Assembly (NCBI GenBank): GCA_027625915.1
Contig: JANTQA010000029.1
Span: 4,898,001-4,962,000, forward strand
Origin: Anaeramoeba flamelloides
Taxonomy: Eukaryota > Metamonada > Anaeramoebidae
Direction of reading: 5' to 3'
DNA length: 64,000 nt
Made by a program: the position numbers and the translations under genes. The notes under the pieces were generated by a model. It saw nothing but the letters and a program-made list of their open reading frames with translations. It did no database searches and was not told the DNA's origin. How positions within the stretch are numbered: position 1 is the stretch's first letter; each line of letters starts with the position of its first letter. This document shows positions 1 to 64,000 of the stretch, in pieces.

Positions 1-35
1 TATCATTGATATTTTGATGATAATGCGAAGATCAC

Positions 36-572
36 AATACTGGTAAATTCAAACAAATTTATTGAACAAAATTTTTAGTTCAATTTCCCATTCTGTAATC
101 TCATATCACCACTTTTGAAAACTCCTCGGAAGAAAGAATCTTTTGAAGTCAACTAAATATAAAAAGTTTTCTTTGTATTTAAATCAATAAAATACTTTAT
201 TCAAAGTTTGGTAAAAAAATTTTCAAAAATGGAAAGAGAATTAATAATTTTCAGATACTGATAAATTCAAATAAATATCTTTGAATTTTTACTACATTTT
301 CCATTTTACAAATTTTTTTACACAAGTTTTGAATAAAGTATTTTATTGATTTAAATGTTTATAAAACTTTTTAAAATTAACTTGACAAGATAAAGATTCT
401 TATTCTTGAGGTGTTTTAAAAGTTAAGATAATTTATTTATTTATTTATTTAGAGAAAGGAGTAATTCAAGAAAAATTATCAAATAAAAAAAAAAGTCAAG
501 ATAATTATGATTACAATAATGGAAATTGAACTAAAAATCTTCTGAAATTTATTTGAATTTATCAGTATTGAC
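36..572. repeat. Long fold-back (inverted) repeat
   Basis: The left arm (about 36-215) and the right arm (about 300-572) are inverted copies. Both outer ends carry ATACTGRTAAATTCAAA-type sequence, followed by TTTTTAGTTCAATTTCC. Both inner ends carry AAATCAATAAAATACTTTATT. The right arm is longer because about 85 bases (427-512) are inserted, beginning TTTATTTATTTAGAGAAAGG and flanked by AAGATAA on both sides. No coding potential is visible. It is best read as a non-autonomous fold-back element with a younger insertion. Confidence 0.7.
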
Positions 573-3527
573 AATTAATTCACGATAATATTCAAAAAAA
601 TCTCTATTAGTTGTAGTTTATCAAGAAAAATCATAAAATCTATATTCCACATTATTGAGATAAAATCATTATAACAAAAAAATCTCTTGACTTTAGCAAA
701 GCCTTGAGACTTTTACAACACTTTTCCACTTTAAAAATATTGGCAATAGATTTGTAATAATTTTATAAAATCATTTTATATTGTGTTAAAAGTATCAAAT
801 TGAAAAAAAAAAACAATAAGTCACTAAAAAAAGAAAAGTATTATTTGTTATACTTTAAAACTTCAATTACCAAGTTCCTAAAAATAAACAATAAGAAGTG
901 ATTTACTCCTAAATTCCTTTTCATTTGACTCATTTATTAGAAATTTTTAAATGATAACTTGATACAATCCAATAATTTACAAATAATTCGATACTACTAC
1001 CCCACAGTGCTTCTTTCAGGGTGTAAGTAGGAATTTATAATAGAAGAAAAAATAAAAATTGAAAAAACCTTCATAATTTGCAAAAAAAATCTATTTAATA
1101 TCTGATTTAAAGATCATAATAACAAAAACTAATCTAAAAGGATCAATTTGATAATACATCTGAAGAAATCATTTAGAACTTCTCTCATGAATGTTAACTA
1201 TACCTTTACTTTTTTTGATGGGTTCTCTTGACTCTGTTTTTTTCGGATTTTGAAAAGTTCTAAATAATTGATTTCAAAAACGGAAAAGGTTGCAAATTAA
1301 ATTGATTTTGGATTCAGAAAAAAATTGATCCTTAAAGAAAAAAAACTAACACTAATGTGAGGGTGAATATTTTTTGATAAAAAGTTTTATTTCTATTGCT
1401 ATTAACAATTACCTCTCACTTAAAATCTTCACTACTTGGATTTTCAATTTAGTAGGATCAAACATTAGAAAAGATTTTTTTTGCATGCAAACCTAAAATT
1501 TTTTTCAAATTTTTTGGTTAAAAGCAAATCGTTTTTATTTAAATTTATTTATTCTTTATTTTTGGTTGGTTTCTTTAACCCACTGAAACGAAAAATCAGC
1601 CCTAAACGATCACCATTTCCAATAATTTCAAATTTTGACAATTTTGTTGATCAACCTAAATTTTTTTAATTAAGCAAAATTAAATTTTTCTCCTTCTGAT
1701 TTTAACACTTTAAAATATCCAATTGTATAAAAGATCTCTTCAAGGTTTTGATTTTTATTAAACTTGAAATAAATGTCAAATTACTATTTTTTAAATTCAA
1801 AGATCAACTAGATCTTTAATCAAAAGAAAGGTGAGTTCAATTTAACGATTTTCAGTTTCCTTCTAAATGATTAAAAAAATTCGAATAGAAAATTTATTTC
1901 TCAAAAAAAAATTGGAAATTACGAAAGTCTCACAAAAAATTGAGAAAAATCATTAAACATCTTACACAACCATCCAAAAAAGTAAACTGTTCAATAGAGT
2001 CTCTTTGAATTTTAGTAAAAAAAGCTTTCATAAGTTAAATAATTTTGAGAAAAAAAATATTTTTACAATAGTAATTATCCCATTTCTCAATTATTTAAAA
2101 TAACAGACAACTACATTTTCCAAGACACCATCCCAAAGAACCCAAAAAAACCCAAACCCTGAACAAACATTTGGGGAAAAGCAGTTCTTTAAACTGTCAA
2201 AGAAATTTATTCGATAAATCTTGATCAAAATTTTTTAGGTTCTATTGAACTTACATATTCTTTGAAAACGGGTTTTTGATGAATTCTTTTCATTATTTCC
2301 CAGACTTTGTTGAGTTGAACAACCAAACATAGATAGCTGTTTCTCATAAATTGTTGGTTTTGTAATTCATCAATAATTTCATATTTATTTTCGAGAACAA
2401 ACCATTTTTAGTTCTGCACAGTAGACTACTCTTCCTTTAGTATCGGAATGGATTTCTAATTAGATCGGTTTTTGATTATTTAATTTATTCATAAAGAGGT
2501 TGACTCTCTTAACACAACAAGTTCCCATTTCAAATAATCCCTGACAGAGAAATAATAAGAAGTGTTCAGCAGTTATACAAAATTATCTCTCATAAAATAA
2601 ATTGAGAATGTTTTGTCGAAATATTATGCTTTCAAATCTTGATTATGAAACAACGGGAAAGCATTGAAATATTCCACCCTAGAGTGTTGGTATTATTTAC
2701 TTGAGAGTTTCCATAAAATTAAATTTTCCGTTTTATCTGTCAATAGTCCTTCTATTAAATTCGCTTGAAATTTGATCTTTTATTAGTTGTTAATTATTTT
2801 CAAAAATAATCAAATCATTGCCATAATAACCCTTTTTAACACTTGAAAGTTCACCGTTTCGTGTTTTATTCTTTTCTTCAGGGCTCAATAATTATTTAAC
2901 TCTTTTTAGTAAGGTATTTTTTAATCAAAGTTTTGGTTTAAATCAATATGGTGATCAATCAAAGGTTTTTTTTTTTTTTTTGAGAAATTCTTTCCAACGA
3001 GAAATTCCCCTAATGAATTGTATTTTGAAATTATTGAAACCCCTATTTGAGAATTGACACTTTTCGATTTGAAAAACTACAAAATTATTTTAAAAAAACC
3101 TTTTTTCTGATAACTAAGAGCATTGTTGTCAACCAAAAATATGTTTTTTGATTAGTGTTTTTTTTGATGACAGTTGAAGAGATTTAAAAAAACGAAAAAA
3201 ACTGTATTTATTTTCCCTTTTTTTTAAAGGTTCGAAAGGAATTTTTTGTTAGGGTCTATTTTGAAGAGAAGTACTATTCAATGTCTTATTTGGAATGATC
3301 AAAATATTTCGCAATAAAACTCTTTTACCTTTTTCTTCTAATTTTCAAATAAAAAAAATTCTTAATTAACAATTTCATTTTTTATTCTTACCCTAATCTA
3401 TTGATCTTCTATTTTTATTTTTTTTTCTAATCAAAAAGTGTTCTTTCTTTCTTTTATTGATTGAATTATATTTACAAACAGTAATTATAAACAATTTAGA
3501 CTTTTCATTCACTTTGACATTTCTAAG
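573..3527. other. Non-coding, AT-rich stretch
   Basis: No convincing gene, RNA gene or well-defined repeat was found. Open frames are short and rich in Phe, Lys and Asn, as expected from A/T tracts. The last few hundred bases are presumably the 5' flank of the Rxt3-family gene, but no promoter motif can be singled out. Confidence 0.5.
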
Positions 3528-4925
3528 ATGCACACTAATAGGAATCAAACTAACACAGGGACGTACAATTATAAACAAACCAAACTTGTTGATCTTCTCT
3601 CGTTATCTCATAGGAAAGATTTTTTTTCTCAGCCTTACCAGTTTTATGTTTCACTCGAAGACATCAATTTTGAAAACGAAAGTGTTGCGAACAGATCAAT
3701 TTGGATCTCGAAGAAGAAAGAGTACTCACCAAATTCCGATATTGTTGCGATCATCCTACACTCGTCGACATATTTACCAGAACAATTTGAAACAAACAAA
3801 AAGAAAAAAGGGAACGGAAAAGGGCCTGGAAAACGAAAAGGCAAGGGAAAAACAGTGATTGATCAAAATGGAAAAAAAAAGAAAAAAAAATCCATCACCA
3901 AGTTAAAACTCAAACCAAAGCAAATGGCAAAGGAACTCGAAAAGGAAAAAAAACGATTATTAGAAAGGCCTTTAGGAATTTTAATCAGCTTTAAATTCCT
4001 AAAATCAATACCTTCATCCTATGTTATGCACAGGAAAAATGGCATCCGATCAAGATATTCTTCAAAGCCAACCCAATACCCTGTAATTATTGAAAGATCG
4101 CAATTGGTTCTGAAAAAATCACTGATACCAAAAACATTTCAGGTTGTAAAAAGCTCTGAATTTGAAAAGATGAACCAAACCAACAACAGAAAGCGCATTT
4201 TTGAGACTGAACAAAATAGTTCTACAGGCTATAATGAAAATATGGAGAATAGTAAAATCAGGAAGACACTTTCAAAAACAAACAAGCCAACAAATACCAC
4301 ATACCAACCCCCAAAAGACAAACAAACAACAACGCCCCAGTTGAGTGAATTTTCAAAAAAGTGCTCTCACCACTACAATTCTAATAATAATGATAATAGT
4401 TTTAATATAACCTTGGAGAATGTTGATACGAAATTCGTTAATATCCAGCAACCATGCGTAATCAATGGACTAAGTCACCAAGAAAACTACAAACAAAACC
4501 TCAAGACCGAAGAAATGGATTATGATTCGGAAAGCAAAATATTGAAGACAAAACCACAAAATATCGAACAACAAAATGAAAAAGAAAAATATTTCCCAAT
4601 TTTAAAAACTGAATTTCTAACAGACAGAAAAGACACCAAAAAAACACCAATAGTAAACAACGAAAAAAATATGAGACAAGGTTTCCAGAATAACCTTCCA
4701 AATCACAATAATTTCTTTTCTGAAAATTATTTTTCACCAAAAAAAGTACTTTCAAAAAATATCTCTTCCCTTCAATACCAAGACATTTGTTTCAATATAA
4801 CAAATAATTTCCCCGATTATGATTATGATTTTAATTTTAATTCATCAAGATTTTTCGATGAACCATTTTATGATTGTTATGATGACATTTCACTGAATAA
4901 TCTACAGGTATTATTTAATTACTAA
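3528..4925 (+). CDS. Rxt3-family histone deacetylase complex subunit
   Basis: The predicted protein is 465 aa. Residues 56-85 contain RSIW, then SPNSDIVAIILHSS. Residues 149-195 contain LGILISFKFL and RKNGIRSR, then PVIIERSQL. These are the hallmarks of the Rxt3 domain (Trp after a short strand, S/T-D-[IV]-VA-h-hH[TS], [IL]xhxhh and RNGIRSR), found in a subunit of the Rpd3L/Sin3 histone deacetylase complex in yeast. It is therefore probably a nuclear protein acting in chromatin repression. The two domain halves are separated by a Lys-rich insert (about 90-145) that could be a nuclear localisation signal. Residues 200-465 are Asn/Gln/Lys-rich and look disordered. The start ATG at 3528 is the first one in a frame covering the whole domain. 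The end is less certain: CAG|GTATTA just before the stop could be a splice donor, so a further exon cannot be excluded. Confidence 0.72.
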   Translation: MHTNRNQTNTGTYNYKQTKLVDLLSLSHRKDFFSQPYQFYVSLEDINFENESVANRSIWISKKKEYSPNSDIVAIILHSSTYLPEQFETNKKKKGNGKGPGKRKGKGKTVIDQNGKKKKKKSITKLKLKPKQMAKELEKEKKRLLERPLGILISFKFLKSIPSSYVMHRKNGIRSRYSSKPTQYPVIIERSQLVLKKSLIPKTFQVVKSSEFEKMNQTNNRKRIFETEQNSSTGYNENMENSKIRKTLSKTNKPTNTTYQPPKDKQTTTPQLSEFSKKCSHHYNSNNNDNSFNITLENVDTKFVNIQQPCVINGLSHQENYKQNLKTEEMDYDSESKILKTKPQNIEQQNEKEKYFPILKTEFLTDRKDTKKTPIVNNEKNMRQGFQNNLPNHNNFFSENYFSPKKVLSKNISSLQYQDICFNITNNFPDYDYDFNFNSSRFFDEPFYDCYDDISLNNLQVLFNY

Positions 4926-7900
4926 AATTCTGATTATTTTATTTTTTTTTTTCCTTATCATTTTACTTGTCTTGATTTGTAGTGATACAGTTAACATAGG
5001 TTAAGATGATATTTTTTTTTTTTTTTATAATAAAAAAAAAAAAAAAATCAAATAATTATTCCTGAAGCATATTAAACTGAATATTTTTATTTATTTATTT
5101 TCACATATTTTTATTTATTTTGTTTCTGTTTTATTATTTATTTATTTTTGTAAGAATTTTTATCTTATCTTTGTATTTTTTTTAATGGATCTTTTTTTTT
5201 TTTAATACTAATTATTTCAAAACAAAATTTTCCATTAATTAGTTCATTTTTTTTAATTTTGTATTTTCAAAAAATAAAAATAAAATATTTTTTTGTTTTA
5301 ATTTAATTCCCCCTTGTTTTTACTTTCCAAATTGTTTTCAAATAAATTTGATTTTTTTTAAAAAGTTTGATGATAACTTCAATTTTTAGAATATTCATGT
5401 TTTTAATTTTTTCTCCTTTTAATGTAGAATTTAATTATTTTTCTTCTTCTCTTTTTTTCTTTCGACATTATTAAATTACCTTAATTAAGTACTTTTTTTC
5501 AATAAAGAAAGAACTAGAGAGTATTTTAAACTATTTTTCAGTCAAAAGGGGAAATTTTTATTGAATAAATGTAACATATTCTATGAGGGTAATTCATTTT
5601 TTTTCTCAAAATTATTTTTTCAATCTTGTGATCAAAATCATTTTTTCTCTATTGATCCAAATTTTTTTTTTTTCTTTTTTTTTTGTTTTTTACTTTTTGC
5701 TTTTTTTTTTTTCTTTTTCTTTTTTTTTTTTAAATTCTGTTTGATAAAAAAAAAAAGTTTGAAATTCCAAATTATCATTAAGAAAAGTTAGTTTTTGTAT
5801 GCTCTTTTAAAATTCATAAATTTACCAGTTAAAAATCTTATTGTAAAAAATTTTAATTTTCCAAAGAAATGGAGAATTTTTGTAACATACTTTCCAATGG
5901 AAGGTCTAAAAAATTTTTTATCATTTTTTTATTGAAAATTTATAGTTTGTTCAGGTATTTCTTTTACGATTATCGGTCCCTAATTTGAATTTTATGATTT
6001 CTCTTATTTCTAAACAATCGTATTTAGGTTGATTCTTAAAAATAAAAAGTAAATTTTTCATTTTTTACTGGGGAAATTTGACTGAAATGGGGTTTATAAA
6101 AGGATCGATATCTATATATTATATCTAATTATTTCTAAACAATAATACAGTGATTTTATAAAGTGGGTTTAAGGTATTAGTGAAAAAGGAAGCACGTATA
6201 TTTCACAAATTTCAAAAAAATTATATTTGAAATACAAAAAAAAATTTTTTTTTGGATACAACAAGAACTTTAAATCGGAAATAAAAATTTCTTTTATTAC
6301 TCTTTTTGTGAATAGAAAAAAGGTAGAATCTATAAAATTTGTGTTTTTTTTGTACCTTTTTTTTAAAATTAAATATTTAATTTTATTAAATCATGCTTTG
6401 AATAAAGAAATCTCTTCTTACATATTGTTGAAAACAATTCAAGGGATATAGTATTGAAAAAAAAATTTTGGCTTTGATAATAATCCATGACATGGTTTTG
6501 ATTTGTGAATATTGAGGAATTTCCGTGTAAAAGATGAATTATTTCTTTTATGTAAGAATCAAACTTTTAAAATTATAACTCACTACTTATTAGAATGATC
6601 ATTAATTAAATTACACTATTTCAAAACAATTTATATTCAATCGATCCAAAAAAAAAAAAAATAAAAATTAAGATTTTCCAAATTCAATACAAACCCCCAT
6701 AAAACTCAATTTTTTCTCAAAATTAGTAAAACTACTTAGATTTATTAAACAATTAGATGAGCATTCTATTGAATATTCACTTTAGTGAACTTTGGGTATG
6801 TTTATTACTTTTTTAAAAAAATCTTTTAGTTATAATAAGCATTTGAATTTAGAATTCAAGAATTTAACACAATAATTTTCATAAATTAACCATTTGAAAA
6901 TCTTATAAGGAATTATTTTCATGTCAGGCTTTTTTTTTCGTTACTAAATATCAATATTTAAAGGACCTGAGAAGGTATATATTTGTGAAATTATTTTTCT
7001 TTTTTAAAACTACACAAGAAAGATCACCAATCCAGATAAACTCATTGAAATCAATAATGAAAAGAAATAAACAACTAAAGTATGTTTTCCAGTTTATTTT
7101 TCATCTTTATCTTCTTAATTTGAATGATAACGAACAAGGGATTATCTTGGCTTTCTCACACCTTTCCTATTTTTAATTCTTTTACTAAAAAATCATCAAA
7201 TAATAGTATAATCATAATTCTTTTTTCAAATATTTGGAATTTCTCCAATTCTAGGAAAGATGGATACCTAACGCAGCCCAAAAGCACCTGAAAACACTTC
7301 TAAATAATTTACAGGGGTTGGTTTTGGGTTTATCAAACTGATAAAAATATTATCAATACTAAATAACAATTTCATAATATGTTGATTAATAAATTATATT
7401 CTATTGTTGTTAGTTTTTTTTAGAATTTTAAAAAATTCGTTAAGGGACTAGTCTCTATTATTTTTTTGACTAATTTCTAAAGGGGGTTTCTTTCTCTAGA
7501 AATATGTTTAATATTGAAAATAAACAAGTGGTTTCAAATCTTAGTAATTGAAAAAAAATTTTTCTCAATCTCTATTAAATTTCGGTAAAAATAATTAATT
7601 ATGACTAGCTCCTGAAAATCTTGGGCTTTACTCAATTCACTTGAATTATCCAAAAAAAAAAATAGAAATCGTCCCCAAGAGTGGTAATAATATGTAACCA
7701 AGTTATATATATTATTTTATGTAATAATTATTATTGCTTTAATATTATTTTTTTTGATATTACCGAAGTATTCTAGTCTCCAGAGTTTTGATGAAAAATT
7801 CTCTACAAAAACATAATTTCATATAAATTTTAGGTTTGATTTGTAACAATCAAATTTCCCACCTTGCTTTGGAAAAAAATACAAATATAAAAGATTGATT

Positions 7901-10900
7901 TTTAGGATGAATTGTTAAAAAATACACATGGCAGGATTTAAATATAGGATATTAATGCATATAAAACATATTATTATTTTTTTCAAATCCAATTTAACTA
8001 ATTTTAAATATAAAAATACAATCTCTGAATTCAAATTAATTTTTAAAAAAAAAGAATAAACGTTTTTTAATAATCTAAAAAAATATATATATTTCTAACT
8101 TTGGTTTACATTTTTATTATTATTATTGTTGTTGTTAAAGGTTTTAGATTATATTATAATTTTAAATTCCAAAAATTGAAATTAAAATGATAAAATATAA
8201 CAAAAAAAACTCCAAAAAAGTCAATTCACTTCATTTAACTTGAATTTTTATAAAAGCGAATTCATTGAATTTTTTCGAATAAACAAAAAAGAATATTACT
8301 ATTTTTATTTCCTTTTTTAAAAAGTAAATTTTTGTAATTCATTTTTAAAACATCTAAAAAGTAATTTAAAACTCATTTGATCTCTTTATTTGTTGTTAAA
8401 ATTGAATTTTTGAATAAAATAAGATTGGATTTTATACTTTTCATAATTTTTGCTGAAACATGTTCATTGATTTTAAAGTAACCCTTTTTTACAAAGAAAC
8501 AATTTTCAAAAAAATAAATTTCCTTTATTTTTAATTTTGAAAGATAAATTAGTAATTGTTTTGTATCTTATTTTGATCATATGAAAATCTGAAATAATTC
8601 GATATCATAATTAAAATTTGAATAATACTTTATCTTATTTAAATTTATTATTTTTTTTCATACACTAACAAGAAAAAAAAACCATAGCCGGGAAAAAACC
8701 ACAAGTATAAAAATTTTAAAGTTTGTCAAATTTAGAAAACTGTGTGGGTGGGTTATAAAAAAAGAGAATCTATTCTACCAAAAAATAGACTTTTGGAAGA
8801 ATTTTAAAATATTAATCTAGTTAGGAGATTGTAGATAATTTTAATTGGGGGGGAATTTCTGAGATATTTAAAATTATTTCATATCATTTAAAAGATTTGA
8901 TGATTGTTGGAAATAGTTATGAAATAAATTTTCAAGTAGATCTGTAGCATTTTTTCTAAAAAAGCTCCTTACTAAGTGGAAAAGTATTTTAAAAATTCAT
9001 CATATACAAAAAATATTCCCATCGTGGTTTTTATTATCATAATTTTACATAGATATATAATTGTAAAAAAAAACAATAATAATAATAAATAATTGATATC
9101 ATAAAGTGGTGCAAATTTAAGCCATTTTTAACTTTATATTCTGAAAAAAAAAAAAAAAAAAAACCAATTATTATTTTTTTTAAAAAAAAAACATTTCTAG
9201 TCTTTTATTAAATGTTTTGTAACCTACAAGTATTGTTAATAATGATTTATGGTAAAAATTAATTTTGACTTAAATTTTTTTTTTTAATTGATATTTCAAT
9301 TAATTGGTTTAAGTTGTTTAATTTTATTTATTTTTTGAGATTAAGATTTTCAAAAACTGAAGAAGGTCTTGTTAAAAATGTTGATAAGATAAACACTTTT
9401 ATAAAGAATGACTTATATTTATATATGCTATGTTACGAGATGTAGATTGAATTGTATCAGGTTTTATTATAAGAAAAAAAATAAATAGTGTAAATAAATA
9501 CATCTCTATATTATTTTTTTTTGAGAAGACAGCAGTTTTATTAAATTTGGAAACAGAAAATGTTTTTGCGATCTACAAAGTTTGAAAAAAAAAAACAAAA
9601 TCGAAAATTTAAACAAGACCACTTAACTGTTCATTCCTATAATTCACCAAATATTGTATTGGACACATAAGTAGTATTCCCCTGTTATAAAATTATGATT
9701 ATTTGTCAAAAAATTAAAATATAAGAACAAAACCACACAAAGGAAGAACAAAATGAGCTGGGCAATTTTTTTTTTTTTTTTTTGAAGGTATGTCAAAATC
9801 TTTTCGTGGCAAGATCTGCCATATAATACTTTTAAGGAAGTTGAATTATTATTTTTTTATTTTATTGGTTGGGAAGTGACTGTATTTATGTGAACAATTA
9901 TATCTGTAACCAATAAATTTAGTAAAAAATAGACTTTTCTTTTGTGGAAAGCATGAAAAAAAATTATGAATTTTTTGTCATTTATACAGTTACAATAAGA
10001 ATTTGGCCTTTTTGCCACTTTTTTTTGGTTTCACATGTATAGAATTGAGTTACAAATTGAATTAAACTTTTACCATTCTTAACAATACTTGAAACCTGAA
10101 CAGTCTAGTGTTAAAGTTTGTTTAAAAATCTTAATTTAAATTTTTTCAAAGTTTTTTTTTTTTTATTTAAAATATGATATATATTTGAACAATTGTATTA
10201 CAGCTGTTAAGATAAAAAGATGTCTTTTTCGGATCCTATTTTTCAAAATAATTCCACAAATAAAAAATTTTTTTCAAACACTATTATTTTACTCTTCAGA
10301 TGATTGAAATTGGGCTATTTGCAATTCAAATCATATTTTAATAATTATTTTCATTCAAAATTTTGTGATATTTACTTTAAACTTTGGAAAGAATTTGCAG
10401 ACTCTTATTAAAAAGAATTTTGAAGTGTAACTGATCAATTTATAATATCACCAAATTTTAATGACATGACTCAACAGTGATACATGTGGAGACTAATTTT
10501 GCAAATAATATCACTTGTATATTCCAAAAAAACAAAATGTATTTTTTATAAAAAAAATAGATTTAACAAAAATAAAGAGTGACAAAATTTCGAATTATAA
10601 TTATTTTGAGATCTTTATCAGATTCTGGCTTGTTAGAAATTGACTTTTGATATAAATTGAGGCACTAGAGTAGTTTAAATTCTTGTTTTGATTTACAAAT
10701 TTAAACTTGTCAATTCAGGTCAACAAAACTTTTATACTCTTAACAAATTCATTAGAAATTCTAAAATTTAATAATTAAAAAAAAAAAAAAAAAAAAGGAA
10801 ATAAAATTTTCTCAAATAATTTGAGAAGAAAGATGATTAGTTTTTAAACTTAATTTTTCCTTCAAAATGAAGAAAAGTCGAAAATGTTTTGAATAAAAAG

Positions 10901-11138
10901 TCTCTCATAAATGGTTTTACGACATACCAAATAATGTAATTGCAAAAATCTTGTTTTCTGACAAATTGCAATAAATGGCAAATTGAGAATAAGAAATCAA
11001 AAAAGTGAATAAACAGAATACTCTTTGTGTTTCAAAGAAGAACCAAAACTCGAAAATTATTTGATTTCATTCATGTGAATAGAATAAAATGACAAATTAT
11101 TTATTTCTTAGCAAAATATTGTTTCGAAAATTTGTTTG
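4926..11138. other. Long non-coding region with homopolymer tracts
   Basis: No supportable gene was found in 6.2 kb. The region is dominated by T and A tracts, for example the T-rich run around 5660-5735 whose translation is only Phe and Leu. One dispersed repeat (about 6499-6930) is recorded separately. Short frames at 6227, 6985 and elsewhere have codon content indistinguishable from the background. Confidence 0.5.
6499..6930. repeat. Dispersed non-coding repeat, copy 1
   Basis: This segment can be aligned by eye, in the same orientation, with 36470-36890. Shared stretches include TTGTGAATATT near the start, AAGAATCAAAC-TTTAAAATTATA, a TTATTAGA-GATCATTAAT-like block, TTTAATGAACTTTRGGTA, and GGATTATTTYCAT at the end. 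The copies are diverged. There is no open frame shared between them, so this is probably a fragment of a mobile element rather than a gene. Confidence 0.6.
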
Positions 11139-12158
11139 ATGAACATATCAAGCAATTTACAATCACAACCAAACCTCAATGAACTTTGTCAGCAATTTAA
11201 AGCATACCATACGTACACTGCACGATTAAATGCCTTTCTAAAGATTCGACCAAGCTCAATAATTGGTTTAGATCTTTGTCATTTCCAAAAGATACCCTTA
11301 AATCTTGATCAGGTTCCAAAAACTGTTCGTTTTCGGCGGGACATACTTTTAGATTTAGCTTATTTAGCAAAGAGATCTCTTCGAACAATTGCCAGGGGAC
11401 TGAGAACTTATTTGAAAACAAGGTTCAATTTAATGCGGACCGGCAAATATGACTCTGAGTGGATTGTCTTTACAAAAGTCTGCAAAGAGGAAAAGTTTCA
11501 AAAAAAAACAAGAAGAATCAAAAAAGAAATAAAAATTAAGAACACTGCTTTCAATAAAAGAAAGAGACAACTAAGCCCAGAGATCAGAAGGAAAAATTCA
11601 AATAATAACCAAAATAATTCGAATATTACAAGTGTAAACTTATCAACCAAAGCTAAATGGTCAAATCACACCACCACAAAGCGATCAAATAAGAAGGAAA
11701 TTAGATCTCTTTGTTCTCAGAACCATCATTTTTCTCATAAAGGTGTTGACCCAAATCATAATAATAGCTTTAAAAATCAAAACGAAAAATCTAAAAGAAG
11801 AAGAACTTTGAAAAAAAATTTTTCGCAAAACAAAAAAACTAACTATCCACTCAACAATAATCAAAGCCCACAAACGTTTGATCTTAATCCCTATTTTGAG
11901 CAACGCGAAAACCCAAATAGAAACTCAAAGGGAATTAATGAGAATGATAATGATAAGAACATAGAGGATAAAAAAAAAATGGATCTTAAGGAAACAAAAG
12001 AACAAGAGATATGTCATCCAAAACAAAATACCAAAATAAATCAAAACGAGAATAATTGGGTTTATGGAAGAATAATAATTGACCTTTGCCCAAAACATTC
12101 AACCTTGCAAGAAACCTGGCTTTCGGAAATTGAAAAAAAATATGGGGTTGGGTTATGA
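11139..12158 (+). CDS. Basic protein of unknown function
   Basis: Predicted protein of 339 aa from the ATG at 11139, which follows an in-frame TTG. I do not recognise it. Residues 1-115 look folded and mainly helical, with alternating hydrophobic and Arg/Lys residues (RFRRDILLDLAYLAKRSLRT). Residues 120-280 are Lys/Asn/Ser-rich and probably disordered. The last 35 residues form a small hydrophobic block containing WVYGRIIIDLCP and ending KKYGVGL. The base composition is clearly richer than the flanks, including Cys, His, Trp and Pro codons, which supports a real gene. The basic, Asn-rich layout resembles the Rxt3-type gene upstream, so a nuclear role is possible, but this is only inference. 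No intron is needed to explain the frame. Confidence 0.6.
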   Translation: MNISSNLQSQPNLNELCQQFKAYHTYTARLNAFLKIRPSSIIGLDLCHFQKIPLNLDQVPKTVRFRRDILLDLAYLAKRSLRTIARGLRTYLKTRFNLMRTGKYDSEWIVFTKVCKEEKFQKKTRRIKKEIKIKNTAFNKRKRQLSPEIRRKNSNNNQNNSNITSVNLSTKAKWSNHTTTKRSNKKEIRSLCSQNHHFSHKGVDPNHNNSFKNQNEKSKRRRTLKKNFSQNKKTNYPLNNNQSPQTFDLNPYFEQRENPNRNSKGINENDNDKNIEDKKKMDLKETKEQEICHPKQNTKINQNENNWVYGRIIIDLCPKHSTLQETWLSEIEKKYGVGL

Positions 12159-13312
12159 TTTTTATTTGCTGCCCAATTAGAATTCAAAAATATAAATGTT
12201 CCCTTCAAAATTCGAGAAGGAAGCTTAATCGAATTGTTAAAAGGACCAATTTCAAATGCCTTTGTAAAGGGCCTTTGTTTTTTTCATTCTAAATTGAATA
12301 AACTTGTTTGGGGAAATTGATGAGACTTGAAAAAAAAATTTCATTTATTCATTGGAAAATGGCTGTTTATAAAGATTGTCGAAATGTTTTTATTTCTCTA
12401 TTTTTGAAATTTTCCATTTGTTTTGATTCATTTTTAATTAAAAGCTTTTGGTAGATTTTAGTATTTGGAATACAAATTTTTTTCGATCTAGAATATTGGA
12501 TAACGAAAAATTGTTTTTCAAAAAAAATTAAAATTTATTAATATTTCAATTCATAATAACTTCAATTATAATAAACATAATAAGAGATTTCGGAATAAAA
12601 AATGAAAAAAGATAACAGTATCAAAAACTTTAATTCCAAATGAAATGATATATCTTGGTATTTGGCTAGATAAAAAAAATATTTTAAAGTTTAAAATTGA
12701 TAAATTTAAGACACATTTTCAAAAGGTTTATTAATAGTCTACAACAAAAAAAAAAAAAATTCTATAGGGTTAAATAATCATTTTTTAAAGTTGTATTACT
12801 AGCAAAAAATTATATAGATTGTGAATATTTGATAAAAAAAAAAAAACGAGAGATTTTAAAGATATTGATACTTAGATTAATAAACAAAAAAAAATGTACC
12901 TTTTGGTAACCAGTCCACCTTCCCCCGATATTATTTATATAACTTAACCAAAAATTAATCCTGTAAAAATAAAAAATAGATAAATGAAGATTTAATATGT
13001 TTTTAAAAATAAAAAATACTCAATTTTTATGAATTAAGCAAGTATCTTCCTTTTAGAAAAAAAAAAAATGATGAAAAAATTAATTACAAATCCAGAAAAA
13101 AAAAAAAAAAAAACACTGGAATGTATTCTAAACAATCCACAAATTAAAAATTTAAGAAAATAGCTCGAGTTGAAAATATTGTTATGTTTATCAGAATTCA
13201 AAATAATTGATTAAAATCTTTGATTTTATGTATTTTTTTTTTGAATTATGGAACACTTAAAGGTGTTTTTTTTTTTCTTTAAATAGAGAAATATAGAAAT
13301 GTTTAAGTGCTT
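12159..13312. other. Non-coding, AT-rich stretch
   Basis: This is the 3' flank of the preceding gene followed by A/T tracts. I see no gene and no recognisable repeat in it. Confidence 0.45.
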
Positions 13313-13440
13313 TTCTTTTTATTTCTCAAATTAAAAAAATACTAAAGGTGGTTTTCCAAAATGTGGAGCAATAGACAAAAATCATAGATTTTACTCTATT
13401 TTTGAAAAATTCTGAAAAATTTAACAACAAACGATATTTA
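13313..13440. repeat. Diverged palindromic-module copy
   Basis: The stretch contains a weak copy of the module typified by GGTTTTCCAGAATT...TTTTACTC...TTCTGGAAAACC. Here it appears as GGTTTTCCAAAATG, then GATTTTACTCTATTTTTGAA, then a decayed right arm. It belongs to the hairpin-module family described for 22.7, 37.0 and 47.5 kb. Confidence 0.4.
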
Positions 13441-13522
13441 AAATAGGGGGGTTTCAACTTTGATTTTAAAATTCATAATATATACAATTATCTTTCATAG
13501 ATATTCTTATGTTATGAATTAA

Positions 13523-13850
13523 AGTAAATTAATTTATTGTAAATTATGTAAAAAAAATAATTTAGATACCATTGAAGATTTAGAACATTTTCTATGTAAT
13601 TGTTTAGTCTACGAAAATACTAGCAAAATCTGGATATCTGAATTAAAAAAAATTAATATATCGAATATATTAAAAAATACTCGTATTTTTATTGAAATTA
13701 GAAAAAAAAGGATTATATCGTGTTTATTAACAGTGGTGGGTAATAATCTTATATTTGAGTCTTTAATAAATTTTCTATATAAAAATTTAGGAAATAGGGC
13801 AAACAAGAGTGACTAAATAACCCCTCCCTTAAATAATAAAAAAAATCAAA
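13523..13850 (+). mobile_element. LINE (non-LTR retrotransposon) 3' fragment
   Basis: An open frame from 13523 to the stop at 13814-13816 encodes the C-terminal part of a non-LTR retrotransposon polyprotein. It has C-K-L-C, then EDLEHFLCNC followed by VYEN, which is the CxxC...H...C zinc knuckle that follows reverse transcriptase in many LINEs. A typical basic/hydrophobic tail follows (SCLLTVVGNNLIFESL). The frame is open only from here, so the element is 5'-truncated, as is common for LINE copies. After the stop comes CCCCTCCCTTAAATAAT and an A-rich tail. A second copy in the opposite orientation lies at 40425-40740 and aligns well at DNA level. The exact clade cannot be assigned without the reverse transcriptase. 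Confidence 0.65.
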
Positions 13851-14687
13851 GTTTTCAAGGTAAGAATCTATGAAAATAATAGCAGGTTTTAGTAAATGTT
13901 ATATAACTTTTAATGAAAACTTGACCTCTTAGGGTCTATAAATTACTTTTGGATAAAGATGTATCTATCATAAATCAATAGGGGATGAAAAAGAGAGAGA
14001 GTATTGAAAGCAATATCGATATTTTATGTTTTTTTATCAATCTTAATTAGAGAGACTAAAAGTAAAAATCCCTTGAAAAAACATAAAATTCATCGTAATT
14101 AGTAATAAACTTGATAGGGGTACTCTCTTTTTTTGTTTATTGCCTTGATTATTTTGTCTTTAAAGTTTCTTACTTTCTTTTTTTTTTTCAGACATTCTTT
14201 CTAGTTATTTCTTTAACTTTATTGTTTTTGTCATCAGCACCAAAAATGATTACAATTCTCTCTAAATATTTCTCAGATTTTTTTGTTTTTTAAAGATGAA
14301 TAATCTTTTTCTCTATCATATTGAAATTTCAAAGAAGAGATAAAAGTATTTCCCCCTAATAACACAAAAAACCATATTAAAACTGTGACATAAATTCCCA
14401 AAACCTGTAACAACGAATGAAATATAATTCTTATTCTATGTAAATTCTATTGATGTTATTTCACATATTCAATACTTTATTTTCCCAATGAAAGTTGATA
14501 TAAATTAAAGAAATAAATCGAATTTGATGAAATACAAAAACCATTAATTATCGAATGTTTTCCATGTTTTGTTCTTAATATTTTCACTCAATAACTATTT
14601 TCAAAATTTACAAGTGAATTATGTTCAAATGTAATTCATTTTTTTCTTTTTTCGTTAATTTATTATTGGAAACACATTTCTCACAAG
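13851..14687. other. Non-coding flank upstream of the strumpellin gene
   Basis: No gene is visible. The short frame at 14111-14293 is Phe-rich background. The last 100 bases before the ATG at 14688 are T-rich (TTTTTTCTTTTTTCG), which fits the 5' flanks of other genes here. Confidence 0.4.
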
Positions 14688-14989
14688 ATGGATCTTGAAG
14701 ACTCAAATTTAGCAATAATTACAGGTCTTCGTATTGTTTCAAAAGGAAGCCTGATCTTAACAGAACTGCAAAATTTATCTGAAAATATCCCCACACCCTT
14801 TTTATTTAACCAAACAAACACAGACAAGCAAACCTTTTTAATTTACAAAACACTTTTTATCGATTTTCAATTTCTCCAAAACAGATCATATTATGAAAGT
14901 CAAATCGAAAATAATGAAGTTTGTTAATTTTTAAATCAATAACAAAACACAACCAAACAAACAACAAAATGTAAATGAAAAATTGAATT

Positions 14990-15047
<58 letters not shown>

Positions 15048-18000
15048 CTTAAAGCAATTAAAAGATATTGATGAAGAAATTTGTGATTCATATTTTGAAG
15101 TTATTGAACGATTTTATAATCTATTTGAAAGTATTTATAAATATGGGATTCAAATCAATTCCTTTGTCAAGGATTTAAATGAAGGAATTTTCATCACTCA
15201 GAATTTAGAAAGTCTCTGTGCAGATCCTGATGGACAACAAATTTTAAGTGAAATGCTTGGGCTATTTGGTGTAATGCTCCTTTTAATGGATAAGAAAATA
15301 CAAGGCATAATTCGTGAACGACTGATCGTTGCTTATATTAGATATAAGGTAAATAATTAAAACTTTTCTGAATAAATAATCAAACAAAAACAAAGTACAG
15401 AATTTAAAAAAAAGGATAAGGTCTTATTCGTTGAATGAAATTTCAAAGCGTTAGAATTGTTTCCAATACAAAAGACAAACAAACGATCTTGGGGTTTTTA
15501 TGAAAAAAAAAAATCGGCACTGGTATTTGAAATGTTAATAGGATGAAATTTTGGCTGATTGTCTTTTTTTTTTTTTTAATTCTCAATTTTCTTTCATTTT
15601 GGGCTCTTTGTTATTTTACCAAAAGAATATATCAAAATAGATCCAATAAAAAGTGGACAACAAAGCAAATAGAGAAAGAGTACAAATTTCAGTCTATTTC
15701 TACAAACCATTTTATTTGAAAAAGTAAAATAAAGTGAAGTGAAATTTTTTTCCCTATTTATTATTCAAATACCAGTATTTCAAATTTGATAACGTATTAC
15801 CAAAATGTTGCAACCGAAATTTTTGAGACAGTTACTTCAAGTACAGGCAAGAATTTCGGGTAAACTCAATATATGGAAGAAATGATTAAATAAATTTTTA
15901 ACATAATATAATTAAGAACAAAGAATTGAGTTCTTCAAAACCAAAGTATACTGATTTGAAATATTATTTGATGACAAATAAACTAAACAAAATTTTCATT
16001 CAATTTTTCCAAAAATTGGTTTTTCAAAAATCAAAGTCGAATTAAATCAATTTATTACTGTAAACTGGTTCTATTATAAATTCCCCTTTTAGAATTGGGG
16101 TCTTGAATGATTTATTTTAATTCTGAGGATTTGTTTTTTTTTTGGGAAAAGCTGATTGAAAATTTTGTTCGTTTTATTTTGTGATTAACAGTATCTTTAA
16201 AGCCATCTCCAAAAAGTAAAAACCCAAAATTTTTAATAGCACTAAAAAAAACTTCTATTTGTGTTTTTAAGCATTTTTTTCTAAACAGTTTTTCAAATTT
16301 TTGGTTTTTCATTTTTTGAAAATGACTGACTAAAAAGCATTAAATAAATTCCAAAAATTTCTTTATTGAAATAAAATGATAAATTGAAAATTAATTTTCC
16401 AAGATTTTCTTTATAAAAGTTTTATTTAAGGTATCAGTGCACATAAGGGGTGAATACCGGATCCAAATATGTCGTAAAATTTAATTTTACATTATATTTT
16501 ATTTCATTAGTATCGTTAAAAAAAATGCTCAAATGAAGAAATGAAATTTCTTTATTAAAAAAAAAAAAATTAAGGTAATTTTTTAGTCGTTTAATACAGA
16601 AATTTCATTTCTTCAATATAGGATTTTTTTAAATAAAGAAAAATCGAAATTCTTAATAAGCAATTTCGAAAAAAGAAAAGCAATTTCCAAAAAAGAAAAG
16701 CAAATTTATTTTAAAATATCTAATTTAAACTCAATTCTAATAAAAATATTCAAATCTCCAAAATTATTATTCATCAAATAATTGATTTTTCACAATAATA
16801 ATTCAATTTATTTTTCCTAAAGCATCACTTTAATAAAAAAAATATGAAAAATTTCTGATCCAAATTTTATTTGCTATTTTTTAGTTGTGAAAATTGTTAG
16901 TTATTTTTTTCATTTTAAATGATAAACAATGTTTTTCCAAAGATTTGTTTAATCCTAAAAAAATTTTACAAGAGAATAAAAAAATTATAAATATGTTTTA
17001 TTTATTTCAAAAATCTTTGAAATCCATAGAATATTGCCCATTTTTTATTGAAATTGAACGTATCTTTTTTTGTATAAAAAGTGTGTGTCTTTTTTTCTTT
17101 TATTTATTTGAAAATATTTTTATGAACATATTTTGAAATTACAAATAATAGATACTGATTCAATCATTATTAATACTCCTCTTAATTTTATATTTAACAA
17201 TTTATGGATAGGGATACTTCCAAAGACAATATTATTTGAAATCTAAAAAAAATAGTCACACTTTTTTGGAAATAAACTAAAATTTAAATTTTTTTAGCAC
17301 AGCTAAAACAGTTCAAAGAATCGCAACATACAATTCCATTCAAATTGTAAATAATTTTGATTATTATAAAATATGAAAATTCATTTTTTCATCTTTTAGT
17401 ATTTTTGTTTGTATTTCATTTTTTGAATTACCTAACCTATTTCATTCGATCAATATATTTTCCGAACAGTCGATATTGGGTTAAAGTTGTGTTCTTTCAA
17501 AAAGAAAAGAACTCAAATAAAATTAGTTGACGGTATCTAGCATTTGATCGACAATAATTGTTAATAGAATTTTTACAAAAATTTACCAATACACTTTTTT
17601 TTTAGAAAACTAAATAAAGATTCAAATACTTCTGATGACTTTATCTATTTAGATACTCTTTGAATTAGAAGTCTCAAATTTAGTCACTTCAAAATTCTCT
17701 CTTTAACAGATTAGATAAGGTTTCGTCAAACCCTTAACAATAAATCCAACCAATACATTTTTTTTTTTAGAAAACTAAATAAAGATTCAAATACTTCTAA
17801 TGGCTGTATCTATTTAGATACTCTTTGAATTAGAAGTCTCAAATTTAATCACTTCAAAATTCTCTCTTTAACAGATTAGATGAGGTTGCATCTAACCCTT
17901 AACAATAAACCAACAAATACATTTTTTTGTTCTGCCCATCTCCAAAATTTTTAACACACCAATAATTTATTCGTATTGATAATTATTTATTTTTTATTTT

Positions 18001-21000
18001 TTGAGCATATTAATTTATAAACAAGTGTTAAAATTTCAATTATCGGATGGTTCTAATTTGGTATTTCTTCTTGAATTGATTAAATAAGATTTTTTTTTCA
18101 AAAATTGAATTTTGGTGTGTTAAAAATTTTGAATTGGATTTTACCTTATTAAATCATAAATCTATTGGATATTATATTATTTTATTTAAATTGTTAATAA
18201 TTTGATCTCAATTGGTTTATCATTTAATTAATAAATATCAAAATCAAAGGAAAATTTTAATAAAGGATATTTGTTCCATTTTTCTTAAAAGTTTTTTCTT
18301 ATTTAATTGTCAAATTAAACAAAAAGAAGAGAATAAGAGTTAAAATCAATAAACTTATGTTATTATTCATTATTTTCAACTTTTAAAGTTACTTGAAAGT
18401 TAAAAAACTGCCAATTTCAGGTTTTTACATCAAAATGTCTATGGTTAACTTTCTAATTGTTTTGAACTTGCTTTTACATTTTTTTAATCTTTCCTTTTAT
18501 TTTTCCATATAATAGAGATATTCGCATACATTTTAAAAATTATGAAATACTACTCATTTTATAAAAAAGATTCATTTTCACTTCATTAATTATTTTCATG
18601 AATTTGATAATTTAATGAAAAATTCATTATTAGTGAAAAATAAACAAATTCATGAAAATATCTGAACTCGTGAAAAACTTCGAGAATATTGTAAAAAAAT
18701 GAGTATTATTTTCAAATTCTGATTTAGTTGAATCAAAATAAAAAGTTAATAAAATATATAAATCTCATGAGTTTTGAATTTATTTTTATTGTATTAAAGA
18801 ACAATTGATTGAATTAAAAAATAATTAAAATTTTAAGAATTAAAAAAAAATATAAGTAAATATTAATTTCTTCTAATAGGGTGTCCACATCTGATATGGT
18901 AATTGGTAAGTGCAATTGAAATTCCGATAACTTTATTGTGGAAATCACCAATTTCATTTCTCCATCTATCTGTTGTAACACGATTTCTATTTTTTAATCT
19001 CCCATAAAATTGTTCAATTATTACTCTGTGTTTTCCAATTAATCTATTAAAATCATTTTGTTCTTCTGTGAGATTTTCTCGTTTTCCAAAATGCGGAATA
19101 AAAATTTTTATTTGATTAACTCCTTTATATCCCTTATCAACCATTAAAGCTAGTGGCTCTTCAATTTGACTCTCTTCATTTTCTTTATGAAAAAAATTTT
19201 CAATTTCTCCAGGATAACTTCTATCGAAAATTTTTTTATCGTGTTTACGGCCATTTACCCCAGTTACATAATGCATAACTAATCCAGAACAACTATTAAT
19301 TGTTTGGGTTTTTATACAATGAAACTTATGTTTTCCCGAATAAAATCTGAAAAAAAATTATTTAATTTTTTTTTAAAAGTTTACAATTAAGAATTTGTTC
19401 AATATATCAAATAAAAAGAGAAGTTTTGTTTCAAATTATTGTTTTTTTTTGCAAAAAATTAAAAGTGAGAAAAGTTGTTGAGAACCGAATAATATTTATT
19501 TTCGAAAATACAAAGTAAGAATAATAAATTACCTTTTTTGCCTTCTTTTGGGTTTATTAATTCTATGAACAGTACAATCAATTACTGCAACAACAGTTGG
19601 AAAATTCACAAATAAAGAATTTTCTTCCTTTTTGTTTCTTAAACCCAATCCAATATATTTGGTCATGAACTAAAATGTCATGGCATTTAAATATTGTATC
19701 AACTACTAAATCATGACACCAGGCTTTGGAAATCCCAAAATTTGTTGATAATATTTCATATTTATCATAATTCCTCAACCAAGATAAGGTTAAAAAGAAA
19801 AATTGTTTTATTACCCGGCATTTGTTTATAATTTCTTATACCTCCTCGTCTACCACCTCTACCCTTTTGTCTAAATTTTTTTTTTAACTTTTGAAAATAA
19901 ATCGTTAAATTCGTCAAAATCAAATCCTGAGATAATTTTCAATAAATCGCTATTGTTATTATTTTTTAAATTTTGACCAAATTATATTTGGTATTACAAC
20001 AATAATATTTTCATTAACAGGTTCTTCATTTTCGATATTTCTCCGATTTCCCCAATGTTCTGGTAGAATGATTTCTTCTTCATTTTCGAGCTCAATTTCG
20101 ATGTTCATCAACTCCAAAAAAATAAAAATAATAATGATAATAAAATGATTTTGAAAATAATATTTTTTCCAAATCTTAGATAACTTAATTTTTTGAGTTG
20201 ATTTATTTACTTTCAGTTATATATAATTAATTTCTGAATTTAATTTTAATTCATGAAAATTAACGAACTCGTGAAAAACTAAAAATTTCTGAAAATCTAA
20301 TATTTTATGAAAACAATTTTTTTGATGAAAATCTCTAATTTAAAAAAAAACAAAAAATTTATTATCTAAAAAAGAAAAATGAAAAATAAATAATTTTAAA
20401 TTTGAATAATTAAAATTAAAAGAACTCAATCTCAGGATCATTATTTCTTTAATTCATATATGTTCAATAACAATTGTTTTTTATAATATTATAAAAATTC
20501 TTTCTCTTTTGTAATAATAAAAAATCAAAAATCATTCTTGAAAAATGAATTTCAATTATAATTGCTAATATTAATTTTTTTTCTTATTATAGATCGTCAT
20601 TAAAAATAATAAAAAGATTTTTCAATTACATTAGAACAATGAATTTAAATTAAACCATTTTCCAATCAAAGGTACCCAGTTGTAATAGATGAATTATCAG
20701 GTGTTTAAAAACTTTAAAAGGGGATTAGAAGAAAAAATTCATTTAGGAAATTTTCAAAATTGAAATCTTTTTTTCTCATTTTTTGCTATTTTTGCTTTTT
20801 TTTTAGATACTTAATTCATTTGCAAAAATTTTTTTTATTGCAAGATCGATAGTCATTTGGTAAAAACTTGTTATTCAAAGGTTATTGGAACAGTAAAAAT
20901 GATTGTTGAGAAATCATTTTGATTTCTATTGGGATTTTATTTTGATCTTCAATTGGAGATCAAAAAGAACTTTGTTGTTTTTCTCAATAGAAGTGTCACC

Positions 21001-21573
21001 TAAGAAGAATTACTTTTTCAATTTTTAAGAAAATCTATTGATTTGTTAGTTTTATTTCAGGTGGATATCAACTGTTCTTTGATGTATATTATTCATATTA
21101 TTGTTTCTTATTTGTTCTTCAAAGTTCATTTATAAAAAAATAAATGATATTTGAAAAAAAAGTTTTTTTTGGATTCACCCCTTTGACTGAAAAAAAGTTT
21201 ATATATCCCACCAGTTCAATAAATTATGAAATTAAATTCTAGAAATCAATTGAACATTTGTAGAAAATTAACTCTTCAATAACTTGTTAACAATTTTCCT
21301 TTAATCTGATTGTTATTAATTTTTTTTTTTTCAAGTTTGAAACAAACAAAATACATAAATATAATAAACCCAAAGCGTAAATTTCATAAAATATAAAAAA
21401 TTGTTTTTTTTTTTTTTTTTTTTTATTGGTTGAAGGGAGAGATCAAAGATCCTCTTACAGCTCTGATTACTAATGGTAAATTAGTAATTTAGATGATAAA
21501 GAAAAAAAAATATTTTGGAATCGAGCAGGTTCCAATTTTTTATTGGTTGAAAAAACAAAAAGAAAAGAAAAAG

Positions 21574-21610
<37 letters not shown>

Positions 21611-24600
21611 TTAGTAAACAAAAAAAGAAATTTTTTTGACAGTTGATAAAAAATCAAAAAAAAAAACCAACTGTCCATTTTTATCAAGAACACTCATTAA
21701 AACAGACACGATCCTTTTATTTAAAATTTTGTCGTTTAATTATTTCTAAGAAATCGTGAATGCTTCGTTGAGAGGTAGTTGTTTAGTAGCTGCCATTTTT
21801 TTTTCTTTTTGATCCAATCTTTTTTGATCGTTCCAGTTTTTGTTTTTGTCTTTTCTTTTTATTTTCAAGTTACCCATACCGACTAGTTTCTGTCCTTCGA
21901 GTATTAGTAGGTAACCACTTGATTTTTCTCCTTAGTAATTCTTCTTCCCAATAAAAAGGAAATTCAACAAGGGAAAAAATAGAAAAAAAATAAAAAATTG
22001 TTTTTTTGTTATTATTATAATTACTATTTTTGACGAAATGTAAATTACACCCTCTATATTTCCTTTAACTTAAATTCCCTGAAAGGATTTTAAAATGTAA
22101 AATCCTAGATTTCACTGTTATTCAAGGAAGAGGTATACCCAAAATTTATTATTTTTATGATCGAAAAAGAAAAAATAATAAATAAACAAAAAAATAAGAA
22201 AAAAAAAAATTAAATTTAAAAAGGCTTATAAGAAGCAATTGGTAAAAAATCCAAAAAAAAAAAAAAAAAACACATGCTATATTTAATTAAGAACAACCAA
22301 AATCACAGCCATTATACTTTTGGTTAATTTAATAATTTGGTAATTGATCATGAATGTTCATTCGGGGCTAATTGTTTAAGTTGTTGTAATTTCTTTTTTT
22401 TTTGATCGTAATTGCTTTAACCCATAGTATTGTTTGTTTGAGCTTTTTATTTTTATTTTCAAGTTATTCATACTTTAGTGTTTCAGGTGTCTCAGTATTA
22501 GCAAGTAACAACTTGATATTTTTTTTCTTTTGTTACTCTTCTTCCCAATAAAAAGAAAATTTAGCTAGTGAAAAGATGGAAAAAAATAAAAATTTAATAA
22601 ATCATGAACAAACTTTTCTCATTAAATTTTTCAACTTTTTTATGGATATTTTTTAAAACTGTGATTGATTTTTTTTTATTGATTTTAAAGGGAGGAAATT
22701 AATTTCCTCTTACAGCCGTTAGGTTTTTTTTAATTTCAGAAATAAACCGAAAATTTTAATAAAATTTAGGTTTATTCCAAAAAGTAAAAAAAACCTAGAA
22801 CACTTAACAGATAAAACAGAAAACCTCAAGAAAAGCTAGGCACTCTACGGCACTTGCCGTTAGGTTTTTTTTAATTTTTGAAATTAACAGAAAATATAAT
22901 AAATTTTCGGTTTATTCCAAAAAGTAAAAAAAAAACCTAAGGCACTTGTCGTTAGGTTTTCCAGAATTTAAGAAGAATTGAGTTAAATCTTGGATTTTAT
23001 TCTATTCTTTTGAATTAAAAAAAAAAAAAAAAACTAGGAACTCTATGGTACTCTACAACACTCTACGACACTTTATGGCACTCCATGGCACTTGACGGCA
23101 CTTTCTAATTTCTAAATTTTTGTTTAGAAATTTAAATAAAGAATCATAATTTTATTTATAATTAACCAATGATAATATAAATAATGAATTTATATTTCAA
23201 ATAATATCAAAGATATTATTGTTTAGTTGCTTATTATTTTTGTTTATTTGAATTAATTCTTTAATCCAAATTTTTCTATTTTTTTCATAGGATGGTAGCA
23301 AAACAATTGTTTTTTTTACTTTCATTTTCCAATTAACAAAGGAAAAATTTTTATTTCAATTTTACCAAGATCGAGTTTCTTGACAGAAAGTAGAAAAAAT
23401 TCAAAAGATCATAAATCAAATTCAAAAAAAAATTTTCTCACATTAATTTGGTTTTACTCTTCCTTCTTGAACTTTTGAGATAAAATTAATTTTTTTTTAA
23501 ATGAGAATTTAACAATATGTTTCTAAAAAAAGTAAAACAAAAAAAAAAAAAAAGTATCTTAATCTGTAATAAAAACAATAAAAAAACTTTAATTAAATAA
23601 TAATACTTCATCTAAAAATTTAAAAAACAAAAATCATTATAATAATTAAAAAAATATTTCAATATTGAAAAATTTGATTTTTACAAATAGAAAAAAAATT
23701 TAATGATCAAAGTTATCCATTTTTTTACAATCAAGTAAAATAAAAGAAAAAAACCAAAATTTCATACTAATAAATTTGCTTTATTTTCTTTACAAAAAAT
23801 ATAAAATAAAAAATAAAAAACAAAAAACAAAAAAAAAACGTAAAAAAAAAAAATAAAAACCAAAAACACAAAACAAAATATAAAAAAAAAAAAAAAACAA
23901 ATAGGGACCAACCAATTTAAGTGATTTTGATAAAGTGTGTGATTTGTGTCGTAAAACTGGGTACATTGAAGAGAATAATAAAAAGCCAAATAAATATCCA
24001 GAGACATATTTCTCAAGAATGAAATTACCCGAAACCTTAATTGAGTTGGTATTAAGCCGGCTTCATTCTGAAGATATTTATCAACAATCCAAAACATACT
24101 TATTACAGGAACACCGAACCACCGCCTTATCTGGGCAAGCTTCATTACTCTATGTGATTTTATACTTTGCACCGGATAAATTAAACAGCGACAGTTCCTT
24201 TATGACTGAGATTGTGACAAAGCATTTTTCAGATAATTTTGTCATACCATTTTATTTGGGATACAATGTGGATTTAACTTATGAGTGGGACAAATATAAA
24301 TCAGCCTCCCAGGCATTAAATAAAGTACTCAAAAGAAAGCAATTAAAATTGATTTGGTCCGTTCATGAAAAGGCACTACCAAAATTACGAAAGGAATTAA
24401 GAAATAATCTAGTTGATGGGGTGTTAACAAATGAATTTGTACTCGATAACATTACAGATTTAATGAGATTAGTTCGCTCGGCTAATGTGACGATCAGGTG
24501 GATTATTTTGCATCAGACATCGCAGAATAAGAAAATCCAAAATTTAATTTCAGGATATGCGAAAAAAAAAATCTTAAATTTCATTCTCGACTTAGCACAA

Positions 24601-26820
24601 TTTGAATTTTTATTAACGGGTATTTTAGAAGAACTACTGGACAACAAGGAGAAAAAATGGTCAAAGCATAAAACTGAAGCTGAGGAGTGTCTAATTGAAT
24701 TATCTACCTTTTTTTCTGGTGAAAAGGAGCTCAATAGAATTCGTAAGGAGGAGCAATTGCAATCATGGTTTAAAGAAACTGCAGAGAAGGTCAAAAGTTT
24801 GGAGGATAACGATTTTAAGAGCACGGGCTTAAGAATTCAGGAATTGGTGCGAGCGCTTGAGGGTGTCAAAAGTTTCCATCAGATCCAATCATCGCTTCAA
24901 ATTAAGCAATTCATTGGGCATGTTGAAACCCAGTTACAACAGATGCTCAGGACCCTGAACGTTAAAGAGGAGTTTTTAAATAATTTAAGTATCGTCTCTG
25001 ATATGACGTATGCCTGGAAAATAATGAATGACTATATCCCGTTAATTCAACAGAAAATTAAAAAGCACCCATCGTCGGTAATCAAATTGCGATCCACATT
25101 TCTAAAAATGAATTCCATTGTCGAGCAGCCACTGTTAAGAATCAACCAAGCAGGCTCCAAGGATCAGGTCACGGTTTCAAGATATTACACCTCTGCGCTG
25201 CTTGGATTTGTGAGAAGGGTTTTGGAAATTGTGCCACAGACGATGTTCCGGACATTGCAAGAGATCATCAGCCTGCAAACAGACAAGATTAAGGAAATTC
25301 CCACAAAGATCGCCAAAACGTCGCTTAAGCAATGGGCGCAGCTTGACAACAGGTTTTTATTAGCAAAGCACACCAATTCGATCGCCCTATTTACCCAGGG
25401 GATTCTCGCGATGAAAAAAACACTTGTTGGTGTGGTCGAAATCAACCCAAAGTCCTTGTTAGAAGACGGAATCAGGAAGCAGCTTGTCAGAGAGATCGCC
25501 AAGATTCTGAATGAAAAGTTATTTTTCAAAACTTCCAAAATCGCAGAATTCGAAGCAAAGCTTGAAGACCTTGCAGACACCCTTGATGGGTTCAAAAGAT
25601 CCTTTGAATACATTTCGGACTACATGAACATCTATGGTTTGAAAATTTGGCAAGAGGAGTTTTCCAGAATCGTGAATTATAATGTGGAGCAGGAGTGTAA
25701 TTCCTTTTTGAAAAAAAAGGTCAGAGACCACCAATCGGACTACCAATCAAAGACAATCCCCATCCCGAAATTCCGAAAGCTCGATAACCAATCGATCACC
25801 TGCATGGGGAGGCTTGCAAGAATACTCTTAAAAATTACAGACGTCAAATCAACATCGTTTATTACCTTAATGTCAGCCTGGTTCGACCCAATTAAGGGTA
25901 ACGAAATAATTGGTACAAAGACGATCGGCTTGCTATCGAAATCAATCGGCGTTGCCGGGTTGAATGGGTTGGATAAATTAATTTCCTTTATGTTAGTCGA
26001 CAAATTACAAAATTTCGTTTCCCGTTATTGGTTAATCTTAAAAAACAATCCAGAGTTTAATAGGAACTTACAATTCCTCTCAAAAAAATTGAGGCCAATC
26101 TCAATGACGCCATTGAATCATCAGAAGTTGTACCAACAAACCATTTCCAAATCTTCTCAAATGCTCGATTTGTTTCATAAAATAATCATGGATTTGGGGC
26201 AGGGCCAATTGCTCAGAAAATTGATTTCTAATCAGCTGAACTTCCTTTCCAAAATTGGATCGGGCTTGCTATATTCAACTTTGAAAATCTTAAACAAGGG
26301 GTTGCTTTCAGATGTGCAATCCCATTATGAAAACCCACAGGACAAAACCTATGTCAGCGAGGAATTGATCTCAGAGTTAAATAAATACCTCGAATTAAGC
26401 GGATTCTCAAACCCTTATATGACCATATTCATCACCACAAAGCCAATCAAAATGTTGCCCCTCATCTTGTTTATGTTTACAATATCTCACCTCCAAAAGC
26501 TCGTCTACAATAAAAGACTATGCTCCTTGGTCAGAATTAAAAAAAATGAAGGAATAGATGGCACGCCATTCGTTGTCGGCATCCTGTCCTTATTAAAGCA
26601 ATTCCATTCATCACATCTTAAAAATTACCTCGGTTATTTGGGTCAATATTTAAGAGCTGAAATAAACAAGCTACAAAAGGATTCCAAAAGTTTAATATAC
26701 CCTGAACACATCACCAAATTGATCATGTTTTTAAAAGAATTCTCCAAAATCGGTAATATCAATAAAAGAACAATCGAAGTTTATTTGCCTCCATATTTAT
26801 TAAATTGCCTTGAAGATTAA
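14688..26820 (+). CDS. WASHC5: Strumpellin, WASH complex subunit 5
   Basis: Three exons give about 1146 aa, close to the roughly 1160 aa of animal strumpellin. Exon 1 is 14688-14918, exon 2 is 15055-15348 and exon 3 is 23905-26820. All junctions are GT-AG and phase 0 (donors GTTTGT and GTAAAT). The protein aligns with strumpellin throughout: LRIVS near the N-terminus, DLNEGIFI and GVMLLLMDKKI in exon 2, then CRKTGY, YPETYFSR, LPEHRTTAL, LYVILYF and LLEDGIRKQLV in exon 3. A long conserved block contains FKRSFEYI, MNIYGLKIWQEE, NYNVEQECN and IPIPKF. LLKQFHS lies near the end. Strumpellin is a scaffold of the WASH complex, which activates Arp2/3 on endosomes for cargo sorting. Exon 2 to exon 3 matches the family with no missing residues, so no exon is hidden in the giant intron. 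Exon 3 has much richer base composition than its surroundings. Confidence 0.93.
14919..15054 (+). other. Intron 1 of strumpellin with about 55 consecutive T
   Basis: This 136-base GT-AG intron (donor GTTTGT, acceptor TTAAAG) is largely an uninterrupted T run at about 14993-15047. The flanking exons join in frame and in register with strumpellin (ENNE before, then QLKDIDEE). Tract length in such a run is unreliable in assemblies. Confidence 0.8.
15950..16200. mobile_element. MITE, family with TTTTCATTCAGCTTTCC ends, copy 1
   Basis: The ends are inverted: ATTTTCATTCAATTTTTCC on the left and GGGAAAAGCTGATTGAAAAT on the right. An internal AGAATTGGGG-TTGAATGAT block and an outer tail TTTTATTTTGTGATTAACAG are present. 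The same organisation recurs at about 30855-31100, 38020-38270, 51348-51575 and 55060-55272. It is non-coding and 230-250 bp long, which fits a non-autonomous DNA element. Confidence 0.65.
16540..16700. repeat. Short inverted and tandem repeats
   Basis: GAAATGAAATTTCTTTATT is followed by its diverged inverse, GAAATTTCATTTCTTCA. After that, a 20-base unit of the form AAGCAATTTC-AAAAAAGAA is repeated about three times at 16660-16705. There is no coding potential. Confidence 0.45.
17582..17930. repeat. Tandem duplication of a 167-bp unit
   Basis: Two consecutive, highly similar copies (about 17582-17748 and 17749-17930) each run through TTAGAAAACTAAATAAAG, ATTCAAATACTTCT, GATACTCTTTGAATTAGAAG, TCACTTCAAAATTCTCTC and AACAGATTAGAT, ending CCTTAACAATAAA. 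A third, more diverged copy lies at about 46650-46815, inside the giant intron of the ARF gene. Confidence 0.75.
18640..20300. repeat. Subterminal repeats flanking the DDE transposon
   Basis: TTCATGAAAATATCTGAACTCGTGAAAAACT-like sequence occurs left of the transposase (about 18648-18680). A close copy occurs right of it (about 20250-20282), sharing TTCATGAAAAT and GAACTCGTGAAAAACT. An inverted TTTTCATGAATTT lies at about 18590. These probably mark the element's subterminal regions; exact ends and target duplication were not identified. Confidence 0.45.
18860..20108 (-). mobile_element. DDE transposon with IS5/Harbinger-type transposase (DDE_Tnp_4), decayed
   Basis: The antisense reading carries the three acidic residues of a DDE_Tnp_4 transposase: D in VVAVIDCTVHRI (about 19585), D in ALMVDKGYKG (about 19135) and E in VIIEQFYGRLKNR (about 19000). 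The intervening segment includes SGKHKFHCIKTQT and YHIRCGHPIRRN at the end. A GT-AG intron at 19347-19532 joins the first and second parts in frame. Upstream are a Gly/Arg patch (KGRGGRRGG) and a region matching LSWLRNYDKYEIL...FGISKAWCHD, the usual helical N-terminal part. A possible start is the ATG at 20108, with an acidic leader (MNIEIELENEEE). Several frame changes break the reading upstream of the catalytic core, so it is probably inactive. It cuts bases out and reinserts them as a DNA transposon; it lies antisense inside the strumpellin intron. Confidence 0.75.
21745..22590. repeat. Two diverged direct copies of a 250-bp segment
   Basis: Copy 1 (about 21745-21990) and copy 2 (about 22345-22590) share, in order, TGAATG, TTTTTTGATC, TTTATTTTCAAGTTA, GTATTAG-AAGTAAC-ACTTGAT and TTCTTCCCAATAAAAAG. 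Each is followed by an A-rich stretch. The spacing is about 600 bp. They are non-coding and probably reflect a segmental duplication or two copies of one element. Confidence 0.6.
22690..23180 (-). mobile_element. LINE 3' end split by a hairpin-module array
   Basis: Bases 22690-22712 (AAGGGAGGAAATTAATTTCC-like) and 23105-23180 (TAATTTCTAAATTTTTGTTTAG) match the two halves of the contiguous LINE 3' sequence at 40440-40520. Between them sit two copies of module A (about 22718-22797 and 22858-22942), a half copy of module B (22950-23025) and a run of GGCACT-type spacers (23036-23103). The array therefore appears to be inserted in, or expanded within, a LINE tail in antisense orientation. Confidence 0.6.
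22718..23103. repeat. Palindromic-module array
   Basis: Module A is a near-perfect hairpin of about 80 bases whose arms run from GTTAGGTTTTTTTTA through GAAATAAACMGAAAATTT to an AT-rich loop and back. Two copies are present. Spacers are degenerate repeats of GGCACTCTACG, GGCACTTGACG and CACTCTACGAC with a period of 10-11 bases. A half module B (GTTAGGTTTTCCAGAATTTA) follows. Related arrays are at 28255-28412, 36922-37375, 40862-41085, 47145-47868 and 49240-49590. Confidence 0.75.
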
Positions 26821-27824
26821 ATTAGATTTTTATTTTTTTTTCTTGTTTTCAATTGCTTTTAGAATAGGCGTGGTTAATTTTATAATACACAGAAAAAAAT
26901 AATTGTTTTTTTTTAAATTTTTTTATTTTTTTGATAATCATCCAACATTTTTCTATTTTCTTTTTCTTTTTCTTCTTCTTCTTTTTCTTTCATTCTTCTT
27001 TTTTTCTTCTTCGTTATTTTTTTTATTTTTTTTTTTTTTTATTAATTTTTCTTCTGAATTTAATAGTAAATTTAAAAAAAAAGAAAATAAAGAATAAATT
27101 AATTTTTGAATTTTTTTTTAGGCTATTTGTTTTTACCTTTTTGGAATAAAATCGGGAATTAAAAAAATCGAGTTACAGTGCAATTTATTTTGTTTTTCTA
27201 ACTATTCGGATTCGTAAGATGAAATATTTTAAGATTGATCATTTTTTGAAAAAGTAATACACTTACAAGAAAAATATTACAGCCTTTCCAACCCTACCAT
27301 GAAATCTATGATAAATAGAAAATCCATTCTCTGTCTCATACTTGGCTTTTTATGACAGGTTTTTATGGTTATATGATATCGTATTACAAACCTTGAAATT
27401 TTAGAATAGAATAAAAATTTACCAGAGAGAAAATATTAAAATTTGAATTTTTGACTATAAAACTTCTGAATGATAAATAATTTAGAAAAATTTTCATGTT
27501 TTTGGTGGATCCTAAATTTCGAAAGAACTGAAAATCAAAAGGCAAGATCATTTTAAAAGAAATCATAAAATTCTATCTTCGATCTTTGAAAGCTTTGTTT
27601 TGAATTTTTGAAAATTGTTTCCATAAACAAAAAGGTTTTTTCTCAGTCTTCTAAATAAGAAATTTTTTTAAACAACCTATGTCAAACCATAAAATATATA
27701 TAATAACGTATAACCTCAGATTTTTTTTTTGTGTATTTAACTGAGACAAAAAGCCAATTTCTATGTCTGTTAAATTTTACAGTAGGTTTGGACTATCTGT
27801 AACATTTTTTAAATAGAATTTTAA

Positions 27825-27990
27825 GAGGTAATCCCACTTAATAAATTTTAATTTTTTTAAATTTCTATGGAATACTTTAGCAATAAAACTATCATTTAAA
27901 TTACAAACCTAATTACAAATCAGATTTTGGTTATATTCATTTATCTCCCGATTTATTATATTAGATTCAATTAAAATTGTACAGAATTCA
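27825..27990 (-). mobile_element. Possible diverged LINE 3' tail
   Basis: The stretch resembles the antisense LINE 3' end at 40440-40640 in order: a GAGG-TAATCC hairpin remnant, TTAAATTTCTA, TTACAAATCAGATTTTGGTTAT, then TTTATTATATTAGAT. Similarity is patchy, so this is tentative. Confidence 0.35.
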
Positions 27991-28254
27991 GGTAATTGAC
28001 AATTGCTATACTTGTTGGGAATAAAATTTGTTTTTAAGTCTTATAAAGGTATATTTATCATTTTTTATAATAATCTAATTGTAATAGTTAATCAAAATCA
28101 AAATTAAGAAAAAATCTATTTTTATTGGGCGTAGGGTGTAATTTTGAAGATTTTATTAAAAAAAAAAATGAGAAGAAGAAAAATAATTAAAATAGTAATA
28201 TAAAAAATATTATTTTCATTTACATTGCCAAATTAAAATAAAAATGCTGTTAAA

Positions 28255-28412
28255 TTTTTTAGAATTTAAAAGAATTAAAAAAATCTACGATTTTATTCTC
28301 TTCTTTTGAATTCTTGAGATACGCTGTTAGGTTTTTTTTACTTTTTGAAATATAAAGAAAATTTGTAAAATTATCTTTTTATTTCAAAAATTATAAAAAA
28401 AAAAAAAAACTA
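28255..28412. repeat. Palindromic-module cluster
   Basis: A half module B (AGAATTTAAAAGAATT, then CTTCTTTTGAATTC) is followed by a module A hairpin at 28327-28412, starting GTTAGGTTTTTTTTACTTTT, with a weakly paired right arm. It is preceded at about 28145-28240 by sequence matching the short retroelement of 47003-47140 (GAGAAGAAGAAAAATAATTA). Confidence 0.55.
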
Positions 28413-28718
28413 TACACTATATAACAATTTTTATTGTTTTTTTCAGGGTTTGAAAGAATTTAGTATAACTAGTGATCTTACTCGTTTTTATTTTTTTTTT
28501 TTAATCTTTGTTTGGTTAATTAGGGTTTTTTTAATTTGGGAACTATTAAGAAAATTTCCCCTATTATCTTTTTGTTTCAACAATTTGGTTAAAATTCCTT
28601 CAATTTTGTGAGATAAAATGATTTTTTTTCGGGGTTAGTAACACCATAAAAAACAGCTGAAATTGAAATCTGCGATATTTTATTAAAAAATATATTGATG
28701 CTACTGAGTTCTAGATTC

Positions 28719-28720
<2 letters not shown>

Positions 28721-28758
<38 letters not shown>
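28721..28758. repeat. TA dinucleotide microsatellite
   Basis: About 18-19 uninterrupted AT/TA units. A similar tract lies at 62459-62486. Confidence 0.95.
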
Positions 28759-28761
<3 letters not shown>

Positions 28762-30854
28762 CTTAGCACCCCAAATATACAAATTGCCTTTGAAACAAAA
28801 TTTTTAATTTGAAATTTTATCAAAGTGTTATAAGATCTAGAATTTATTATAAATTATCACATAAAGAAAATTTATAATTTAAAATTACATATTTACTTAC
28901 AATAAAAAGATAACTTGAAAAAAAAATTTCGTCATTTGAAATTTTTTTTTGGTTATTGTGATTTTATTATTTTTCCCTTTGAATTTTATCAAAAATTTTT
29001 TTTTTTTTTTTGAAAAGTTTATCTTGTCATCAAAAACCTCTTAGTTTTAATAATTAAAATACATCAATACTTTACTGTAATTTTTTTGAGGGTCCTTTGC
29101 ACCCCAAAATTACCTTAAATATGTGATTTCAATAATTTATTCATTGTAAAAGTTATTTTGACACCACATAGAAAATTTGTTTTATCAGTTGATTACGACT
29201 CAATAGTGATATCTATATTTGAAAATAAATAATTTACAAATAAAAAAAAAATATAAATTAAATTTGTAAAAAAAAATGTTATTTTTTTTTATTGTGAAAT
29301 TTGGAAATTTTTTCAAACAAGATTTTTTTTCAAATTTATATGATTTGGCCAATAGTTCGAATAAGATTCATAATTGATTATTTTTTTTTTTAATTTTAAT
29401 TATTGTTTAATTTTGTCTTTTTAAAATCTAGAAATAAAATAAACAATGTTATTGAATAAGAGACCATAGACCAGAACTTATTTAACAAGATCTGTATTAA
29501 TTTAGAAAGGGGAAATTCAAATTTTCAAAGATATTATTCAAATTTTTAATAATAATAAAATTCAAAGCAAAAAAGTATTCGTTTTGGGGATTATTTTATT
29601 ATCATTGAATAATATTTAAGAGTTATTTTTTATTTTTTTTCAAAAATTGGGTTTTGTATTTTATCTCTTAAAAAATTTTTATTTGTTTAATTCCAATTTA
29701 ATAAATAGAAATTATTTTACAATTTTTTTTTTTTTTCTGTTTTTTCAAAATAATTTATATTTGTTAAATAAAAGTTTTAGAAAATTATTCATATTAAAAT
29801 TTTAATTTTGACCTAAAGAAATGAATTTAATTCTTCTCTTAAATCAATATTTATCGAAATTTTATCTGAAAACAAAATGGTGTTTTTTTCAGTAATCTAT
29901 TTATTTATTTATTTTTTATCATAAAACCAAACAACGTTGTTTGGTTATTATTATTAATAAATCAATGTGTTGAGTTCTGAATTACTATTACTGTAATAAA
30001 ATCTATGATTTAAAATTAAAATAAAAATAAAAATCTTTAAAAAAAAATGTAAAACATGAATAATTTTTATTTTTTTTTTTCAATTTCAAAAAAAATCAAT
30101 AAATTACATAACTACTTTATCTTTGAAATATTTCGACTTTTTATTATAATTAAAATCTGGATTAAAGACAAATAAGAAATTAAATATATTAGTACATCAA
30201 TATCATTTTAAATTTTTTATTTTAAACTTGATGAAATTTAGGTAAATCCAGGGTTGTGGGTATAAACCAGAAATAATGTTCTTTAAATAAATTTTAAAAA
30301 AGAATTATGAAGATATGGAAAGATCAAAATGTATTTTTTTGACAAAAAAAAGAGCAAAATTTCATTTTTTGAATTTAGAAAAGAAGATCATTTAATCTCA
30401 ATAATTTTGAAAATATGACGAAACTTTTGAAACAATAACATTTAATATTATTGAGCTATTTTGATTAATCAAAGATCTAACCTCAAAAATCAATTTAACT
30501 CCGAAACAAGAATATATATATATGTGTTCCTATCTGGTCTTCAAATACCCTAGTCTGAAAAAAAAAACACAAGTTAAATATTTGTAATGGGTTAAAGGTT
30601 GTCAACATGGGTTATTTACACCATTGTACATTCCAAATAGAAAAACATAAACAAATTTTTTTATAATTTTTAAACTCCCTTTGTTTGTTTTTTATTTTTT
30701 TATGATTGGAATTATGTGTTATTTCAAAATCTGAAATCAAAGTTGATTTTATGATCGAAAAAAAAATAACAAAAAAAAAGAAAATAGGTTGAAATTTTAA
30801 AGACAGAATGAGAACAGTAACCATTAAGCAACAAACCTACATGGAAATTCAAAA

Positions 30855-31100
30855 TACTATTTGTTGTATAATAAATGGAATAAAATTTTCATTCAACTTA
30901 TCCAAAAATTAGATTTTTAAAAGCATGTTAATTTTCTAATTTGTTAATTCTTATAATCATGTTGAATGGTAAACTTCTCTTTTAGAATTGCGTATTTTGA
31001 TAGACTTATTTTAATACTTTGGTTATTTATTTAATTCTTTGTTTGAAAAGCTGAATGAAATTTTTGATCTTTTTATTTTACAATTACCAGTATTTTTATT
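30855..31100. mobile_element. MITE, TTTTCATTCAGCTTTCC family, copy 2
   Basis: Starts ATACTATTTGTTG-ATAATAAAT, then ATTTTCATTCAACTTATCC. Ends TTGAAAAGCTGAATGAAAT, then TTTTATTTTACAATTACCAG. The internal TTAGAATTG block of the family is present. Confidence 0.65.
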
Positions 31101-31668
31101 GAATGAGACATGGTAATTCAATAGTTTCATTTTTAAAAACAAGAACAGATATTTTTAAATTTTTCATAAAGAGACGATTAGTTTTGAATCATTTCAAATA
31201 GTCCTCTTTTATTTGGTCTTTTTAGGAAAAAGGGAAAATATTTTAAAAAATTAATTTTTCATGGTTTACGTTAAATAGGAAATAAAAAATAAATCGGAAA
31301 TTAAAAAAAGTATTTTAATATCATTTTCAATTGGTGGTAAATGATATAAAGAACTTATTTTGGGAAAAAAAGTCGAAAAATCACAAAATAAAATTAGAGA
31401 AAAAAAATCACTTTTATTGGTATTTGTTAAATTTGAGGTTTGAAACTCAAAAATTAAGGAACTTTTCTTGAATATTAAAAAAGAAATTTGTCAATAAACA
31501 TAACGTAAAACTAAAAAATTCTTTTGGGTTAACTCTAAAAATTTATCTGTCTAATGAACCAAGAGGATTAAAAAATGAAATTTACAAACGGTTTTCATCC
31601 TTCCTCAAGAAAAAATCAATAATTTTTCAATTAAAACCAAGATCCGAAATAAAAAAGAGCATTTTTTT

Positions 31669-34460
31669 CAGACTTGGACATTTAGAGAAATCATGGAATT
31701 TTTCACATTATGAGAAAAAATTCCTCTAAAAAATTTAAATAGAGAAATTTTTTTCACAACTTGAGTAAAAAAAAAATAGATAAAAAATAGATAAAGTTTC
31801 TTTATTTTCTTATTTTTTTTGAAAAAAAATATGAGAGAAGAACATAGATAGAACTATAAAAAGATCAAGAATCAAAAATAAAAAAAAAATTGTATTTAAA
31901 GTATTTTATTTTTTCGATAATTAAAACGAAAAAATGCCTCAGTTTGAATTGTTTCTAATTTCATTAAAGTTCTTTTTGTTGATTGTATATTTTTCACAAT
32001 CGAAAAAAACCTTTCCACTTCAGTTGAGGTTGGTTGAATTGATAACAAATCAAGACATATTTACTTAAGCATGGAAAAATATTTTTCATACTTAACCAAA
32101 AATGTATTGGACTTTGAGTTTGGATTGTTTCAAGTGTTTTCAGATAATGTTGAAACCTTAACCATTCTCCCAAAATTGAACCATTAATATATTCCAAAAT
32201 TTCAGGTATGGGCAAATCTTCTTTTCGAATATTTGGTAAAATGTTTTCAGGGCTAAACCAGTAGTACATTTTAATTACATCATCAGCAAGGTTAATTCTT
32301 GTTTCATATTGTTGTATACGCGTGAAAAAAAAATTTAATTTTATCTTTTGTTTCTCTGTATTGTGGTTTTTCTGGCACAAAGTTATAAAAATTTTTGTAT
32401 TCTAATTGAAAAAATAAATTTTTAAAATTTATCCAATTTTTTATTGTCTGGTTAGAGATGCAGTGCGCTTGTAACCCTTGTATCAGTGGTAGAATAAAAG
32501 AAGCAATGTATTCTATAAAAACCAATTCTTCTAAGAAAATTTTACTTGAAAGATGTTCAATCAAGATGTTTGACGTTTTTGAGCGTTCTTCTAATTGAAT
32601 AAATTGTTTCAATTTGTCTTTATTATGAAGCACCTCAATACATGTTTGTAACCAAGTTCCCCAGCGTGTAAGACAAGGTAAAGAAATCAATTTACCATTT
32701 TTTTTGTAACCATCTTCTTTTTTCTTCCTGCTTGTTTTCCAGCTTTAAAAAAATTTTTTTAAGCTTGGAACATACCAGATTTGCAAGATCAAATGAATCT
32801 ATCAACTTAGCGCTTATTAAATGTAATGTATGGCATGCACATATGATATGTTTGATTTCACAAACTTTTGTTAAAGTCTTCCCCAATTTGCAACATACGG
32901 GTGCACCATCAGATACAAGTGCTGTTATCTTTTTTAAATGGAATTTCATAATATTCTAAAGATTTTCGAATAAAAAGTTCCATATTTGTTGCTGTCATCT
33001 CTTGTATTTCATCAAGTTCTAAAACCCACGTATCTGTTGAAGTAGCAGCTAATAACGCAACTAGTGGCCGGGATAAACGATCTGTTGCCTCATCAATTAT
33101 TAAACAGAAAGATTTATCTTTTAGTTTATGTTTCAAGGTTTTTTTTTTCATCGTCGAGTAATTGTGGTAGAGTTCTTCGGACAGTTGTTCTCGATGGAAA
33201 AGTATGGACCGATCTAATCATTGGTAGATTTTGAACTTGGAACAAGTGTTGTGCCATGTTATAAGATATTCCAGATTTTAATAATATCTTGACAATATCT
33301 GATAACGAGCCAAGCGTGTGTGTTTGTAACATTTTAAGTGCATTGCAATGTTTTGATGAAGTAAAGTGTCGTTCCATATTATATTTGATGGCAGTGATAA
33401 CTGAATTACATTGGGTACATTGAACAAAATAATTTTCATTCAAAAACAAAGGTTGATTATCTACATTTTTTTATTAGAATGAAATTCGAAAATGTTTCAT
33501 CCTTTAACCAACTTTCAATATTTTGCAGTTTTCTTATATCTTCTCCAATTCTTGTTTGTATTGTTTTTTATAAGTTTACCATTGCTAATTTCTGTTTTGA
33601 GCCTCACTCTTCTCTTGGATGGTAAACATAATGTTTCAGAATTGGTTTCTTTTTTCAATTTGTATTTCTTCTGCCTTTGATTGATCAGTCACTTGATTGT
33701 TATTTGGTCTACTGCTTCTTTCTTTGGTAATTGCTGGTATGTTGCTCTTTCCATTCCCCCTTGCATCTGCTTGTTATCTTCTTCTTTTCCTTTTCTTTTT
33801 TCCTTGCACTTCTGCTTGCTTTTGATCACTGGATCGTGCTTCACATTCTTCTTGCACTTCTTCTCAACATTGATTGTTGTATCACGAGTATCACCCATGT
33901 TGCCCTTACTCTTCATCTTCTTTTTTGTTATCTTCAATGCATTTGTTCTTCTTCTTGACCTTGCTCTTCTTCTTTGCTTTGTTCTTCTTCTTTTCCTTGC
34001 TCTCTCCGTTGCTGTCTTGGTTACCCTTGATCGCAACTTCTTTTTTTTGAACATTTTCTTCTTTTTTCATGTATCTTCACGTTTGGGTCCTTGTTTTCAT
34101 CCAAATACCCATCAAGTTCAAGGGCCTTCGGAACCAAACTCCTTATATGATCTATCAACATAGTTTCTACGTGAGTAACTCCAGTGAGACTTCTTCGGCG
34201 CGGGATACGTCGCATCCTTTCTTTCTTGATTACATTCGTCGTCTTCTTCTTCGATGAATGTTTCTTCTTTTCGAAAAAATGTTTTTTCTTCTTCGATGAG
34301 TGCATCTTCTTTGATGTATGTCTCTTCTTCGACGACTGCCTATTCTTCTTAGATCTATGGTTCGACCGTCTCTTTTTTTAAAAGTTGTACAAAGTTACTC
34401 CTTTTATTCGGCTCAGTGGATATTTTACGTTTCTTTCTTGTTGTCATCTCTATTATGATA

Positions 34461-34496
<36 letters not shown>

Positions 34497-34567
34497 TCAA
34501 AAAAAAAAAGAAACAAAAAAAAATCAAAAAAAATCAAAAAAAATCAAATCAGTTCAAAAAAACTTTC

Positions 34568-34598
<31 letters not shown>

Positions 34599-35003
34599 TA
34601 AGAGGAAATAAACAAAATTACCAATTCAGAACAATAAAAAAAATTATTTTCAAAATGTGAAATTTGTTTAAATTCGATTTGAGTTAGAATTTTATAATTC
34701 GAAACTGGATTGTTTAGAGTCAAATAAACTCGAATTACTACTCTAAATTCCTCTAAGAAATTTCTCAAAAAGAAATGACGTATAATTTTTTCTTCACAAA
34801 AAGAAAATGACTCAGTTTCTATTTAGAGTAAAAAAAAATTTTCTACTCTAATTTCCTTTAAAGCAATACTTCTATCATGAAATATTACTTCTATCCATTG
34901 TCTCGGACAAGGAGGAAAAATGATGATAGTGTAACATTTTTTTAATTAGAGAAATCTCTTTCTCTATATTTCTGATCATTTTTCCTCATTTTGTCCAAGT
35001 CTG
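31669..35003 (-). mobile_element. hAT-superfamily DNA transposon, 3.3 kb
   Basis: Terminal inverted repeats CAGACTTGGACA (31669-31680) and TGTCCAAGTCTG (34992-35003) match perfectly. They are flanked by identical 8-bp duplications ATTTTTTT (31661-31668 and 35004-35011). An 8-bp duplication and a CAG-starting repeat are diagnostic of hAT elements, although this particular duplication is low-complexity. A subterminal copy of the end (CTCGGACAAGGAGGAAAAAT in inverted orientation near 34905) is also present, as is usual for hAT binding sites. Inside is an antisense transposase gene occupying most of the element. The base composition of the element is richer than its flanks, suggesting fairly recent arrival from another context. 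Confidence 0.85.
31896..34447 (-). pseudogene. hAT transposase, broken
   Basis: Reading antisense, a likely start is the ATG at 34447 (MTTRKKRKIS), followed by about 900 bases encoding a very basic Lys/Arg-rich region. Then come a C-x2-C...H...H BED-like finger (CTQCNSVITA...ERHFTSSKHC, about 33410-33340), LIIDEATD (about 33100), ALVSDGAPVCC (about 32900) and CACHTLHL (about 32830). CLTRWGTWLQT (about 32675) follows, and the C-terminal dimerisation motif TSTEVERFFS lies near 32010. These are in the order expected for hAT transposases. At least four frame changes separate the blocks, several of them in A runs (near 33135, 32700 and 32325), so the gene as given cannot make a full protein. Whether the breaks are real decay or homopolymer error is unresolved. 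Confidence 0.8.
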
Positions 35004-35050
35004 ATTTTTTTTTATTAAACCAAAACAATTAAAACAAATAAATTTTTATA

Positions 35051-35251
35051 TACAGTCAGTTTCACTTTTAAGGCACAAACTTACAACGAAATTTATGGCA
35101 CAAAAAAAATCTCAAATTAAAGCACAAAATTCAGTTTCTAGTAAAAATAAATTGTAAAACAAAAAAAGCCAAATTTTGTGCCTTAATTTGACGTTTTTTT
35201 GTGCCTTAAATTTCGTTGAAAGTTTGTGCCTTAAAAGTGAAACTGACTGTA
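35051..35251. mobile_element. Palindromic MITE (TA target, Tc1/mariner-like)
   Basis: Two inverted arms of about 80 bases (35051-35131 and 35170-35251) differ at only a few positions. The tips read TACAGTCAGTTTCAC and GTGAAACTGACTGTA. Each arm holds three TTAAGGCACAAA boxes about 25 bases apart. The terminal TA on both sides fits insertion at TA, as in Tc1/mariner-derived MITEs. It has no coding capacity. Its right end directly touches the ATG of the linker-histone-like gene. Confidence 0.85.
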
Positions 35252-35770
35252 ATGAGTTCATCCGAAACAAGCTCTGACAATTCCTCCCATTCAAGCAGCG
35301 AAGTTCAAGCAAAAAAAACAAGGAAAAGAAGAAGAACTAAAAAGAAAGTAGTCAAAAACCCAAGTTTCAAAGTCATGATCTATAAGGCACTTTGCACTAC
35401 AAGAAGCAAAAAAGGTTTATCCAGACCAGCAATTGTTAATTATCTTCAAGAAAATTGGGAACTTTCTAATGTATGGAGATACCATTTCAATAAAACACTT
35501 GCAGATTTGGTCGAAGACGAGTGTGTTTATCAAACCAAACAACATTTTGTTTTAGACGAAGATGAAAGAGAAGAATTTAAGGGGAAAGGAAAACGAAAAA
35601 GAAGAAACACAAAAACAAAAAAGAAGAAAAATACAAAGGGAAAAAAAAAAGGAAAAGGTAAAGGCAAAGGAAAAGGAAAGGGAAAAGGAAAAGGAAAAGG
35701 AAAAGGTAAAGGCAAAGGTAAAGGCAAAGGTAAAGGAAAGGGTAAAAAAAAAGGAAAAAAAAAAAACTAA
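35252..35770 (+). CDS. Linker histone H1-like protein
   Basis: Predicted protein of 172 aa from the ATG at 35252. Residues 1-35 are Ser-rich then basic (KKTRKRRRTKKK). Residues 36-101 match the H15 winged-helix domain of linker histones: NPSFKVMIYKAL (helix 1), GLSRPAIVNYLQENW (helix 2), FNKTLADLVEDECVYQTK (recognition helix and wing), then QHFVL. Residues 108-172 are a Lys/Gly tail of perfect KG repeats that would bind linker DNA. This domain plus basic tail is the classic H1 arrangement, so the protein probably sits on nucleosome linker DNA. An upstream extension of the frame begins inside the neighbouring MITE without an ATG, so 35252 is the better start. The Lys-Gly tail has little codon variety (AAA/AAG, GGA/GGT/GGC), which indicates repeat expansion. 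Confidence 0.82.
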   Translation: MSSSETSSDNSSHSSSEVQAKKTRKRRRTKKKVVKNPSFKVMIYKALCTTRSKKGLSRPAIVNYLQENWELSNVWRYHFNKTLADLVEDECVYQTKQHFVLDEDEREEFKGKGKRKRRNTKTKKKKNTKGKKKGKGKGKGKGKGKGKGKGKGKGKGKGKGKGKGKKKGKKKN

Positions 35771-36469
35771 ATGATAATCACAATGAGAAAGAAAATTAAA
35801 ACTCTTTCAACACTAATTTAGTTTTTTTAATGTTAAATTTAGTAAATTTTTAAACAAGCCTATTTTAATTAATCCAAAAATAAAAAATTAAAAAAATACT
35901 ATTATTTCCATTTTTTTATTTCAATTTTTGTCAATTTTTCTATCATATTTTTTTCCTAGCAATCTAGTCAGTATATTTTTTAATATCTATTTCCACAGTT
36001 TATGAAAAATTGAAACAAAAAATTGATTTTCTAAACTTGAAAACACCAATCCCCTTTTAGAAAAGAGAACAAACTTGCATGAAAAAAAAAAAATTCAAAA
36101 ATTCCAAGTTAGACAAAAGTCTTACTTCAATTATCGTTTCATCCTTGTTAATCGAGTTTATTCATAATATAATCCACATTCCAGTTCTTAACAATCATCT
36201 GGGTGTTGTATTTATTGTTGTTAATAGTATTACAAAATTTAAAAAGTCTCTAGTCTAGAAAAAAGGTCTATTTTGGGGGTAAAATTTTTTAAATGGATGT
36301 GACAATGAATTTTCCTTAGATTCAACTTTAGGCTAGTTTTTTCAATAGATAATAACCAACAGTATTGTGAACACTCTTTTCATCTAAAAAAACCCAAATA
36401 ACAAAAAAAAATATAATTGATGATAAATATCCATTGTAAAGTAGTGAAAAAAATAGCTTACAAGATTTT

Positions 36470-36890
36470 TAATTGTGAATATTAGGAAAATTGTTGTCTA
36501 ATTTCATTTATTTAAAATCAAATCCCCTTTTTAAGAATCAAACCTTTAAAATTATAGCACGTCCACTTATTAGATCGGTGATTAATAAAACTGAACTTGT
36601 TCAAAACACTATCTAATCAACCAAAAAAGAAGAATAAAAATTTACATTTTCAAACCCTAGTAAAACTCTGTAAAATTCAATTATTTTTCAATCAAAGTTG
36701 ATCTACCTTGGCTATCGAAATACCCACTTGATTATTATATATACACCCTACTTTAATGAACTTTAGGTAGGTTTGTTACCAATTTCATAAAAAATTAGGG
36801 TTTTTATAATGAGGATTTGATTGAAAATATTTGAAATTAAACAATATTTGAATAATATTCATAATTAAAACCATATCTAGGATTATTTCC
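36470..36890. repeat. Dispersed non-coding repeat, copy 2
   Basis: Same orientation as 6499-6930; the shared blocks are listed there. The copies are clearly diverged, and this one lacks the long A run present near 6650. Confidence 0.6.
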
Positions 36891-36921
36891 ATCTCTCAGT
36901 ATTTTTTTTCCCTACTCTACT

Positions 36922-37375
36922 AGTTTTTTTTTTTTTTTACTTTTTGAAATAAACTGAAAACTAAATAAATTTTCCTTTTATTTCAAAAATTCAAAAAAAA
37001 AACCCAACAAAAGTTTCCGTAGATTACCATAGAGTGTCTAGGCTTTCTATTTTAATTGTTAAGTGTTCTAGGTTTTTTTTGCTCTTTGAAATAAACAGAA
37101 ATTTTTTAATAAATTTTTGGTTTATTTCAAAAAGCAAAAAAAAAACCTAATGAAAATTTTATTGAATTTCCAAATAAATAGAAAACTCAAGAAAACCTAA
37201 TGGCGCTTTTTTTTAATTTAAGAAATTAAAAGAAAATTTTAAAAATTTTCTTTTTATTTCTCAAATAAACAGAAAACTCAAGAAAAGCTAAGGGTGGTTT
37301 TCCAGAATTCAGAAGAATTGAGTAAAATCTTTGATTTAACACCATTCTTTTAAACTGCGGAAAACCTAACGGAAA
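36922..37375. repeat. Palindromic-module array
   Basis: Three module A hairpins (about 36922-37010, 37070-37150 and 37203-37265) are followed by one good module B (37290-37375). The latter runs GGTTTTCCAGAATTCAGAAG, a central TTTGATTT loop, then CGGAAAACC. Spacers contain AGTGTCTAGG and AAGTGTTCTAGG words. Confidence 0.7.
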
Positions 37376-38019
37376 AACAAATAAAGTTATTTTTTACAAT
37401 TTAAAAGAACGAATAATTCTTTAATAGACCAAATAATTGATTACACAATTTGAAAGATATTCATCAAATTTAAAATACTTTTAAATTTTAATAAAATGCC
37501 CTCTTAGCTGTAAGGAAAAAAAAATTCAACTTTTTTACTATTAAGTTTGAAAAAAAATATGAATCGAAACTGATATATGAGATTTTCAACTTAAATCCAA
37601 AATATCTTTAAAAAAATTTTTTTTTCAAAGATCTTTTATTAACCAATAGTATTTAGTCTAATTGTGGTTATTAAAAAAGGGAAAAATTTACAAATATTAA
37701 TTTTTTTTTTTTGAAATATCTTTTTAATGATAGTGTTGTGCCAATATAAACTCATCTACTATGTTGATAGAACAAATGAATTTAGAAAAATAAAATAACC
37801 ATAAAAAGTTTTCAAGAAAACCCTAAACAAAAATTCAAAATTTTCCACATAATTAAAATAGTTAAAAGAATCAAGATAATATAAATCCTCAAATTCAATT
37901 TGGAAATAATTTTGCCTTATGAAAAATATGAAAATCATTTTTCCATCTTTTGTTTTTTGTTTTCATTTTTTTTTTGAATAAAGTAACTTATTGTGTTAAT
38001 TCAATTTTTTTTTTTCAAC

Positions 38020-38270
38020 AACTGATATTATTTTCAATTCTAAAATAAAATTATCAATATTTTCATTCAGCTTTCTAAAAACATTAAACCCAGGAATTAA
38101 AATAAATAATCAAAATTCCCAATTCTAAAAGGGAAAATAATATTTTAAACTCGTTATTATGGAATTAAAAATTTGAAAAGTTACAAGATTTAAAAATCTT
38201 ATTTTGGAAAGTTGAATGTAAATTTTGTTCCAGTTATTTTGCAACGAATAGTAATAACCCAAAAATTAAA
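38020..38270. mobile_element. MITE, TTTTCATTCAGCTTTCC family, copy 3
   Basis: The left end is ATTTTCATTCAGCTTTC and the right end is GGAAAGTTGAATGTAAAT, then TTATTTTGCAACGAATAGTA. The internal block is in reverse orientation relative to copies 1 and 4 (AATTCCCAATTCTAAAAGGG). Confidence 0.6.
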
Positions 38271-39221
38271 AGTATCAATATGTTTGATTATTATTTCTCA
38301 ACTTTTTAAATATTTCCTATTAAATAAAACCCGTTCAAATAAATAATTCTAATAAAAAATATTTAAATATTTCTAAAATAAGTAATTTTAATGATAAGAG
38401 TTCGTTTTTTAGACTCTTGAATATTTGAAAAAGAATATTACCAGATCTTTTAAATTTCAAGAAATTAAATAAATTCTTGGAAATAAAATAGATAATCAAT
38501 TTTTTCAGATCTTCAAGGATTCATTATTTGATTTATTTTTTTTCTTTTTTTAAAATGAGATTAAAATTTCAAGTTTTTTTGATCACACAAACCCTCTGAA
38601 CCGACCAAAAGCAAGATTTGTTCAAAATCAGAAATCTTTTGCAAATTTTGAAATTCTTTTCTAATCCAAAAACTTAAACCAAAAGATCAGGATCTTTTTT
38701 ACTAAAAATTTAATTGGTGAGAAAAATGAAGTTCTTTTAAAAATGATAACTCATATCTCTAAAGATGATAAATCAGTTTTTTTTATCGGTATTTCAACTG
38801 TATCCTTGTGAAAATAATTACCCTATTATCTTTGGGATCAAAAATAAATAAGAGTTGCTGATCCCTTAAGTGAGATCTAAAGTAATTTAGCCTTCTCATG
38901 TTAATTCAGTAAAAAAACTGTTTTCAAAGGTTATTAGTGATCGGTAAGTGGTCGTTTGAAATGAGAAACATATTTGAATAAAAATTACAAGGCGAGAAGA
39001 CAATTTGATCTCAACATTTGCAATGTTTTGGAAAATACTCAAGGAGAAACAAATGGCTTTATTTCAACTTTTCACAAAATAGGATCAATTCTTTGCTTTG
39101 AAAAAAAAAAGATGAAGGTTTGTTTTTTATTTTTATAAAAATACGTAATCAATATTTTTTTTTCCTTTTTTTTTCAAATAAATAAAAAAAGAAAAAGAAA
39201 AAGATAACTGCCTTTTAATCC

Positions 39222-40061
39222 CTATTTTTTTCTTTCAGTTTCCCACTTATATATTTCAGGGTGGTTAATGGTAGCTTTTTTAACTTTTTTTCTAGTGCCC
39301 TTTTGTGTGAGGTTTTTTTCTGTTTCTAAAGTTGCAGCGATCTTTTTCAGTCTGCTGAGTCTTGCAATTCTTTCTTTAAGCTCTTGGTATTTCTTTTTCC
39401 GAAGATTTTCTATTTTTTTTCTTTTTGAAAGATTACCGAGAACCACTTGGTTTTGTAAATTTGTCAATTTTGGGCGATTATATGCTCTGTTCATGAGCTC
39501 TGGAATTGTTTCAAAATTCTCTGCTGCATCAAAGTTTTTGGCTTCTTCAATGGAATCTACATAGATTATGTGTCTTGGCTTTTTTTCTTTTTGCTTTGTT
39601 TTTTTTCCTTTCTTTTGTTTTGGAAGCTCATTAAATTTTCTTTTTCTTTCTTCATTTTCTTCTTCTTCCTCGTCATTGCCTTTTTCTTCGTCTCTTGAAA
39701 TTAAGAAATGTAATTTTGATCGTAACCTTTCGATTTTTTTTTGTTCGTGTGTAATTTTTAAATTAATATAACTAATTCTTCTTGTTGCGACAAGTTTTTT
39801 TTCCTCCTCAGTAAGATGCTTTTTGACTGTCACGTGCTTTCCGTCTTTTGTTACTTTATTTTCCATCCCAAAATAAAATTCTTCAGGGTTTCTAAAAGTT
39901 GCCTCATTTTTTAATTTACGAAGTTTTTTTTCTTTGTTCCAATGATCACGAGATCGCTTGAGGTAGTCTTTTTTTTTTTCTAAAAATCCCAGCTTTTTAC
40001 CACTTTGCGGTTGGGATCGTTCTTTATGTGTTCTTATGTAAAAGTGTCCTTTTTTTGACAT
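39222..40061 (-). CDS. UTP11: UTP11, small-subunit processome protein
   Basis: Single-exon gene of 279 aa starting at the ATG at 40061. It aligns end to end with UTP11. The N-terminal HKERSQPQSGKKLGFLEKKKDYLKR matches the family's RERSQP...LGLLEKKKDY block. FRNPEEFYFGM matches NPDEFYYKM, and LKITHEQKKIERLRSKLHFL matches the helical core. IYVDSIEEAKNFDAAENF and the ELMNRAYNRPKL block correspond to the VDRVFNRP region, and PEIYKWETERKK ends it like PAIYKFQSRRKR. UTP11 is a nucleolar component of the SSU processome needed for 18S rRNA maturation. An acidic insert (EEKGNDEEEEENEERK, about residues 125-140) slightly lengthens it compared with the animal protein of about 250 aa. The high Lys/Glu content is normal for the family. 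Confidence 0.92.
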   Translation of the reverse strand: MSKKGHFYIRTHKERSQPQSGKKLGFLEKKKDYLKRSRDHWNKEKKLRKLKNEATFRNPEEFYFGMENKVTKDGKHVTVKKHLTEEEKKLVATRRISYINLKITHEQKKIERLRSKLHFLISRDEEKGNDEEEEENEERKRKFNELPKQKKGKKTKQKEKKPRHIIYVDSIEEAKNFDAAENFETIPELMNRAYNRPKLTNLQNQVVLGNLSKRKKIENLRKKKYQELKERIARLSRLKKIAATLETEKNLTQKGTRKKVKKATINHPEIYKWETERKK

Positions 40062-40424
40062 AGTTGGGATTTTGAAATGTTTGTTTGAAAATTGAAAAGA
40101 AAAAAAGAAAAAAATAATTTGATTATTAGTCTTTTTTCTGATGACGTTCCACTAAATCGGAAAAAAGATTGTCTTGTATACAGCATAAAGAGACTTGTTA
40201 TTTTAATTCTCAGTTGATTGATCTCCAACTTACTATAATTTTTAAAGGTTTTGAAAAAATTACCTTTTTTAAAAATTGAGAATTAAAATATATTATTTAT
40301 GATGAAAATATCTCTTATTATGTTCAATAGAAATTCGAGATTATAAAAAAATATCTTTTTACAATTCAGAGTATATTTAATAATTGACTATTTAACCCGA
40401 ATACAGATACTATTTCAGATATTA

Positions 40425-40740
40425 AAAAAGATCATTTTTTTTATTTAAGGGAGGAGTTATTAATCCCTCTTATTTACCCAAATTTCTAAATTTTTATTTG
40501 GAAATTATAATAAAGACTTTAAAATAAGTTTATTACCCACTAAGGCTAATAAGTAGATGAGTCCTTATTTGTAATCAGATTTTGATTATTATTATTTTTT
40601 AATATATTAGATATTTTAATTTTTTTTAATTTAGATATTCAGATTTTGTTGATTGCTTTCAAAGACTGTGCAATTCCAGAGAAAATTTTGTAAATCCACA
40701 ATGATATTTACAATTGTTTATTTTTTTACATAATTCACAG
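40425..40740 (-). mobile_element. LINE 3' fragment, second copy
   Basis: The antisense strand aligns closely with 13560-13850, including CAAAATCTGGATATCTGAAT-like sequence, an AATATATTAAAAAAT block and LVGNKLIL...KNLEIW at the C-terminus. It then has the same 3' end (CTCCTCCCTTAAATAA plus an A-rich tail). Unlike the first copy it has stops inside the coding part, so it is older or more decayed. It is 5'-truncated. Confidence 0.7.
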
Positions 40741-40861
40741 CATTTTGATTTGTTTTTATACATAACCTAAGAATCCCTGTTAAGATAAATATAAAAGTTC
40801 AGAGTTTTAAAATCCAAGTTGGCCACTCAATTCGAATATATTTTGTGGATATTTAAGCTAT

Positions 40862-41085
40862 GATTCTAATGAATAGTGAAAAATCGTTGATTTTACTCTA
40901 TTTATTTAAATTCCGGAAAACCAACTTTAAGTATTTTTTTAATTTGAGAAATGAAAAGAAAGGTTTAAATATTCTTATATTTCCTAAATTAAATAAAAAA
41001 AACGCCTTTAGGTTTTCCAGAATCCAAAATAATTACATATAATCAAATTTTTTACTCTATACTTTAAAATTCCTGAAAAATTAAC
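40862..41085. repeat. Palindromic-module cluster
   Basis: A right half of module B (TTTTACTCTATTT, then CCGGAAAACC), a degenerate module A (40928-41000) and a further module B (TTAGGTTTTCCAGAATCC at about 41010, decayed right arm) lie in succession. Confidence 0.55.
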
Positions 41086-42891
41086 TAGATTTACAATTTG
41101 GGATATTTTCTAAAATTTTTAATTTGTGAATTGTTTAGTTCAATTTTTACCTGTATTAATTTTATTGGTATCAATTAATATTTTCAAGTTATTTTTTTCT
41201 TCTAAAAGGGAGATAATTAATTAATTCATCAAAATTGGATTTTTAATTTTCGAATTAACTTAAATCTTCTTATATATAAAATAAAAGTAAAAGTTGATTT
41301 TCTCAGAATAAAAATATATAAAAGCATGGAGGGGTGTAGGTTAATTAAAATAATTAAAAAAATAGGGTATTGTGAAAATCAACTTATTTTGATTGACAGA
41401 ATTCAAATAACTCATCACAAAAATTTCATGAGTCTCTCCTTTTTCAGAAAATTCAATAAAAAAAAAGTTATTAATCTTTTTCATTTAAAAAAAATTAAAT
41501 CTAAAAAAAAAATACTTGTATCTTATTTTTTATATGTTTCTAAAGGGTTAAATTTCTTCAATTTATGAAAAAATGTTTCCGGAAGGTACACAATCGATTT
41601 AATTCAATTTATTCTAATTTTTAGTTATATTTAACCATTAATATTATACCAAGTAAAGATTTTGTAGCATTCTTTTTGAAAAAAATAACTCATTTGAGAA
41701 CAGAAAATGAAAAAAAAAAAAAATTTCCATCCTCAAAAATCGCCAAAGAGTAAATCGAAGCGCCCACTGCTCTTTTCAAAATTGTGTTTCAAAACTATTT
41801 CAATTCGAAATTGAATGTCGCTCTTAAGCAATCTTTTCAAAAAATGTACCAATTTTTCATTATTCATTTTTTGAAATGGATAGCACTTCGAACTTTGCTA
41901 AGTTTTTATTTGGTATAAGGTACTGATAAAAATTAAAAAGATTGTTTTACATTTTTCAGAAAATTATTCTTCATTACAAGGATTAGGAACTTAAGTCGTA
42001 ATTTGTGCAGTGATCAAAATAATGCGTGCACAACAACGTGAATCGGTGTTATGAAATATAATCCGTGCTTTTTTTTTTCTTGTTCAAATGCAACATCCAA
42101 TTTATTACCCAACAGTATACCTAAGTTCATATCAATTTTGAAAGTAAAGATCTGGTTATTTTCAGTAAAATTTAAATTATTCATGCAAATAGTTGAAAAT
42201 TTTTAAAATTTTTCAAAATTTATTCTTGAAATTTTTTGTTTTTTTTATGATTAAAATTTTTTGATAATTTACTCGATTTTTTATATAAAATTTTCCAATT
42301 TGATCTTTATTTTTAGAATTTCTTTTTAAATAATAGAACTTTAAGAAACCAGTACCATATTTAATTAGGTTGATTGTTGGTTTCTTTGATCGTTGATGTA
42401 TGAGTCTTCTTGAAAAAAAAACACACTTTTTATTTTGAAACATGCAGATTAAATTTTTTACATGGTTTATTTTGATAACAATAGGTAACAAAAATTCAAT
42501 GGCATCAATTGAACCTTTGTGTTTGAAATATGGAAGTAAAGAAAAGAATACAAAATATTGATAAGATTTTAAGAGTGTGTTCTTCCATTGAAAAAAAGTT
42601 ATTAAACGTCCTAAAAAATAATTTAAAAGAAATAAATAGTATTGCAAATAATTTTAAACTGTTATAGTTAGAAATTATTTTCATTAATTAATTATCGTTA
42701 AATATCTGATTTTATTAGAAATTTCAGAAAGGAAATTTAAATTTAAGTACACCAAGAAGGTAACTCTAGAATTGAAAAAACAATATAGTCACATTTTCTG
42801 ATATACTGAATTTGTTAATTTATTTTGTAAAGTTTTCAATCTTGATTATTTTTCATTTTTTTATTTTCCATTTATTTAATAAAAAAACAAA

Positions 42892-45800
42892 ATGGGTAAT
42901 TGCTGTTCAAATTCAAAGGACGTTCGTGTTTTAATGGTATGGTTGTCTTTTTCTCATCAACCCAATTTCTTTTTTCTTAAAAGTTTCCCAAAACAGAATT
43001 TTTTCAATGTTGTGTCGAAACAAAAGCGACTGTTTGAGCATTATTTAGTTTCAGAAATATCATTCACAACTTTTTTTATTCGAAATTTGTTATTGCTCTA
43101 CTTTTCTTCAATACCAAAAAAAAAACAAAATAGGTTGGTCTTGATGCTGCAGGAAAAACATCCATTCTTCAAAAACTTTCAAAGGGAAATTCTGGATCAA
43201 CAAAACCCACTGTTGGTAAGTCTGATTCGCACACTTATAACCAAATTAGGATTCTTTTCCTTCTCATTAAATATAATTTCTTGTATTTCTCTTTAATCAT
43301 GCACATTTTCCTTTTGCAAAATAAATTTTTAAAAAAAAAAACAAATTTTAAAAACAAAAAAAAAAGGATTTAATGTTGAAACAGTTCTTTACAAAAAAGT
43401 GAAATTTACAATTTGGGGTATCAAATTCCTTCCTTTTTATTCTTTAGTGATTTGAAACATTTTTCGTTTCCAATTTCTTTCTTGACTAAATTTATCTTTT
43501 TTAACTGGATAAACCCTTTTATTCTGAAACCACTTTTGTTTTTCTTTTAAAAATGTAACTTTTTCTATTGGAATAAAAAAGACGTTGGTGGTCAAGACAA
43601 AATTAGAACACTGTGTTTGATCTTTCTTTTTAAATCTTTTTCTTTTTTTGTTTAATTTCTCTGTTGGGTGTCTTTACTTTTTTCAATTTATTTTGTATTT
43701 GTTTTTCCACCAAATCAAAAACCCAAAAAAAATAAAATCGCTAATTTAATTTTCCTACTCCTTTCTGAAAAAAAATTGAATCTCACAGGGAGACATTATT
43801 ATGAAAACGTTCAAGCAATACTTTTTGTTGTTGACTCTAGTGATCAAGAACGCCTTCAAGAAGCAAAAAATGAGCTTCAAAAAATGCTTTTAGAAGAAGA
43901 ATTGAAAAACTCTGCGCTAGTTGTATTTGCAAATAAACAAGATCTTCCAAACACAATAAACGCAGATAATTTGATTTCAAAATTTGATTTAGAAAAGCAA
44001 ACAAACAGAAAATGGGCTTGTTTACCAACTTGTGCAATCAGTGTAAGTATTTTATTTGTTCTTGCTCTTGTTTTTTTTTTACAAATCTTTAACCTACTGT
44101 TGCAAAAATAACCCGTGCGCACATGGCAAAACTATGATGCAAACTAAAGGCCGTGTGTTTCTTATTTCAAGAAAGCTTACACATAAAAAGATCGAGAAAC
44201 CACTAATAAACAAAATGTAAAGACGATTTTGGTTTTTTCAATCCTCTAGCATTAAAAAGAAATACAAAGGAAAGATCAAAAGTGAAATTCTTCTCAAAAA
44301 ATAGAGTAAATTATCAAAAAATTATATTATAAAAAAAAAACAAAAAATTACAATTGACAAAATTGTTTTAAATTTTCAACAAATTCAATTCATATTTTAA
44401 AATTTTCACAAATCAACAAGCAGTTTATTTTCATAATTGATTTGAACTTTAGGCTATACGACCGAGTACTGAACTAAACTCTTTTTCAAACAAAAGGTCA
44501 CACCTCTCAAATCATCAATACTATTGAATTTGATTGTTAATAAGATAATTACTATTTGGTGATTTTCATTTTAATTATTCATTTTTTCATTTTTTGATTT
44601 TTTATGGTTTGCTAAAGCAATGGTTAATCATGAAAACAAAACTTTTACAATTTGTGGCCAATTCTTGTTATTCAAAAAAAAAAAAAAAAACATTTTTTTT
44701 TTTTTTTCATTGTAAACTCTTTTTCAAATAAAAGTACACAGAAATTTTCAAGAATTATTTATAATTGAATCAAATTAATTGTAGCATCATTCTAAAATAT
44801 AAGAAACTCTTTAAAACATAAAAAAACACTCGACTGGATATTTAAAACTCATTAAAACAAAACAATAAAAATTATAATTAAATAATTTTAAAAATTGATA
44901 TGCCCTTTTATTTGAAATGAGAAATCTCATTTTGTAAACTGTAAAGAAAAAAATTATAAAATCAATAAAAACCTTTGAACACGGTGAATTGGGAAAAAGT
45001 TCTTTACAGGTTATTGATAACTCTTAACAAGTCAAAATTTTGTTCTTTAAAGTCTCATTTTAAAGATAAAGCCGCAATTCATCCGGGTATTTTGTTGGGA
45101 TTGTTTTTTACTTTTTTTTCATTTTTTCTTTGTTCCATGCATCAATCCAAAAATGGTCTTTCTTGATTCCTATATCTAACTCATTCGAAATTAAAATTAA
45201 ACTGTTTCCATTTTCAAACTGGTAGATTATTTCCAAATTGTTTTCTTCTTGTCTTGTTTTTTCATTTTCCAACTGTTCAATATCCAAAAATAAATTAACA
45301 AAAAATGAAAAAATGAAATATTTAAAATAAAAATCGCCAATAAGTAATTATCTTATTAACAATCAAATTTAATTGTATTGGTGATTTGAGAGGTGTGTCC
45401 TTTTGTTTGAAAAAGAGTTTAGTTTTGATCCTACTAAAAATTAGATCTGATTGTTTGGTGGAAAGGCAATGGAAATTGAGTTTCTTTCAAAGTGGATAAT
45501 TACTTTGTTGTAAATTTGATTTGTTATTTTTTTTATATTTTTTTATTTTACAAACAACCATCTTTAACTGCCTTCTGATTCTTCAAGAAACTTTAATAGT
45601 TTTTCCGATTTTGTGTGTTTTTTAAAAAGATTTTTTGTTTTTAGAATGATGTTTTACATTCCCGAAACAGAAATATTCCCAGCTTTGGTAAATCCTACTG
45701 ATGTTTATTGTGTAAACTATTGGTGATTAGAGATTTACTTGAAAGAAAAAAAAATTTTTTTTTCATTATTATTATAGACTTTAATTGATTTAATTCGTTT

Positions 45801-48405
45801 TTTGAATTTATTTTTTAACTTTTTTTGTTTCAAGTTTGCTTCTTGAAAATTTTAAACAAAAGGAATTAAAAAAATTGATAAGATGATTTACGGATGTTCC
45901 TTTTCAAATAAAAAAGTTTAATTGAAAGTTTCAATTTAATTTTTTTAGCAAAAAGAGTAATTGACAAAATTCATTAATAAAAAAAAACCGTTTAAATTCT
46001 ATTATATATTTAATTAAATCGTTCTTTTCTCATAATTCTTATTTTTTTCAAAAAAGGGTATTAAATTCGTTCTCAAATAAATTTTTTATTGTAAATTTTG
46101 AAAAAAAAAAAAATCATAAAAAAGGTAAAAAATCCATTAAAAAAAACCTTTCAATTTATGATAAAAATTTATTCATTGATTTTGAATTTGTTTTGCTGTT
46201 TACAAAATCAAAAAAACTTCACTTTTCAATAACTAAAAAAAAATGCAAAACACTTTTAAATCAAAAAAGGTATTTTAATTGAAAAAAAAGTAATTAAAAA
46301 AAAAAAACAAACAGCAAATTGAATTTCAAAATATTCTTTTCAACAATTATTTAATTTTCAACATTCCCCCTTTACTATTCCACAAGTCAACCATTTATAT
46401 TTTTTTGAAACAATTTGGTATATTCCAATCTCATTTTTATCTTTTTTCAAAACAGTTTTTTGTTTCTCTAAGAGACCTTTTCTTCAATTTATTTTTCCAA
46501 ATTATTATCAATTTGGAATAAAGTGAAGACAATTGGTAAACTATGAATAATTACCCAAAGCTTAAACCAAAAAAATATCGCGATTTATCTTGAATGGATA
46601 TTTTGCAACTGGTTTTTAAAATCTCGTATTATTACTTTATAAACTCAAATGTAAATTTTTTTTTTTAGAAACTAAATTTAGTTTCAAATACTTATAATGG
46701 TTGTGTCGATTCCAGACGCTCTTTGAATTAGAAGTTATTTATTTAGTCACTTTAAAATTCGCCCATTGCCAGATTAAATGATTCTTTCATTTTTTATCTT
46801 AAGTGTAACAATAAAATTGAAAATTTTTTACATAGTATTTTTTTATATTGTTTTATAAGTATTTATTTTTTCTATTGTGGATATATTGTGAATGATAAAC
46901 AAGTGTTAACAGTTTGATCAGTTAATAATATAATTTTAGTATTTCCCTTAAGGTATTTGTTTGATCAATATATTTGAAAATAATTCCTTAAATAACAAAA
47001 ACGTTTTATTTATTTGTTTGGAGAAAGAAGTAATTTTAGAAAATTTTATCAAACTAAAAAAAAGAGAGAGAAGAAAAATAATTAAAATATTATAAAAAAT
47101 AATAATATCGTTTTCATGTTCAAATTAAAAAAAAATAGTCGTTATCTTTTCCAGAGTTGAAAAGAATTGAGAAAAATCTTTGATTTTACTCCATTCTTTT
47201 GAATTCTGGAAGCCCCATGCCACTCTACGACACTGTTCATTAGGTTTTCCAGAATTTGAAAGAATTAAGTAAAATCCTTGATTTTAAGTAAAAGCTTTGA
47301 ATTCTAGAAAAGCACCATTAGGTTTTTTTTAATTTGAGAAATTAACAAAAACCGCCGTTAGGTTTTTTGAGGTTTTCTATTTTATTCGTGAAGTGTTCTA
47401 GGTTTTTTTTACTTTAGAAATAAACCGAAAATTTATTAAAATTTTCTGTTTATTTCTAAAGTAAAAAAAAACCTAACGAAAATCTATTGATTTTCCAAAT
47501 AAATAGAAAACCACAAAAAAACCTAACGAAAATCAATAGATTTTGTAAATAAAACAGAAAACCTGAAGAAAACCTAGGCCTTTGGCGGCACTTTTGGGTT
47601 CCTAATTTTTTTTTTCATTCTGGAAAAGCGCCGTTAGGTTTTTTTTACTTTTTGTAATAAAAAGAAAATTTATAAAAATTTTCTTTTCATTTCAAAAATT
47701 AAAAAAAACCTAGGCACTCTATGGCACTTTCGTTAGGTTTTCCAGAATTTAAAAGAATAGGGTAAAATCTATATGAATGTACTCTATTCTTTCGGATTGT
47801 GGAAAACCTAGGCACTCTACGGCGCATGACGTCACTCTACGTAACTCCACGGTACTTGACGGTAAGTAACCAAAATTCACAGGGGGGCAAAACCCCGATA
47901 AAAAGATAATCAATACAGATAAAAATTCCACAATCTGTGATTAAATAACAAAAACATTTCATTTTCCTTTAATGTTTTTTAAAATAAAAACAAAGGATCT
48001 TATAAATTAAAAATCAGATCAATGCACAATATATTTAAACTAAACTTTATTGATTTTTTTATATCCAATGTATTTTCTATTGGTGTTTTTACTTGAACTG
48101 ATCCTTTTTTTTTAGCACTAATTTGATTTGGGTTTTTATTATTTTTATGTATCTATATATTTGTTCATTTTTTTTTTTTTTCATTTCAGCAGCTACACAA
48201 TAATTTGAAAAATGATAAAAAATGATTTAGAAAAACTATTAATTTCAGATCATACTGATTTACTTAATTTTTTGTTTTTTTTTCTTTTTAATAACAACTG
48301 TTTATAAATATTAATTCTTTAATTTATTTTACCTTATTAATTAAACAGGGCGATGGTTTATATGAAGGGTTGACATGGATTAAAGACGCACTATTTTTAA
48401 AATAA
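42892..48405 (+). CDS. ARF-family small GTPase
   Basis: Six exons (42892-42936, 43134-43215, 43367-43417, 43582-43614, 43789-44042, 48349-48405) give 173 aa, with in-phase GT-AG junctions. The product has the P-loop GLDAAGKT (17-24), switch I PTVGFNVET (40-48), switch II DVGGQDKIR (60-68, catalytic Gln64), NKQD (119-122) and CAISGDGLYEGLTW (152-165). It is therefore an ARF or close ARL GTPase that recruits coats and effectors to membranes. Gly2 (MGNCCS) is a myristoylation site, and Cys4/Cys5 could be palmitoylated. The segment between Gly2 and the P-loop is about seven residues shorter than in ARF1, so the amphipathic helix is nearly absent. The final intron of 4.3 kb is far longer than the others (about 150-200 bases). 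Confidence 0.92.
44472..45424. mobile_element. Fold-back element with 130-bp inverted ends
   Basis: Arms at 44472-44606 and 45300-45424 are inverted copies at high identity. From the outside in they read AACTAAACTCTTTTTCAAAC, then CACACCTCTCAAATCA, then TTTGATTGTTAATAAGATAA. A third partial copy of the outer word lies inside at about 44705. The 690-bp core has no recognisable gene; a 63-codon frame at 44975 is not convincing. Confidence 0.7.
46650..46815. repeat. Third copy of the 167-bp repeat
   Basis: Aligns with the tandem units at 17582-17930 through TTTTTTAGAAACTAAAT, TTCAAATACTT, ACGCTCTTTGAATTAGAAG, TAGTCACTTTAAAATTC and AGTGTAACAATAAA. It is more diverged than those two are from each other. 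Confidence 0.65.
47003..47940 (-). mobile_element. Short retroelement with 15-bp target duplication, carrying a hairpin array
   Basis: TTAAATAACAAAAAC is found immediately left (46988-47002) and immediately right (47941-47955), a duplication length typical of LINE/SINE insertion. Read antisense, the element starts TCACAGATTGTGGAATTTTT and ends in an ATAAATAAAA-type tail, so it was inserted antisense to the ARF gene. Its two ends (47003-47140 and 47869-47940) match the ends of a compact copy at 55273-55490, which lacks the 725-bp internal array. It has no open frame, so it would depend on a LINE. Confidence 0.7.
47145..47868. repeat. Largest palindromic-module array
   Basis: This holds at least two module A hairpins, one of them near-perfect at about 47397-47477 (arms AGGTTTTTTTTACTTTAGAA). 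Three module B hairpins are present, the clearest at 47735-47810, with arms GGTTTTCCAGAATTTAAAAG and a loop near 47770. AACCTAACGAAAATC direct repeats and a terminal run of CACTCTACG-type spacers (47810-47865) complete it. Some arms still pair over 35 bases with few mismatches. Confidence 0.78.
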
Positions 48406-49023
48406 TTCTCAATTTTTTACTTATTATTGTTTACTTTCTATTTAATAATTTTTGATATAAATTAATAATAATAATGATAAATTGATTAAAGAAATCTTTT
48501 TCTTGAATTTTTTCAAAATAAATATTTGTCTCTTATTATATATTTTCAAAATCTATGATATTTTTTTCAAACAATTTAATAAAAAAATATTTTTCTTAAT
48601 GGAACTCTCTATTTTGATTCATATACTTGAAGGGTCTGGAAATACTGGAATGGCATTTTCCTTTGAGGCATCTTAAATAATGCAATGCTGTTAATAAACT
48701 ATTTTATTCATTAAATTAAATAATATTATACTATTAAAGAAGCTTTATATCTGAAATATTAATGATTTGATTTTTTTTTTTTTTTTTTTTTTTATCACTC
48801 TAATTAATCCCCCCCCTCTCTTTTAATTCTTCTTTATATAGGTATATACTTCATTCAATTTTAATTTATAGATTTAAAGTGAATATAATGTTTTATTTAA
48901 AAAAAAATGTAGTTGTGAAAAACATGATATTATTTCCATGGACTAATGACTTGAAAACTTTGATTTTTAATATAATACAAAAATCGTTCGTTCTATTTTT
49001 TAAAAAGTTTAAAAATACTGTTG

Positions 49024-49590
49024 ATTTATTTGGAGAAGGGGGTAATTAAAGAAAATTTTATCAAATAAAAAAAAAGGAGAAGAAGAAAAATAATTAAAAT
49101 ATTTATCAAAATAATAATATCATTTGTATAACCAAATTAAAAGCTAACCACTGGATAAATTAATAAATAAGGGTGTAATTTTTCATTTTAAAGTTATTTA
49201 AGTAAATAAAAACATAGAATTTTTTATATAGATTCATAACACATTTTTTTCAAGTTTTAAGAAATAAACCGAAAATTTTAGAAATTTTCTTTTTATTTCA
49301 AAAATTAAAAAAAACATAGGCACTCATCATTATTTTTTTGCATAATGTTTAATAATTGTGCTAAAATTGAAGATTTTTGTTTTAACACTGAAAACTCTAA
49401 GAAAACCACCGTTGGGTTTTTTTTTTACTTTTAGAAAATAAAAAGAAAATTATTAAAATTTTATATTTGTTTCCAAAAATAATTAAATTTGCTGTTAGAT
49501 TTTCCAGAATCTGTACGAATTGGGTAAAATACTTGATTTTAAGTGAAAGGTTAGGAATTCTGGAAAACTACTATTTGGTTTTCTTGGCGT
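49024..49590. repeat. Retroelement end plus palindromic-module cluster
   Basis: Bases 49024-49140 match the left end of the retroelement at 47003 (TTTATTTGGAGAA, GAAAATTTTATCAAAT, GGAGAAGAAGAAAAATAATT). Module A copies follow at about 49250-49320 and 49405-49490, and a module B at about 49492-49570 (GTTAGATTTTCCAGAATC, then GAATTCTGGAAAAC). The right end of the retroelement was not clearly found. Confidence 0.6.
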
Positions 49591-50429
49591 TTCGAAATTA
49601 AAATAAAAAAAACTTCTTGGGATTTTCTTATATAATTTCTGTTGACCCTAAAAAACTATTGATTTTTAGAAAAAAAAAAACACCCAGAAAATCGTGGTTA
49701 ACTTTTTCGGGATTTAAAAGGATAGAATTCTTTTTTAAATAAGAAACAATACACACAGATATTCGAAAAGATTTTTATTTGATGACACTACACAATACTA
49801 GATAACAAAATCAGTGATGGGGATAAAAATCCTCAAAAAAAAAAAAAAAAAAAGTATCCTTAATAAATAAATTTAATAAAACCAGTGGTTAATTGTTTAA
49901 AAGGGATAATATCATAACTATTGGGTCTATTGCCCAAAATTTAAATGTGTCACTTTTTTATGGGTGGTGGCTTATTTTGTATTTAGGGTTCTTTGGGTAT
50001 CAATAGTATAATCGTTTTAGAAATATTGTATTATAATTAAGCACTCTTTTGTCATTGGTAATAATTTTATAAAAAAAAAAATCAAATGTATTGAAGTGGT
50101 ATTATTATAATTTTAAACTTTTATACTTTTTTTCTTTTCTAAATTATAATCAGTGGGTCGTTCAATTGTCTAGGTACGTAAAAAATAATGACAAGATAAG
50201 AAATGTAAAAAAAAAAAAAAAAGTAATTTCATTAGATTATTATACTTGAAACTGCAATTTTACCTGTTAAGATTCATTTTGAATACAAAGTCCAAATACT
50301 CAAATATCCAGCCAAAATAATTATCTATAATAAATAAATAAGGTAGAATAGTTTTTTTTTGATTGAGAAAAAAGTGAATAATTGCCTACTAAAAAAAAAA
50401 ATAAAAGTTCTTTGTACCATTAGAGTCAA

Positions 50430-51268
50430 ATAAAAAACTGGAAATTTTTTAAATACAGGAGGAAATTCCATTTTTATGATGAGTTGAAAATGCCAGTAAA
50501 TAGTCACCAATATACCGATTTTAGTGATTAATATACAAATTACCCAGCAACCATTAATCGTTTTTATTGTAGGTTTGATTATATGTCCAAATCTGTCAAT
50601 TTTGACCCTTAGTAAATACAATTATTGAAACAATCCGAAATTTAAGTAAATTAATAAAGAAAAAATGATTGCAAACAAAAATCGGTTTGATGTGAACATA
50701 CCTTGTATAAATTCGAAATTTATTTGAAAATGTCAACTATGGGATTTCTTTTGCTTTTACATTGATCAAATTAGATTTTTATTTGCTTTAGATCTATTTT
50801 TTTTTTTTAATAATTTTTTCAAAATTTGAAATTCCAATTGAAAAAATAGTGAAGATTTATTTTTTAATTACAAGATGGTTATCTTAATTTAATATAGATT
50901 CACAATAATCAAATTATTTCTCAGCTCTAAATCAATTGAAATATTTTAAATTGAAAAAAATTATTTTTATTTTCAAATTTATCCTCAAAATTTGATTTTC
51001 ATTTTCTGTCATTTTTTCTCTTTTCATATTTTAAATTGGGATTTTTTTGATTTCTGCACTTACCAAAAGGTTAAAATTAATAAATTATGAATATATAATT
51101 GATTCCACAATAAGAACGATTAATGGTTGCTGGGTAATTTGTATATTAATCTCTAAAATGGGTATATTGATGACTATTTACTAGTATTTTCAATTGATCA
51201 GAACAATATAATTTCCTTATGTTTCTAAAAATTCCAGGATTTTTGATTTGAAAGTTATTCTCAAAAAA
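50430..51268. mobile_element. Long fold-back element
   Basis: Inverted arms (about 50430-50572 and 51110-51268) share GTAAATAGTCAYCAATATAC, ATTTTAG-GATTAATATACAA and ATTACCCAGCAACCATTAAT. Arm identity is high for about 110 bases and falls off outwards. The 540-bp centre has no gene. Confidence 0.75.
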
Positions 51269-51347
51269 AAAAAAAAAAAACAATTTATATGTTCCTATCC
51301 TTTAAACATAATATTATTTTTTTTTTTTTTTCTTAACTAATGCTCTC

Positions 51348-51575
51348 TATACTATTTGTTTTAAAATAAATGTAACAAATTTTTCATTCAGCTTTCCAAA
51401 AAAAGATTTTAATAATCATGTTACATGTCGAACGTTTATTTCCTTAAAATCAGCTTAAATAATTAATTTCCCTCTGAGAATTGGGACGTTTGATGTTTGA
51501 TATTAATTATTGAGAGGTGTGTTTTTGGAAAGCTAAATGAAAATTTGGATCTTTTTATTTTGCAATTAACAGTAT
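51348..51575. mobile_element. MITE, TTTTCATTCAGCTTTCC family, copy 4
   Basis: The best-preserved copy. The left end is ATACTATTTGTTTTAAAAT then TTTTTCATTCAGCTTTCC, and the right end is TTTGGAAAGCTAAATGAAAA then TTTTGCAATTAACAGTAT. The inverted ends therefore extend over about 50 bases with gaps. Confidence 0.7.
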
Positions 51576-52043
51576 ATCAAAAAAAGTTAGACTAAAGATG
51601 AATTTACTATGCCAATTATTTTATAAAAATTTCTAAAAAAGATCAATACAACTTTGATAATACGAGATTATTCATGTAGGAATAACATTATACAAATTTG
51701 TTTTTGAAATTTCAAGCTTAAATTCGATTTTTAATTTTAATTTTTGGACATTTTACTACACTTAAAGAAATAGCTATTACAAAATTACTTGAATATAACC
51801 AGATTGAAAAAACATTTTTCTTAAAAAATGTAAAATAAGTAGGATGGTGCAAAAAAATACAAAACTAATAAAAAAATCTTAATAATGATATTTTTAAACA
51901 AATTTTATTTTTAAAAAAATAATTAACAAAAAGATAATGGAAGTGTGCTTAAAGGTATTTAACATCCATTACGATCAATTGTGTGTTTGTTTTAGGAAAA
52001 AATAATACAAAACTGTAAAAAAAAAAAATAAAAAAGCAAATTT

Positions 52044-52927
52044 CTAAATATTTATTGCAAAAACTACTTGATATCTGGAATAATTCGCAATTTTGTGGTA
52101 TCCAACCTTTTTAAAGAATTCCTCGACACCTCTTTGTGAGCTTTTGTATACACGTAAATAGTCTTTTTTTGAGTTTGAAACTTTTGTTAAATTTGAAAAA
52201 ATTGTAAATAGTCTTTTGCTGATAATCACTTTCTTTGGTTTTTCTTCGGGGAGGGTGTGCAAAATAAGATCTGCAAACCCAGTTTTCCAGCCAAGAATTA
52301 AATTATTGTCGTATCTATAAAAGCACTCAAGACGAGAAGACCAAGTAGGCCGAGGTTTTGTATGTAAAAATTGATTTAATTCCTCAAAGGAAAGTGTTTT
52401 TTCTTGCCGTTTTTGGTTCTCAGCGACGCGGGTTGTTTGTGGGGATGCTTTTTCTTCAATGTTCTTGGTGTTTGAAAGTTTTTTTTTGGGTATTTTCAAT
52501 TTGATCGTTTTTTTTTTTTTTTTTGAGTATTTCTGATTTTTTTTGTATATCTTTCATTTGGATGTGTTTCGACAACTTTTTTGGGCTCCTCTTTCTGTTT
52601 TTCTTGTTCGTTATGTTTTTGAAACTTGTAATTTCCAGGTTTTCCAACAGCTCCTTCGTTTCTTGTTAGATTTGTTACCTTGAGGCATTCAGAAGTTAAC
52701 CCTTCTTGGCTTTCGTTCTGGGTGCTGCTGTAGTGTTGCCCCGGGTAATTGAATTGGTAATTGCCATAGAAGGGGATAAATGGTATGTAAACTGGGTATT
52801 GCCGAGAGATATTCTGAAATCTATTTTCAAAGAGACATTTTTCTTTAAGTGAAACCAATGCCAAGCTAACTTCCATAATTAATGGATCGTCTTCGTTTTT
52901 TAACTTTGTTGGGGTTTTTAAGTTCAT
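52044..52927 (-). CDS. Protein of unknown function, split by a poly(A) tract
   Basis: The antisense frame from the ATG at 52927 gives 143 codons, then leaves frame at a run of about 17 A (52508-52524). The adjoining frame continues for about 150 codons to the stop at 52044. Both halves have gene-like composition (Trp, Cys, Gly and Pro codons), and no ATG begins the second half, so this is most simply one gene of about 295 codons. A change of one base in the A tract connects the frames. The N-terminal half has a Tyr/Pro/Phe-rich patch (PVYIPFIPFYGNYQF). The middle is Lys/Glu-rich. The C-terminal 115 residues look folded (RPTWSSRLECFYRYD, LILGWKTGFADLIL, VEEFFKKVGYHKI). I do not recognise a family. 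An intron covering the tract is an alternative explanation. Confidence 0.6.
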
Positions 52928-55059
52928 TCTTGGATTTTGTTATAGTTTGAGATCGGATAATAAGGTAAAAAAAAAAATTAAAGAAAGAATTTATTTTCAA
53001 ACAATGAAAAAATAAAGTGAAAAAAAAATAAAAAATAGATCACAAGATTATTGTGAAGAGTAAATTTGCAAAGGTAAGAACTCAGAAGTTTGTCAATTAC
53101 ACTTGTTGATATTTTTACTGAAAAATTAAATAATTTTCAAACCTTAGTTGTCAAGAAACATTATCTTCATTTTTTTTTCACTAAAGATCCAAGGAATTGA
53201 AGTGCCCCTTGCAGCCAAACAGAGTTTGGTTATATCAGGATCCTAAAGTGTAAAATTTTTTACAATTTCTTGTCACTTTTATTTTGATTTGAGTAAAGGT
53301 ATGAACTGGGTTGTATTACCATTTTTGAACGTGATCAAATGGGTCTATTTCAACAAAAATCCTAATTTTTCATTAATTCAGAAATAGTTCCAATATCAGA
53401 AAGGAAAGCTATTTAATGATGAAAAGGCAAATATTTTTTAAAGTTTATGTCACAATTTTAAAGTTTTTCTTTCTTTGTTGGATGTATTATTTTACACTTA
53501 ATCTAAAAATGTTTTAAAAATAAATTTTACAAAATAAAAAACAATTCGTTTTGAACCATCCCTCGGTTGTGTTCTTGGCCGTTGTTTTTGATTTCCTCCA
53601 AATTATAAGAAAAGTCTTAAATTTCATCCTTTTTTTGTTTTGTCAATTCTTCATTGATAAGATTCAAAAATTTGTATACTTCTTTGAAAAGCCTTTTTGG
53701 GTTGACCTTCCGATCTCCAAAATCTCGAAAAAATTCTTAAAATTATTTTCAAATTGTGTAGAATTACTTCGAAAATTTTACATGCATTATTACAACTTTA
53801 TGGAAGATGAACAATAATTTAACACACAAAAAGTTCTTTAGATGATAAATGGGAACCTAATTATGATTTATTTTGGAAATTACACCAATTCAGAATTTGA
53901 AAGCAATTTTGAAAAAAAATAAAGAACATTCTTTTCCACTTGGACATATAAGATTTTATAAAAAATAAAAAAACAAATTTACAGTATTTCGCTATTTAGT
54001 TGTACACTTTCTCTTTGAGGGGTTGTCACCAAAAATTTCTAATTATTGGAAAAGTTACTTTTTTTAAGGTTGACATCTCGATAATGTATTCATATTTCAG
54101 GAATATTTCGAATTATTTAAGACACAAACTTGTGACAAAATGTTCACAAATCAGAAATGAAATCCGATTATTAACTTTGAATAAATAAGGAACTTTTTTC
54201 TTATTTTGGGTAAAGACTTGGCAAAAACCAGATTAGATATTCTCAGACAAATTTTAAATAACAAAACAACGTCCCTTTAAGGGGACTATTGGAGACATTA
54301 ATTAAAACCACACTGATCATTCAGATGAACAATGGAAGGGAATACTGATTCATAAAAAAACAATTCAGTCAAAGTGAAATAACCCAACATTTCCCTTCTT
54401 ATGCTTGGAGATAGAGTGAGTATTCTCAATATTTTTGTAGGACTTGATTTGAAATCTTTATTATTTTCGTTAGAATATGGAGGATCCTTGGAATTGGTGC
54501 GAGACTATTACTGGGTCATTAAGATTTCAATTACTTTCAAGATATTCTTATTAAAAACAATAAGATTTTTTATTAGGGTATTTGAAACGATGATGAACAC
54601 TACACCACTTACTGAGAAGTGTTAATTTACAAGATACAGTTGATTTGGAAGTAACTTTACGAAAACAAAAGAACGAGGTAAAAAAATTACAAATAAACAA
54701 CGGAGTACAGATAAAAGGATTTATCCACTCAAAGAATTTATTTTTCTTTCATTTTTTATTTATTTTTTTTAAAATACCCCTTTCAATGTAAAAATTAACC
54801 CCTTGACTTAACAGGCTTTTAATAACATTTAGTCCACAAAAAAGACCAAATTTACAATAAAAATTTCGATCTGAGGAAAAAATAAGTTAAAAAATAAAAA
54901 TTCACAAAAAAATCTGCCTTATTTACGAATATTTAGTGTATTAACTTAAATTCAAAGTTTCCCAATTAAAAATGATACAAACAATAAATTAATCCCCCCC
55001 CCTTTTTTTTTTTTATTTCAGCCCCACCAATATACTTTTTTGGTTAAGTTAATGAATTG

Positions 55060-55272
55060 GTTTATTGTTTATTAATATTTGTTGTTAAATAAATATATAA
55101 AACTTTTCATTCAACTTTCCAAAAAAAGATTTTTGAAATCATCTAAACTTTCAGATTTTTAATATCGAAAGATGTATAAATTATCATTTTAATTTTTAGA
55201 ATTGGGACTTTTGATGATTTTTTTTAATTCTTAGTCAGTGATTTTTTGGGAAGACAAATGAAAATTTTGATC
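55060..55272. mobile_element. MITE, TTTTCATTCAGCTTTCC family, copy 5, interrupted
   Basis: The left end is CTTTTCATTCAACTTTCC and the right end is GGGAAGACAAATGAAAA then TTGATC. There it is broken by the retroelement starting at 55273. GATCTTTTTATTTTACAATC, the expected outer part of the MITE, reappears at about 55683. Confidence 0.6.
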
Positions 55273-55490
55273 TTTTATTTATTTATTTAGAGAAAGGAGT
55301 TATTAAATAAAATTTATCTAATTAAAAAAAGAGAAGAAGAAAATTAATTAATATCTATATAAAAAATAATACTATGACTTTTATGACCAAATAGAAATTA
55401 TCGCTGCTCTGGATAAACAATGGCAGCAAAAACCCAATAGAAAAATTATCGATAATAGATAAAAATTCCACAAACTGTGATTAATAATTG
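55273..55490 (-). mobile_element. Compact copy of the short retroelement, without array
   Basis: Left end TTTTATTTATTTATTTAGAG then AAGGAGTTATTAAATAAAAT; right end GATAAAAATTCCACAAACTG then TGA. It matches both ends of 47003-47940 but has only about 100 bases between them. It appears to have landed in MITE copy 5. The exact right limit is uncertain, because the MITE resumes about 190 bases further on. Confidence 0.55.
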
Positions 55491-57967
55491 TTATTCACGA
55501 CTCTCAGAGCCGGGCACTAGGTGTTTGGATTCATATATTTTTTACCATTTTAAGTATTTTTAGTTTACAATTTATTTTTATTATTATTTCTTTATTACCT
55601 TAAGTTTTCAAACCATAAGAGATTACCTGGAAAATTCCCCACAAGAGCAATAAATTTCATAATTTTTATTTGTCAAAATTATGATCTTTTTATTTTACAA
55701 TCAATTGTAATTGCAATTAGAATATCCATCAGTATTTATATAGCAATTAATTTGGTTGCTTCTTTCATTTTTTTTTTAATTGTCAATAATAATATGTTAA
55801 TAATTAAAAATAAGATGAATTGAAAAATTATTATTTTTTTTATAAAAAAATAGATAAGCTAAATTTCAAAAAATATGGGCAGATTTTTCATCCTAAAAAA
55901 ATTTGTTTAATTGTTTTTTAATTTGAATAATAATGTATTTTACTAAAGTTTTTCGAGATAATAACCAAAATAGATTAATAATTAAAAATATAGTGTAATC
56001 TTTTTATTTTTTGAAAGGCAAATAAAAAAAGAAAAAAATATTAAAAAAAAAGTTTGCCCCCAATTTTGAAATTTGGCTTAAATAAATATGGATACCTCAG
56101 AAAATATCATGAAGTTTCGAGTTATTTCTTCTGGTTACAATTTCAATGGATTTGAATAAATTCTAATTTTTTTGTCTTATTTATTTTGATTTGAACAACC
56201 TTTTTTTATTTATAATCAATAATTCAAAAGAAATTTCTACACATTGAACACTAAAAAAAAGCCACATTTTTCTTTTAAAGATTACCATACCCCACACTAA
56301 AACAAAAAAACAGAAATTTGAAAAAAAATAAAAAAAAAAATAAAGAAACTAATATAAAGTTTAAATTTAAATTTTTTATTTTCAACTATCCTCATATAAA
56401 GAGATACTATAAACTATATTTCGAAAATTGATATTCATCTTAAATTACACATTGAAAAAAAAAAAAAAAAAAAAATACAAACCAAGTATTCAATAACAAC
56501 CACTTATTAAAATTCTCTTAATAATTAACCTTTAAATTATTCCAAATATATAAAAACTTGATATTGTAAAAATAAAAAAAATAAAACCAAAACATCAAAA
56601 AGAAAAAATAAAACATAATTTTTGAAATTTGCCTTATCGATTTTTTATTATTTACGTTTCACCGGGGAAAACAACAATGAACATTTTTTGATAATTATTT
56701 TCCTTTTAAAAGATATTCCGAAATCCCAATTTTCTTAATATTTATTGGTCTTATATAAGATATTTTTTTTTTTTTCAACTTGATCTTTTACGAAAAAAAA
56801 GGAAAAAAATAAAAATTATACAAAATAATAAAAAAGAACAATTTTTACTTTTCAAAATACAAAGTACCCAAAAAAAAAAAAAAAAAGAAAAAAGATCAAA
56901 AACAAAAAAAAAGTGAAAAAAGGAAAATCAAAAGAAGGGCAAAAAAACCAATTTTCCTTACTTTAATAAAATATCATTTAAATGGACCTATTTATTAATT
57001 TTGAAAATAGAATTTTGGAAAATCCCATTTAGAGTTTTAAAAAAAAACAAGAAGAATCATAAACAAACAGCTCTACATTTAACAGTTTTATGAACGATTT
57101 TAAATTATTTTTTTTAAAATTCATTAATAGTATTTTTAAATGATTATTTATTTTAATAAATGATAATCCCAATCAACATGAACATCAAGTTGCTACACCC
57201 ACTCAAATGGATGAGTAGATCGAAATGTTTGACTTTTTTTTTTAATTTTTTTTGTGAGAAAATGAGTAATAAATCCAAAAAAAAAAAAATAAAGGAAAAA
57301 ATATTTCTGCATGATAAACACCTATTCACTCTTAGGAATAATTTAATAACAAATAATTTTGTTACATTTTTCATTATCACAACAATTTTCAATCAAATTA
57401 GTAAATAAAAGAACCATGAATCGAGTCAAAACATTTTTGTAGATCCTTTATCCCTATAAAAATAATAATTTTTTTGTTTATTTTGTTATTATTTTTCTAG
57501 ATTTTTTGAATAAATCTAAAACTTCAATTCTCTATCTAATTATTGTTTAAAAACCAATTCATTTTATGAAACTCAATTCTAAGAATCTTGTATTCCCAAA
57601 TATAATAATTAATAAAAAAATATTTGTTATCGACAAAATTAATTTTTATATTCAATTGATTAATTATTTAAATATTCCTGTTTTGAGTAAATTGGCTCAT
57701 TAATGGGAAATAAAAAAATAAAAGAAAGGTGGAGAAGAATAAAAAAAAAAATGTAAAAATTTATTAAATTATTTTAAAAATTTTGATGTAAAACATTAAA
57801 TATATATAAAAATTATGATAATATAAATACGTGGTTTGTAAAGATTCATTTATTAATTTTAAGAATTATAATTAATAAATATTTTTTTATTTCTTTTAAA
57901 GAATATTTGTTCATTTTTGGAATTGATATTTTGAATTTTTTTTAATATTATCTTGATCACTCAAATG

Positions 57968-60900
57968 TTAATTCTTATTCCCATTTTCATCATCATCACC
58001 ATTACCACCATTATTTATCAATTTTTTATCTTGGATATTATTCTTTAATTCGTTTTCGTTTTCGTTATCATTATCATTACCTTTTTCTATTTCTTTTTCC
58101 TTTTCCTTTTCCTCTTCCTTTTCTACTTCTTTTTCTCCTTCTTTTTCTTTTTCTTTTTCTTTTATATCAAGATTTGTTTTCGGAAAATTTATTTTATCCA
58201 TTGTTATTTTAATTTCATTTTTGTTATTTGTTTCATCATCGTTAGCTTTGATAACCTCAGACACATTATTATCATCAAATGCTTCAATTTTTTTATCTTG
58301 AATCTTATTCTTAAATTCATTTTCTTTTTCGTTTTCGTTATCCTTTTCTATTTCTTTTTCCTTTTCCCCTTCTACTTCCTTTTCCCTTTCTTCCTCTTTT
58401 TCTTTTCCTTTTTCATCAAGATTTGTTTTCGGAAAATTTAATTGACCTATTGTTGTTTTAATATTATTATCATTATTATACCCATTCTTATTAATTTCTA
58501 TTTCATCATCATCACCATCACCACCATTATTTATCAATTTTTTATCTTGGATATTATTCTTTAATTCTTTTTCGTTTTCGTTTTCGTTTTCGTTTTTGTT
58601 TTCTTTTTCATTTATTATCTCTTTTTCATTTTCCTTTCCCTTTTCTACTTCTTTCTCTTTTTCTTCCCCTTCTTTCAATTCCCCCCTTTCATCAAGATTT
58701 GTTTTTGGAAATTTTAACTGATCCATTGTTATTTTAATTTTGTTTCTGTTTTTTGTTTCGTCATCATTACCATTTTCAAATAAAGTCTTGTTTATTGATT
58801 GCTCTTTTTCTTCTTCCTTTTTTTCTTTTATATCAACATTTAATTTTGGAAAATTAATTTTATTCATTTTTGAAGTAAGGCTATTTTCTTCATTGCTTTC
58901 ATGCACTTCTTGGTTTACCTGAAGTGCCGAAAGTAAATTACTACTGGCAGAATAGGTGATGGTTTTTTTTTTTTTTTTTTTTTAATCGAACTAAACAATA
59001 AAGATTTTGAAACGATCTCTTTTAATTTATTTGGATTATTTTTTTGATCAATTTCTGATTTTGCTTTGATTTTAATTGGTGTTTTTTGCCAAATATTTTC
59101 TTCGCCTTCGATTTGGAAAGTACTTACAAATTCTTTTTGAAAATCAAACTTTTCATCTAATTTTTTAAAAGTTGAATTTCTTTCCTCGCCTTCATTATTA
59201 CCACTATTTTCGCCATTATTATTATTGTTATTATTGTTATTATTATTATTATGATTATTATTTTTAATATGATTAATATTATGAGTACTATTGCTATTAT
59301 TCTTGTTAACATTCTCTTTTTTTTTATCATTTTTAAATTCACTTTTTGGTTTTTTTATTTTATTTGATATTAATTTTAATATTTTCCTTTTTGCTACCTT
59401 TTTTTTTGGCGGCTGTGGCTGTGGATGTGGATTATTTATTGAATTTTCAAATTCAATTTTCGCCATTTCTTCTTGCTCAATTTGCTTTCTTTTTCTTTTC
59501 ATTTCTTCTTTCCATTCCTTTTCAAATTTTTTTCTTAGTTGTTTGGTACTTTTTTTATTATTTTTTGCTAAAGAATAAGTTGCCTTTTTTTTGTCAATAT
59601 TATCATAGGAGGAAGATTTTGTAATTATTTGATCTTGAATGGACTTAGAATTTGGATTATTATCATTTAAATTTGGATTATATATAGATTTTCTTTTTGG
59701 CTTTTTTTTCATTTTTCTTGTTTTGAGTGGTGTAGTTTTAAAATCAGAATAGCTTTTAGAAAATTTTTTTTTGATTTTTTCTTGTTTTCTGTTCCTCACC
59801 AATTGTTTTTGATCGTTTGCCTTTTTGCTGTTTAAATTTAAATAATTTTTTTTTTTTTTTTGGTTAATTTTTTTTTGATAATGTAAATTTAAATTAGTTT
59901 TTTTGATTATTTCAATTTTTTGTTTAAATAATTTTTCCTTTTCTAATTTTTTATATTTTTTTGTTAAAATTGGATCCTTTATTAAACTAAATTCAAAATC
60001 TTCAATTATTTGATTATTATTAGAGACATTTTTATTATGTTTTTTTGGTTTATTTTTTAATTCCCCAATCCATGAATTGGAATCAGCTAAATCTAATAAT
60101 TTTATTTGCTTAGCATTATGATCAGAATCTTTTTGATTATCATCAATACACATTGATATTTCATTTTTATTAAAAAATTTGACTTGAGAGTCAATTTGGA
60201 TTAATTTATCATAAATTTTGTAAATTTTATTATTATTATGATTATTATGATCATTGTTATCATTATTTTTAAGATCTTTAATTATTGAATCACCTTTCAC
60301 TTCACCGGTTTCAAAATCTATTAAATAGTTTTGTAATTTTTTTTGAATGGTAGATTTATTATCTTTTTTTTTAATAGGACCATTCTTTAAATTTAAATAT
60401 AAATAACAAAGATTAAATATTTGGGAATTATTTTTCAATTCAAGATTTTTATTATTATTTCCATTTCCCTTTCCATTTTCATTATTATTTCCATTTCCAT
60501 TTCCATTTCCATTTCCATTTCCATTACCGTTCCCGTTCCCGTTTCTATCTCTATTTCCGTTTTTATTTTTATTATGTTTTTTTTTATCCAATTTTAACCA
60601 AATTCTCCATAAAAAGGCAGCAACATCATTTTCATTACCAACAGTGGAAAATAATATAAAAAGAGAATTATAATTATTAATATATTCAAAAGATTTTCTT
60701 GCAATTGAAAATTTTCCATTTTTCGTTGATTGCTCTCCTAATAAATTAAATAGTTTCCAAAATTTAGAATTTATGATTTTTTTTTTCCCAAATAATGAAT
60801 GTTCCATAGTTAATAACTGATAACCAATTTCAAATTTTTTTGCATTTATTGAAAATTTTAATCTTTCTTGGATCGGAATGTTTTCGATATTACAAGAAAT

Positions 60901-62886
60901 TACTAGGGCTAAATTACTCAATCCCTTTTCATCCAACAATTTTAATAATTTTGTACTAATTCTTGATGTATTATATATTTTTATTAATAACTCAATTAAT
61001 TTTGAAAATTTTGAATTATTAATTTTTTCTAAAATTGTGATTTGTTCTTTGGGTAACGAAAGAAACCCATTGAGTATCGGTTCAAAAATATTTACACTTT
61101 GTGAAAAAATTGTTAAATGCTTTCTTTTATTTTGATAATTAAAAATAATCCGATCTAATAAAATTGTTTGAATATTAACTTGCTCAATGTTTAATGTTGT
61201 AAGAAAATTTGTTTTTTCAACCAGTTCATTATTGTGTAATGACCCATCCACTTTATCAAGAGTGATATATTCTAAAGTTGTATTAGTATTAAATATTAAT
61301 GACCAACTTAACCAAAAACAAGAAATAAATGGTAAATTTTGATTAATTAATGTTGAATTTTTTTTTTTGATTACTTTACATATAAGAAATTTTTTATTTG
61401 TAATAATAATTCTTTTTGTTGTTAAAATTGAGACATAATAAATTGATAATGTGGTATTAAACTGTGGCTTTATTTCAAGAATTATTTCATTTTCTAATAG
61501 ACTGAAACTATTTATTAAATTTATTTTTTTTGGATTTTGATTATTATTATTATTATTATCATTGATTTCTTTTTCATTATCATGACTATTCTGTTGTTCG
61601 TTGTTAATGAAAATATTATAATCATTTGGCGTATCAAAATAATAAAAATTTTTAGAAAATAATAATTTGTGATCATTATGATCATTAAAAATAATTATGT
61701 TTCTAGTTTTAAATGGTATTGTAAAAATTTTAAAAATTGGGTTAATTAATTCGTGTTTTTCCTTTTCAATATAATTTAATTTGCTTTGAATAATTTCATA
61801 TCTAATTAAATTTAAACCATTTAAGGTCAAAACAAATAATTCGTTTTTAATAAAAACTGCATCAAGACAATTTTCAATAAAACAACTTTCTGTTAAATTT
61901 AATAAAATTGTTAGATGTTGATTTTGTTTTTTGAAATATGGGTTAATAGAAATAATTAAAAAACAATCATTTTGTTTAGAATATAAAAATTTGATAATTT
62001 TTCTATTTTGTAGTTTTTGAAGAATTATTTTTGGAAATATTAAATATTTTTTCTTTTTATTTAAATTAATTAAATAATTATGGATTTCTGTTTGATTATT
62101 TGTTAGAAAATAAATGTTTGGATTAAATTCTTGCTTTGGATTTAAATACTCATTTGCCAACAGTGGGTTTGGTTGGGTTACCTTTGGTTGTAATAATTTT
62201 GGATAAAGTTGATGAATGATTTTATAGATTGAAATTGATTTTTTATAATCAGTTTTGGAAAACCGTGAAACTAATATATAATTTTGATAAGAATGAATAT
62301 TTAAGGAAATTGGTTTATTATTAGAATTATTCGACAACCCACAATTTGAAAAATAACCGTCACAAAATTTGATTTGTTTATTTGGTATGTTTGCACTATT
62401 TAATTTTAATTTTTTTTTATTATTATATTTAAGTAAACATGATGTTATTATAAATTATTAATATATATATATATATATATATATATGACGTGTTTATGTA
62501 CGATTACATATTCGTCTAACGTTATAAAAAAAAAAAAATAATTACTTTATTGGAAAAATCATTCCATTTTCAAATAATAAAAAGATTGTATCAAGGTCAG
62601 AATGAAAATCAATATCAACAATATTTTTATGATTTTTAATTTGGTATTTGAATATTAATTTCGGGGCGCTTGGATTTTGTATATTCCAAAAGTAAAGATA
62701 ACCATTTTTTCCACCAAGTATTAATAAATTGGGAGTGCGAATTGAAAATTTTGCTTTTAATATTATTGCCATTTTATGTGATACTGGTTTTTGTGTATTG
62801 CTATGATTTTTAGATCTAGATATAATGCAATTTAATTTGCTTATTACTTCTTTGGTCTGTAAAGAAATTAATCTATTTGTTTTCAT
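57968..62886 (-). CDS. Coatomer-like coat protein, probable TSET subunit TTRAY1/TWD40-1
   Basis: Exon 1 (62886-62546) and exon 2 (62395 downwards) join in phase across a 150-base GT-AG intron. The N-terminus has a WD-like repeat (LLILGGKNGYLYFWNI). The middle resembles plant TWD40-1/TTRAY1: YVSILTTKRIIITN, LPFISCFWLSWSLIFNTNT and IFEPILNGFLSLP. An alpha-solenoid follows, with KLLDEKGLSNLALVIS, then KFSIARKSFEYINNYNSLF. In plants and Dictyostelium TSET is a coat acting in plasma-membrane endocytosis. About 1,600 bases of Lys/Asn-rich tail follow. At a run of about 21 A (58963-58983) the frame changes. The adjoining frame continues without ATG through a highly charged region with four copies of FPK[TL]N[LV]D spaced 80-100 residues apart, to the stop at 57968. 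It is unclear whether that repeat region belongs to the same protein. Other COPI-like proteins are possible alternatives. Confidence 0.58.
62459..62486. repeat. AT dinucleotide microsatellite in an intron
   Basis: About 14 AT units within the short intron of the coat-protein gene. Confidence 0.9.
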
Positions 62887-64000
62887 CAAGATATTAATAT
62901 TTTTTAAAAATAAATGTTAATGTATATATGAAATTTTAATTTTGAATAAGATTTTTAAATAAAAACAGTGAATTTTTGGAATTTTTTTAAATCTGAAAAA
63001 AAATGTTTTTTTTTTTTCAAATTTTGAACATGTTTGAAATCACAGAAACAATTTGACACCTTTTTTTCAACATAGTATTTTTGAAAAGTATCAGATTAGT
63101 TTTTATTAATGAAATAATGATGATTTGGAAATGTTAGTTAAGATTATATGAGATTTTTCAGAAAAACAAACTCATATTTTTTTTGAGTGTTTTTCATTCT
63201 TATAAACATTATACTCAATTTTTCCCATTGAAAAATTATGTATGCGATTTGGCTTGTTGTGGTTTCTGTGGGTTCTGTGACTTTTTTTTCTGAAAAATTC
63301 GGTTATTCTTGTTCTGTTTTTGTAATAGTCTCTTTTTTCAGGTTTCAAAGTAACAAAAATGAAATAATTGTAATTAAAGAATTGATAAGGATGAGTGATT
63401 AAATGATCAAATTTTAATTACCTTATCTTTCTATTGAGAGACGAAATAAACAATTATTTTATTTTGAAAAAAAATCATATTTTTGTTGATCGATAATAAC
63501 TCGTTCAAAAATTGAAAAACAGTTTTTGCTCAGAGAAAAAAGAAAATTCGAAAACACAATCAACTTTTCGGAAAATTAAAAATCAAGCCATCACTTAAAA
63601 AAAAAAGTAATGAAAGAAGATCAATCTATTGAACTTTTAGTGAGGTTATATAAAATAAAAAATTCTTTGAAAAAAAATCAATAGAAAATTAATTGTCTTT
63701 TCTTTTTTTTTTTATTAAAAAAACCAAATGAAATATTAAATCAGGGATTATATTTAGTTGGTATTATTATTTGTGTTTGAGTACTTATTTTAAAATCCAT
63801 GAATCAAACAAATCCCTTAAGAATAGAAAATTGTTTAAGAATATAATTTCAGATTAATTATCAAATATTAGTATAATTTAAGGATTACAATCCCTGGAAT
63901 TTGAAAAAAGATTATCTTTTATTGGGATGTGGTTGCTTGTTATTTTGGTTCTTAGCTGATCGATCTCAGGCTTGGTATTAATTTTAATTATTGGTTAAAA
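62887..64000. other. Non-coding right end of the window
   Basis: This is upstream of the coat-protein gene. No gene, RNA or clear repeat is visible. It could hold further 5' exons of that gene, since the propeller visible downstream seems shorter than in plant relatives, but I could not identify any. Confidence 0.4.

Follow-up and report, generated by a model that had tools for sequence, protein, structure and literature searches.

Mosaic hairpin arrays in an A/T-rich eukaryotic genome resemble shuffled transposon cargo

Introduction

Clusters of short palindromes, mixed in different numbers and orders, recur along a 64,000-nucleotide stretch of genomic DNA (the window: positions 4,898,001–4,962,000 of contig C29, in a genome of 254,072,379 bases and 76 contigs), and raise the question of what these clusters are, how they came to occupy their places, and how their modules became mixed. 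The DNA belongs to a eukaryote, because the window contains genes for strumpellin, a linker-histone, and Utp11, and an Arf-like exon. Its GC content varies from 0.18 to 0.38 per 2 kb, and the genome is A/T-rich. ARAGORN, in its bacterial setting, identified no tRNA genes in the window. Approximately 0.08% of the genome was read, and about 90 kb of this material was picked through an exact match to the arm of one module, B, from the single contig C1.

The window also contains other repeats and fragments. A DDE_Tnp_4 transposase fragment at 18863–19357 (E 1.4e-21) has no link to the hosts of the arrays. A run of AAAAGG hexamers at 35635–35758 corresponds to a (KG)n tail at the 3' end of the open reading frame (ORF) with the linker-histone domain, and a tandem repeat with a 165-bp unit (2.1 copies, 93% matches) is located at 17585–17928. 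A dispersed repeat of approximately 220 bp occurs at 15961–16194, 30855–31085, 38036–38265, 51349–51575, and 55061–55280; its copies are 69–76% identical to each other and, as far as seen, are not related to the arrays.

Results

Structure and abundance of the modules

Modules are present at all seven clusters listed in an earlier note on this DNA (13.3, 22.7, 28.3, 36.9, 40.9, 47.1, and 49.2 kb), with exact arms and spacer words at 22.7, 28.3, and 47 kb and weaker ones at the remaining positions. The note recognized two palindromes, A and B. Both were recovered, but the count was too low, since there is a third type, C, with the arms GTTAGGTTTTCTTGAGTTTTCTGTTTATTTG, as well as nested forms in which A is frequently enclosed by C. 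Module A, an A/T-rich palindrome, occurs in subtypes that have AATTTTTG, AATTTGAG, or ACTTTAG arms, and the arms of module B are GTTAGGTTTTCCAGAATT. The three modules have the ends GTTAGGTTTT and AAAACCTA in common, but not their cores. A unit consists of a near-palindrome of 75–85 bp (A, B, or C), which starts with GTTAGG and ends with CCTAGG or a shortened form of it, and a tail of degenerate 10–11-bp words, the last of which is CACTTTC. The GTTAGGT start resembles the integron core GTTRRRY; the likeness was judged to be a coincidence. The longest of 54 A-centered palindromes is a compound one in L012 (1116–1456), with 98% identity between its arms over 158 aligned positions; a second alignment matches them at 112 of 113 aligned positions, with 19 gap columns. 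Such an identity suggests recent copying from arm to arm, or recent formation.

When one mismatch is allowed, the shared outer word CGTTAGGTTTT occurs 18 times in the window, compared to a mean of 1.65 in shuffled sequences, and none of 100 shuffles reached 18. The degenerate 10–11-bp spacers reported between modules were found, and the spacer words themselves run as short tandems. Among 31 arrays examined, 24 hold spacer words, and in 22 of these the words point in one direction (73 words versus 2, with the LINE arrays oriented by hand). The order of modules differs among the 30 arrays tabulated, which bears out the described mixing of module order and number; the single fixed order of an old transposon, against which the earlier note had set its reading, was not found among them.

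In the whole genome, the B arm has 1,811 exact matches (896+915 on the two strands), whereas the backward control has none. With up to two mismatches, a 17-mer from the B arm matches 14,831 times (7449+7382; backward control 226, 119+107), the spacer pair GGCACTCTACGGCACTTGACG 2,360 times (1172+1188; control 0), and the end of module C 2,062 times (1042+1020; control 0). An apparent strand bias of the B arm (25 of the 100 matches listed were on the minus strand) was rejected, since the exact reverse pattern gives approximately equal strands and more places on contig C1. An 18-base B arm in one viral contig was taken as a chance match, because the surrounding 220 bases contain one arm and no hairpin. 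The spacer pattern has no match in viral contigs.

Four 10-kb stretches (L031–L034) were taken irrespective of arrays. Together with the window they contain ten arrays with a recognized B or C module, weak scattered A-like matches being ignored: seven in the window, two in L033, one in L032, and none in L031 or L034. Scaling ten arrays per 104 kb to the genome extrapolates to about 24,000 arrays, a figure with a wide margin, as the window is not a random sample. A fifth stretch (L035, contig C60) contains no array; its GC content is 0.36, compared to 0.23–0.25 in L031–L034, and it possibly comes from a different organism or compartment.

The clusters are not free-standing. They are bounded by flank similarity on both sides and occupy fixed places within larger repeats. 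By our own reading, two of the ten arrays reside in an element with terminal inverted repeats (TIRs), four in a LINE, and four in a third host.

Arrays in the LINE host

The LINE is assigned to its class by a reverse-transcriptase-like ORF, A-rich 3' tails, and copies with differing 5' starts, indicative of 5' truncation. The RVT_1 match in L025 (E 4e-5, 23.7 bits) lies under the curated cut-off of 29.6. The C-terminal coding piece of the LINE matches L025 2482–2021, where it overlaps the end of the RVT_1-like ORF and continues past one stop. A CxxC...HxxxxC motif was recognized in this piece by eye, and a Pfam search of it gave nothing convincing, including no match to zf-RVT. Protein searches with two LINE pieces returned 6,563 and 5,626 first-look candidates, of which 150 each were scored.

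The arrays occupy three insertion points close to the 3' end of the LINE ORF, as defined by the array-free reference copies L036–L038. L037 and L038 are 98–99% identical to L036, and all three copies lack the array at all three sites. L039, which is 82% identical to L036, covers just sites 2 and 3 and has no array at either. Thus, four of the four young LINE copies read, which were chosen for open frames, are array-free at the sites covered. Downstream of the array-free copy in L037, a degenerate C module is located at 797–1134, beside a second, inverted LINE fragment.

At site 1, L001 and L004 break at L036 299|301 and contain inserts of 245 and 107 bp, respectively; L024, in which approximately 56 positions are missing, and two window copies have arrays near this site. 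The content differs: L004 carries A there, L001 C-C-A, and L024 B-A-B, and in L024 the spacers run, by eye, in the opposite direction relative to the ORF. The opposite orientations in L024 and L004 imply that site 1 was filled at least twice, or that the array was inverted. The GTTAGG...CCTAG outline of the modules, with its GT...AG ends, recalls introns; this was rejected as a general reading, since the site-1 inserts of L004 and L001 have no GT at the break. Site 2, near L036 464, is filled in L004 and, with one B module, in L021. At site 3 the break is at L036 667|668 in L024 and at 665|669 in L008, which is also where the window copy at 23.1 kb ends.

The first LINE copy of the window (approximately 12916–13850, plus strand) contains, within its coding remains near site 1, a plus-strand B-A-B array at 13178–13430. 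It is followed by the C-terminal coding piece at 13431–13816, array-free at sites 2 and 3, and then, on the same strand, by the end of the ORF, the terminal CCTCCCTTAAA, and an A-rich tail. The second copy is on the minus strand and consists of the 3' end with the palindrome GAGGAAATTAATTTCCTC and then an A-rich tail (22670–22717), and a C-terminal coding piece homologous to L036 477–665 (23107–23295). Its site 3 is occupied by a plus-strand array, antisense to the LINE, at 22718–23105, which reads A-(C 3' half)-spacers-A-B-spacer run. In the third copy (approximately 40435–41278, minus strand), a B-A-B array is located near site 1 at 40863–41085, also on the minus strand.

Arrays in the TIR host

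The TIR host (family 2) is approximately 0.7 kb long without its array, with about 360 bp to the left and 355 bp to the right, and has CAC...GTG ends. Its terminal inverted repeats of approximately 17 bp, CACGATCATGAAAAAAT on the left and ATTTTTTCATNCTAGTG on the right, were compared by eye. The CACT... ends make the CACTA-like superfamily a candidate assignment. The flanking 2 bp match in three of the nine copies in which both ends were located (L023, L028, and L040), and are unmatched in L003, L011, L015, L018, L033, and the window copy. The arrays themselves have no clear target duplication; CACTTTC was considered as one and rejected, because the identical word closes arrays at different targets. 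The window copy is located at 36073–37734 on the minus strand, with its left end at 37734, and carries an array of A, C, and B modules at 36931–37370 on the same strand.

A search for the TIR host gave 2,759 first-look candidates, of which 40 were scored. In a separate search with the joined flanks as a query, the 40 candidates scored comprise 23 array-free copies, 15 split copies, and one left flank alone, so that 23 of the 39 placed copies are array-free. The query was derived from the filled copy L040, and filled copies were thus favored near the top. Array-free copies are 79–91% identical to this query, and the left flanks of filled copies 93–100%. The gaps in the split copies measure 94, 155, 172, 174, 181, 182, 264, 265, 265, 275, 282, 283, 286, 296, and 574 bp, and thus increase in steps of roughly one module. 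In L042, the one array-free copy that was read, the empty junction is GATTTTCC|AATATTTATC. L043 has a single A unit exactly at this junction, L044 an A and a short A, and L045 an A and a C. A motif search located the junction in L003, L018, L023, L028, L033, L040, and L043–L045, and failed to find it, or put it in the wrong place, in L011, L014, L015, L016, L020, L029, and the window copy.

Recent amplification, proposed in the earlier note, applies to some array-bearing copies: the flanks of L028 and L040 are 92–96% identical (left 96.4%, right 91.8%). Their arrays differ, with A-B-(C tail)-B in one and A-B-C(A)-A-B in the other. The first A modules are 91.0% identical and the first B modules 86.7%, so that divergence clearly beyond that of the right flank is seen in B but not in the retained first A.

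Arrays in the third host

The third host is a short repeat; all of its window features are on the plus strand. Its left flank at 46983–47130 has relatives at 28102–28243, 48995–49142, and 55273–55397, and in L032; the flanks of the 47-kb array are found again in L032 and beside the arrays at 28 and 49 kb. The largest array of the window, at 47141–47831, reads B-B-A fragment-nested C/A-C-A-B-spacers and is followed by the right flank at 47887–47944, which matches 55426–55484. The array at 28249–28585 reads B-A-(degenerate B, A), and that at 49245–49691 is a degenerate A-A-B-C. The copy at 55260–55490 has no array.

A shared pool of modules

Distances between B modules were compared for the 39 of 49 copies, from 20 arrays, for which the host is known. 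The mean distance is 0.218 within a host and 0.219 between hosts, and 902 of 2,000 label permutations gave a difference as large; within one array it is 0.232 (26 pairs). B modules differ by approximately 13% from their consensus, and the left flanks of 12 TIR-host copies differ from each other by 0.164 on average. As sharing an array or a host does not bring B modules closer together than they are between hosts, the arrays seem to have been put together from a pool that spans the genome, although old saturation, or palindromes that mutate faster, could partly account for the absence of clustering. Different hosts have blocks in common that exceed the length of one module, as in L019 (LINE) and L011 (TIR host), which are 87.6% identical over 249 bp; L004 and L018 share a block with 85.3% identity over 197 bp. 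Among arrays with hits, the best match is in another host for eight of 15 LINE arrays and three of 16 TIR-host arrays, which indicates some host signal at the level of blocks. No recent, sharply bounded shared tract, as would mark direct exchange, was found in the arrays compared.

Pairing of the arms and folding

The claim that the arms are still well paired stands for A, in which the mismatch is 0.149 per pair in 54 copies, and less so for B, in which it is 0.225 in 49 copies. Permutation of the A arms raises the mismatch to 0.182, and none of 5,000 permutations was as low. This covariation comes from columns, 21/61, 30/52, and 17/65 among them, that for the most part distinguish the subtypes; it does not demonstrate selection on RNA, since several founder palindromes yield the same pattern. 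Swapping the B arms between copies leaves the mismatch at 0.225 (fraction at or below, 0.48), so the maintained pairing that had been suggested is not supported for B. A slight excess of pairing is present in the 31 columns where the commonest pair is Watson–Crick (0.179 versus 0.189; 32 of 2,000 permutations at or below).

The predicted folding into serial hairpins was confirmed over 298 nt, with z = −6.7 relative to shuffles; a fold this strong must be expected of any array of palindromes. No Rfam family matches the window at the gathering score. Six Piwi-domain matches over the cut-off were detected in open frames of 541–768 codons on contigs C13, C70 (two), C9, C37, and C24, so processing into small RNA may be possible.

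Discussion

The arrays look more like shuffled transposon cargo than like new regulatory machinery. The clusters are probably hypervariable cargo arrays at fixed places in three hosts, spread by these hosts and remodeled by copying between arrays. Insertion places are fixed, each host has array-free copies, module numbers change stepwise, and polarity is nearly uniform in arrays with spacers. Closely related host copies carry different arrays, and B modules group neither by array nor by host. Each host would have acquired its arrays in one or a few events, and these would have multiplied through host transposition. Remodeling may then have proceeded by copying among many dispersed arrays with common outer words, either through ectopic gene conversion or through template switching in gap repair or reverse transcription, and stable hairpins would promote template jumps. 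Sequence-specific function would be unnecessary for explaining the arrays.

How the units move is the least firmly shown step, and a mobile cassette may instead have inserted serially. According to that explanation, a unit of approximately 94 bp, made up of a hairpin and its spacer tail, inserts alone, preferably beside existing units, and arrays grow serially with a fixed polarity. It agrees with the single-module fillings in L043 of the TIR host and in L021 and L004 at LINE site 2, with the stepwise array lengths, and with modules that have common termini and different cores. The opposite orientations of L004 and L024 at LINE site 1, as compared by eye, also need separate events or an inversion, and B shows no signal of local duplication. 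Nevertheless, no clear, constant target duplication is seen, and the edges of the unit vary: the site-1 insert of L004, read in the direction of the array, starts with TCCTTAGG and ends within a spacer. Furthermore, the recurrent junction in the TIR host and its polarity are explicable by one founder insertion, and we regard the mobile cassette as unlikely. In a broader form of the idea, which is speculative and rather doubtful, all three modules belong to a single class of self-spreading nuclear hairpin cassettes. These would be approximately 94 bp long and have common ends, insert side by side with fixed polarity, hop among the three hosts, and preserve or restore their palindromes through copying from arm to arm. 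Copying between arms enters it because of the palindrome in L012 (2 × 158 positions, 98%). If true, it would describe a eukaryotic cassette-array system lacking a gene of its own.

Ordinary tandem expansion of an old inserted palindrome, by slippage or unequal exchange, would account for length steps of about one unit and for spacer words in short tandem runs. However, the module types are interleaved, and B modules of the same array are 0.232 apart, compared to 0.218–0.219 across arrays, which makes this origin improbable. Local tandem duplication would thus explain the module mixtures poorly, and a genome-wide pool from which modules are recruited or copied would fit better. It is highly improbable that the arrays are maintained RNA hairpins, whether as hairpin-RNA loci that feed Dicer/Argonaute or as RNA structures that the hosts require. 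The z-score of −6.7, the six Piwi-domain frames, the covarying A arms, and the 98% identical arms of the L012 palindrome are consistent with such a role; against it, the B arms covary slightly at most, and the window has no gathering-score match in Rfam. The hosts do not require the arrays, since the arrays are absent from four of four young LINE copies at the covered sites and from 23 of 39 placed TIR copies.

Cargo arrays of this kind depart from several known classes of repeats. MITEs are short elements with terminal inverted repeats, as is host family 2, but the center of family 2 is a variable array. Satellite DNA consists of one homogenized tandem unit, whereas here the modules are mixed and B modules are not similar within arrays. 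The lack of an obvious precedent asserted in the earlier note did not hold up, as two papers already describe transposons that have variable repeat arrays at their center (PMC7492417, PMC4079207). Among the titles listed by literature searches of open-licence papers, none points to mosaic hairpin arrays common to several transposons, which does not prove their absence elsewhere.

Among the closest known systems are HINEs, or non-autonomous Helentrons, such as oyster Cg_HINE, the center of which derives from one or exceptionally two clusters of satellite-like repeats of 140–180 bp (PMC7492417). These elements are also dispersed, have a repeat array in the middle with a conserved flank on either side, and combine related flanks with unrelated centers (PMC7492417). 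Here, in contrast, the arrays interleave three palindromes, and all three hosts, of which one is a TIR element and one a LINE, contain the same modules. The Helentron likeness rests on the central array and flanks, and the TIRs of family 2 are a contrary feature. Foldback elements, for example Tetris of Drosophila virilis, are likewise modular, rearranged, and non-autonomous, with variable internal repeats (PMC4079207). Their repeats lie within long terminal inverted repeats (PMC4079207), whereas the arrays described here are internal and the TIRs measure approximately 17 bp. The TIR host thus has no long TIRs built of repeats. The selfish organelle palindromes of Volvox carteri are also short hairpin-forming repeats that spread in non-coding DNA; they are tens of nucleotides long, reside in organelles, and are judged by the authors of that study to be inert in the nucleus (PMC2670323). 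In contrast, the present arrays are located on a chromosome-sized contig with nuclear genes, and consist of 75–85-bp palindromes ordered with spacers into arrays within transposons.

In the systems compared, the variable central repeats are homogeneous satellite-like units bound to a single host family. In the present genome, three hairpin modules seem to form a pool that is reshuffled over unrelated classes of transposons. Empty, one-unit, two-unit, and larger states coexist in a single genome, which opens the gain and remodeling of internal repeats by transposons to direct testing and provides a natural setting in which to study hairpin-driven template switching.
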